From assembly GCA_004123355.1 (NCBI GenBank), contig SCHM01000007.1, forward strand, positions 1,054,001 to 1,118,000: a DNA stretch of 64,000 bases, read 5' to 3'. Below are positions 1-64,000 of the stretch, one piece after another. The translations under genes were made by a program, and so were the position numbers. This DNA is from Amphirosellinia nigrospora. Lineage: Eukaryota; Ascomycota; Sordariomycetes; Xylariales; Xylariaceae. Numbering within the stretch: position 1 is the first letter of the stretch; each line of letters opens with the position of its first letter. The notes below the pieces were generated by a model. The model was not told the origin of the DNA. It saw only the letters and a list, made by a program, of their open reading frames with translations, and did no database searches.

Positions 1-797
1 GGTCCCATACCCTTTCTGATATGAATACCTAAGTGTGCCTTGACGAATTCCCTCATAGCTCTCTCTTGTGCAGGGCTATACCTACGGGGTGGTAGCTTTA
101 TTGGTGGGCTATCCCTAGTATCGATGTAGTGCTTTGTGCGTGCTATGACATCGGTACGTCGTTTAGCTAGATTGAATAGGCCGGGGAATCGTTTCACCAG
201 TTCTGCCTGTTTGTCTGCTATCCAGGGGTCCTTTGGCGTATCCTTGTGCCAGGTTACCTTTGTTTCTTCTGTCTCTTTCGCGTTATAGGTCATCTCCGTA
301 GCTGTACTAGCCAATGACCGTTTCAGGGGTTCGAGTAGGGGTGCTCCGTTGAATTTCGTCAGCTTAATTGTTTCGGTATCCTTCACATAGCCGAAAACGC
401 TGCCCCATTCATGGAAAATACGCTTCCCTAAGGTTACGTCACCAGGGAACGTACGGTCTGGCACAACGCCTCCAATCACGGTCCAGGGTTCTGTAGTGCC
501 TTCTGTCGTCACAAATTGTGCCGTAATTTCGCAGTCTTCTGTAACCATTGGTCCAACTCCTCCGATGCCATGCATAGTGCCTTGTCTCTGTGATTTGTAG
601 GGCTGGAGCTTTGAAGCCAATGATTGCGAGATATAGCAGCTTGTGCAACCGTAGTCCCAGAACACTGTAAATGTGTTGCCGTTGTTCAGTCGGGCCTGGA
701 ACAGGTTATGGCGGTCGTTGTAACCATGCCTCAACTTATCTCTTTCTGGGGTCATTTTACTGCCCTCGTCCAATCTGACCACGTGGACGGGGCTGTC
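1..797 (-). CDS. Gypsy pol, N-terminal part: protease and start of reverse transcriptase (partial)
   Basis: My translation of the minus strand shows a retropepsin-like region around 560-690, with an Asp-Tyr-Gly-Cys-Thr active-site-like motif followed by an Ile-Ser pair and a Gly-Ile-Gly-Gly-Val-Gly stretch. Next comes the linker, then the lead-in to reverse transcriptase near the left edge with the motif IDTRDSPPIKLPPRRYSP, the hallmark segment just before the RT fingers in Ty3/gypsy elements. The RT catalytic motifs, RNase H and integrase lie beyond the window. In the family, the protease processes Gag-Pol and the RT copies the element RNA inside virus-like particles in the cytoplasm. The visible frame is open. 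Family assignment is firm; the protease active site is the family position but not the commonest residue set. Confidence 0.88.
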
Positions 798-2276
798 CTA
801 GGCCTCACTGAACAGATCTTCCAGTTCCTGGTCGATCCGGTCGTCTTCCAGGCGCTCCGCAGCACTTCGTTCGAGTTCCTCGGGGTCTTCGTCGTTATCC
901 TCCGTAAAGTGTACTCGCTTCTGCGGCTTGCCTCTGAAAGACTTGTATTTAGTTCTGAATTTCTCGAACTTATTGGCTAGGTCGTTGCGGTATAGCGTGC
1001 CTTTGATCGTAACGGATTGGCCGGACTGGCCTTGTGGTTTCGTTGTCTTAGGCCATTGCACTTTCTCGCGGCAGTCCTTGGCCCAGTGGCCAGGCTTGCC
1101 ACAGTTGAAACACACGTTATCCGCTACTTTCGCTGCGTACCCGTCGTCGCGGGTTTGCTGTTCCGCATCGTCACCGTTAACTTCGGTGACACGGCTAACC
1201 TCCCGGCTGTCGGTACGGGGGTCTGAAATGGTAGGCATTAGTGCCTTCGGGGTCATTTCCGTATTGTCGACTGGCTGGATCTGGCCTACGGCAGGTTTGC
1301 CTGCCGTACCTCCGGTAATGTTGTAATTGTAGTAGGGTGCTGTTGTACCTTGGAGTTGTACGGTGATCTCGGGGGTACTGTAGATTTTCGGTTCCACGGA
1401 GGTCATAGTGATCATTCCCGATACTCGTACTGCCTCCTCCATGATTTGGCCTGTGTTCCATTCTCTGCTGAAACGCTCTATATTGAGCCAAATGCTTGGG
1501 GCATACGTAGTAAGCTTATCAACTATTACGTCACGTGTTTGCTGGGTGTTTCGAGTACCTCCCGGCAGTCGATAGAAAGCCTCCCGTAGTCTCCAAAGAT
1601 AGCTCATATATGCTTCGTTTTGGGCTGGCAACAGTCCTACAAATACCGTTAAGGGGCTGTGCAGTGCGTTGTAGGTACCTAGTACTTGGATCACTGCTTC
1701 CAGAAAGTCGATCCAGGTGGCCGCTGTATTGCTGTTTCTGATGAATAGCGCCACTTGCTGGAAATCACCCGCTAATTCGAGCATGACTCTCTTGGTCCAT
1801 AATTCGTAGGGCACCAGGGCCTGTGCTAGTCGTACCTGGATTTGGCGTACCTTATCCAGTGTGGTATGATCGGCTCGAATTAGACGTAGATTAGGTGGTA
1901 TGATTACCTTATTCTTGTCCTCGCACTTGCCTAGCTCAATAGCGTCGCTCGCCAAGAATGCGTCAGGAAAAATGGCCTGAACTCGCTGTTCTTGTCGGGT
2001 CTGGGTAAAATTTGGGCCTCTATATTTCTGTAGGTTCAACGAAAGGTCCTCCAATCGTTTCTGATTAGTTACGCCAGTTGGTTGTCGCATGTATGCCTCA
2101 TCCGTTCCTTCAGCACCTGCGAGTGCGTGTAAGGGGTCTGCTGTTATACCTGCTGGTGTACCCGCTGGAGCTGGTGGCGCTGGGGTTGTTGCTGGTCTTG
2201 TTGTTGCACCTGTTGGTGTAGTTGTAGTGCCGCCACCTTGGTTTTGTAGACCTAGTTCTCGGAAACCTTTTCTCAT
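798..2276 (-). CDS. gag: Gypsy Gag capsid/nucleocapsid protein
   Basis: A 492-residue frame with the architecture of fungal Ty3/gypsy Gag. It has a low-complexity Thr/Pro/Ala N-terminal part (about residues 10-50) and a helical capsid-like core (about 60-290). A CCHC zinc knuckle, CFNCGKPGHWAKDC (C-x2-C-x4-H-x4-C), lies near residue 390. The C-terminal tail is acidic (EDNDEDPEELE). Gag packages the element RNA into virus-like particles; the knuckle binds the RNA. Coding-like sequence with a coiled-coil-like segment continues upstream to about 2490, so the natural start is probably there and the copy seems to contain about one break. Pol lies directly downstream. Frames on the opposite strand over this gene are shadows. 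Confidence 0.93.
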   Translation of the reverse strand: MRKGFRELGLQNQGGGTTTTPTGATTRPATTPAPPAPAGTPAGITADPLHALAGAEGTDEAYMRQPTGVTNQKRLEDLSLNLQKYRGPNFTQTRQEQRVQAIFPDAFLASDAIELGKCEDKNKVIIPPNLRLIRADHTTLDKVRQIQVRLAQALVPYELWTKRVMLELAGDFQQVALFIRNSNTAATWIDFLEAVIQVLGTYNALHSPLTVFVGLLPAQNEAYMSYLWRLREAFYRLPGGTRNTQQTRDVIVDKLTTYAPSIWLNIERFSREWNTGQIMEEAVRVSGMITMTSVEPKIYSTPEITVQLQGTTAPYYNYNITGGTAGKPAVGQIQPVDNTEMTPKALMPTISDPRTDSREVSRVTEVNGDDAEQQTRDDGYAAKVADNVCFNCGKPGHWAKDCREKVQWPKTTKPQGQSGQSVTIKGTLYRNDLANKFEKFRTKYKSFRGKPQKRVHFTEDNDEDPEELERSAAERLEDDRIDQELEDLFSEA

Positions 2277-2659
2277 TCCGTCGCATAGCTTCGAATCGTA
2301 GGTCTATTTTCGTCTCCAGTTGGTCGATTCGCTTGGCTACGTTAGTTGCTAACGCGTTAATACGGGTATTACAGCTTGCTATATTCGTAGCTGGTGGGAC
2401 GCCTATCAGGTCATCTGACGCTGGGCTGCCTGTATCCGTTGTAGAGCCGCCACTTTCTGCCTCGAAATGGGCTCCCGTGAAGTCCGCCATTGCGTACAGG
2501 ATAGATATTGCAGGGTATACTTCTCAGGATGGGTCTCGACAAGGTGTCTGATTGGCGTAATCGCAGGGTTAGATCTCTGCAGGTTGGTCGGCTGCAGGGT
2601 TGTCTATGATCGCGCAACTAGTCTTAAATGAAAGCTGTGAAGCTGCGCAAATAGCTATT

Positions 2660-2865
2660 TGTGCGTGCTTGTCAACCTATATTGAGTAACCTACGGGGCC
2701 TTCACTATTGCGGTTTGGGCTGTGTAGATCAAGTCTCAATATACTAGGTTGGTTGATTAAGTAAAGGGCTAAGTCTAGGTTTCTGTGGTGGGCTAAATAC
2801 TTATAGCTGTGGGGTGGGGCTGGCTTGCAGTGCCCGCCAGGGCTCTCCAGTCCCCTGGAGCCACA
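2660..2865 (-). repeat. Gypsy 5' LTR
   Basis: 206 bp. Read on the minus strand it begins TGTGGCTCCAGG and ends GCACGCACA, with a TATA-like CTATAAGTATTTAG about 70 bases in. The ends are fixed by the nearly identical solo copy at 31313-31519, which is bounded by target-site repeats. It sits immediately upstream of the gag leader, as a 5' LTR should, and would carry the promoter. The other LTR is off the left edge, so no target duplication can be checked; the outer flank begins GGAAC. Confidence 0.88.
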
Positions 2866-3340
2866 GGAACAACTGGTAATGATACCCTTTCCCTGGACCT
2901 TTGAGGGTTCTTCCCTGCACGCTATGGCATCCCAAGGGGTTCGAACTGGTGGTCTTTCTATTGCAATTTATTGGTTGTAGTGGTTCTGGGGCTGTGCCAC
3001 GGCCACTTAGAGGAACAGCTAGCTCTTTTGAGCGAATGAGACTCTTAATTGTCAGATTCAGTGATGTGTGTGTATTGATCTATCTGTGTATCGCTGCCAA
3101 GCTCAATTGAGGCATTTCTAGTACAAGGTACCTAACGGGAGCACTAGCCACTAGTTAAGCGCCGGCGCACTGCCACATATATTAAGTAAGCAACCGGGTG
3201 ATCTATCTAGTGATGTATAGGTAGATCACCAGTTGGTGCGTAATCAAACACCTACGGCCACAACCACCACTTACCACATACACATCACACACAATATGAC
3301 ATAGATTACAGCATACCCTCTGTAATCTCGTGTCATAAGC
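2866..3340. other. Unmutated non-coding DNA between the gypsy LTR and the AT-rich block
   Basis: 475 bp of normal base composition with no credible gene. It holds an inverted repeat at 3197-3230 (arms about 9-11 bp, outer GGTGATCTA) and a strong hairpin at 3295-3337 (arms TATGACA..AGATTACAG and CTGTAATCT..TGTCATA, 8-base loop) that ends exactly where the AT-rich block starts. Read on the minus strand it starts TGACACGAGATTACAG, similar in style to fungal LTR starts, so it may be the end of another element into which the gypsy element inserted. That identity is inference; I find no second copy in the window. Confidence 0.5.
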
Positions 3341-4446
3341 TAAAAGTAAAAAAAAAATTATTATTTTAAGCTATATATTATAGTTATATACGCTTATAGT
3401 ACGCTTTTGTTATTATAAGCATAACTAGTGCTATTTAAGTAATAAAGATATTTAAAATATAAACTATTAGTTATAAGGTTATTATAGTTTATCAAACCTT
3501 TAAAATATAAGTTAAAGGTAATTTAAAACTATAAATCTTAAGTATTAAATTAATTTTTTTAGTTATAAGTATAATATTATAAAAACGAAGTAGTTATTAT
3601 ATAAATATTTATTATTTATAGGACTTTTTTATATAGTTAAATTATTTATAAAAGATTTAATTTTATTTCAGTTAAAATTATAATATATAAATATTATTAA
3701 ATATTATAAATTTAATAGCGGAATTATTAGCTAAAATATAAAGCTAAAGCTTATTTATATTTGTTTAAACGTATAAAAAGTATTATTATATTTAATATAA
3801 ATTTTAATTTAAAAACGTTTAGTTATTATTTAATACATAATAGCGTTATAATATTGTTTAATTGGATAGCTATAAAACTAATTATTTAAATTAGCGGTTT
3901 TTTTTATATTAAGCTAAATTATTATTGCAATAAGGCCTAAAAATGTAGTTTTAGCTAAATTTCGGGGGGGGGGGGAAATAAAATATATTATATAAAAAGC
4001 TAATAGCTACTATTATTATTTAACTATTATTATTTAGCTATATTAAATGTTTTAAAATATTATAAGCGTAAAAACGTTTTATATAATTTATATTTATTAT
4101 TAAAAATTTTGTTTATTATACTAAATATAATTTAAACTTTTAAAACTACTTAGGGCAATTTAACTAAACAATAAAGTGATTATTTATTTATACTATATTT
4201 AATATTTATTTAAAAGCGTAAATATTAAATATTATAATTTTTATTAATTTGCGGCTAATAGTTTATATATATATATATAGTTTAATAACTAATATATTAC
4301 TAAAAGTTATATTATACTAATTAATATACAATATAATATTATATAAGGTTATATATAAAACTTACGAAACATTATTTTATAAAGCTAAAATAGTTATACG
4401 AAATTATTATAAGTTTCAAAACAAATACCAAATTAAACTTAAATAT
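3341..4446. other. RIP-degraded AT-rich relic DNA
   Basis: No gene. Composition drops abruptly at 3340; almost every C is in CT or CG context. It contains an isolated run of 12 G at 3964-3975. No recognisable family remains. Confidence 0.75.
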
Positions 4447-4659
4447 TGTCACGATTGGTGTCCTTTACAGAGGCAAAGCTCCTAGTTGGGTCCCATTTGT
4501 ATATTGATCGAGAGATACTAAGCTAGATCTAGGATCTAGCGGCTAATTCTATCTATAGGGATTTTGTGTGTGTGCACGGTGGGGCTGTCATGTGACTCTA
4601 GGTGGGTCCCGCAGGGACCACCCACTGTATCCACTGTATCTGGTCAGCCACCCGTGACT
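4447..4659 (+). repeat. Solo LTR, family A (TGTCACG...CGTGACT)
   Basis: 213 bp, GC-normal island in mutated DNA. Ends are TGTCACG and CGTGACT, flanked by a perfect 5-bp target duplication AATAT (4442-4446 and 4660-4664). Two more copies lie at 9346 (inverted) and 31240. It contains a GGTCCC/GGGACC palindrome with spacer GCA at 4605-4619. No internal region is attached, so it is the product of LTR-LTR recombination. Superfamily is not provable from the LTR alone; gypsy is likely. Confidence 0.88.
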
Positions 4660-7600
4660 AATATTAAAATATTTAAGCTACCTTTAATATAATAAAATTA
4701 AAAATAATATAAAAGTTTAAAGCTTATTATTACTTAAAGATTAATATAAAATTATTATAAGTTTTAAAAATAAATATTAAACTAAACTTAAATATTAAAA
4801 TATTCGAGCTAGCTTTAATATAATAAAATAAAAAATAGTATAAAAGTTTTAAAGTTTTATTATTTAAAGATTAGCTTATATTTTAAGCTGTAAATTTAGT
4901 ATTATATAATAGGACTAAATATTAAAAGTTTAATATGTTTTATTTTAAAATTATGTAATTTAATTGCGTATTTATATTTTAAGTTATATAATGTATATAT
5001 TAAATATAATATTTATTATAAATAAAAAGTTTTAGTACTTATGTTTAGTACCTATATATTTATATATTTAATTTGTTTATTGTAATATATTGCGCTATAT
5101 AAAGTGCTAAAAATAATATAGCTAACCTATTATTTAAGTATTTAATTTATTTATTAATTAGTTTAATAAATAAATAATTACTAATTAAGCTTAAAGTTAA
5201 AAAATATATATTATAATACAAAATAAATTAAAGTTTTAGTTTTATACTATATATATTTTTTTAATATATAGCTATATATATTTAACTAATAGTTATTAAG
5301 TATTATTTAACGGATAAAAGTAATAAAAATTTTAACAGCTAAACTTAATTAAAATAACGAAATAGATAAAAGTTATTAGGATATTTAATATATAAAATAA
5401 TTAAATATTTTAATATATAAAAATAATTAGGATATTTTAACATATTATTATAATTTATATAAAAATAAAGTATTAATATTTATTATTATATAAAAAATTA
5501 GTAAAGTTTTTATAAGCTTTATATAACCATATAGTTATATAAAGAGTTTTTTGTTTAACTAATTTTAATCCTTGTTTTAGCATATAAAAATAATTAAGAT
5601 ATTTTAACGGACGGATTTTAGCTATTTGTTGTATTCGAACTATATAGTACGGCTGCTTATAAGCTTTACGGCTATTAAATATTGCTATATAATTTAAGTA
5701 AATTTAAAACGGTAAACCGGCTAATAAATAGGTTTTTATAAATTTCTTATATTTAAAATTTAATTTATATAAAAAAACTTCGGATAAAAAAACAAAAATC
5801 TTTTAAATCCTATTGCTATAAAGTTAAGCTAAATATTAGGTTTATATTATTAACGTTATAATATATTAATAAAGGTTAATAAATAATATTTTAACTATAT
5901 TTAAATAATTTAAATATTATAGCTAAAAATATAATAACGTTTATATTATTTTGCTATTTTAAAACTTATTAGATAGTTATTTAGGCAACTTATTAGTATT
6001 ACCTATTTATATATTATCTTTAAGTATTATTTAAACGTTATTTTTTAATTACTATTTAAAATATTGCTTTTAAATATTATTTTTAATTATTGTTTAAATA
6101 TTATTATTAAGATTATTATTTTAATTATTATTTAAATATTGTTATAAAATTATTATTTTAATTATTATTTAAATATTGCTATTTTAATTATTATTTTAAT
6201 TACTGTTTAAATATTACTATTAAGATTACTATTTTTAATTATTATTTAAATATTGCTATTAAAGCATTATTATTTTAAACATTATTTTTACTACTATTTA
6301 AATAATATTATTTTTATATACTTTTCTTTTTTTATTATTGTTGCCTTTTGCTTACTACTTTGCCTAACTTATATTTTTAAAACTATAATATTTAAATTTA
6401 TAACCTAGCTAAGCAATATATTTATTAACAGTCAGTCGTTTTAAACTTACTAAAAGATTTTAATTTAGAAGTCTTTTATTAAATTTAAAAATATATTAAA
6501 GATTTTAATTATAATCCGTAAAATAATAATTTAAATATAAATAATGAAAATATAAATAACAAAATATAAACGATAAAAATATAAACAATAAAGATAAGAT
6601 TATTAATAGTAATAATAGCAAGATTATTAATAATAAAATTAATAAAACGAAAGAAAACCAGCTTAAAATAGTAGAATAATAGATTAAATAGGTAGAAAAT
6701 ATTGTTTTAAACGATATATTATATAATAGCAATTTATAGCTACCCGAATATCATTGTTAAAAAATATTAGACTTAGATTTAAATAATTTTAACTAAAAAT
6801 AATATTTATTTAAAACAGTAATAAGTATTAATAATATAAAGAATGTATAATTTTAATAAGCTAAAAATAAATATAGAAAAATAACGAAATATTAACGTTA
6901 TTAAGTTTATAATAATATTTTATGAAAAGAAATCAAAAAGAAAAACAGTTTAATATTATTTTCGAGATTTTATATAACTTTTTTATTAATATTTTAATTA
7001 GATTACTAATAAAAAAATAAATAAAACAAACATACCTTAAAAAAAACGTTACTAGTAATTTTTTAGTACATATTTTAGCTTACTTTTTAAAAAAAGCATA
7101 ATATTAAAATTAACTAAATTATTAATTATAAAAAAGTTGCTAATATATATTTTTTTTTATTAATTTTATTAAAATTAATATATTTAAATAATTGTTAAAC
7201 TTAATATAAAGTATAAATTTAACTATAACATATAAAAAAACTATTTAATAATTTTATAAAACTTTAAAAATTAATTTATAATAATATTATAAATTACGGA
7301 GAAGTTTTTTAAGCTTAAAGAACTTTATATTTTAGTAGTTCTATTTTTATTATTATTAGCGTTAAAACGCTCGATTAATATTAATCTTTAAGCTAAAATT
7401 TAATAATTTTTAATTATTCTTTATATAAGATTTAATAAACTTTAAAAGTTTTCTAAAGTTTATTATTAAATTTAATATACTTTATATAAAATAGTATTTA
7501 AGGCTTAAAATAATATAAATATTTTGTTTTATATAATTTAATATTTAATTAATAATTATATAATAAATATTTTTATATTTTTAAAATTATTTATAATTTA

Positions 7601-9345
7601 AGCTTTTTTTTTAGTTTATATATATTTTTTTTAGCTATTTTATTTAAGCGTTATGTTTTTTATTCGATTTTTTTAATAATAAGCTTTATTTTATATAATT
7701 TTTAGGTTTATTTAAAAAGTTATAAGTTATTTTTAAATTTAAAAAAAAATTATAATAAAGTATGTTTTTCGAAAACTTATAAGAACTTTTTTAAGCTATA
7801 AATTATTTAAACAATAGTTTTTTTTAGTATAATAATTTAATAGGTTTAAATAATCGGAATATTTTTAAAGTTTAAAAATAATATAATATATTATAGTTTT
7901 CGGTATATAATAAAAAATAACTTAAATCGGAATAATATAGATAATTATTTATTTTTTAATAAATAGTACTAATTTAATATAATAAATATTAACGATTTGC
8001 TTTAAAACTTAATTATAAATTATGTTTAAATTTAAATATTTTTAAAAATATTATTTTGATCAAATATAATAGCCGATTTTTAAGCTATTTATAAAAACAA
8101 ATAGTTTTAAAATGCTTTAATTTAATAGGTTTTTAGCTACGGTTATTTGAAAAAAGGTATAATAACCGATTAATTTTATTTTCATATAAAATTAGCTATT
8201 ATTAATAAATATTTAAAATATAAATATTTAATATAATAGTAAAAAGTTTGCTTTTAAGCTTTTTAAAATGTTTAGCTATTGTTTTAATATATATTAATTT
8301 ATATATAAAGCTAGGAGTTTTAGCTTTAAAACGGGCTTAGTTTAAATAAATTAAATTATAATCGGTAAAAAATATTAAACAAAAATTATTAATAGTATAA
8401 ACTTTTTTACGCTAAAAAAAACCCATTTTTATAGCTTTTTTTTAATAAGACTTTTATATTAATAAATATTTAGCGCAGTTATATTATAGCTAAACAATGG
8501 TTTAATTAATATAAATATTAAAATTATACGATTACTATTTAAATTATTTATTATAAAGTTTAAAAACTTTTAGTAGTTAAGTTAATCGATTTTTAACGAT
8601 TTTTTTATTATATACTAAAAATATAAAAAAAAAAAATAATAAAAAAAAGTATAAAAATATAAATAAAAATAATAATAAGGATTAAATAAAAAATTTAGTA
8701 AAATTAATATCTATATAAAGTATAAACGGAAGTAAAAACGTCCGTAAATGTTTTATTTATATTATAAAAATATTTATAATACTATTAATAAAGCTAGTTT
8801 TTAATAATTTATGTTTGGATTTTTATAATAAAGCTAGCTTAAATAAGCATTTTAATAAAGTATATTTATAACCGGTAAAAAATAATAATAAAATAAAATA
8901 TTTATTTTATAAAGTTATTTTATAAAATAAAATAAAGTTTATAGTTTATATAAAGTTAATATAAGGTTTAAATAATAAAAATATATTTTTATTAAAGCTA
9001 CTTTATGTTTTGCTTTTTTTATTATTAAACAATAACGCTAGGGCTATATTTTAATTTATAAGATTTTTGTTATTTAATTAACTTTTATGTTTAAACCTAG
9101 TTAATCGATGTTTTTTTTTTATTTTTTCATGAAGCTTAAATAATAGTCTTTTATTATTTAAGGAAAAAATAAAAAGTTTAAAATTAATTGCGCTTAATAT
9201 TATTTTTATTTTCTTTTATATTATTAAGTACTCGTTAAATTACTCAATTTGCTATTAGCGTTGCTGCTATTTGTAGTATTATTATATTTATTAAGTTGTT
9301 AAATTTTTTTTTTTTTTTATTTAGCAGTAAACATAAGGTTTTTAA
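4660..9345. other. RIP-degraded AT-rich relic DNA between two inverted solo LTRs
   Basis: About 4.7 kb with no gene, dense stops in all frames and strong loss of CA/TG. A tandem array sits at 6068-6285. The two LTRs at its edges have different target duplications, so they are independent insertions and this is not the inside of one element. The length is compatible with one old retroelement body, but no protein signature survives. Confidence 0.72.
6068..6285. repeat. Minisatellite, about 38-bp period
   Basis: The word TTTAAATATT recurs at 6068, 6093, 6131, 6168, 6206 and 6245, giving spacings of 25, 38, 37, 38 and 39. Units share an AATTATTATTTAAATATT core with a variable middle. It is an AT-rich array inside relic DNA. 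Confidence 0.65.
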
Positions 9346-9564
9346 AGTCACGGGTGGCTGACCAGATACAGTGGATACAGTGGATACAGTGGGTCCCTGC
9401 GGGACCCACCTAGAGTCACATGATCAGCCCCACCGTGCACACACACAAAATCCCTATAGATAGATTAGCCGCTAGATCCTAGATCTAGCTTAGTATCTCT
9501 CGATCAATATACAAATGGGACCCAAGTAGGAGCTTTGCCTCTGTAAAGGACACCAATCGTGACA
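9346..9564 (-). repeat. Solo LTR, family A, inverted copy
   Basis: 219 bp, reverse complement of the LTR at 4447 with the same ends (AGTCACG on the left, CGTGACA on the right). Flanks TTTAA (9341-9345) and TTCAA (9565-9569) match at 4 of 5 positions; the single C/T difference is what RIP would do to a perfect duplication. Relative to 4447 it has an extra short GTGGATACA-type unit. A perfect 9-bp-arm palindrome (GTGGGTCCC/GGGACCCAC, spacer TGC, which is GCA on the other strand) lies at 9389-9409. Confidence 0.87.
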
Positions 9565-12076
9565 TTCAAGAATAATATACGTAATATTAATATTTTTGCT
9601 TTTTATTACTATTTAATTATTTAGTATTATATGGCTTTTTTTCTAGCTATTATTAGCGCTTAATATAAGATTTTAAGCTTAATAAATAAGCTATTTAGCG
9701 TAGTTTATTATATTTTTAGCTATTATAAAAATTAAATAAAGGTTAAAAAAGATAAGCTTTTCGAGTTTTAGGGTAGTAGTTGTAAACCGGTAAAATTAAT
9801 TTTTTTTTATGTTATTTCGATAATTTTTTTTATTAATTTTGTTATTTATAAATATATTAAGTATTGCGCCGCTTTTATTATTGCTATTATTATCGGTTGT
9901 ATTATTATTGTTTTTGTTGTTGTTGTTATTGCTGTTGTTTTTACTTATTTTTTAGCTTTTTGCTCCTTTTTAGCTACCCGATACTTTTTTATTATATGCT
10001 AAAGAGGGTAAAAATAAACGTATATTATATAAAAAGTATCTAAGCATATTTAATATATATTATAGCCTATAAATTAGTTTTTTATATTTTCAATAAAAAA
10101 TAATATTTAATATATAATTTAAAGTAGCTTTATATTAGGCCTTAAAAAAATAGTAAAAATAATAAATATAATATTATGAATATTAAAAAAACTTCGGAAA
10201 AAAATATTATTATTATTATTTTTTCCAAAAAATCTAGCTTTTTATTATTTAAATCTTTTTTATTTAAGTAATAAATAATAATATTTTAAACCTTTTTAAC
10301 CGTTTTAAACTAAACTAATATTATTAACGCTTTAAAATCGAACATTTAATATTAAAAAAAAACTTATAATATTTATATTAAAGTTAAATTTATTGTTTTA
10401 AATATTAATAAACTAAGTATTTTTTTATTATAACTAGCTTAGTTTTTTATAAGCTTAGCTATAATTTATTTTCATAAAGCTTATTTTTATTTAAACTATT
10501 ATTTTAAACTATTTTATAAAATAAAAATCGTTTTTTTTTAAGTTAAATAAGCTTAATTATATAATAATTAAAGCTTAACGTTTTATATATTTTTTTTTTA
10601 AAATAAAAAGCTCGAATAATTTTTAGCTAAATAAATAACGATTGTTTTTATTTTTAATAATATTATCCTAAAATAGCAGGTTAAAGCTTTTTTTAACCGG
10701 TTAGTTTTTAATTTTATTTTATTTTAGTATACTATATTAAAAAAATATTTTTATTAAAAAAAAAGTTTTTTATTTTTTTATTTTTAACGTTACTAGCGTT
10801 TTTAATATAGTTTTTAAAAACTGCTTTATAGCTAAAATCCTCGAATAAAAATGAAACCTATATATTATTTATTAATATTTAATTTTTTTTAATAAAACAA
10901 ACTATAATAATCTATTTAACATTAAAAAAGTTATTATTTTAATATTTAAAATATAAACTTTTATAAAAAAATTTTATTTTTTTTTATTTTGTTTATATAT
11001 TTTATTTCGCTTTTTTTTATATAAAAATCCCGGAAAATATTTTAAATATATAAATAATATAGCTTTAATAAAATACGGCTATAATTTGCAAATTAACGTT
11101 ATTATTTTTATTTTATACGCTTTTAAAATTATTTAATAAAATTAAAATAATACGATTATATTCGAACTTAATAAATATAAATTATTATATTTTAATAATA
11201 ATAATAATATAGCTTTTAAAAATGTAATAGTTGTTTCAAATATGGCTATTAATTTTTCGGAAAGCTTTATATACTAGCTAAAAATATATTTAAATAAGCA
11301 TTTTTGTTTTAAATATTATATAAATATATAAACGGGCAAAATATTTTAAATTAGCGTTTTTTTTTGCTTTTTTAATAATATTAAAAAAAACGTACTAATT
11401 TATATTTTTTTTAAAGCCGTTCGCGCTATAATAGTTTTTATCGCTATTATAATAGCTTAATATAATATTTAAATATTTAATATTATTTTTTAAAAATGTT
11501 AATAAGTTTTATTTTATTAGTAGCTAAAGTATATAACGTTTTAAATATTATTATTAAACTAGTTGTTTTTTATTTAGCGTACTATTTTTTATGTTATAGC
11601 TATTTATAAAATAAGCTTTTTATAAATAAACGTTTATTAAAATTGTATAAATTAACTATTTTTAGCTTATAGTTATATAAATTATTAATATTTTTAACAA
11701 ACGTTTTTTTATTTTATAAAAAATTGCTTTTTTATTTTAAAGCTTGATAAACTATTTTTATATGTTTTTTTTTTTTTTAATAAATATTATTTTTTAATAA
11801 AGAACTAAAGTTTAAAAAATATATAGCTTAAGCTAAATTTTTTTTTATAAATAAAAACAAAGTTATTTTATTTTATTTGTTTATTTTAATAGCTTTAAAA
11901 ACGTTTTTATTTTTTAAAGCTTTATAATATATATAAATAAAGTTATTTTATATTAAAATAATAAATAATTTTATAAAAATTAAGTTTTTAATATTAAATA
12001 TTTTACCGCTTTAAAAAATATTTTAATAATTTTATAATAAATATTTTTAGTTTATTTTTTTATTTATATATATATA
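9565..12076. other. RIP-degraded AT-rich relic DNA
   Basis: 2.5 kb with no gene and no GC-normal island. CA/TG-depleted, with many AGCT, ACG and GCTT remnants typical of the surrounding block. Confidence 0.72.
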
Positions 12077-12289
12077 CTAGAGGCCCCTTAATTCAGGGGC
12101 AAAAATGCTTGAGTTTTTAGGAACCACGTATTTAGGTTAGTAAGTAAGTTGTAGTTGCCGGTTATGCTAGTTCGCTCCTTCCTAATAAGTTACGTGTAGT
12201 AGAACCTGCTATTCTATTTTGATTTATCAACCGTAGTATCCTGTTTTCCTGCGTAACTACGTAACTGCGTCATAAAAACATTCGGCCGT

Positions 12290-12575
12290 TTGGTTAATAG
12301 CAGCAATAGATTTGCCTACAAGTGCAAGCGTCGGCACCGGTATCCTTTACACATCCGCCTCATCAATAGCAGCAATGCACGCTGGAGTTGTACTATCGCT
12401 TTACAATTGGACTACGATTTCGAGCCACGGGGCAAGATTAAGGAGTCAGATGTTACGGCGAATAACCAATTCCCACCCTGGGTGAAGAAGACTCACCGCG
12501 ATATCAAGATCTTCAAAAACGATTTTTAACCCGGGTAAGATTAAAAAAGTTCTCCGGTAGGCACAAGTTGCCATC
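12290..12575 (+). pseudogene. Captured fragment of a fungal dynamin-type GTPase, copy 1
   Basis: The plus strand encodes residues like TRYPLHIRLINSSNARWSC, then a Tyr-Asp rich stretch and a final RWAQ-AILNP motif. In fungal dynamin/Mx-type GTPases this is the segment after the P-loop: a TRYPxxxRL strand, then a (L/R)RRAQxAILNP helix before G3. Neither the P-loop nor the DxPG G3 motif is present, so only an internal piece was taken. Compared with copy 2 at 34006 it has lost one base near 12330, putting the TRYP start in another frame, gained one A near 12515, and acquired G-to-A changes that create stops (TGA-to-TAA style) in the FDPGEIEE region. It cannot make a protein. The gene lies antisense to the element's own orientation. 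Confidence 0.6.
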
Positions 12576-12688
12576 CTGAATCCCAAACACGACCACGAGC
12601 TATCCTCAATCCCAAACACGACCACGAGCTATCTTTAATCCCAAACACGACCACGAGCTATCCTCAATCCCAAGCACGACCACGAACT
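12573..12688 (+). repeat. 29-bp tandem repeat, four units
   Basis: Four head-to-tail units of 29 bp starting at 12573, 12602, 12631 and 12660, consensus beginning ATCCTCAATCCCAAACACGA. The first unit overlaps the AILNP codons of the dynamin-like fragment, so the array grew out of captured coding sequence. Copy 2 has three units (29, 28 and 28 bp). Confidence 0.9.
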
Positions 12689-12754
12689 CTACATTCCAGG
12701 TGACGGCGCCATCGCAAAGTGTACCAATCTCTGCAACGCACTAGACCTTTATCT

Positions 12755-12912
12755 CCTTCGAAGAGAGCCTGAGCTTGCCGACGAGTCTGAGGGAAACCTC
12801 ATAAGTCAGCTGAAACGTCTGAGGAAAAGGAACCCTTCGAAGAGAGCCTGAGCTTGCCGACGAGTCCGAGGGAAACCTCATAAGCCAGCTGAAACGTCTG
12901 AGGAAAAGGAAC
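12755..12912 (+). repeat. 79-bp tandem repeat, two units
   Basis: Two units starting CCTTCGAAGAGAGCCTGAGC at 12755 and 12834; the element copy at 33777 has three. One plus-strand frame within the unit reads as a charged coiled-coil-like peptide (ELADESEGNLISQLKRLRK), suggesting a second captured coding piece, now broken. Origin unknown. Confidence 0.85.
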
Positions 12913-15420
12913 TCGAAGACCTGAGGAACGCGTTTGTTACGATCGATCCAGAGCCCCAAGGTCCTCGGAGACCTGAGGACCGCGCTTGAAACACTATAAC
13001 AAGAAGCAAGGGAACAGGCAGAAGAGGTTATAGACGAACACCCCGTGGAAGATGCCGCTGTACTTGTTACGCCAGTACAACGGCTGATTTGCGGCGACCG
13101 TAGTCTTCTTGGAGGGCAGCTCAGTAGAAGTTGCATTTGAGCAGGGTTTGCGATGGCAGTACCGGTCTACGACCCGAGGATAGTAAATATTTGAGTTAAT
13201 ATCAAATTAAAAAAACAGGAAAGTAGGATAACCATAAGCATAATTAGACGAATAATATTGAATAATCGCGTTTAGTGCAACGCATAACTATGAAATAATC
13301 GGGTTTAATGGAACGTATAACTATTGAATAATCAGATTTAGTACAAAATCAAATTTAGTACAACTTATAACAAGAAAAAAATCAGGAATAAAACCTTATA
13401 ATTTATTTATATTATACCATTACCTTTAATATGAATATTTAACCTTGAATTATTTTATTAAATTATAGTTATCCGTATAATAGAGAATAAATGCCGAGGA
13501 CCAAGTATATACGATAGTAGGTAAAAACAAGGGGGTTCCCAATTCGGGTAAAAGAATTTCCTATTTAGGATATAAGAGACAAAAAATTTTTTTATCGACA
13601 AGAAAACCTTCCTTTCACTCAGTCGTACCTCCTTCATAAAACTCAAGCATTTCGATAATATTTTAATTTTTTGTTTTTTATTTAATAAACTTTATATAGT
13701 TTTAGTTATTATTTTATAAAAATTTAAAAAAGCTCGCCGCTGCGCTTTTTAAACGGGTATACGTTTATTAGTTTTTTAGCTATAAAAATATCTTAAATAA
13801 TAAACTAGCCGATTAAATAGCTAGCTAATTATTTTTTTTACTTTTGCTTTAAAACTACTTTTTAAAAAAAACTAATTTAAATATGCTTACGTTAAATAAT
13901 AAAATAAAAAAAATTAAATAAAATAATAATATAATAATTTATAAGCTAGATTTATATATTAGCTAAAGTATTAATTAGTTTTATAAGCTTAAAAATTTTA
14001 AAAAATACTATTTTTTAAAAAAATATTAGTTAATTTTATGGCAAAAAAAAAAAATATAAAAATTTTACTAGATATTATAAAAAACTATTTCAAAAAATAA
14101 ATCGAACTTTATAGCTATAAAAAAAAAAAACTAAAGTTATATTTTTAAATACCCGGACTAAAGTATATTTTTTTTTTTTTTTATAACTAAAAAACAAAGA
14201 ATATAAAGAATTTCTAAATATAAATGTTATAAAAAAATATAAATTTTTTAGCGCAACTTATAATATTAAATATAAGTTTTAAATATTTTAAGCTATATTT
14301 TTATAAATAATACTAAAATAAAGCTTACTAGCTTTATTTTATTTATTATTTTTTTTTCTTATTAAATAAATATAAATAACTGCTATTTATTTAATATAAA
14401 TCGGAAATAGTTATATAAAAACAGTTATAAAACTAGCCGCTTAAAAGTTTTGCAGCTATAGTTGAACTTTTAGTAGTTAGTTATAGTTAGCTTAAAATAA
14501 ACGTTAATAAACTTTTTTTTTTTTTTTTTTTTTCGGAAAAAATTTCGTAAAGTTAATAATATATATAAACTATTAAACTAACTACCTAAATGACCTTAAA
14601 TATACGCTATATTGTTTTAAAATATATTTATTAATTAATAAAAATATTAATAATTATATAAAAAAATTTAGCAAAAGAATAAATTATAAAAAAATAAAGC
14701 TAATATTAATATATTATAAAAAAAACCCAAACAATAGCTTAATTATTTTTATAATATGAATTATAATTATAAAAGTAAAAACTAATTATAAAATATATAT
14801 TTTATTAAAAAAATTATCGTAAAACTTAAAAAGATTTATTAACTTATATATTAAGCTAACTAATAAAATAAAAAAAATAATAAAGCTATAACGTTTTTAT
14901 AAATATAAGTATAATAAATATAAAAAAGCTTAAAACTAAAAAGCTTAAATAAAAAGTTTAAAAATAATATAATAAAGCTTTTAAATTAAAAGAATAAACG
15001 CTATAAACTTTAAATAAAATAAAAGCTTTAATAAAAAAGCTAAACTTAATAAAAAAAAACGTTATTTTAATATTAGTAAAAAAAAAATATTAAAAAAAAC
15101 AATAATTATTAAATCTTAATTTAGTACTTTTTTTAAAATATATAATTAATTACAAATGTTTTAAATACTATAAAATAAAATAAACTATAAACTTTATGAT
15201 TATAGCGAAAAAAAAAGCTTTTAATCTATTAAATAGTTTTTATTATTTAATAATAATAAAAGTTTGAAAATAATATTATTATTTATAACTTTATTTTATT
15301 AAGTAATATTAGTTTTATACTAAAATCTTATTTTTCTAAAGTATTTTTTATTTTTAACTTTTATATAGTGCGAATAATTTTTAATTTATACTTTTATTTT
15401 TTAAGCTACTTATAAACCAC

Positions 15421-15469
15421 AAATAATAAACAATAAATAATAAATAATAAATAATAAACAATAAATAAT
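15421..15469. repeat. Heptamer microsatellite (AAAYAAT)7
   Basis: Seven perfect 7-bp steps: five AAATAAT and two AAACAAT. The only variation is C versus T before A, the RIP target context, so AAACAAT is probably the original unit. Confidence 0.85.
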
Positions 15470-18385
15470 AAACTAAGCAATTATTATTACTAATCGGTTG
15501 TTTAATTAATTTAATATAATAATAATATAATCTTTGTTTGCTTAAAAAAACGTGTGTTAAAACGTCCGCTAACGCGCTTTTATTTTTTATTACGCTTTAA
15601 TCGGGATTTTTTAGCATATAAATATAAAGCTAAGCTATTTTTCAAAGTATTAATTTATATTTATGTTATTTATAGCTAAATAATACAATATATTATATAA
15701 AATAGCTATTTCAGCCTAACAATAGTTTAGTTTTAAAAAAGTTGATAATCGTTAAAATTTAATTTATTTATATTTAAATCGTATTATATAAAATAATTTT
15801 AATATTTAAAGCTATTTTTGCTATATATTCTTCTAAAAAATATTTAATAATAGTAAATATATCGTTTTTTGTTTTAATAGTTATTTTATTAGCTATGCTT
15901 AAAAATCTTACTACTATTTGCTAGATTATTTTAGTTGTTTTATTTTTTTTTTTAACCTATAAATAATTTTACTAGCATTTTTTATTTTTTTTTTAAATTA
16001 ATCTATTTTAAGCTTATATCTAGCTTAAAAGTTTAGATTTTTTAATAACTTTATCTTAAATATTAAGCTTAAAAACTTTTATTTGCCTTCCGGTTAATAA
16101 GCTATTAGCCCGTTTAATAAAATAATATCATTTTTTATAAACCGATTTATTTTATTTTTAAGCCTTTTTTTTACGTCGTTTTAAAACTAAATATAATATT
16201 TTAAACTACTAATACTAAATTAAATAAAACCGAAAAAAATCTTAGCTTTAATTAGTTTAACTAATATTAATATTAAATTAGTTAATATTAAAAAAGTTAT
16301 AATTTTAACTAGCTTAAATTCTTTTAATAGTTTATAAAAGCTATTATATTTAGTTTTAACAATATTAAAGTATATTAAACGTTTAAAATAGCTATTAATA
16401 ATATTAATTTATTTAAACTAATTACGTTTAATAATTGTAATTTTAAGCTTATATTTTAAAAAAATACAAACTTTTCCTATTTTATTAAAACTTTAAAAAA
16501 AAAACTTTAATACTAATAAAACGTAAATTTATTAAATAATAAGCTTTAATATATTAATAAGTTTTTTATTAAAAAGCTTAATTTATTAATATTTATTAAG
16601 CTAAAATTAAACTTTATTTAATTTATTATAATATAATAGCTTTAAATAATCGTTAAAATATATAAAGCTTTAATAATAAACAACGTTTTTTAATAATTAA
16701 AAAACTTAACTTTTTATATAAAAACGCTTAAATAAATAACTATTTCGATAAAGCTTCTTGAATAACGTTTTATAAATTAAGCAATATTTTTTTAATAAAT
16801 TTTTTAAAGTTTCGATTAATTTTAATATATAAAATAAATTAAAAAAAATTAATAAAACCGATTATATTTCTAAAATATTTTATTTTATTTACTATATATT
16901 ATTTTCCGTAATTTTAACTATTATATATTTATTTGTTTAATTTTAATAGTTTATATATAATTAATAAAAGCTATAAAGCTTTTATTAATAAAAACTATAT
17001 TATTATTTAATTTTAAAAGCTTATAATTAAATCGATTCGGTTTTTTTAATAAATATATGTTTGTAATAAAAAATTAGCTTTTTAAAACTAACCGATTAGC
17101 TAAGCTTTTATGCTTTAAAAAACAACCTTTTTTATTAAACATTTTTAAAACTAAAATATTAATTTTATTATAATAAACGTTTTTTTTAGCGTTTTATATT
17201 ATTATATATTAGCTATATTATTTAAAGCTTAAATAAACGTATAATATTTTATTAAAAATTTTATAAACGCTTAATATATTATTAAAACTTTTTTTATTTT
17301 TATTTTTATATATAATAGCTTTTTAGTTAAAAAAATAATTTACCTAGATAAAGGTTTAAAATAAATATAGTTAAATATTTTGTGTATAATATAAAAAATC
17401 TTTACTAAAAAGCTAATTATACTTTATAATAGCATAATTTTAGCTTTTTATTTTTTTTAATTTTTTTTATTATATATAAAATTAATAAATAAATTATTAT
17501 TATTAATATTTTTTTAAAACCTTTAGTGGATATTTAATTATTTTACCGCCAAATTATTTAATTAATTTTAAAGCGCCTAATTTACAAATAAAATTTCGTA
17601 GTTAAATTAAAATAACTAATAATTAAAATAGCTAAAAAAGCTGCTAAAAATATAAGCCCGGCGTTTTTTTAATAAGCTTTTTTTTAGTTAATTTTTTTTT
17701 TTAAATATTACGTATTTTTTACTAATTTTATTTTTATTTTTATTTATTTAATATTTAAGCTTATTAAAAAATACCTCTAATATATTTTTATTATTAATAA
17801 TAAAAACTATATGTTCGTTTATATAATAAACTAAATTATTATTTAATTATTATATATATTAAAACTTTTTTATAAGCTTTAAAATATAAATCTTATACAA
17901 AAATAAAACTTTTTTATTATCTTACTTTATATATTATTTTAAATAATAATAATTAATATAAACGCTATAAACTAATCGTAATATTATAAAACTTAAATAT
18001 TACTTATCGAAAGCTTTTTTAGCTTAATATACTCTAAGCGTATAAAATAATAACTAGTTAGCAAATATAGCAAACTTAAGCTTTAATAAAAATTAAGTAA
18101 AAAAAACATTTTTAATATTTATTGTTATAATATTAATTATAAATAAGAAAATAATTAAATAATAAAATTAAAAAAATATAATAATTTTATATTTTTATAT
18201 AAAATTATTATCAAAAAAACTAGCATTTAGCTTAAATATAATATAATACTATTAATAATAAAATATTATATAAAACTAAAACTTAAAAAAAAAAATTTAA
18301 ACTAAAAAATAAGCAAAAATAATATATATATATAAGCTAATATTATAGCCTAATTAAACCTAATATTTTTAACAAAATTTAACGT

Positions 18386-18535
18386 TTAAAATAACCTAAT
18401 AAATATAAAATAGTTTAAAAAAAAAATTTTTTTATAACGCTTAAAATAAACTAATAAATATAAAATATTTTAAAAAAAAATTTTTTTTTTCTTATAATAT
18501 TTAAAATAAAACTACCAAATATAAAATATTTTATT
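18386..18535. repeat. Tandem relic, three units of about 55-60 bp
   Basis: TTAAAATAA-type starts at about 18386, 18441 and 18501, each followed by a TAATAAATATAAAATA-like core and a long A/T run. Mutated along with its surroundings. Confidence 0.6.
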
Positions 18536-20639
18536 TTTTAATTTATTATTAATATTTTAAATATTTATATAAATCTTTATTAAAATTAAAAAAAAAAAAA
18601 AATTTATTAATTATTAAAATAAAAGTTTTAATATCGATATAAATTATTTTTAGTTTTATATTATTAATATTTACTATTTTTGTTTACGTTTTATAGCTTT
18701 TTGCTTTATTATTAGATTTTTAAATTTTTTTTATTAAACGTTATATATTACTTTTTTTTTCGCTTTTTTTTTTATTTTCCGATAATATTAATATTTTTTA
18801 ATTTTAGCTAGTAAAAATTTTTATTTTTATTATTATAAATATAAAACTATTAAATATTACCCTAAAAACAAACCGAATAAAAAATAACTTTTTTTATAAA
18901 TCGCGAATATTCTTTTTTAGTAAAACTACTATTAAATATAACTAATATATTAAACGTAAAAAAACTTGTAAGCTTATAAATTTATTTTAAATTATTGTAT
19001 AATTAATAATTATTCGTAAATTTATATATATCGCTATTTATTAAATAATTTTATATATATTAAATAACGCTGCTAATTTAAAAATAATATTTATATAAGC
19101 TATATATTTTTAAAGCTATAAATAAAAAAATAAAAAACTGTAATAAGGTATAATTTGCTTAAGTTTGTAACTATTATTATTTTGCTTTTTTCGCCGAAAA
19201 ATCGCTAAGCTTATAATTATAATAAAATCTTTTAAAAATATAAAAACTATTATTAATTTTAATCTTAGCTAATAACTATTGAAAATAATAAGCGTTAAAA
19301 TCTTTTATAACTAATATTATAATATTTTTTAAATATATATTAAAAAATTATTAATATAAATTTTTCTGCTAAAGTTTAATAAACATTAATAATATATATA
19401 TAATATTTTTCCTATTTAAATTTAAATATATAAATATAGTTTTTATTTATTATTATTTTTTATACTTTTAAGCTTATATTTTATTTATATATTAATATTA
19501 TTATTATATTTTTATTTAAATATACTATATAAAAAAAATAGTTATAATTTATTATTAAAATTAAAAAGCTAATAATTCTAGTAGTTAAATATTTCGCCCT
19601 ATATATATTTACTATATATATTAAAGTATTATTTTAATATTTTATATTTAGATTTATTTTTTTTATGTAACTAATATATAACTTATTCGTTAATATTTAT
19701 AATTATATATAGTTAGCGTTTATTAACTAAACTAACTTAGCCACGCTTGCCTTATGATACTTATTTTATAATAAATTTTAAGTATTATTTATAAAATAAC
19801 TTTTATTTTAATTTATATTTATTTTTTTAATTATTTTAATTGAATATAATTTATTTAACCCTTAATAAAAAAAATTCTAAGTAAATTTTTTTTTTTAATA
19901 AAAGCAATTAAACCAGCTTTAAAAACAAAAAATAAAAACGCTTTTAAAAAAACAGAAAAAAAGGGGAAGGAAAAAAAAAGGAAAAAAAAAGTAAGACTTT
20001 TTTATACCTTTTATATACCACGATATAATTACGTAGCCGTTTATTATATTAATATATTTTATAATAATATTTATTATATAATTAAAGGTTTTTTACTACT
20101 AGCAACCCGCGTTAAAAAACAATAAACCTAATAATTATCCCCGCAAAAAAATTAAGCTAATTTTAATTAAAATAAAGCTAAAAAACTTTATAATAACCCC
20201 TTGCTTAAGTTTATAATCAAATTTCTAGCTTTAATAATTGTTTATATTAACTAGGCGTTAAATAAGCTAATTTTTATACCGTTTATAATTTTAATAAAAA
20301 ACATTATATAATAATTAAAAAATAACTTTTTAAAAATCCGGCTTTTTTTTACTAAAATAGTTTAAAACTAATAAAAAATAATTTCTAGTATTTTATATTT
20401 TAATTTTTTTCTTTATTTATAATAATACTAATATTTATTAACTAACCGTTCGCCTTAAATAAACAATTTTTTTTAAATAATAGCTATAAAAATTAGCCCT
20501 AAAGCCCGGCTAAAAAGAAGTATTATTTATTAAGCCGGACTAATAATAAATATACGAAAATTTGCTTATAAAAAAATAAACAAAACTAATAAATAACTAT
20601 AAATTTAAAAAATAAAAAACTTAAATATTATAATAAAGC

Positions 20640-21640
20640 GGTTATAAAGGCTTAAATTATATTTAAAAATATAGCTTAAAAAAAAACAACAGCTTTTTAC
20701 CCTAGCTATAGCGGTAGAACGCCCGTTATATAAGCCGAATATTAGCTATTTTTAAACCTAAATTAAGTTTTAGTATTATATTTATTATTTATAATATATT
20801 ATTTTTATTTATAATTAATAAAAATATTTTAATAAATATTATTATATTAATCAATATTTAATAAATTATTAATATTACTTTTTACTATAAAATATTTATA
20901 TTTTTAACTATTTTTATATAATATATAGTAATTAATAATATATTAACGTTTAACTATAAAATAAAAAAGTTATAATAGCTTAAATAGCTTTAGCCATACC
21001 GAAATAAAAAGCTAAATAATATTTTTAAAAAGCTTACTAGCTTTTAATAGCTTTTAGCCCTTAATATAGCTTAAAAATAATAGCCTTTTTATCCTAGCTA
21101 AAATAGTTTAATACCTGCTATATAAACTAAATACTAACTATTTTTAACTTAATTTAAATTTTAATATTACGTTTATTACCTATAATATTTTATTTTTATT
21201 TATAATTTAAAATACTTTTAGCAAAAATATAGTTAAGCTTATAAGCTTAATAATACGCCACTTAAAACTAGTAAAAACTGCTAACAAATAATAATATATA
21301 TTAAAAAAAATATAATTAAGCTTATAAACCTTATAGCGCATAACTTAAAACTAGTAAAAACTACTAGCAAGCTATAATACGTAGCGTATAAAAATATATT
21401 ATTATAATAAATCATATAAAATAAGTTTATAAAATATAGTTAAGCTTATAAGCTTAATAACGTATAACCTAAAGCTAGCAATAACTATTAGCAAGCTATA
21501 ATATATAGCGCACAAAGATATATCATTATAATAAACTATATAAAAATAAGTTTATAAAATATAGTTAAACTTATAAGCCTAACAATATATATTTTAATAT
21601 TAGTAATAATTACTAGCGGGCTATAATATATAATATATAA
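20640..21640. repeat. Tandemly duplicated relic region
   Basis: Two layers. About 20660-20815 resembles 21060-21215 (period about 400): both run from a CTAGCTA motif through a TATAAGC/TATAAAC step to a shared TTTATTTTTATTTATAATT end. Then AAAATATARTTAAGCTTATA recurs at 21224, 21307, 21431 and 21556 (spacings 83, 124 and 125), each followed by a conserved CTAGYAA..ACTA..GCAAGCTATAATA segment. The array was mutated after it formed. Confidence 0.65.
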
Positions 21641-22457
21641 CTTAATTAAACGGACTTAATAGAAATAATAGTAAAAAAAAAAAAATTAATATATATAAAC
21701 TTTATAATAATATAAAGTTTAATAAGCTAAACTAAAAAAAGCTATTTAAAATAACTTTAATATGTTTTAAAACTTATTAAAATACTTTATTATTAAATTT
21801 ATTTAGTTTAAACGGTTGGCTTTTTTATATTTATTAATTTTATTTAGCTTTAAAATATAAAATAAAAGTTTTCTATTTAGTTAAACTATTTCCGAAAAAA
21901 AATTTATATAATAAATAAATTAATATAATTTATAAAACCTATAAGTTCTTTAATAGATTTTAATAACGATTTAAAGTTAAATATTAAAAATAATAGGAAT
22001 TTTTCTATTATTTTTAATATTTAAACTTTTAATTTTTAAATAGTTTTTATAAGTAACATTATTCTATATATGAATTTTAATTTTAATTTAATTCATAGAT
22101 TAATCGGATTTAAAGAAATAATCGATCGCTATATGAGTTTAAATATATTTAATTTTCTTTAAATATATTAGTTTTATATCTAAATATAAATTTAAAACAA
22201 TATTTAGGTATTTTTATTTTAATTTCTTTAATTTAACTTCATTTATATAAAGCTAACTTTATTGTAATATTATGAAAGATAATATAGCAATAATGATAGG
22301 TTTTTAAAATCTTTTAAAAGAAATTATTTAAATTTTGATATAAAGACTTTTAATAATAATATTAACTATGTGTTTATATTATTAATCTTATAGTACAAAC
22401 TCTATTATAAAAATATATTTAACTATAAACGAAAAAAAATTTTTATTAAATTATATA

Positions 22458-22685
22458 ACGTACCACACAAGCATCCTACACACACAAGTAAGCTGCACAC
22501 TTAAGCTTGGCATTTTATTAAAATTATAATAACTTAACGAAACTAAGCCTAATCGGGCGATAATTTTCAAGGCCAATATATAACTATATATAGTATATAA
22601 ATATAATTTTTTTAATTTTTTACGCTAGCTTAATAACGTTATAAACCCCGGTTTTTAAAGTAAGCTAAAAATAAAGCTAAAATTA
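22458..22685 (+). mobile_element. Orphan arm of the TA-flanked foldback element
   Basis: Starts ACGTACCACACAAGC directly after TA (22456-22457) and follows the arm sequence of the foldbacks at 27159 and 30348 for about 228 bp, up to GCTAAAAT, then diverges. No inverted partner follows within several kb. It is closest to the right arm of 30348: it shares the CACACACAAGTAAGC segment, GGGCGATAAT and AACGTTATAAACCCC. Confidence 0.8.
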
Positions 22686-25600
22686 ATTAAAAGAATTAAT
22701 AAATTTTAAAAATAATTTACTTTAATATTAAATCATAACGTTAAAAAATTCTACTTAGTCAATTAAGTTTTTATTATTTTAAAATTAATCATTATTTTAT
22801 TGTTATATTTTATTATTATTTTCAAATATAAATAATGTTATTTATAAAAATTCAATATATAAGATATTTCATACTTTTATTGATTTAAAAAGCCTTTTTA
22901 AATCTATTAATTAAAATACGTTAAATATAAAATTTTAAAATATATTTTAAATTTTAAAGATTAGTTTATCATTAAAAAACTAAAAAAACTTTTAAATATT
23001 TTTTTAAAACTATTTGTTAAATTATGAAGCAAAGTTTATATAGCTTTACTTAAATGTTTAATATATTTTATATATTTATAAAAAATATAATAAACTAAAT
23101 ATTTTGATTATAAAAACAAAAATCGAATTTAATTATATTATTACTTTACTTTCATAATGTATTTTATTTAAAACTTTATTAATCAGCTTTTAATTTTCGA
23201 TTGTTAAAATACATAGCTAAGCTATAATAATAATTTTATATTATTAAATTTTATTTAGGTTTATTTATATTATATATTTTGCTTTTATCTTTACAATATT
23301 TTATATATATTATATTTTATATTTTTTTAATACCACTTTTAGTTGTTTTATATATATAAATTTAGTTATATGTATATAAATATTATTTTTAAACCCCATA
23401 AAAAATTTGTAAAATATTAAACGTTATATTTTTATTAGTTTTGTTTAAATATTTTTTTTAATAATATTTTTTAAAGCTCATAGAATTATAATATTATTTA
23501 TTGCGTTAAGTCTTTATATAAACTATAAACTTATATTAATTTTATTAATAATAATATTTTCATTTTTATTTAATTATAATAATATTAACTTTATTTTATA
23601 TTATTAATAAATATTTATTTTATTTATAATTTTTAATAATATTCATTTTTATGTTGAATTTCATTTAAATTAATTTATTTAATAATCAATAAAAATAAAT
23701 TTTAAACTTTATTCAAATATAATTTTATATGAAAGATTTAATATTTCGATTTAAAAAGTCTCTATATTATATTATATTATTATGATAATAGTTTTTTTTA
23801 TATTTAAGGTTCTTGCTGCTTAATTATAAATAAAATCGTTAAATTGTTGTATAATTTTATTAAAATAAGTTAGCTTCAAAATGAATATTAATATTATATT
23901 ATTCAAAATTATATTTTAAACAATATATTTAATTAAAATTCATTTATCAGCTATATTATTATTTTAATTAAACTATGTTTATTTATATCATTTATAGTTT
24001 TTTTGAATTAATATTAAAATAATATATGTTATTAAATTATTTTTATTAATATTATATATATTTAAAGTTTGCCTGGTTTATATTTGCATTTTGAATATAA
24101 ACTCTATAATTTATTTATATTATTATTAATATTTTTATATTTTATATTTTTGCTTTCGCTATATATTTCTATTTATATATCAATATGAAATTAATATTAA
24201 AAATATATTAAAAACTATTATTTACAATTATGTAATAATAATATTAAAGATTTTATTTAATATAAAATTACTTATTTTTAAAAGTTTTATTTAATAAAAT
24301 TTGTTAATCTTAGTTTTATTTATTAGTTTATTCTAAAAACATTTTTTTTAAAAATATTATTATAATATAATAAACTAGAAACTTTATTTTATTTAAAAAC
24401 CTTTATTTATAATTATAATAAATAAAATATTTACCTTATTAGCTAATTAGTTTTAAATGGTTATGTTAGTTTTAGTTGAAAAAAAAATAATTAGTTAATC
24501 TTTTTTCTTAAATTTCTTTTAATTCTTTTAATTTATATTTTATAAACTATAAATATTATTCAATAAAATCTTTATTTATTTTAAAATATATTAAAAAACG
24601 TTTGAACTTATTATATCATTATTAATTTATTATAAATTTACTGGGGATTTAAATATAATATACATAATATACATTAAAACTTTATACTTATATTATAATG
24701 ATAATAGTTCTAAATTATTTTTTATATATAAGTTTTTGAATATTTTTTAAAAGTATTTATAATATTTCAATAATATTCAAAATCGATTTTTATAACATAA
24801 ATCTAAAACTTTATTTTATAGCTGTTTTTATAGTTTTATTAAATATTTTAATATATTATATTTAACCTTTTTTGTGTAAAAGATATAAGAAAATTTATTT
24901 AATAAAAATAAAATATATTATTTTTATTTATTATCAAATATAATATATTTTTTAATTTTGTAAAACTTTAAAAAACTCCGATTAAAATAATTTATTAATT
25001 ATTCTTTTTTTAATTATTATTAAACCTTATTATTATTATAAAACGTTTAATAATTGTTTTGCCTACGTTTAAAATATTATTATTAATGTTTTATTTAAAA
25101 TGTTTAGTTATTATATTTTTATAATTTAAAATAATTTTTATAGCTTTTTATTATATATTTTAATTTAATAGCGTTAATATTTTACTTATTAAAATATTAA
25201 TATAATCGTTTATTTTATTGCTATATATTCAATATTTTTTAGTATTAATAAGGCTTTTTTGCTAAACTTATACATGATTATTAATAATATATCGAAAGTA
25301 TTATAACTATATAAAATAGTATTGATATTCTTTAAACATTATAAATAATATTATTAATATTTCTTCATTTCTTTTATTATATTATATATTATAAACTTTT
25401 TAAAGTTTATAATATATTTTTTAGCCCGAAATAATATCTTTTATATATATTATTTTTACAATGATATAACTATTTTTATTTATTATTATATATAAGAATA
25501 TAACTAATAGGTAAAAATAAAAACTATATTGGTTTTTTTTTTTACCGAATTTAAAATAGCTAATTTATATTTTTTACTTTTGGCGATTATTTTGGCGAAT

Positions 25601-26589
25601 TTTCGAGTTATATTATATCTTTATTATAGTTCTAACTTTTAGTCTTTATTTAAATATATTTCCGTTTCTATAAAATATTTTTAAGCAACTTATAGTTAAT
25701 ATTTTTTATTATTGCGTTCTTCGTTATAGTTATCATTATTAATAGATATAAGAAAATATATAAAACTAAGTTTATTTTTCCGGAAATATATTGAACGTTA
25801 AGCTAAAATTATAATATACGTTAATATTATTATTAGCTTTATATTAAGCTTAATAATATTTTAGATTTATTTAGTTAATAATTTTCATTATTATTTAATA
25901 ATTAACAAATATGACTATTAAAATTATAGCCTATTTATATTAAATAAAATATTTCTAGCTTTATTGTATTATATTAATATTTGGTATTAAATAAACATTA
26001 TTTAAAAATAAAATAAGCTGTATTAAATTAATAGCTAATTGTTGTTTATTTTACCTTTTATTTATATCAAAAACAGTTATTTTATATATATATATATATT
26101 TTTAAAGCGTTTAATTTAATAAAATACAATTTAAATAGGTTTTAATATATATAGTAGTTTATATCCGTTAATTATTTTTATAGATTAAAAAGTTCTACTT
26201 GTTTTTTTGAAATCTTCAATATAATTTTCGTTGTTTATTTTTTTCGGGCTATAATAATACATAGGATAGTTTTCGTTTTATATATATTAGCTAATAATTT
26301 GGTTTTTTTTATAAAAAAAAAGCTTTTATTAGTATTATAAAATAAATTTGTTTAAAAAACTAATTATACCAATATATATTTAAATATTATTAGATTTTTA
26401 AAGCTCTGTTAGTTTAGCTATTGTTTTTATGTAGTTATTTGTTATTATTAATTTATAATTATTTATTATGAATTTTAATAATTTTACTGCTAAATATATT
26501 ATAAATAATTCATTACTTGTTAACTTTAGATTAATTTATTACATATATTTAAAATAGCTTTTATATAATAGAAATATTTTTTTAATTAT
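22686..26589. other. Mutated relic DNA, homologous to 27965-30140
   Basis: 3.9 kb, no gene. From about 23140 to 24660 it aligns by eye, same orientation, with 27965-30140 (shared landmarks include the TTTATATATATTA blocks, GTTAAATATTAA endings, and ATAAACTATAAATATTATYC near 24540 and 30025). The rest shows no partner I can identify. This block keeps slightly more CA/TG than 13650-22457. Confidence 0.65.
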
Positions 26590-26795
26590 TGTTGCAGTTC
26601 ACACAAAATAGAAGGCGTGGCTCCAAAATAGTTTTTATTCGTAGCTGAATCTACAAGTAAGGAAGGAGCGTGTATGTGAGGAACCTGCGCAGCAGGTTCC
26701 GAGCTAAATACTGTGGTGTGGCCCCGCAGGGGCCACAGCCACAGGGATTGCGGGTGCTGTGGCACCAGCCATTTGGCTGGCCACCACCCGTAACT
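26590..26795 (-). repeat. Solo LTR, family B
   Basis: 206 bp GC-normal island starting TGTTGCAGTTCACAC and ending CCCGTAACT on the plus strand. Flanks ATTAT (26585-26589) and ATTGT (26796-26800) form a 5-bp target duplication with one G/A difference. Minus orientation is inferred because that strand shares AGTTACGG, a GTATTTA box, CTTCCTT and TGTAGATT, and a TGTGTGAA end with the LTR at 40746. It contains two perfect 9-bp-arm palindromes with spacer GCA (26680-26700 and 26717-26737). Confidence 0.82.
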
Positions 26796-27158
26796 ATTGT
26801 TTTAAAATAAATAATAATATTATTTATATATAATATGTATATAAATCGTTATATATAGCTAGGGCTATTTTTAATTTTATTAACGTTATATATAATATTT
26901 TTCGTTCTTTAAGCGATATAATTACTATTTATTATAATAATCCGGTTGTATTAGAAACTAATAATAAAAATTTGTATAATTTATAATTATTATAAAATAA
27001 TATTTTTAAACTCGTATAATAATAGCTTTTAAAATAAACGATAAATAATAATTTAAAACTATTATTTATTTAATAATAGCAAATCGATTATGATTTATTA
27101 TTTATATTTTATTAACTGTTTTTCATATTATAAAATATTAAATATTTAAATAGCGTTA
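26796..27158. other. Mutated relic DNA
   Basis: About 360 bp of AT-rich DNA without gene or recognisable repeat between an LTR and a foldback element. Confidence 0.7.
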
Positions 27159-27950
27159 ACGTACCACACAACCATCCTGGCCACACAAGCATGCTGGCCA
27201 CTTAGGCTTGGCATTTTACTAAAATTATAATAACTTTACGGAACTAAGCTTAATCGGGAAATAATTTATAGAGTTAATATATAACTATTTTAGTATATAA
27301 ATATAATTTTTTTAATTTTTACGCTAGCTTAATAAGGTTATATACCCGGTTTTTAAAAATAAGCTAAAAATAAGCTAAATAAAACCTTAGTGTATACTAG
27401 CGTATTTTTACTAAAGTTTTGGAAAAATTTAGATTTATTACGTTTTTTATATATATATATATTTTTTCTGAACTTTTTAACGTAGGTTTAGTATTTATTT
27501 TTATTTTTTAAAGTGTAAAATTTTATTATTTTTTTTATTTTTTAATTTTTTTAATTTTTTTTATTTAATTTTTTACATTTTTTTATACTTTAAAAAATAA
27601 AAGAAATACTAAACCTAGCTTAGAAAATTCGAAAAAATATATAAAGTATAAAAAAACGTACTAAATCTAATTTTAATTTTTTAAAATTTTAAATAAAATT
27701 ATACGCTAGTACTAACTAGGATTTTATTTTAGTTTTATTTTTAGCTTACTTAAAAACCGGGGTATATAACCTTATTAAGCTAGCGTAAAAAATTAGAAAA
27801 ATTATATTTATATACTAAATATAGTTATATATTAACCCTATAAATTATTTCCCGATTAAGCTTAGTTCCGTAAAGTTATTATAATTTTAGTAAAATGCCA
27901 AGCTTAAGTGGCCAAGATGGTTGTGTGGCCAGGATGGTTGTGTGGTACGT
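27159..27950. mobile_element. Foldback (long terminal inverted repeat) element, TA-flanked
   Basis: 792 bp that is close to one palindrome: the left half from ACGTACCACACAACC is repeated inverted in the right half ending GGTTGTGTGGTACGT. Both ends abut TA (27157-27158 and 27951-27952), as expected of Tc1/mariner-type (pogo/Fot1-like) transposition. The termini carry short direct repeats of the CCACACAAnCATnCTGG type. It has no room for a transposase, so it is non-autonomous. Both arms are of subtype A (CCTGGCCACACAAG, GGGAAATAAT, AAGGTTATATACCC). The centre is a long T-rich/A-rich snapback. Confidence 0.85.
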
Positions 27951-30150
27951 TAGTTTATTTGTATGTATTATTTTGCTTTGGTAATGTATTTATTTAAGAT
28001 TATTTATTAAGTTTTACTTTTTAATTTTAAAAATATACGGCCGGGCTATAGCAATGATTTAATTTTATTAAATTTTTATTAGTTTTATTTATATTATAAA
28101 ACTTTGTTTATATATTTTATATATATTACATTTCATGTTTTTTAATATTATTTTTAGTACTCCGTATATATAAGTTAGTTATATATATATCATTATTTTT
28201 AGATTAAATAAACTTTTTTTAAAAAATATTAAGCGTTAAAAAAATAATTTTTCTAACATATTATGTTTATATTTATTTTTTATTATTGCCATTTTAACGT
28301 TTTTTAGTAACCCTTTTTAAAACTAATATAGTTATAATATTATCTATTAAATTAAACTTTTACGTAAACTATAAATTTTTCTTAATTATTATAGCGATTA
28401 TAATAATATTAGGTTTATTTATGTGATTAATAAAATTTTTTATATAATTTTATAATAATTTTATTTTTTTATTTATATTTAATTCAAATTAGCTTATTTA
28501 TATAATTAATAATAAAAATAAGTCTTAAACTTCGTTTGAATAGTATTATTATTAAAATATTAATTTTTTTAGTTCGAAAATATAGTTTTATATAGAACTT
28601 TAATATTTTAATCCGGAAATTTTATATATATTATAAAACTATTATTATTACTGCTATAATAGCTTAAAGTTATATTCAATTTGTTTTATTTAATTATAAA
28701 TAGAATCGGTAAACTATTATGTAATTTTATTATAATAATTTAGCTTAAAAGTTAATATTACTATTATATTTTATTTAAAAATTTATTTTGAATAATATAT
28801 TTCGCCGAAGTTTATTTATTAGCTATATTTATTATTTTAATTAAACTATTTTTATTTATATTATTTATAGTTGTTTTTAAATAAATATTAAAACAATACA
28901 TTTTATTAAATTAATTGTTTTATTAATATTATTTATATGTGAGGTTTGTTTTGTTTATATTTATACTTTTAACATAAACCTTATAATTTATTTATAGTTT
29001 ATTAATATTATTAAATAATTTATATTAAAATATATTATTACGTTTTATACTTTTTATTTTATTTATATATTTATGTTTATATATTAATATGAAACTAAAT
29101 TTAAATCATAATAAAATTATTATTTATGTTATATATAATAGTACTAGACATTTTATTTAGTACAAAAATATTTATTTTCAAAAACTTTATTTAATAAAGT
29201 TTATTAATTTTAATGTTATTTATCGGTTTATTTAAAAATATGTATTTTAAAATATTATTATATAACATAATAAACTAAAAATTTTATTTTCTTTAAAATC
29301 TTTGCTTATAATCATAATAAATAAAAATTTTTATATTATTCATTAGTTAATTTTAAATAATTATATAAGAAATAATTAAAAAAAGTTAATAATTAGTTTA
29401 TTTTTTTATGAAATATTTTATAAAAATTTTTGTCTTTTCTTTAATTTTATTTATTATAATATAGTTTTAATTTTTTAATTTTTGCTGTTAAAACTAAATA
29501 TTTTAATTCTTGATATTAATATTATTTTATCGTTTATATTAATATATACACTATTTAATATTAATTTATTAAAAATAATATAAATATAATAAAAACGTTT
29601 ATTTTATTTATTATATTTATAATACCTTTCATTATTTTTATAATTTTATTTTTTAAAAGTTTTTATAACCATTACGTAAATCTTATCATTTTTTAGAGCT
29701 ATTATATAAAAATTTTTTTTAATTATATTTGCTATATTATTAATAATTTATTAAAAAAATTTTTTTCTTTCTATATATTTAATATCATATTTTAATTATA
29801 ACAATAATATTTATTAGGATTATTATATTTTAATTCGTACATTTTATTATATTATTATTCGTACGTTTTATTATATTATTATTACATATTTAGTAAATAA
29901 AAATTAATATAAATATTAAATTAATAATGAAAAATTTAAAGACTATAATATTCATTATTTATGAAATTAAATAATATATTAAAACAAAAATAAACTCTAT
30001 TTATTATAATCCAATTTATATTTTATAAATTATAAATATTATCCGACAAAACGTTTGTTTATTTTTTAAAGATATTCAAAAAATGTTTCAACTTATAATT
30101 ATTATTACTATTATAAGTTTATTAAAAGTTTAAATGTAATATATTTAAAA
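27951..30150. other. Mutated relic DNA, direct copy of 23140-24660
   Basis: 2.2 kb, no gene. From about 27965 it follows 23140-24660 in the same orientation, interrupted by AT-rich gaps. The two have diverged mainly by C/T and G/A, consistent with independent RIP of a duplicated repeat. Confidence 0.65.
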
Positions 30151-30278
30151 AGAAGGAGCGAGGAGAAGTGTGTTGTTCTATTGAAGGTGCGAAGCACCTG
30201 TTTGTCATGTCTGGATATGCCTGGCTGGAGCTGGCTGCGCCAGCTGCTAACAGCTGTCATCAGACCGACGGCCCAGCT
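30151..30278 (+). mobile_element. 130-bp GC-rich element, best-preserved copy
   Basis: An unmutated island, AGAAGGAGCGAGGAG to CGACGGCCCAGCT, with related mutated copies at 39541 (minus), 41785 (minus), 49197 (plus) and 55951 (plus). It contains GGTGC/GCACC with spacer GAA (30186-30198) and AGCTGGC/GCCAGCT with spacer TGC (30229-30245). No coding capacity, no A/B box and no LTR ends that I can prove. GGAAGGAGCG is shared with the LTR at 26590, so a distant relation to that family is possible. Class unknown. Confidence 0.75.
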
Positions 30279-30347
30279 ATTTATATATATATATTATAAA
30301 TTAAAATTATATATTTATATTTTTAAAACTTTTAGTTTTTATATATA
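30279..30347. other. AT-rich spacer
   Basis: Short mutated DNA between the 130-bp element and the next foldback; nothing seen in it. Confidence 0.6.
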
Positions 30348-31156
30348 ACGTACCACACAGCATCCTGGCCACACAAGTATCCTGGCCACTTAAGCTTGGC
30401 ATTTTACTAAAATTATAAACTTTACAGAACTAGGCTTAATCGGGAAATAATTTATAAAGTTAATGTATAACTATATTTAGTATATAATATAATTTTTTTA
30501 ATTTTTTACGCTAGCTTAATAAGGTTATATACCCCGGTTTTTAAAGTAAGCTAAAAATAAAGCTAAAATAAAATCCTAGTTAGTACTAGCGTATAATTTT
30601 ATTTAAAATTTCAAAAAAATATAACTAGATTTAGTACGTCTTTTTATACTATATATATATTCTTTTCGAATTTTTTAACCTAGTTTAGTATTCTTTTTAT
30701 TTTTTAAAGTATAAAATATTATTATTGTTTTATTTATTTTTTTATTTTTATTATTTTTATTTATTTATTTTTTTTTATTAATTTTTTTAGACTTTAAAAA
30801 ATAAAAAGAAATATTAAATCTAGCTTAAAAGTTCAAGAAAAATATATATAGTATCAAAAAACGTATTAAATCTAATGTTATTTTTTTAAAATTATGAATA
30901 AAATTATACGCTAGTACTAACTAGGATTTTATTTTAGCTTTATTTTTAGCTTACTTTAAAAACCGGGGTTTATAACGTTATTAAGCTAGCGTAAAAAATT
31001 AAGAAAATTATATTTATATACTATATATAGTTATATATTAGCCCTAAAAATTATCGCCCGATTAGGCTTAGCTTCGTAAAGTTATTATAATTTTAATAAA
31101 CTTTTAAGCTTAAGTGTGCAGCTTACTTGTGTGTGCAAGATGCTTGTGTAGTACGG
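30348..31156. mobile_element. Foldback element with arms of two different subtypes
   Basis: 809 bp, same family as 27159, with TA at both edges (30346-30347 and 31157-31158). The left arm is subtype A like both arms of 27159 (CATCCTGGCCACACAAG, GGGAAATAAT, AAGGTTATATACCCC). The right arm is subtype B like the orphan at 22458 (read inverted: ACACACAAGTAAGCTGCACA, GGGCGATAAT, AACGTTATAAACCCC). The arms therefore pair imperfectly with each other but well with other copies, so the element looks like a recombinant. It encodes nothing. Confidence 0.83.
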
Positions 31157-31239
31157 TAGCTAATAAAATTATATTATGAAAATAATTTAATAAAAATAAT
31201 AATAATTTATAAAATTAAAACTTTAAAAAATTAAAAAAT

Positions 31240-31664
31240 TGTCACGATTGGTGTCCTTTACAGAGGCAAAGCTCCTAGTTGGGGTCCCATTTGTATATTG
31301 ATCGAGTGATAGTGTGGCTCCAGGTGGCGACTGGCAGAGCCCTGGCGGGCACTGCAAGCCAGCCCCACCCCACAGCTATAAGTATTTAGCCCACCACAGA
31401 AACTAGACTTAGTCTTTACTTAATCAACCAACCTAGTATATTGAGAACTGATCTACACAGCCCAAACCGCAATAGTGAAGGCCCGTAGGTTACTCAATAT
31501 AGGTTGACAAGCACGCACAATAGTAGGCTAGATCTAGGATCTAGCGGCTAATTCTATATATAGGGATTTGTGTGTGCACGGTGGGGCTGATCATGTAACT
31601 CTAGGTGGGTCCCGCAGGGACCACTTCCACTGTATCCACTGTATCTGGTCAGCCACCCGTGACT
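31240..31664 (+). repeat. Solo LTR, family A, with another LTR nested inside
   Basis: Ends TGTCACG and CGTGACT, with a perfect 5-bp target duplication AAAAT (31235-31239 and 31665-31669). Without the 207-bp insertion at 31313-31519 its length (about 215) matches the copies at 4447 and 9346. It carries the GGTCCC/GGGACC palindrome with spacer GCA (31608-31622). Confidence 0.9.
31313..31519 (+). repeat. Solo LTR of the gypsy element at 1-2865, nested in a family A LTR
   Basis: 207 bp from TGTGGCTCCAGG to GCACGCACA, nearly identical to the reverse complement of 2660-2865. ATAG flanks it on both sides (31309-31312 and 31520-31523) and occurs once at the equivalent point of the surrounding LTR. 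It proves that the gypsy family inserted after family A and then lost its body by LTR recombination. Confidence 0.92.
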
Positions 31665-32171
31665 AAAATTATAATTTTATAAAAGCTTCTTAAAAATTAA
31701 AAGCTATTTATAAGCTTTACAACTAGTTAACTTTAATTATTTTATTTATATAAATTAAAATATTTTATAAAATTTAATAAATCTCTATAATTAAAAATAT
31801 GTTTTTTATTGATTTAGTTTATTTTTTTACTTTAAATGATTATAATATTATAAACTTATTTACAAAACAAAACCACTACAAACCCGTTTACGTAAAAAAA
31901 ACTACCGCGGACCTATTTATTATAGCAAGCCTATTTATTATTAAAAAATAACGGACTTTTTTTTAAATAAACACTAGCTTTCAAAAATAATAAATTTAAA
32001 AATAATTTAAAGCCGATTATTATTAAAAATAATTCAAAGCTAATTGTTACTAAAAATAAGCCGAAACTAATTGTTAAGCAAAAAATTATAACAATAATAT
32101 TTTTAATTATATTTATTTTTATATTTTTATTTTTAATACCGAATTTTAAAAATAATTTAAGTAAAAAAAAT

Positions 32172-32314
32172 TGTAACGCTATCTTAGAGACACTGTCTCT
32201 AACACAGTGTCTAGTAAGCTAGACACTGTCCTTAAGACGTTGTCTTCAAGACAACGTCTCTACAGACTTAGGTTAAATAATCAACAATCTCAGAATCACC
32301 AGACTGCACGTTAT
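32172..32314. repeat. GC-normal island made of nested inverted repeats
   Basis: 143 bp from TGTAACGCTATC to GCACGTTA, an LTR-like pair of ends without a clear target duplication. Inside are AGACGTTGTCTT/AAGACAACGTCT with a single-base spacer (12-bp arms) and ACAGTGTCTAG/CTAGACACTGT with spacer TAAG, plus further AGACACTG repeats. It is absent from the homologous relics at 35395-36190 and 48640-49190, so it is an insertion. Confidence 0.6.
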
Positions 32315-32686
32315 CCAAAATTGTTAAATATTAAAATTATTAACAGCTTAAATATTAAAATTGTTATATGAAAAAACAATTTATTTTAAAATATATTTAT
32401 ATTTGGAAGAATGATTATATGGTAATATATAAACGTTATATTTTATTTAACATAAATTAAATATAAAATATATAATAATAAAGCTAACTTTTTAAAAAAT
32501 TTTAATAATAAATGTAATTAAAAAACCCAGAAGATAAATAGTTTATGTAGATAATGAACTTATATAAGTTGAAAAAATTAATATTATTATAAAAAACGTT
32601 AAAACTTTTAATAAAAATAAATGTAATATAAATATTAAATATATCTTAGTTACTTGATTATTAAAATACTTTTATAAAAGTTTTTA

Positions 32687-32687
<1 letters not shown>

Positions 32688-32783
<96 letters not shown>

Positions 32784-32787
32784 TATA

Positions 32788-32837
<50 letters not shown>
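32688..32837. repeat. (AAT)n microsatellite, about 150 bp
   Basis: Nearly uninterrupted AAT/TAA trinucleotides with one AATATATAATAT interruption near 32780. Much longer than any other simple array in the window apart from the A-rich tract at 38691. Confidence 0.95.
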
Positions 32838-32839
<2 letters not shown>

Positions 32840-34005
32840 AATAAGCTAAAATAACTTCGTAATACTAAATAAACTTTACGTTAATTTATAAACTATTTAA
32901 ACTGTGCCCGTTATATAAATTTTAAAAATTTTAATATAAAACCTTTATAAAATTAAAAAAAATATAATAAAGTCAATATTCCAAGGAAATGGATTAATAT
33001 TTTATAATATAACTAAACTAATAAAACTAAAAAAAACAAACGTTAATTAGTTTACTTAAAATAAAATAATTTTATAATAAATATAATAATTTATAATAAT
33101 AAACTAATTTGATAAACATATTTTATTTCGTTCAATATATGGATTTAGTTTTAAAATATAAAAAGTATAAATATTTATAATAAATAATGAGTATTTATAT
33201 TTAAATACTTTTATTAAAACTAGCTATTATCTAATAAAATGTAAACTAATATATTAAAACGAACTAATATGTATATAAGAAAATGAATTATAATTATTGA
33301 TAATTTTATTAATAAATTCGCTATGTAAGCTTTTTAAACTACATATAAATATATTTAATTTTATATATTTTAAAGTAAAATTCTTTATTTATAATAAAAT
33401 AACTAGAATTATGTTTATTGAATAAAAATGATACTATGCTTAAATAATTAAAAAGGTTAAATAAAAATAACTATAATTAATAAATATTATAATTTCATTT
33501 AAACTTATACAAAGTTAAATATTAAATAATTTCTATTAATATTGAAGTTTACTATAAAATTAACAAACTATATATTTTAAGTTATAAAAATAAAGCCCTT
33601 TTTTAATAGCTAGTTATTAAAAATATTTTAAAGATAAATTATATAAAAAATGTATTAAGTTTGTTTAAAAATAATATTAATTTTGGTAATAAAAATAAAA
33701 ACAATTTTTTATAGTTATTTATTCAATTTATAAATTAAAAATAATAATATAGTTATTATAATAAACTATAGTAATACTAGAGGCCCCTTAATTCAGGGGC
33801 AAAAATGCTTGTTTTTAGGAACCACGTATTTAGGTTAGTAAGTAAGTTGTAGTTGCCGGTTATGCTAGTTCGCTCCTTCCTAATAAGTTACGTGTAGTAG
33901 AACTGCTATATTTTGATTTCTCAACCGTAGTATCCTGTTTTCCTGCGTAACTACGTAACTGCGTCATAAAAACATTCGGCCGTTTGGTCAATAGCAGCAA
34001 TAGAT

Positions 34006-34407
34006 TTGCCTACAAGTGCAGGCGTCGGCACACGGTATCCTTTACACATCCGCCTCATCAATAGCAGCAATGCACGCTGGAGTTGCACTGTCGCTTTACA
34101 ATTGGACTACGATTTCGAGCCACGGGGCAAGATCAAGGAGTCAGATGTTACGGCGAATAACCAATTCCCACCCTGGGTGAAGAAGACTCACCGCGATATC
34201 AAGATCTTCAAAACGATTTTTGACCCGGGTGAGATTGAAGAAGTTCTCCGGTGGGCACAAGTTGCCATCCTGAATCCCAAACATGACCACGAGCTATCCT
34301 CAATCCCAAACACGACACGAGCTATCCTCAATCCCAAACACGACACGAACTCTACATTCCAGGTGACGGCGCCATCGCAAAGTGTACCAATCTCTGCAAC
34401 GCACTAG
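34006..34407 (+). pseudogene. Captured fragment of a fungal dynamin-type GTPase, copy 2 (open frame)
   Basis: A 133-residue open frame from a TTG codon; there is no ATG at this point. Residues 2-17 (PTSAGVGTRYPLHIRL) correspond to the segment after the P-loop of fungal dynamin/Mx-like GTPases, where family members read TRYPxxLRL. Residues 24-35 (ARWSCTVALQLD) match the following strands, and residues 72-91 (ending RWAQVAILNP) match the F-x-x-x-E-x-x-x-R-R-A-Q-x-A-I-L-N-P helix. The GKSS P-loop and DLPG G3 motifs are missing, so it cannot be a working GTPase. After AILNP the frame runs into the 28-29-bp tandem repeat. Whether it is transcribed is unknown. The family call rests on motif recall; a short unrelated resemblance is possible but unlikely. 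Confidence 0.62.
34267..34351 (+). repeat. 28-29-bp tandem repeat, three units
   Basis: Units at 34267 (29 bp), 34296 (28 bp) and 34324 (28 bp), the counterpart of the four-unit array at 12573. The one-base difference between units shifts frame inside the array. Confidence 0.88.
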
Positions 34408-34417
34408 ACCTTTATCT

Positions 34418-34653
34418 CCTTCGAAGAGAGCCTGAGCTTGCCGACGAGTCTGAGGGAAACCTCATAAGTCAGCTGAAACGTCTGAGGAAAAGGAACCCTT
34501 CGAAGAGAGCCTGAGCTTGCCGACGAGTCCGAGAGAAACCTCATAAGCCAGCTGAAACGTCTGAGGAAAGGAACCCTTCGAAGAGAGCCTGAGCTTGCCG
34601 ACGAGTCTGAGGGAAACCTCATAAGCCAGCTGAAACGTCTGAGGAAAAGGAAC
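34418..34653 (+). repeat. 79-bp tandem repeat, three units
   Basis: Units begin CCTTCGAAGAGAGCCTGAGC at 34418, 34497 and 34575 (79 and 78 bp). One more unit than copy 1, so unit number changed after, or during, transposition. Confidence 0.88.
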
Positions 34654-35390
34654 TCGAAGACCTGAGGAACGCGTTTGTTACGATCGATCCAGAGCCCCAA
34701 GGTCCTCGGAGACCTGAGGACCGCGCTTGAAACACTATAACAAGAAGCAAGGGAACAGGCAGAAGAGGTTATAGACGAACACCCCGTGGAAGATGCGCTG
34801 TACTTGTTACGCCAGTACAACGGCTGATTTTGCGGCGACCGTAGTCTTCTTGGAGGGCAGCTCAGTAGAAGTTGCATTTGAGCAGGGTTTGCGATGGCAG
34901 TACCGGTCTACAACACGAGGATAGTAGATATTTTAGTTGATATCAAATTAAAAGAACAGGAAAGTAGGATAACCATAGGCATAATTGGACGAATAATATT
35001 GAATAATCGGGTTTAGTGCAACGCATAACTATTGAATAATCGGGTTTAATGGAACGTATAAGTATTGAATAATCAGATTTAGTACAAAATCAGATTTAGT
35101 ACAACTTATAACAAGAAAAAAATCAGGAATAGGACCTTATAACTTATTTATATTATACCATTACCTTTAATATGAGTATTTAGCCTTGAATTATTTTATT
35201 AAATTTATAGTTATCCGTATAATAGAGAAAAATGCCGAGGACCGTGTATATACGATGGTAGGTAAAAACAGGGGGGTTCCCAATTCGGGTAAAAGAATTT
35301 CCTATTTAGGATATAAGAGACAAAAATTTTTTTTATCGACCAGAAAACCTTCCTTTCACTCAGTCGTACCTCCTTCATAAAACTCAAGCA

Positions 35391-38107
35391 ATAAATAAAA
35401 TATATTTTATATTTATATTTATTTATTTCATTAAAAGTTTTAAAGTTTTTTAATAGTACTAATTTTTCTAACTTATATAAATTTATTTTTATATAAACTG
35501 TATATTCTTTTGTTTTTTTAATTAAATTTATTATTAATTTTTTCCGAAATTAGCTTTATTATTCTATATTTTTATATTTAATTTTATATTAAATAAAAAA
35601 CAACGTTTATATATTAAAAGATAATAATTTTCGAAATATAAATATATTTTAAAATATTACATCTTTTTATATAATAATTTCAATATTTAATTTATTATTA
35701 TTCATAATTTTAATATTAAGTATTCTTTTTTAATTTAAATAATTAAAAATTATTATTAAAAGCAAAAATATAAAAATAAATATAATTAAAAGTACTATTA
35801 TTATAGTTTTTGTTTAATAATTAGTTTAATAATAAATTTAAAATTTATTTTTAATAACAATTAGTTCTAAATTATTTTAAATAATTAGTTTCGAATTATT
35901 TTTAAATTCATTATTATTAAAGCTAGTTTTTACTGAATAAAAAACTTCGTTATTTTTTAACTAATAAATAAATTAACTATAATAACTAGATTTACCGTTT
36001 TTTTTTCTATAAATAAGTTTATAAATGTTTTTTTATAAAAAAGTTTATTATTATTTTTTGTATAAAAATCTAGCTTAGGATAATTATTAAAACTAAAGCT
36101 ATTTTTTAAGTTAAGGTTTTTTAAGCTAGAATAACTTTTTAGCTTAAGGTGATTTTTATTAAAACTATAATCTATAATATTATAGTTATTTAGAAGAAAA
36201 AAAAAACCCTAAAAAAAAAAAAGTTTTAATATTGTATAATTATAAAATTTTATTGAACTTTATAAGATATTAATATTTATATAAATAAAATAATTAAAAT
36301 TATTTTTAAAGCTCATAAATACTTTTAATTTTTAATAAATTTACTATAAATATTATAGTTTTTAATTATTTAAACTTTTAATTTTAGTTATTATTACTTT
36401 TATTAAAACAATTTTAATGAATAACTTTATTAGCTATATTTAAAACATTTAAGCTTTTTTTTTTTTATAAATTTGTTTTTAAAATTAAATTTAGACTTTA
36501 ATTTATGATTTTTGTTTTTATTATCTTTTTATTATAACTTTTATTTTATTAATAATAAATTATTAGATTCTTTTCGGGGTATTTTAACTCGGTTTTTTTT
36601 ATATAGTTTTTAAATTATTATTAATTTATCGATTAAATTTTAAATATAATATTTCTTATATTTTTTCATTTTAATAGTAATATTATATTAAGCTATTATT
36701 TTATCTTTTATTATAGTTATAAATATTATAATTTATTAGTTTATAATTTTTTTTTTTTAGTTTTTATATTTTCTTTTTAAAATATAAATAAAAAAAATAT
36801 AAATTATTTTTATTGTTTATAATTAACAATATTATTTTATATTTTTTACTATTTTTAATTAAATTTAAAACGCTAGTTTTAATATATTAATAATTTTATA
36901 TTAATATTAGTTTTTACATAAATTTAAAAAAAAAAAAATTATATTTAACAGTTTTTATAATAAAATATAATTATATTAATATATTAATCATTTTAAGCTT
37001 TTTTTAAGTAGTTTTTTTTCATTAAATTGTAGTTTAAATTTATATTATTTTAGTTTTTTTTATTAAATAAAAACTTTTTACATTCAACAATAATAATAAC
37101 AATAATTTCAAAATTTTCAGTTTAAATTTTTTTTAATAAATCATATTTCGGTTTTTTTGTTTTAAATTAATCGATTTAAACTTTTTCAAAAACTTATTTA
37201 TTTTTTTCGCTATTTTATCCAAAAAGTTTAATATTTTTTAATTATTTTTTAACAATATTTTTTATGTTGAAATATTTTAAAACATAGTTTTATTAGCTAA
37301 ACTATTAAATTAATTAAATCAATTGAATTAATTCAAATTATTTTTTATTTAATTTTTTTAATTTTTTAAATCATTAATATTTATTAAATTTATTTTCTAT
37401 AAATTTTATTTTTATTTATAATTAATAATTATTTTACGATTTTTTTTAAGTTTTTTAATTTTAACGTTTTTATTTAAATTTTTAATAATTTTATTATATT
37501 GTTTATTTTTTTAATATTTTTCATTTTATTTAATTTAAAAATTTGTTATATTTCTAATTATTGTTAAACGTTAAATTATTAATGAATTATTTTATCGAAT
37601 AAATATTTTTATTATTTTAATTTTTAAATTTATAATAATATTTTTTAATATTTTTTAATTAGTTATTAACTAACTAATTAATTAATAATTAAAAATAGCT
37701 AATTTATATTGATTAAACCTTTTAAAAATCGATTAATTATAAAAATATATTAATTATATATAAAAATAATACTATTATAAGTTAAATAATTATTATATTA
37801 ATATATATTTTTCATTTTTAATTATAAACTAAATAAGCTAATTCTTTTTAATATTAAAAAATTGTTTAAATAACTATATAACTTAATATTTTTTTATTTA
37901 TATAAAAAGCTTTTTTTATACGTACTATATAATAGTTATATTATATATATAACTATATACTATTATATTATATAGCTACTTAAGCACTAGTAATTATAAA
38001 AATTTTTATTAGGCTAATTGAATATAACTTATATACTAGTAATTATATATATTTTTAAATATATTAGAAAAATATTATTAATAAAATAAAAATAAGATAA
38101 AAATAAA
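35391..38107. other. Mutated relic DNA, two homologous segments
   Basis: 2.7 kb, no gene. 35395-36190 is an inverted match of 31860-32650 and of 48640-49190. 36880-38005 is a direct match of 44820-46115, ending in a shared end sequence (ATAGCTACTTAAGCACTA at about 37972-37990). Parts of 47990-48530 match 36000-37150 inverted, so these segments probably belong to one element of at least 2.6 kb. Confidence 0.65.
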
Positions 38108-38690
38108 GGCAATTGATACGGGGCATGAAGAATTGATACGGGGGCATGACCTTAGGGGGGCATGACTTTTACTTAGCCACATATCAGCTACATAAAAATC
38201 GCAAAATTAAAATTAAAACACCATAATTTTTGTTGTCTTTTGCCCTTTTTATGGTATAAAGTCTGTAGCCCTAGCCCTAAGTGTGGCTGAGATATCACCT
38301 ATTATATACAACTTGAAGCAAAAAATCGGTTAATTACATTACCTTGCATAACATATTATATCTCAGCCACCCTTGTGGCTAGAGCTTAGGGCTATATACT
38401 ATTATATAGCCCGAAAAATAACAAAAATTATCATATTTTTATTCTTTTTTAAGTAGTAGCTTAAGTGTAGCTAAACTGCAAAAAACTATACTTTTAGCAA
38501 AATTTTAATATAAATTAAAGTATAGCTTAGCCACACTTAGGGCTATAAAACCCTAAATTATACTATTATATAGAGCAAAAAATAACAGAAATTCGGGTAT
38601 TTTGTTTATATTTTTCAGAATTTTTTAAATAGCTAATACAAGCGTTATAAAAGTCATGCCCCTTAAGGTCATGCCCCCGTATTAATTGCC
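38108..38690. mobile_element. Non-autonomous inverted-repeat element
   Basis: 583 bp bounded by GGCAATTGATACGGGG on the left and its inverse, CCCCGTATTAATTGCC, on the right; the inverted repeats extend through GGGCATGACCTTA and GGGGCATGACTTTT for about 40 bp. The left end has an internal head duplication (AATTGATACGGGGGCATGA twice). AAAATAAA lies on both sides and could be an 8-bp target duplication, but the flank is low-complexity. The inside holds further inverted pairs around TAAGTGTGGCT and AGCCACACTTA. No coding capacity. Confidence 0.78.
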
Positions 38691-38808
38691 AAAATAAAAA
38701 TAAAAATAAAAATAAAAAGAAAAATAAAATAAAAATAAAATAAAAAGAAAAAGAAAAGAAAATAAAAATAAAAATAAAAATAAAAGAAAAAGAAAAATAA
38801 AAATAAAA

Positions 38809-38839
<31 letters not shown>

Positions 38840-38862
38840 TAAAATAAAAATAAAAACAAAAA
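38691..38862. repeat. A-rich simple repeat (AAAAT/AAAAAT with AAAAG)
   Basis: About 170 bp of A3-5T and A3-5G steps directly abutting the 583-bp element. Long frames across it are low-complexity. Confidence 0.92.
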
Positions 38863-40745
38863 AACTTATTTATATATTTTTAAATATAATTAAAAATTTA
38901 TATATTTTGTTAATTTTAAATTAAGTTATTTAATATTATAAAAATTAATAATAATAAATTTATTTCTATAATTAAAATAAACTAAAAATTAATAAAAAAC
39001 CGCTTAAATTAATATAAATAATATTAGCTTTTTTATAAAACTTTCAATTATTTTATTTTATAAAAAAATAACTATTAAAAATAGCAATTTTATTAAACTA
39101 TTATAAATTAATAATTACTTAGTTTTTATTTATATTATTAATTTTTTTAAGTAATAAATATAAAATTTGCGAAAAATATAGCTTTATTTATTTAAATTAT
39201 ACGATTTATTTTATAAAGTTGATAATAAATTTTTAAATATAAATAACTTTAATAAATTTCTATAAAACTCAGTTGTTTTTATAATTTTTACTTTATTTAA
39301 ATTTTTTAATATATAATTTTTTCTTTTTTATAACGTAAGCTTAAATAGCTTTTTTATTTAGGTTTTAATTTTAGCTATTTTTTATTTTAATAAATAAAAA
39401 CTAGCTTGTTAATTTTAAGTTAAAACTTAGAGCTATAAAAAGCTTATTTTTTTATTTAAATATTTTGATAAACTTATTTGATTTTTTTTAACTAATATTA
39501 AAATTAACTAATATATTATATTACTAAATTTATTTATAGTAGCTAGGCCGTTGGCCCAATAATAGCTATTAATAGCTAGCACAGCTAGTTATAGCTAGGC
39601 ATATTTAAATAGGACAAACAAGTGCTATATACCTTTAATATAATAACTATTTCTTTTTCGCTCCTTTTTTTTATAGTTTATTATTCGGTAATTCGAACTT
39701 ATTTATAATTAAAATAGGTTTTAATTTATTAGTTTTAAGTAAATATATTTGTTTCAATGTTTTTTATAAATAATATTTATATAATATTTTAGTAAAGTTA
39801 TATTTAATACTTTTTATATATTTAAAGTTTAAATATTTATTAATAGTAAAATTTTTATATTTTATAACTTATTATTTTTATATTTTAGGTTATTTATTTA
39901 AACTATAAAATAACCTATATTTTATTAAATATATTTATTTATTTTATTAAGTATTTTATTAGTTTAATATTTTATTAGTTTAATATTTTAATATAAAACT
40001 AATAATGTATTAATTATTTTTATTTTCTCATTTTTTATATAATCTTAAAAGTTTTATAAAATAAAATACTTTTTAAATTAATACATAGTATTAATAATAA
40101 AATGCTTATTTTATTAGTTTAATGTTTTATTTTAAGAAATATTATCTTAGCTATATAATTAATTATAAAATAATATTAGCTATATTAACTAAAATAGTTT
40201 ATTATCTAATAAATATATGGATTCTTTTATATAAATATTAAAAAAAGTCTAATAAAGTTTACTATCATAATTTAAAATAGTTTATAAATAATAATAAATA
40301 AATTAAATATTATTATTTTTAAAAATTAAAATAAATATATTAGAAATATTTAATATATATTTAATAGCGTTTATAGTTATAATAAATTAATATATTAATT
40401 AGTTTATTTTTTTTAAATAATTAAAGCATAATAATAGCTTAATAAGTTATATATTTATTATAATATATTTAATATTTTTTGATATAAAATATTATTCTTA
40501 GTAATTTTTAAAATAATATTTTAGCTAATTATTTTATATATTAATGTTATATATTTTAGCTTTTTCTTAGTTATTAGATTTTTTAACTTATATAAATATT
40601 TTTATACGTTTAAATATTAATAATAATAAATAAACTTATTTTTAATATATGGTTTAATATTAAATTATTATTAAAATAATATGAGAATAAATCCGGGGTA
40701 AAATTAATATTATTAACGGTATTAAATAACGCGTTATATCATATT
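38863..40745. other. Mutated relic DNA, homologous to 49460-50780 and inverted 41040-41760
   Basis: 1.9 kb, no gene. 39260-40740 follows 49460-50780 in the same orientation, and 39260-40010 follows 41040-41760 inverted. Both partners lack the 130-bp element inserted here at 39541. Confidence 0.68.
39541..39669 (-). mobile_element. 130-bp GC-rich element, partly mutated copy
   Basis: AGCTAGGCCGTTGG to CGCTCCTTTTT, inverse of 30151-30278, with many C-to-T/G-to-A differences. Flanked by a perfect 8-bp duplication TTTATAGT (39533-39540 and 39670-39677). The homologous relics at 49730 and 41340 lack the insertion, which confirms it as mobile. Confidence 0.8.
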
Positions 40746-41026
40746 AGTTACGGATCTGCAGGCTCTGGTGGCTGTGCCCCACCACTAGCCACAGTACCCG
40801 TAATCTCCACTTGCAGTAACTGCCACTTGTGGTGAATGCAGTGAATGCAGTTGCAGTGAATGAAGGCAGGCACTGGCAGTGAATGCAGCTGCCCCACGCG
40901 AGTATTTAAGCAGCTGCCTATACTATAGATTTAGACCTTCCTTCCTTCCTACTCTATCTGTAGATTTTATATGCAATATACCACATATGCTGGAGCCTTG
41001 TCTCTTCGAGTGTGTGAAGCGTAACT
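40746..41026 (+). repeat. Solo LTR, family B-related
   Basis: 281 bp GC-normal island from AGTTACGGATCTGCAGG to GAAGCGTAACT. Contains a GAGTATTTAAGCAG TATA-like box, a CCTTCCTTCCT tract, TGTAGATT and TGTGTGAA in the same order as the inverted LTR at 26590, so the two are related. No convincing target duplication. It sits at the junction between the two inverted relic copies 39260-40740 and 41040-41760. Confidence 0.72.
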
Positions 41027-41784
41027 AAAATTTAAAAAAAAAAAAAAATCATTAATATTTTATTAGTTTTATATTGAAATATTAAATTATTAAAAATATT
41101 TAATAAAATAATAGTTTGTTTTATAGTTTAAATAAGTAACTTGAAATATAAAAATAATAAAGTATAAAACATAGAAATCTTTTTATTGAAAAAATATTTC
41201 AAGTTTAATATATAAAAACAGTTAAATATAATTTTATTAAAATATTATAGAAACATTATTTCTAAAAAATATTTAAATAAATATATTTATCATTTAATAT
41301 TATTAAATTAAGAACTATTCTAATTATAAATATTTTCAAATTATTCAATAATGAATTATAAATAAATTTATTAATTTAGAATATTAGCTAGTTTTAATAT
41401 TAAATTAAAGAACTCAATAAGTATATAAAATATTTAAATAAAAAAACAAGCTTTTTATAATTATAAATATATGATCTAAAATTAAAAACTTAGTTTTTAT
41501 CTATTAAAATAAAAAATAACCGAAATTAAATTTTAAATAAAAAAAACTATTTAAATTTATATTATAAGCGGAAAACTTTATATACTAAATAAATTAAAAA
41601 TTATAAAAAAAGCTAAATTTTATAAAAATTAAAAAAATTATTTATATTAAAAAATAATTATTTATAAATAAAAAAGAATTAAAGATATATATTACTTTTA
41701 AGATAGATTATATATAAATTTAAATAAATTTAAATATTTAAAAAGAGGACGTAAAAGCGCGCTAATATTTATTCCGGACTAGTT

Positions 41785-41885
41785 AAAGTATCGGCCTAAT
41801 AATAATTATTAATAGCTAACGTAGCTAGTTATAGCTAAATATAATTAAATAGGATAAATAAATATTATTAAATTACTTTTTTTAC
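41785..41885 (-). mobile_element. 130-bp element, heavily mutated copy
   Basis: TCGGCCTAATAATAATTATT and GCTAACGTAGCTAGTTATAGC follow the copy at 39541 position by position with additional loss of C and G. Right edge uncertain. Confidence 0.62.
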
Positions 41886-43139
41886 GTTATACTTTTAAGG
41901 TTTAATACCTTATAAATAATAAATAAAATCTTATTTTTATCAGTTTTCTTTTTAGCGTATTAAGTTCGGTTTTAACGTTATTTATATTTTTTAAAATATT
42001 ACTATTTTTAACCTTTAACGGTTTATCTTTTTTATTAGTTTTATTATTAAATATTTTATAAACTATAAATGTTATTTTTTTATTATTAAAAACGTTATAG
42101 TTTATTAAATATTTAAATAATATATTTTTAAGCGTAAATAATATATAATATTTATTATATATTTATTACGAAACATTTGGTATTTTCAAGTTTAAAGATT
42201 TTAAACAGCGTCCATAATAATAGCGTATATACTTTTGTTTTAGCTTTTTAAAATCAAAAGTTTTATTATAATATTTATATAATATTTATATTTATAATTA
42301 TAAATATGAATTTTTTGTTTTTATCATTATTTAATAATAATTTATTAAAAGTTAAATTTAGATTAAAATTATTTAAATTAGCGAAATATATATAGTTTTC
42401 TTTTTTTCTTTTTTTTCTTTTAAATTTTCATCTTTTTCGTTTTCTTTGTTCGTTTTAAATTATTATTATTATATTATTATTAAACCAATAATAAAATTCA
42501 AGTGTTTTAATAAACGTCTAATATATTTATTTCGTTTTGTTTTATATTTTTTTATTAATACATAAATATATAATTTTGTAGCTATTAATAATATTAGTTT
42601 TTATTTTCTTATATATATTATATTTGTTTAATTTTATATTTATACTAAAAATATTGAACTTTTTAATTATTATTATTAGTTATATTAAAAATCGTTTTAT
42701 AAAATATGCGATAATATTATTTAAGTTTTTATATCGGAGTTTTTAATGTTTAATATTTATAAGTTTATTATAACATAGCTAGCTTTTTAAATAATATTCA
42801 AATAGAGTTAAAATTTAATACATGATATTTTTAGTAGTTTTTTCGGTTTAAAAACAAAATTTTTCGATATTTATTATAATTTCTTTGCTATTATTTTATC
42901 TTTTATAAATTTTCTTATGAAAATTAAATTGTTTTATATTACTTTATTTAATATAATAAGTATTATAAACATTAAACTTATCAAATAAAAAAATAAAGCT
43001 TTATTTTAATAAATTATTAAAATTTCGTAAATTATGTATTAATAGTTTTAAAGTTTATTACAACGAACTTTTTTTTTCATTATTATTAGTATATAAAGCT
43101 ATTATTTAATAAGCTTAATAATAAATGATATAATTATTA

Positions 43140-43400
43140 GTGCTCAAGTAGCTATGTGGCATTATAGCATATAGCTTTATATGCGCCTAAATATTGCGCG
43201 TTACATATAAAAAAAGCTTTTTTTATATAAAATAAAAAAAATATTAAGCTGTTATAACTATTCCAATAAATTTATTAGTATTTAATAAAAAATAGCTTGT
43301 TTAGTTTATAACTAAAAGGCTAAAAATATATAACTATATAAATATATTAATTAAGCTAACTAGCTTAATATTGCTTTTAATATTAACATTATTTTTATAA
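43140..43400 (-). repeat. Terminal segment of a relic element, inverted
   Basis: Inverse of 45880-46115 and 37790-38005, starting GTGCTCAAGTAGCTATGTGG. It keeps more C and G than its partners (GCGCC, GCGCG), so it is the least mutated copy of this end. Confidence 0.65.
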
Positions 43401-45207
43401 TTATTATTACAACCCTAGTTTTTTGGCCTACTTTTATTATTCTAAAGCTATAGCTACAATATAGCTACCTTATAAAGAATATATAGCAATATTAAGCCAA
43501 AGTAATATATAGCGGCAATATTAAGCGGTATAAAGCATATATTTATAATTATTTATTATTATTTATACGTTAATATACTAGTAATTTTTAAAGTAAAATA
43601 TTAGCTTTTAATATAAAATACATTAAATGTTTAAACTTTTTGCTTATATTATATTTATTGTAATATTTTATTTTATTTATATTATTGTTTAAAAAAATAA
43701 TAAATTTTCAAAAAAAAAACGAAAACGAATTAAATAAGCTTATATAATAAAACATTTAAAAAACTAGTTAATTTTAAAACTATAGCTTTTACTAAAAAAT
43801 TAATATACTTTATTAATAAAAACTTTGTTTAAAAATATTTTTATAAAATATTTTTTATAAGAGATAATTTTTTAAAAAATAATTTATTAAATAAGTTTTA
43901 TTTATCCGCTTATAAAAAACCGTATAAACAAATTTACTAAAAACGTATTATAATAATAATAATAAAAGAAATAATACATAATTAAATTTGAAACTTATTA
44001 AATAGTTTAATAATAATAATATTTTGTTTAATTATAAAGCTAAAAAAGTTTTGTAAAAAGTTTATTATTTTAGTTATTATTATATAAATTTATAAATATT
44101 ATTTATTTAAAGTTAAACAAAACATAAAAGCCCGAATTAAATGTTTTATTAAATGTTTTATTATAATAAAAAATAGTATTATTTATTATTAATATTTTTA
44201 CAAAATAAAACTACTAATAGCTTTTTAATTTGCTAAAATGCCTAGTAAAAACTCTGTTATTTTTTTCGATAAATATAAACTTCGATTTTTTTTATTCATT
44301 ATTAAAAGCGATATGACTAAAACTTTATATTATATCGCGAAAATTATAAACGATATAATATAAAATATAAAACTTTATTATAATAAAATAGTTTGTTATT
44401 TTAAATAAGTTTAACAAAACTAAAATTTAAATAAAATTAAAACTTAACGGATAAAGCTACGGTTTATGTTTATATTTAAAAATAACTAAATTTTTTTTTA
44501 AAAAAGGATAAAACAACAAACAAAAATAATATATTGAAAAATAAAATAGTTTAATTAGCCGTTTTTATAAAACTTATAAAAGTTTAACTCATTATTAAAC
44601 AATTTATATTTATTTTAATTATTATATTATATTTCGATTATAAGAATATTTTAATAATTATTTATATCAAAACAACTTATCTAATAAAAGTTTTTATAAA
44701 TAATAAAAATCGATCTATAAAAGTTCAATATTTTTATTTTTATTATTAATAAATTTATAAACGATAAGCTTAAAGTTAAGTTTAAATATTAGTTTATATT
44801 ATTAAAGAAAAAGCTAGTTTTAATATATAAATAATATTTGTATTAATATTGAATTTTTATATCAATTAATAAAAGTTTTTGAATTATATTTAATAGTTTT
44901 TATAATAAAATTCAAATTATATCAATATATTAATTGGCTTAAACTTTTTTAAATAGTTTCTTTTATTAAGTTTTGGTTTAAATTTTATTATAGTTTAAAG
45001 CTTTTATAAATAAAAGCTTTTTTAAGATTTTTTATGATAAATAATATTTATATTTAATATAAATATTTTTAAATTGTTTTAGAATTAGTAATGATAATAA
45101 TAATAAATTTAATAAATTTAAATTTAAATTTAAAATGAAAATAAACTTTTTTTTAAACTTTTTTTTAGTAAAATTATATTTCGGTTTTTTTTAAAAAAAC
45201 AAGTAAT

Positions 45208-45344
45208 AGTTACAGTGAGTGCACTGTACCGACAGATCCCAATATAGCCACTAATAGAATGCCAAGCCTCCACCTTGGTATTCCACATCCCTTTTATAGG
45301 GGGTTAGCGCAACTGCGTAGTGGCCAGGAACGCCAATCGTCACA
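45208..45344 (-). repeat. Short solo LTR, family C
   Basis: 137 bp. On the minus strand it starts TGTGACGATTGGCG, close to the TGTCACGATTGGTG start of family A, and ends CACTGTAACT; it has a clear TATA box (CCCTATAAAAGGG, around 45290-45302). Flanks GTAAT and CTAAT agree at 4 of 5 positions. The homologous relic near 37150 lacks the insertion. Confidence 0.78.
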
Positions 45345-46187
45345 CTAATTTAAACTTTTTAAAACTTTTTTTTTAATCGTTTAGGTAATGAAATATAAAC
45401 TAATTATTTTTATAATTATTTATTTAATGATATTTATTATAATTAAACTCTTTATTTTTAATTTTATTAATTAAATTTTATTTTTATTTAATTTTTTCAA
45501 TTTTTTTAAAATTATTAATAATAATATTAAGCTCATTTTTTATAAGTTTTATTTTTTATTTATCATTAATGAATTTTTTATTAATTTTATTAAGTTATTT
45601 GTTTTGTTAATATATTTTAATTTTATATATTGTAAAATTATTTATTATTATTTTTAATTATTACGAAACGTTAAATTATTAATTAATTATTTTATTAAAT
45701 AAATATCAATATTTTATTATTTTCATTTTTAATTTGATAATAAATTTTTTTAATTTGTTTTCAATTAATATTTATTGATTAAATAGGTAAAATATATTAA
45801 TTAAAGTTTTCGAAAATTAATTAATTATAAAAACAATAATAATATTAAAATAATAATAATATTAACAATAATATTAAATTCATTAGCTTAATTAATATAT
45901 TTATATTATTATATATTTTTAATTTTTTAGTTATAAATTAAATAAACTATATTTTTATCAAATACTAAGAAAGTTATTTAAATAACTACAATAGCTTAAT
46001 ACCTTTTTATTTTACGTAAAAAAGGCTTTTTTTATACGTACTATATAATATTTATTTATGTACAAAATTATACATATATTATATAGCTATTGAGACATTA
46101 ATAATTATATAATTCATTATTCACTTAATTAAATATTAGATTTATCTATTAATAATAATTAAAATTATTCAATTAATTTATTAATTA
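45345..46187. other. Mutated relic DNA, direct copy of 37150-38005
   Basis: 840 bp, no gene. Follows 37150-38005 closely up to about 46115, then short unrelated AT-rich DNA to the next foldback. Confidence 0.68.
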
Positions 46188-47490
46188 AGCCCCCAAGGGG
46201 TGTTGCTAGGTGGCTTCCCCTGCGCTCCGTAGATAGACAGCTGGCACACTGCCAATCAGAGAATCTATTATTAGATCCACTGCGTGCATCTAATAATAGA
46301 TTTCCTGACTTCTTAATCAAGCTTTACTTTACAACCCATATTATTTTTCTCATTTATTTTATACTTTTATTTTACTTTTTTAGTTTTATTCTATATATGA
46401 AAAAATTAATTAGTTTTATCATATTTTTAATATTTATTGTAAAATAATTTTCGCATATATATTAAATATATATAATATTTTTTTATTTATTTTAATATTA
46501 AAACGCTAAATTATAGTTTTATAAATAATCATTATTTCTATATTGTTTCATTAAACGTTTTTTATATTAATTAATTAATGTATTATTTTTCATTAATGAA
46601 AGTTTTAACTTTCAGTTTTTTTTTATATTATATAAATGTTTTTAATATAATCAACTGATTTACATATAAAATATTAAAAACTAATATAATTAATAAATTA
46701 TAAAATTATTTATATGCTCATTTCTTTGAATATTATTCATTTAAATATACTATATTTATATTTATTTAGCTAAATTAAAACTGTTAATTTAGTTTAACGA
46801 TTTGTATTTAAAGTATTTTATATTTATATAATTCTTATTATTCTTATTATTCTTTATATATTTCTTTATAATATTAATATTTTTTTGTATAAAAAATTAG
46901 TTCAAAAATATTTTTTAATAATATTAATAGTTTTTTTTGATATTATTAACTTTTTTTTAATATGCAAGTTTTTTATAATAAAACTTTAAATGTTAAATAA
47001 TATCATAATATTTTAAAGCTATAATAAAATTAATAGTAAAGAAACTTTTTATTTTATTTTGAAAGTTATATCATTATATATAAAATAAGTAATATTTATA
47101 ACTATTATATTAAATAATACGAATTTCTTAATTTTTATAGTTTATTTATTTAAATTTAATAAAATAGTACACTCTATTTTTACAATAAATAATTAATAAA
47201 TTAGAATATAAAACATTTTAATAATATTAACATAAATAAAATTATTATTGTTTTTTAATTTATTTAATTTAAAGTTTTATTTAATAATATATTTATGAGA
47301 AGAATATTATGGGTTGTAAAGTAAGCTTGATTAAAGGAAGAGAATCTATTATTAGATCCACGCAGTGGATCTAATAATAGATTCTCTGACTGGCAGTGTG
47401 CCAGCTGTCTATCTAGATACAGGTGTTGCCAGGTGGCTTCCCCGCGCTCCGCGCAGGGAAGCCACTGGCAACACAGACCCCTTGGGGGCT
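46188..47490. mobile_element. 1.3-kb foldback element with palindromic arms and mutated middle
   Basis: Left end AGCCCCCAAGGGG, right end CCCCTTGGGGGCT. The inverted repeats run about 150-190 bp inward, to TTTACAACCCATA on the left (46330) and its inverse near 47308. The right arm holds two internal palindromes: 47339-47387 with 23-bp arms and spacer GCA, and 47423-47475 with a GTTGCC..GGCAAC outer stem and an inner GCGC/GCGC with spacer TCC (GGA on the minus strand). The left arm has lost most of the second. The roughly 960-bp middle is as AT-rich as the surroundings. No transposase is visible, and a target duplication is unclear. Confidence 0.83.
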
Positions 47491-50400
47491 CTATCAATTT
47501 AATAAATAAAATTGTTTATATATATTTAAAAATATAACAAATAACGTTTTTATGATTAAAACTATACTTTTTATTTGATATAGTTTTTAATTATATCAAT
47601 AAATATTGAAAATTAAAATTGAAGTTTAAATTGCATGAAAGAAAATTCATAAAAAATATACATAGTTTAATTTATAATAAAAAGTTTTATAATTTATTTA
47701 GCTTTTAATTTTAGCTTTTAATTTGTTTTAACAATTATAATAATATATTTAAATTCTGTATTTTATATAGTTTAAGCATATTTTCTTTATAAAATAAAAT
47801 ATAAACAATTTAATTATAATAAATTATTAAATAAGTAATTATAAAAATAAATAGTTTATATTTAATTATAATTAAAAAATGTTAAGCTTTTTAAATAAAA
47901 TAGTAAAAAAATAAATAAGTTTTTTAAAAAGTTTAAATTAATTAATTTTAAAAAAATAAAACTAAAGCGTAATTTTATTAAAAAAAAATTTAAAAAAAAA
48001 AAAAAAAAATTATTTTTATTTTAAATTTAAATTTAAATTTATTAACTTTATTATTATGATTATTAATTTTAAAGAATTTAATATTATTTATTATAAATGA
48101 ATTTAAAAAAGCTTTTATTTATAAATACAATTAAACTAAAATAATATAAATTTAAACTAAAGCTGCATAAAAAAAACTCTTTAAGAAAATTTAAAACTAA
48201 TTAAATAATTTTCAAAATTTTATTAGTTTATAGAAAAAACTATTATGAATATAAATAATTATTAATATATTAAAAGTAGCTTTTTAAATTTTAATTAAAA
48301 ATATCAAAAAAAATTAAATATGTTAAAAGTTTTTAGCAAAATTTATGATATTATAAACTAAATATATTAAAAAAATATATAAAATAATATTAATTATAAA
48401 ATAATAGAAATGTTTTTATATTTGTTGTAATTAAATGTTTTAAAAATATGAATAATATAAAAAACCCCAAATATTTTTCTTTCTTTTTTGGTTTCTTATT
48501 TTTTAAAATAATTATAATATTATAAATTATAGTTTAATAATAGTAGTTTAATATAAGATTATATTATATAAAGTAACTTTAAGCTAACAAATCTTTTTAT
48601 TTAAAAAATAGCTTTAACTTTAATAATTATTCAGCTAGATCTTTATTAAAAAAACTATTATAAACTTATTTATAAAAAAAAATAAAAAAACTATAAATTT
48701 ATTTATTATAGCGAGTTTATTTATTAATTAAACAATAACGGTCTTTTTTATTAAGCGAAAATTAGTTTTAGTAATAATAAATCTCATGATGATTTAAAAC
48801 TAATTATTTGAAATAATTTAATACTAATTATTAACCCGGTTATTAAACAAGAAATATAGTAATAATGCTTTTAATGATATTCAATTTTATATTTTTGTTT
48901 TAATAATAATGTACTAAGTATTAAAATTATTACATAAAAAATTAATAATATTTTAAAAATATTTATATTTTAAAAAACTATCATATTTTAATATATAAAC
49001 GTTATATTTTATTTAGTATAAAATTAAATATAAAAATATATAATAATAAAGCTAGTTTAAAAAAAAACTAATAGTAAGTTTAATCAAAAAAACAAAAAAG
49101 TACATAATATATAAAAAATAAACTTATATAAATTAAAAAAATCGGCATTATTATAAAAAACTTTAAAACTTTTAATAAAAATAAATACAAAAAAAACAAA
49201 AAGCGAAAAAATAGTTATTATATTAAAAGTACGAAGCACCTATTTATTTTATCTAAATATATACCTAGCTATTATTAGGCTAACGGCCCAGCTAAGTTAA
49301 AGCAAACATTAGTACCGTACGCCTTTACGCTTTTCTAAATATTTAAATTTATTTAAATTTATATATAAACTGTTTTAAAAATACTATATACTTTTTGTTT
49401 TTTTTCGTTTATAAATAACTATTTTTTAATATAAATAGGTTTAATAAATTTTTTATAAAATTTAATTTTTTTATAACTTTTAATTTATTTAAGTTTTTAA
49501 AGATATAACTTTTTTTTTTTTATAATATAAGCTTACATAGCCTTTTGGATTTAGCTCTTAATTTCGGCTATTTTTATTTTAATAAATAAAAACTAGAGTT
49601 TTAACTTTAAATTATACTTTATCACTATAAAAAGCTTATTTTTTTATTCGAATATTCTTATATATTTGTTTAATTTTTTTAAATTAATATTAAAGCTAGC
49701 TAATATATTATACTATTAAATCTATTTATAGTCTATTAATTAATGATTTAAGTTTATTTATAATTAAAATAGTTTTAGTTTATTGGTTTTAAATAAATAT
49801 ATTTATTTAAATATTTTTTATAAATACTATTTTATAATATTTTAGTAAAGCTATATTTAATAGTTTTTATATATTGAAAGTTTAAATGTTTTATTAATAA
49901 TAAATTTTATATTTTATAATTTTATTTTTATATTTGAGGTTATTTATGTAAGGTTTAAAATAAATTATTATTTTATTAAATATTTTTATTAATTTAATAT
50001 TTTAATATAAAGCTAATAAAATATAATTGTTTTTATTTTTTGTTTTTTACATAATTTCGGAAATCTTATAGAATAAAAGCGTTTTTTAAATTAGCGTATA
50101 ATATTAGCAGCCAAATACCTGTTTTATTAATTTAACGTTTATTTTAATAAATGTTATTTTAGTTATATAATTAATCGTAAAATAATATTAGCTATATCAA
50201 TTAAAATAATTTATTAGATAATAAATATATTAATTTTTTATATAAATATTAAAACAAGTTTAATAAAATTTATTATTATGATTTAAAATAGTTTATAAAT
50301 AATAATAAATAAATCAAGCGCTGCTATTTTCTAAAATTAAAACAAATATATTATAAATATTTTAATATATATTTAGTAGTATTTATAGCTATAATAAATT

Positions 50401-53000
50401 AATATAGTAATTAGTTTATTTTTCTAAATAATTAAAATATAATAATAGTTTAATAAATTATATATTTATGATAATATATTTAATATTTTTTTATATAAAG
50501 TATTGTTTTTAAGAATTTTTAAAATAATATTTTAGCCAACTATTTTATATTTCAAAATTTTTAGCTTTATATATTAGCTTTAATATTAGCTTTATATATT
50601 CTAGCTTTTTTTATTTATTAAATCTTTTAATTTATATAAATGTTTTATATGTTTAAATATTAAAAAAGATAAACAAACTTAGTTTTTAATATATTATTGA
50701 ATATTAAATTACTATTGAAATAGTATAATAATAAATCCGGAATAAAATTATTGTTATTAGTATTATTAAATAATATATTATATTAAGCTTTATATTTTCT
50801 TTTAAAATTATTTAACTAATTTTTTTATAGGTTATATATTTATTAAGATTTATTAATATTATTTACTTTGTTTTTTAATTTTATTTTTTTTTAATTTTTA
50901 TCGATATTTTTATAATATAATAAATTATTTAAATAATTATTTAAAGAGAATATAGCATATAATGATATATTTATTATTATATTTTTTAAATTTATAATAT
51001 AAATATATAAACATTGAAAAGTTATAGTTTATTTATTTATTTTACGTAAATATTTTTAACGTTTATTAATATTAAAAAAATAGTGTATAATTGATATAAA
51101 TAATAAATCTATTTTTAAACTTAAAAAACTTTTTATAATTATAATAAAATTTTATAATAATATATAATTTTTTTCTATAAATATTATAATTTTTTAATAT
51201 TAAAATAAATAAAAAACTATTATATAATATAAATTTAAAAACACTTTTTTTAATATTATAAAATATAATATTTTTTTTATAAATAAACATATTAGAATAT
51301 ATTTTAATAAACTAATTTATGATATATTATATATTTTATAGTAGTAATTATTCATAAGTTTAATAATTCGAAAATAAATATTTTATTAGGTTTTTATTAT
51401 TATCGTATAGTTTTTAAAAAACGTATTAAAAGTTAAGCTATTTTAAAATAATTTTTTATTTATTTATAAATAAAGCTTATAGTTTTTAAACCTTTTTGAT
51501 TTTATTTAGTTTTATAATATTAGCTAGCTTTAAAAACGTTTAGTTTTATTTTTTAAATTATTGTTCTATTATATATTTCATAAACTATTTTTAAAGCTGT
51601 TATTTTATTATATTTAATAAATATTCTTTGAAATAATAATTTTAGTTTTAATTATAATATTTTTAATAAAAAATAATATTTAATTTATTTTTATTATTTT
51701 TTTATTATTTTATATAAGCTAAATATATTATTAATATATTTTATAGTATAAAAAAAACGTCTGAAACTTTTAAAACTATAAAAGATAATTCGGCTTAAAA
51801 ATTAAATATAAAGTAAATATTTTTTATAATTTTTAATATAAAATATAGCTAATTAAATATTTTATAGCATTTTTATAAATTATAGCTAGAACAACCTAAA
51901 TATTTTAAATATTAATATATAATAATAATTTAAATATATTTTAATTAACTAATCTTTATATTTTAAATTAAACTTATAATATAAACTAATTATAAAAATA
52001 CTTAGTTTTTATATATATTTATAAAGAAATAAAAATTAATATTTAAAAGTTTTAATTTATTTTATTATAGTTTAATATAAATCCGGGTTTTTTTTTCAAT
52101 TTTGATACTATAACGTTTTTATTTCGATTAATTAAAACTAGTATAGCTATTTAGTTTAAAAATTTTTATTAATTATAATAATAAATTTAAATATATTTAC
52201 GTTAATATAGTATCTAGTTAAAATATTTAGCTAATATAAATCTAAATAAAACTAAAATTATTTGGCTAATTTATTTTATAGTTTTAATTTTTTTTATATA
52301 AAAAAATCGGTTAGCTTTATTATATTTTTAATATTTATTGCGCTATAATTTATGTATATATAGTAAACATATATATAATATTTTATTATTTATATTAGTA
52401 TTAAACAACTAAACTATAGTTTTATAAATCATTATTATTTATAAATTATCTCGTGAAATTCTTTTTAAATATAATTAATCGATATATTATTTTTAATCGG
52501 TAAAAAATTTAACTTTTAGTTTTTCTTCTATATATTATATCATTTTTTTAATATAATAAATGAACTTAAATATAATATGTTAAAAGATTATAATTAATAA
52601 ACTATAAAACTATTTATATATATTTTTTTAAAATATATTATATTTAAATATAATTTAAAAATAAATAATATTTTATACTTATTAATTTAATGATTTCGCT
52701 ATACTAAAGCTAATAACTTAATTTAATAATTTATATTTAAAATATTCTAAGTTTATATAATTTTTATTATTATTATTATTTTTATATTAAATATCATTAT
52801 ATTTTCTATATATTTTTTATAATATTAGGAAGTTTTTTATATAAAAAAGTTAATTTATAAATATTTTTAATACTATTACCGGCTTTTTTAGTATTATTAG
52901 TTTTCTTTTAGCGCTAAAGTCTTTTAACTAAAAGAAAAAACTTTAAATTATTAATTAATATTATAACGTCCTAAAACTATAACAATTTTAATAATGAAAA
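47491..53000. other. Mutated relic DNA
   Basis: 5.5 kb, no gene. 47990-48530 matches 36000-37150 inverted. 48640-49190 matches 31860-32650. A decayed 130-bp element sits at 49197. 49460-50780 matches 39260-40740. From 50780 to 53000 I see no clear partner. Confidence 0.65.
49197..49293 (+). mobile_element. 130-bp element, heavily mutated copy
   Basis: Keeps AGCGAAAAAATAGTTATTA, ACGAAGCACCTATTT and TAACGGCCCAGCT in the order of 30151-30278. It lies exactly at the end of a relic homologous to 31860-32650. Confidence 0.7.
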
Positions 53001-53008
53001 AATATTTC

Positions 53009-53555
53009 CATGGTTGGAATTTAGTATACTAATTTAGTATATACCAATACTAATAGCAATTTAGTATTTGGATTTTAATACTATACTAGCTTAGTATCTA
53101 CTAATTTAGTTAGTATTTAAGCATACTAATACTAAAAGAAATACTAGCTTAATATATACTAAAGTATACTAATACTAAATTAGTTTTAGTAATACTAAGA
53201 TACTAATACTAAAGTCGGGCATTAAAATGAGGTATTATATAGAAAAAAAAACATTTATATATTTAGAAATATTGAATATTATTCTATATAATTTAATAAA
53301 ATAAATATTTTAATTCTTTTTTTTTAATTAAATAATAAAAATTAAAATTTAACTTTTTTTTTATTTTTTTTAGTATTTAATATATACTAAATACTAAGAT
53401 ATTAATTTAGTATATACTAAAATATACTAATACCAATTTAGTATTTCAAAATGAATACTAATACTAGCTTAGTATCTTAAAATCAATACTCATACTAATA
53501 CTAATTTAGTAATACTAATTTAGTCCTTATACTAAATACTAAATTTCCAACCCTG
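53009..53555. mobile_element. hAT-like non-autonomous element built of TAGTAT repeats
   Basis: 547 bp with inverted ends GGTTGGAATTTAGTAT and ATACTAAATTTCCAACC. The right end inverted is CAGGGTTGG, the terminal style of hAT elements; the left is CATGGTTGG. Flanks AATATTTC (53001-53008) and AATATTTT (53556-53563) are an 8-bp target duplication differing only C/T. Subterminal parts consist of TAGTATTA/TACTAATA-type repeats in both orientations, as expected of transposase-binding subterminal motifs. No coding capacity. Confidence 0.84.
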
Positions 53556-55950
53556 AATATTTTTGATTTTTAATAGTTGTGTTAATGTTTATATAAAATA
53601 AATAGTATTTATAAGTATTACATTAAATATTATAAATTTATTAATTTTACGGTTTACTTATTTAAGTTTAATAAAATAATAAATTTTATTTTTATAATAA
53701 ATAATCAATAAATTAAAATACTACAGTTTTTAATAACGTGAAAATATATAAAATTAAAATTATTTTTTAATTTATTTAACTTAAGTTTTTTTCTATAATA
53801 TTTATTATCATTTTTGTAATAATAAATTTAATAATTAAAGTGATTTTATATACGTTCAATAATACAATAATTAATATTTTTATTTAATATATTTTTTAAT
53901 TATATTTTTAGTTTGTTTAATTTATATTATTAAATATTTAAAATTATAAATAAAATTTCAATTTAATTAAAAAAAGTTCATAAAAAATATAAATATTTTA
54001 TTTTATTATAAAAAATTCTTATGGTTTATATATATTTTTTTTTCTAGCTTTTAATTTCTTTTAGTAATTATAATAAATATTATAATATATCTTATACGGT
54101 TAAATATACGTTTAATTATTTATTATTTATTAAATTTATCACTAAAACGTTATTTAAAGCTTCATATTTTTTAATAATTAGTGTTACTATAATATTCAAT
54201 ACAGTTTAAATATAACTATAAAACCTTTAAAATTTTATTTTAAAATTATATTATTTATTATTTTAATATAATAAATAGTTTAATATTTTAAAAAGATTTA
54301 TTATATTTAAACTATTATAATATTAAACGTTTTATATATATCAAATATACTACTTATAAAAAATATTCTTTTTTATTTTATTAATAAATATTATAATATA
54401 ATTAAGCTAATTTAAACTAAACTTTTTAAAAATACTATTCTATAAATATAAACTTATATATTAATAATATTTTTATGTTTAAATACGCTTATTTTATCAT
54501 TATAACTATTTATTTTATTTTATTATATATTAGCTATATATAACTTTTTTATTATAATAAAATAAACTTTTTTATTTTTTTCAATATTTTAAAACTATTA
54601 ATTAATAAAAACTTAATAATTTTATAAATAATGATTATTTTAAAAATAGCTTATTATAATTTAATAATTCTTCTTTGTTATATAAACTATAGCTTTTATA
54701 CTTCTTTATTTATATAGCTATTATTATAGATATGATCATTATTTTATATCAATTATTTCGCTAATTTTTATTTAATTTAATGAATATATATAAAAGCAGT
54801 CTTTTGGGATATATTTTATTTAACAATAATTATAATATTTAACTACTAATTAGTTTATTCGATTTTTTAGTATATTTGTTTTTATCCAAAATATACTACG
54901 TTATAATAAATCGACTAAAAAAATAGCTTTAAATATAATAATTAAAAACGATCGAAAATAAAAATAAAGGTTCAATAATTAACAATAATATACGTCATTT
55001 ATTTTAATATATAAAATTATCGATATTTTTAATAAGTTATTTAATAAAAATGTTTAAAGTTTTACATAAAATTTTATAAATCGTTTTTATGTTTATTATT
55101 TTATATATTCAATTTTTATTTTAGCTTTATTAATAATTATTTTTAAAATATTTTAAATAATTTTAAAATATCTTTGTAACGTTTTAACTTTAGTAGTTTT
55201 TTATAATAAAGCTTTTAATATAAACCATACTTTTTAAAACTATGAACAAATTTAAAATGATTATTTATAAAAAATATTTTTTACTAAATTTTCATAATAG
55301 TTTTATTATTAATATAATATTAATTTCAAATTTTTAAAAAAAAAAATTTTTATATATAATATTAAGTTTAATTTTATAATTTTTATTGTTTATTAAATAG
55401 GTTAAACATTAAATTTTAAAAAATTATTATAGTTTTAGTAAATCTTTTATTATAATAAGATAATTAATATTTTTTTTTATGAATTTTTATAATTTAATAT
55501 TAAAATCTATAAAATAGTACCTTTTAATATAAAATATATAAATAATATAAATAACTTTAAATAAAAGTAATATTTTTTACATATATTTAATTTTGTTAAA
55601 TTATCAAATAAATTATTAAAACTATTTAAATAATAACTTAATATTATCGAAATGTTTATATAGATTAAAGTTAAATATTATTTGCGCCGGTTTTATTAGC
55701 GAACTGTTTAAATTTAAATAGTATTTTTAAAAATTGAATCTTGGAAATCGTTTTGAAATAAAACGCTTATAAATAATTACTTTAAGCTTTATTGATTTTA
55801 ATTAAATAAACAATTGATAAACCAAATAAATATAACCATATTAATTATTGTATAAAGTATTTTTTATAAAAGCTATTAAGTTTTAATTGTTAAACGTATT
55901 TATTATCTATAAAAGATTTTTTTTTTTAATATTTTATGTTTGTTATTAAA

Positions 55951-56074
55951 AAAAATGAAAAGAAATAGTTATTATATTGAAAATAGGAAGTATTTATTTG
56001 TTTTATTTAAATATATTTAGCTGTAGCTAGCTACGCTAGCTGCTAATAGCTATTGTTAGGCCGACGGCCTAGCT
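55951..56074 (+). mobile_element. 130-bp element, mutated copy
   Basis: Keeps GAAATAGTTATTATATTGAA, GTAGCTAGCTACGCTAGCTGC and GGCCGACGGCCTAGCT in the order of 30151-30278; most other C and G positions are T or A. Confidence 0.75.
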
Positions 56075-59000
56075 AATATAATATAAAATATATTTTGTAT
56101 ATTTTTTTTTTTATTAAATATATTTTTAAAAAATAATTATATAAAATAAAAAATTATTTAAATAAATAAATTATAAAGAATATTTATAAAATAGTTATTA
56201 TAAATTTTAATATTTAATAGCTTAGTTTTTGTTACAAATATGTTTAAAAAAAAGTTTATATAATATATTAATATTAAAAAAAACTTTAAAAATTCGCGTT
56301 AAATATAGGAAATAAAATTAAAACGTTAAAAATTTATTATTTAAATTATTATTAAAATTTTTTTTTAATATTATTAGCTATCTTATTTTAATATTAAAAA
56401 TTTAATATTAAGAATTAACTATTTTATAAATATTATAATTAAATTTAAAAAAATAAAAAAATTATTTTTTATAATTAAATTAAAGGTAAAAAATATATTT
56501 CGAAAAAAAGCTATTAAAAAACCGATTGTGTTAAAAAATAATTTAAATAAACTTTAGTTAAATTAAACTAGTTTTAATGGAAAAATATAAATATATTTTA
56601 TTTATAATAAATAGTAATAATAAATATTATATTTTTAAAATATATAAAATAAAAATAAAATAAAAAACATTATTAAAATATATTTATAATAAATAAATAA
56701 AAATTAATAATTTAAGTATTTTAACTTAATAAAAATAATTTAAAAAATGTTACATTTTATATATAAATAAAATAAAAAGTTCGGTTAAAAAACTTAAAAA
56801 TTTCTTATGCTAAAATAAAAAGAATTATTATCATTTTATTATTTATAAATTAATATTAAAATAATATAATTAAAAAATTATTAAATGTTATTTAAAATAA
56901 AACTAAAGCTTTATTTTTATAAACTAAATTATTAATTATATTTTAAATATATAAAATTTTAATAATATATTTTTATCAAAATTAATTAATTTGAAACAAA
57001 AAAATAACTTTAGCTAGAAAATATTTTAATTATTTAAATCAAAAGAAATTTTTTTTTAATAATGTATAAATAATAAATATATATATATAATATTTATCGA
57101 TAAATTTATATATATATTCGCTAAAAAATTAAAAGCTAAAAAAACTAGTGCTATATTTTTAAATTATAAAAGTATATTTAATTATATAGTTTAGTTTATT
57201 AAAAATAATAAAATAGTTATGTGTTCATTATTGCTTAAAATATAATCTAAATTTAAATAATATTACTAAAAAATTAAAGAATTTATTTAAATACAATATT
57301 ACAATTATAATAGTATTAAAAGTAATATTATAAATAATAAAAACGAACTGAAAAATATAGCTAACTTAAACATTAAACTATTAAACTAACTTTCATTATT
57401 AAACGTAGCGAAAAAAAACTTTAAAAAAATCTAGCTAAAAGTTTATATTCATTGTATAAAATAAATAAAAATTATTTTAATTAAATAGAATATTAAAATA
57501 AAAAAAATAAAATATATATGTAAATAATTTTATATATAATGTAAAATATAAAACTAAAATAAATAAGTTTAAAACGTAAAAACTAATATAATATTTATAA
57601 TTTATAAACAACTAAATTAAATAAACTAAGCTATTTTTATATTTTTAAAAAGTTATTTTTCTATAAATTATTTATAAACATTATTCAAAAAATTTGAAAT
57701 AAAAATATTTATATTTAATAAATTTATTTGAAAAAAAATATCTATAAACAAATAAAAATAAAAATTTAAAACTATTTTAAAAAATATATATTTTATTTAA
57801 ATATAATATTTTAAGATTTATAAAATGTATCAAAGCTATTTATAACTATTTTATTCATTATATATAAGTATTAAAAACAAAGATTTATTAATTAATCAAC
57901 CATATAAACATAAAACTAAAATTTATATTTATAAGTGTATATAATATAACAATATTAATTATAATAAAATTTTTTTTTATAGCTTAAATAATAATAAAAT
58001 TCTTTTTAATAGTTTTCATAGCTATTTAAAAATAATAGATTATTTAAATCGAGTCTATAATAATGTGTTTTAATAAAACCTTTTATAAAAAATATTTATC
58101 AAATAGGTTAAAATGTTAAAAAATCTTTTTAAAACTTTCAAATTAGAATAAAAAAATATAATTAACTTATTAAAAATTATGAAACTAATAAAGCTTTTAC
58201 ATAGCTTTAAATAATTAAAATATAAATAATAAATTCAAACCAAAAAATTATAAATTAAATTAAATTTAAGCTTAGAATTTTTAATATTATATGTATTAAT
58301 TATAAAATGAAAAAAAATATAATATTTATATAAATAATTTTTTTATTATAAAATATAGTTCAAATTATTTAAAAATATTATTAATAAAATAAGTAAAATA
58401 GTTTTAATAAATAATTAAAACTAAACTAATTAGTTTTTAAACATATAAATTATAAAGAATCAAATAAATGATAATATAAGTTTTAATTAAGAATAATATA
58501 TAATTAAAATATTTAATTTTATTAGCTTAAGTTTAATATATAAATACTTTATATTCATAAACATTAAAAAATAATTTATGTTATAAAACGTAGAAAGAAA
58601 ATATTTTTAAAAATAAAATATTTAATTATATTTTTTTATTTATTAAGCTAGATTTTTCAGCTAAAATTATAAAGCTTAATATAAGTTTTATTACTTTTAT
58701 TTAAATAAAATCCGTAGTAAATTTGTTAATATATACTAAGAATATAAAACGATTAACTAAATATATAAAAAATATTTAAATATATATATTAAATATAATA
58801 AACTAAAAAAAACTATTTATATACAATTTATAATATGTAAGTTTATTTATTATTATTAATATTATTTTAATATTAGATTTATAAAATAATAAATTATTAA
58901 TAAAATATATTATATTTTTAAATAATACGCTAGTATTATAGTATTTTAAACTATAATTAATTATAATAAAAAACTTTACTAAAAATAAATATATTATAAT

Positions 59001-59979
59001 AAATAATCTAACGTAAATAAAAAAATTTTTGAATACACTTAAAATATTATTAAATATTTTATTATTTTTTATATATAATATAAACATTATAAATGAATTT
59101 GAATATATAATTATTTTAAAATAAAAAAAATATATAAAAAATATATATTATTATATTAATAAAAAATATAAGCTAATTATATTAAATGAATAGATACAAA
59201 ATTAATATATAATTTAAATAATAAGTGAATTAAACTATTAAAAAAAGCTAAATATTAAAGGTTTTATTTTTTGTTTAATTTATAAATTAAAAAAATTAGC
59301 AAAACAAAAAACAAAACTAAGCTTTTTTAAAAATTTATAATAATAATAATTAATTTAAATATTTTAGAATTTATAAACTTTATAAAGTTAATTGGATTTA
59401 TTTTATTATACGATTGATAAGCTTATTAAATAATAAAAAACAATATTTAGTTAGAAATAATTAGTATTATGTAGTTATTTTTTAAATTTAAAAAAGTTTT
59501 AAAACTTTAAATTTGAAAAAAGTTTAAAATATTAAAAAAATAGCGCTATTTAATTATTTATTCAATAAATATTTAAATAAATATAAAAAACAACATCATT
59601 TTATTTTATATATTTTATAAAAAATAAAATATTTAAAAGTTTTGTTTTTTTAATTTTAAAAATAAAAAAATTATATTAAAATTATAATAATAATGAAAAC
59701 GTTTATAAATAATAATTTTAAGCTTGATAAAAAAATGAATTTACTTTTAAATAAAACATATAGTTTATATAGATAAATAAATATTATATTTAATTTAATT
59801 AATTAATTATATATTTTTAAATATAAAAAAAAGTTTAATTATAATATTAAATTAATTTAAAGTTTTCCATTATTATTTTTTTAAAGTTTATAATATCATA
59901 ATATTCATAGGTCAAAAAAATATTAATATATAAATTTCATAATAAATTATATAATTATTAATATTTAAGTAATTATATA

Positions 59980-60250
59980 ATACTATAATATATAGTTTTA
60001 TATAATATATAGTTTTATATACGTATAAATACTACGTAATATATATAAAAAAGCTTTTTTTACGTAAAATAAAAAAGATATTCAACTATTATAGCTATTC
60101 AAACAAATTCTTTAATATTTAATAAAAAAATACCTTATTTAGTTTATAATTAAAAAACTAAAAATATATAATACTTTAAATATACTAATTAAGCTAACTA
60201 ACCTAGTATTGCCCCTAGTACCAATATTATTTCTATAACTATAATAAACT
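59980..60250 (-). repeat. Terminal segment of a relic element, inverted
   Basis: Follows 43140-43400 in the same orientation: AAAAAAGCTTTTTTTACGTAAA, then TTAAAAAACTAAAAATATATAA, then AATTAAGCTAACTAACC. The outermost bases have decayed. Confidence 0.6.
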
Positions 60251-61334
60251 TTTAAAAATTAATATTTAAACTATTTAATAAATGATAAAATTTATAAAAT
60301 TAAAAAAAAAACCAAATTTTTTTAATATTATAATTATATTAAAAAACCGCAAAATAAACAAAGGTCTAAAATATATTTCAAACTAATATATTTAAAATAA
60401 TAAAACTATTATTAAATTTTTAATAAAAAATATTTCTTCATAAATAATTATTTTTAAAGTTATTAATAATTTTAAAAACTATAATTTATATTAAAGAATT
60501 TTTATAAAACACTATTAAAGTTGAAACATGAAAAATATTTAAAATATTTAAAACGTTTTAAAAATAATTATTAATAACACTAAAATAAAAACTAAATATA
60601 TAAAATAATAAAAATAAAAACAATTCGTACAATTTTATAGAAACGTTAAATGTTTTTATTAAATAAACTATTAAAAATATAAATAACTTTTTTTCATTAA
60701 AATACATATTTTAATTATTTTTATTAATTATTAAACTTCTATTTTTATTTTGAATTGTTTTTAATTTATTATGCTTGAAATTATTGTTTTAGTTAATTTA
60801 TTATAATATAAATATTTCATTTAAAAATAAATATATTAAAAAAATCGAATAAACTAATTAGCTATAAATATATATTAATAAACTTTTTTATTTATATTAG
60901 AAAATTTCAATAAAAACTAATAAAACAACTTATATAATAATAATAATAATAATTATAATAATAGCTATATAAATAAATAAAAATATAAAAGCTATAGCTT
61001 ATATAATTAAAAGAAATTATTAAAAATATACTAAACTTTTTAAAATATCTATTATTTACAAAATCGTTAAATTATTTACTAATTAATAGCTTTAAGATAT
61101 TTTAAAAAAGATAAAAAATCTATTTTTACTATAATAAAAAAAACTATATATAACCGCAAAATATATTAAATAAAACAAATAATTATACAAAAAAATTAAA
61201 CTTATTTAAAAATAAAAATATTATTAATATATAAATTTATATTTATAAAGCTTTATTATTAAAAAATTTAGTTTAAATTAGCTTAGTAATATTATAACGT
61301 ATTTATTTAAAAAAAACATTTATTTTATAAATAT

Positions 61335-61404
61335 GCTACACTCTGACGGGGGGGTGACCCCCGCAGGGGGTCCCCACTGCAGAGTGGAGCCTACTACACT
61401 ATCC
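61335..61404. other. Tiny GC-rich hairpin island
   Basis: 70 bp of GC-rich DNA in otherwise mutated sequence. An outer pair CACTCTG/CAGAGTG (61339-61386) encloses a perfect GACCCCC/GGGGGTC palindrome with spacer GCA (61356-61372). No partner copy in the window; probably the remnant or whole of a miniature element. Confidence 0.7.
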
Positions 61405-64000
61405 TTAGTAAAGCTTACTAAAATAAAACATTTAAGATATATAAAATATTTTAATATTATAATAATTTAAATATAATATAATATTTTTTATATTTATCAT
61501 AAACTTTATTATAAAACTACTGAAAATATTATTTATTGGATTATTTTAGTAAATATTTAAATATAATATGTTTAATGTTTTAATAAGAATAATATATGAA
61601 TTTAGGAAAAAACCTTATTAATATTAAAAAATATTAAATATATAGCATAAAATAAACAATCGTATTAATATTAATATTATTATTATATAACTAAAAAATA
61701 TTATATCAGCTTATTTTAAATTAAATTTTTAAGTTTATATTAAAGTTATAGTAAATATTATAAATACAAATAAAATAATATTAAAAGTATTAATATGCTA
61801 TTATTTATAAACTAACGGCTAAAATAAATAACGTAATTAAAATATTAAAATCGCGATTTAATATTATACAGTAGTGAATTTAAACTTAATATAATTAAAT
61901 ATTATATTATATTATAATATAAATAAATAATATTAAGTTTATAGTTATTAAAGTATTACCGAATAAAATAATATTAAACTTTACGCTATAGAGCGCGCTA
62001 TTAATTTTAAAAGTATTTAATGATGTTATAAATTTTATTAGTAAAACGTAAAAATTATAATGGAATTCATAGCAACAAACGTTAAAATATAATATAAAGT
62101 TAAATATAAACTTCTATAATTTAACGTTAAAAATAAAATCTTTTTATAACTTTATAAGAAATATTATTTATTTAAAAAACTTATTCGTAAATAGTTTATA
62201 TAAAAAACCAACCCGTTTACTATATTAATAAAAATAAGCGAGCTAGGGTATAAACTAAACTTTTATATTAAAAAATATATAAAGTAATATTTAGAGTATA
62301 ATTATATTTAGTACTAAAAAAAGTCGACTTTTTTAAAAATAAAAACTAATGCTAAAATATATTTTTATCAAAAATAATAATAATAAATAAATATTGTATA
62401 AAATCGATAATATTTTCGTTAAAAAAATTAATTGTTTGAAGAAACGTTTATTATTAAAATACTTAATTAAATAAAGAAGTTTTAAAACTTAATATAATAA
62501 TATTTAAAAGTATTATTAATAAAAAACGTTACCGATTTAATATAAAAATATAATAAAAAATTTAATAAAGCTTAAAAAGCTTAAATTAAAACATTAATTG
62601 ATCAAAAATAAAGCTAAAAATAATAGTATAGCTATAAAAAAGTTAAAAATTAAAAAACTATAAATATAATACCGAAAATAACTATATAGATTCTATTAAA
62701 AACACTATCGGCGTAAAAAATAAACATATATTTGTATTTAATATAACTATCCTTTACTAAAAAATAATATTTATAACAGTACTATCGCTAAACTTTATTA
62801 AAATATTATTTTTATATTTTATAATACCGCGTACTTTTATATTTATATAATACTACGTAGTACTTTTATACTTGTATAGTATATATATAGTATATATATA
62901 ATAATACTATTATTATAAACAATATAATTATAATAATAATATTATTATTATGTTTAAATACTATAAGTATAAACAAATAACATATTTTATCAATAAGCGT
63001 TAAAAACAATTAAATATTATAATTATTATTTTATATATTAATAATAATTAAACATTATAATTATAACTTTTATTAACTAAAATTAATTATATAAATAAAC
63101 CCGCATTTTAACTATAATATAATTAATTTTTTATTAAAACAAAGAATTCTAGAACTAACTTTTAATTATAACAAAAAAATCCGTTTAACGTATATAAAAT
63201 ATAAACAACAGGTTAAAAAAACGAGCTAAAAAAAAAGCATATCATAACTATATAGCCGCTATTAAAAATTTCGCAAAAAATTCTAAAATAAAAAGCCAAA
63301 TTTATTGTTAAAACAAACTATTATTATATAAAATATAAACATTATTACTAAATATAATACTATAAAGCTACTAAAAGCTAGTATTTTTAAAATATTTAAT
63401 TTAATTAAGCAATAATATTTAAAAAATAGTTAGCAATTTAGCTTAAATCGCTCGCAGCTAATAGCTATTAAAATCTAAAATTTATTTAAAAGTTAAAAAA
63501 AAGTTAGAAAATATTATAACTTATCGTTGAAATATATTAATATATAAAAAATTAAATTTTTTATATATTTAGTAAATAATTTATAAATTTAACACTTGAC
63601 TAAATATAATAAAATACTTTTTAATTAAAACTAGTTTAATATAATTATAAAGTTCTAAAATATTAATTTTAATATTTAAAAATAATAACTATAAATAATA
63701 AATTAGTTAAAATTAGTTATAAAAATAAATTAACTACTAACTATAAGCGATTATAAATTTATCGAACCCTTTAATAATAGTACTAAAAAATGTTTTATTT
63801 TAAATTTTAACTAATTTATTGCTTAATAATAATAAAAATAATATTTTATTTACCTCGAATAATATTATATGTAAAGTTCGTAATAATAATACAATTGTTT
63901 TTAATAAATATAAAAATAATAAAGGTTTAACAAAATAATATATAAAAAAAAAAAAAAAGTTAAAGCTATAAACTAAATGATATTAAATTAAAAATATACT
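61405..64000. other. RIP-degraded AT-rich relic DNA
   Basis: 2.6 kb to the window edge, no gene, island or repeat I can support. Composition resembles 13650-22457. Confidence 0.7.

Follow-up and report, generated by a model that had tools for sequence, protein, structure and literature searches.

GNA-capped triloop palindromes in the LTRs of five element families of Amphirosellinia nigrospora

Introduction

DNA triloops of the C-GNA-G type, for example in d(GCGNAGC) oligonucleotides, form exceptionally stable mini-hairpins. At the early promoters of the phage N4 virion RNA polymerase, a C:G closing pair and a loop beginning with 5' G and ending with 3' A are described as necessary for extrusion (PMC4496689). 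The palindromes reported here resemble these promoters in their short GC-rich inverted arms, 3-nt loop, and C:G closure; however, N4 is a bacterial phage whose promoters are bound by its own RNA polymerase, whereas the present palindromes lie in noncoding eukaryotic LTRs and have GNA on either strand. Streptomyces telomeres are reported to carry several palindromes with GNA caps (GCA, GGA), sheared G-A pairing and compensatory changes (PMC7205883). Multiple GNA-capped palindromes are also found here, but in scattered internal duplex LTRs rather than at linear chromosome ends. Published footprints of template switching comprise perfect stems and inverted loops (PMC8794818), and such hairpins, including plastid and avian cases, agree with ours in having perfect arms and loops inverted between related copies. 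In contrast to the C-GNA-G triloops in LTRs, those described in PMC8794818 come from rRNA and microRNA genes, and 4-nt loops are commonest.

The Conserved Hairpin Site of GalEa Copia elements is, as here, a hairpin carried by LTR retrotransposons in filamentous ascomycetes (PMC5445492). As outlined in that report, it is a 9-bp palindrome at the end of the 5' LTR, just past it and replacing the primer binding site, with the complement 12-41 bp downstream. It was rejected as an identification of the present palindromes, which sit inside LTRs and have 3-nt spacers. Among the matches listed in the open-access literature, judged from titles and abstract openings, there was no prior description of C-GNA-G palindromes in LTRs.

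Results

The carriers are LTR-like. All ten palindrome stretches quoted in an earlier note on the window (the whole 64,000-nt stretch analyzed) were found in the sequence as stated (Table 1). They had been assigned to five unrelated element types; arms indeed differ between families, but all five carrier families are LTR-like, and A and B have a common terminal CCACCCGTRACT. Perfect 5-bp target duplications flanked 40 of 93 copies examined over the five families (A, 12/31; B, 4/19; C, 11/22; the 130-bp element S130, 9/16; D, 4/5), the remainder having differing flanks, ends that were not located, or flanks too short, with five A rows with empty flanks uncounted. A full-length family A copy (C10:1164844-1171931) contained two direct LTRs, a polypurine tract, and a reverse transcriptase (RT) match with 3 stops; the sense strand of the family was set from the RT strand and polypurine tract of this one copy. 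Family B formed direct LTR pairs 6.5-6.6 kb apart, with a polypurine tract beside L048, L049, and L056 and no RT match found inside; its sense was inferred from the polypurine-tract complement adjoining three copies other than that in the window. The family C pairs L095/L094 and L099/L096 had internal flanks in common, with no RT match inside and no clear polypurine tract, and the copies found of S130 and D were all solo-like.

Two of the proposed element types were not upheld. The 1.3-kb "foldback" consists of two separate, mutually inverted family C LTR insertions, each with its own target duplication, and a foldback transposon (one insertion, one duplication) was rejected on these grounds. 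The "island" belongs to family D, an LTR of ∼250 bp, and is a copy with an internal deletion. The full-length D element has a further palindrome, CTCCTGCC-TCC-GGCAGGAG, which reads C-GGA-G on the opposite strand and is the ninth of the C-GNA-G class.

Table 1. LTR copies and palindromes located in the window
Feature	Position	Strand	Remarks
Family A solo LTR	4447..4659	- (sense = minus)	Flanked by target duplication AATAT
A-h1 GCTAGATC-TAG-GATCTAGC	4522..4540	.	Triloop, not GNA
A-h2 GGTCCC-GCA-GGGACC	4605..4619	.	C-GNA-G
Family A LTR, reverse orientation	9346..9564	+	Flanks TTGAA/TTAAA, imperfect duplication
A-h2, 9-bp arms	9389..9409	.	GCA loop (plus strand TGC)
A-h1	9471..9489	.	CTA/TAG loop
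Family B LTR	26590..26795	-	No perfect target duplication at window copy
B-h1 GGAACCTGC-GCA-GCAGGTTCC	26680..26700	.	
B-h2 TGTGGCCCC-GCA-GGGGCCACA	26717..26737	.	
S130, 130-bp element	30147..30278	.	5-bp target duplications in 9/16 copies; imperfect at window copy
S-h1 AGGTGC-GAA-GCACCT	30185..30199	.	Loop elsewhere GAA or GTA
S-h2 AGCTGGC-TGC-GCCAGCT	30229..30245	.	Other copies mostly TCC
Family A LTR with 208-bp module at 31312-31519	31240..31664	-	Target duplication AAAAT
A-h1	31527..31545	.	TAG loop
A-h2	31608..31622	.	GCA loop
Second family C LTR, inverted	46182..46352	-	Independent insertion; own target duplication ATAAA
Family C solo LTR TGAGAAG..CTATCA	47296..47496	.	Target duplication ATTTA; right "end" of former foldback
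C-h1, 23-bp arms	47339..47387	.	GCA loop; TGC in L084, L085
C-h3 CTGGCA-GTG-TGCCAG	47390..47404	.	Not GNA
C-h2 core GCGC-TCC-GCGC	47444..47454	.	Elsewhere 8-bp arms; loop GGA in 6/22
Decayed S-h2 relative	56025..56041	.	Loop TAC vs TGC in window element
Family D LTR copy, internally deleted	61334..61420	.	Target duplication AAATA
D-h1 GACCCCC-GCA-GGGGGTC	61356..61372	.	

Triloops are enriched within the five families. With arms of at least 6 bp and an arm G+C of at least 50%, the window contained 14 inverted repeats with a 3-nt spacer, which include multiple copies of the same element, and 1 to 4 for each other spacer length from 0 to 12. A copy-corrected count used one representative LTR per family (five families, 859 bp) and 500 dinucleotide shuffles. 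It revealed 10 triloop palindromes versus 0.18 expected (shuffle maximum, 2) and 8 of the form C-GNA-G/C-TNC-G versus 0.004 expected (shuffle maximum, 1). The palindromes in these LTRs are real and far above chance. One might still suppose that GC-rich scraps of a window with 17% GC merely seem palindromic, by chance or through the reader's selection, since the five families were chosen for their palindromes within one window and other LTRs lack the motif. The shuffle results refute this reading for these five families, and a new C-GNA-G palindrome emerged beyond the window copy of family D; we give chance practically no credence. The palindromes are easy to spot because young LTR copies lie in heavily mutated AT-rich DNA.

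The C-GNA-G class (a 3-nt loop that, read on one strand, starts with G, ends with A, and is closed by a C-G pair) accounted for 9 of 11 triloop palindromes. The claim that every spacer is GNA with C-G closure was correct for these, but not for the remaining 2/11, A-h1 (TAG, present in 3/3 window copies of family A) and C-h3 (GTG), both absent from the earlier note. The same note had missed the stretch at 56025-56041, matched by eye as a mutation-decayed relative of the S130 TGC palindrome.

Other DNA was sampled as 19 stretches placed irrespective of content (171 kb), and triloops were counted over 18 of them (164 kb, 6 shuffles). No excess of C-GNA-G triloops was found in these 164 kb: 18 were seen versus 16.3 in shuffles for arms of at least 4 bp (reversed-loop control, 18), 6 versus 4.5 for at least 5 bp (control, 1), and 1 versus 0.8 for at least 6 bp (control, 0). 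The enrichment that had been proposed for checking across the genome is therefore strong within the five LTR families but absent from the sampled DNA. Triloops as such are not LTR specific, because all triloops with arms of at least 6 bp showed a mild excess in the same 164 kb (66 versus 38.7). In repeat flanks and two AT-rich stretches outside the five families (25 loci, 91 kb), 0 of 264 triloops with arms of at least 6 bp were C-GNA-G. The motif was also absent from all three further LTR families examined, E, F, and G; one E copy has an open-frame reverse transcriptase 2.6 kb away on the same strand.

The middle loop base is free and loops are inverted between copies. Within families the middle base varied (GAA/GTA, TCC/TGC), matching the prediction of the GNA rule. 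Among 16 S130 copies, S-h1 had GAA in 5 and GTA in 10, and S-h2 had TCC in 9, TGC in 1, and GCC in 1. The triloop was inverted between related copies in A-h2 and C-h1 (GCA/TGC) and in C-h2 (TCC/GGA), so the strand carrying GNA is not fixed. A-h2 loops were GCA in 17 and TGC in 1 of 31 copies, a share of intact hairpins inflated by 8/31 copies that had been retrieved by exact 15-mer. In 22 family C copies, C-h1 had GCA in 11, TGC in 2, and TGCG in 1, and C-h2 had TCC in 9 and GGA in 6 (one more GGA copy, w46190r, was recognized by eye); all four combinations of the two loop orientations were seen. In the window copy, the C-h2 arms are cut to 4 bp by a small deletion.

These patterns bear on whether the stem-loop acts in the transcript, in dimerization, packaging, protection, or strand transfer. 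RNA hairpins with such roles are described for LTR elements, namely, Ty1 dimerization and the fungal GalEa hairpin site, and provide precedents. Loop inversion, however, would put GNA in the transcript of one copy and TNC in that of another; the sense strand has TGC, not GCA, in A and, judged from the adjoining polypurine tract, in B; and GNA lies on opposite strands in the two hairpins of D and likewise of S130. An RNA element is thus improbable. The free middle base and loop inversion suggest instead that template switching has shaped hairpins at the DNA level.

Covariation was rejected as proof of structure. Arm double changes were mostly GC to AT, the RIP direction, and the T-A/C-G difference in C-h1 is also in RIP context; arm covariation is weak evidence because RIP hits both strands of a palindrome. 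The sole exception was B-h1, with a double change from A-T to G-C outside RIP context in L051, L054, and L058. Folding energies depended on the parameter set. With the Mathews 1999 DNA parameters in ViennaRNA, C-GCA-G ranked first in stability among 64 triloops placed on one test stem, whereas GAA, GGA, and GTA loops received no bonus; the Mathews 2004 set gave a bonus to none of the 64, and the RNA set gave GNA loops no advantage.

A hairpin is absent from some copies. In S130, L039 and L040 lack 23 nt between CAGCTG repeats and, with them, a hairpin. One hairpin is also missing from the B copies L050 and L057 (loss between TGTGG-like repeats) and L058 (a different loss). Copies with and without the palindrome, the breakpoint being marked by a short direct repeat, are what would be expected if a minute palindrome were itself mobile and had inserted into five families, as had been suggested. 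But arm sequences are unrelated across families, the hairpin-less S130 and B copies show direct repeats that are part of the arms, as slippage deletions leave, and no free C-GNA-G copy with arms of at least 6 bp occurred in the 25 loci (91 kb). A mobile palindrome is very improbable, an insertion duplicating CAGCTG being an unlikely alternative to slippage loss in S130.

Discussion

The reading we consider to have about an even chance is that these are extrudable DNA hairpins grown by template switching in the LTRs of a RIP-active genome. A short C-GNA-G seed would fold back while the LTR is single stranded, during replication or as cDNA in reverse transcription. After a template switch, the polymerase would copy one arm from the other, making the arms and keeping them perfect, and the same arm copying would sometimes invert the loop. 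In duplex DNA, the resulting hairpin could be extruded from the strand that has GNA, whichever one that is. We infer folding at the DNA level, with template switching as the maker and reverse transcription as the stage. Consistent with this are the excess of a single spacer length and loop class in the LTRs, the inverted loops of A-h2, C-h1, and C-h2, the B-h1 change outside RIP context, and the first rank of C-GCA-G in the Mathews 1999 set. Against it, the TAG and GTG loops do not obey the rule, E, F, and G lack the motif despite a common life cycle, the Mathews sets give GAA, GGA, and GTA no bonus, and a general bias would appear in other DNA, where 164 kb and 91 kb show none; extrusion is here a prediction.

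Alternatively, template switching may merely supply variation, and a DNA cruciform may be kept because it benefits the LTR: it might, for instance, exclude nucleosomes, serve as a structural binding site, or act as a promoter or poly(A) mark in otherwise silent AT-rich chromatin. One structural class is common to five families with unrelated arms, and both loop orientations persist, which fits a role for extrusion from the duplex regardless of strand. In yeast, short inverted repeats near gene ends are reported mostly to accompany low nucleosome occupancy (PMC6420913), and the LTRs of families E and G have a stem-loop close to their start, with 7-9 nt loops. Yet E, F, and G manage without the C-GNA-G form, and the S130 and B copies listed above manage without one hairpin; L039 and L040, 10.4 kb apart, carry an identical loss, so the hairpin-less form may have spread. 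A selected cruciform is accordingly possible but somewhat doubtful. Of the suggestion that a hairpin module is selected in many elements, recurrence in several families with unrelated arms stands, whereas selection is a hypothesis that does not extend in this form to E, F, and G. The hairpin may also aid the LTR, for example, through open LTR chromatin.

More broadly, and only as a tentative, rather unlikely generalization, eukaryotic LTR retrotransposons might repeatedly have gained supercoil-extrudable C-GNA-G hairpins, the device of phage N4 promoters and Streptomyces telomeres, used at the DNA level, in reverse transcription or in open heterochromatic LTRs. If the pattern is confirmed in more genomes, the loop rule of oligonucleotides, phage, and bacterial telomeres would also shape eukaryotic transposons, and such LTRs would be natural multicopy records of DNA hairpin formation in cells, through their inverted loops and free middle base. 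They also allow selection and template-switch bias to be tested against each other, with hairpin creation, flipping, and loss traceable copy by copy.

Triloop palindromes in five LTR families

All ten palindromes of the earlier note were found in the window, at the positions stated there. Counting only perfect inverted repeats with arms of ≥6 bp and an arm G+C of ≥50%, it contained 14 with a 3-nt spacer versus 1 to 4 for each other spacer length from 0 to 12. One representative of each carrier family, i.e., A, B, C (ends of the "foldback"), D (the "island") and the 130-bp S130 (859 bp for all five), yielded 10 triloop palindromes, compared with 0.18 expected from 500 dinucleotide-preserving shuffles, and 8 of the C-GNA-G class, compared with 0.004. 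All remaining spacer lengths (12 in number) gave 7 palindromes combined. The full-length family D element contained a further palindrome, CTCCTGCC-TCC-GGCAGGAG (C-GGA-G on the opposite strand), perfect in 3 of 4 copies. With this palindrome counted, 9 of 11 triloops belonged to the class, the exceptions being hairpins A-h1 (TAG loop) and C-h3 (GTG loop, A-T closing pair).

The matches listed numbered 41 for family A, 22 for B, 16 for S130 and 19 for D; for C, 40 of 100 candidates were scored and gave at least 82 rows, many of them self-matches of the palindrome. Aligned copies comprised 31 of A (3 from the window, 8 loci of an earlier search by exact 15-mer and 20 others), 22 of C (2 from the window and the 20 best others), 19 of B, 16 of S130 and 19 of D. 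Perfect 5-bp target duplications flanked 12/31 A (five rows with an empty flank not being counted among the 12), 4/19 B, 11/22 C and 9/16 S130 copies, and 4 of 5 examined in D. The foldback, previously read as a single element, has arms with different target duplications and therefore represents two insertions, and the island proved to be an internally deleted LTR copy instead of an element type of its own (see table).

In one full-length family A copy, a reverse transcriptase match interrupted by 3 stops lay on the plus strand and the LTRs, in the orientation used here, on the minus strand, with a polypurine tract directly ahead of the right LTR; the sense strand of family A is therefore the one with the TGC loop. 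The complement of the same tract adjoined the LTR in three family B copies.

Features located in or next to the window (window positions unless a contig is named)
Feature	Position	Strand	Remarks
Gag-like ORF	798-2276	minus	492 aa, zinc knuckle (PF00098)
208-bp module	2659-2865		upstream of the gag-like ORF
208-bp module	31312-31519		inside a family A LTR; TATA-like stretch
S130 relatives	39535-39606, 49261-49343, 56007-56089		old, heavily mutated (judged by eye)
Locus with an E/G stem-loop	40745-41026
Foldback, first arm	46182-46352		target duplication ATAAA
Foldback, second arm	47296-47496		target duplication ATTTA
Island	61334-61420		~250-bp LTR copy with internal deletion
Reverse transcriptase match	C9:1053541-1053915		just outside the window

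Variation among hairpin copies

The middle loop base varied freely. The S-h1 loop was GAA in 5 and GTA in 10 of 16 copies, and the S-h2 loop TCC in 9, TGC in 1 and GCC in 1 of 16. In some copies the loop was inverted: A-h2 had TGC in copy L005 versus GCA in 17/31 (an inflated intact share, as 8/31 had been picked by the exact 15-mer), C-h1 had TGC in copies L084 and L085 versus GCA in 11/22, and C-h2 had GGA in 6/22 versus TCC in 9/22. All four combinations of C-h1 and C-h2 loops were present, so either inversion recurred or copies recombined. Families D and S130 each carried GNA on opposite strands in their two hairpins.

The remaining copies had damaged arms, other loops or no hairpin that could be aligned. 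Much of this damage consisted of C-to-T and G-to-A changes, which the GNA class withstands because GCA becomes GTA. Double arm changes mostly ran from GC to AT, as expected from repeat-induced point mutation (RIP) on both palindrome strands. Two hairpins showed double changes in the reverse direction, each in three copies: T-A to C-G in C-h1, within RIP context, and A-T to G-C in B-h1, the sole case outside such context. The family C copy L089 contained an 11-bp tandem duplication within one C-h1 arm, read as a slippage or template-switch scar.

C-GNA-G palindromes outside the five families

The genome-wide enrichment that the earlier note set as its check was not borne out in the DNA sampled: across 164 kb, compared with 6 shuffles, C-GNA-G triloops were at background. 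With arms of ≥4, ≥5 and ≥6, we counted 18, 6 and 1 versus 16.3, 4.5 and 0.8 in shuffles; a reversed-loop control gave 18, 1 and 0. At arms of ≥6, the class was represented by none of 13 GC-rich triloops in the 171 kb sampled and none of 264 triloops outside the five families (25 loci made up of repeat flanks and two AT-rich stretches, 91 kb), the survey covering 171 kb plus repeat copies.

A palindrome-blind search by polypurine tract and LTR start returned 16 places, of which two were known family A and B copies and 14 were taken in (six family E, four F or its relative G, one decayed A, and three matching none of the LTR families here). None of these 14 stretches (401 bp each) held a C-GNA-G palindrome with arms of ≥6. 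The motif was carried by 5 of the 8 LTR families met here, which is not a frequency, since the five were found through it. Families E and G had stem-loops with 7- to 9-nt loops near the LTR start; those in loci L131, L134, L137 and L141 and in the window lie, read in sense, roughly at the site of the A/B triloop hairpin.

With no C-GNA-G excess seen beyond these LTRs, the stage of hairpin formation may be reverse transcription, or selection may be at work. Absence of the motif from E, F and G, together with copies without a hairpin (among them L039 and L040 for S-h2 and L050, L057 and L058 for B-h2), argues against a strict need for it.

Proposed folding of DNA and template switching

The indifference to strand and the inverted loops speak for folding at the level of the DNA rather than of the transcript. 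As described for N4 promoters (PMC4496689), hairpin extrusion requires a C:G closing pair and a loop with 5' G and 3' A, exactly the features kept in the LTR palindromes; Streptomyces telomeres are likewise described as using GNA loops (PMC7205883), a loop class in common with these palindromes. Energy sets disagreed, one favoring C-GCA-G alone and another no triloop. Inverted loops and perfect stems correspond to template-switching footprints described in PMC8794818. Fold-back of a C-GNA-G seed, followed by its copying, would account for the triloops and their loop class, for arms that are perfect yet unrelated, and for both the loop flips and the presence of several hairpins in one element. 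Folding within the cell, what made the hairpins and any use they may have are inferred.

Three family D copies (L124, L126 and L127) contained alternating copies of AGTGGAG/CTCCACT, which could pair into hairpins that exclude one another, CCTA and GATA being the 4-nt loops.

Genome setting and neighboring elements

The genome comprises 48.1 Mb in 11 contigs, with the window at C9:1054001-1118000; its source is probably a filamentous ascomycete. G+C was 45 to 53% in 16 of 19 sampled stretches and fell to 8% in 1-kb pieces of the window, whose AT-rich part exhibited the RIP dinucleotide signature (at 14-22 kb: TpA/ApT, 1.31; [CpA+TpG]/[ApC+GpT], 0.30). The corresponding ratios were 0.77 to 0.83 and 1.15 to 1.21 in two of the sampled stretches with normal G+C. 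The 57-kb contig C2 (L021) had 10% G+C in its final 7 kb.

The 208-bp module, which includes a TATA-like stretch, occurred ahead of the gag-like ORF and in a single family A LTR; it was absent from the other 30 aligned family A copies, a distribution that suggests module exchange between LTRs. Given its old, mutated relatives in the window, S130 has probably long been resident in this genome.
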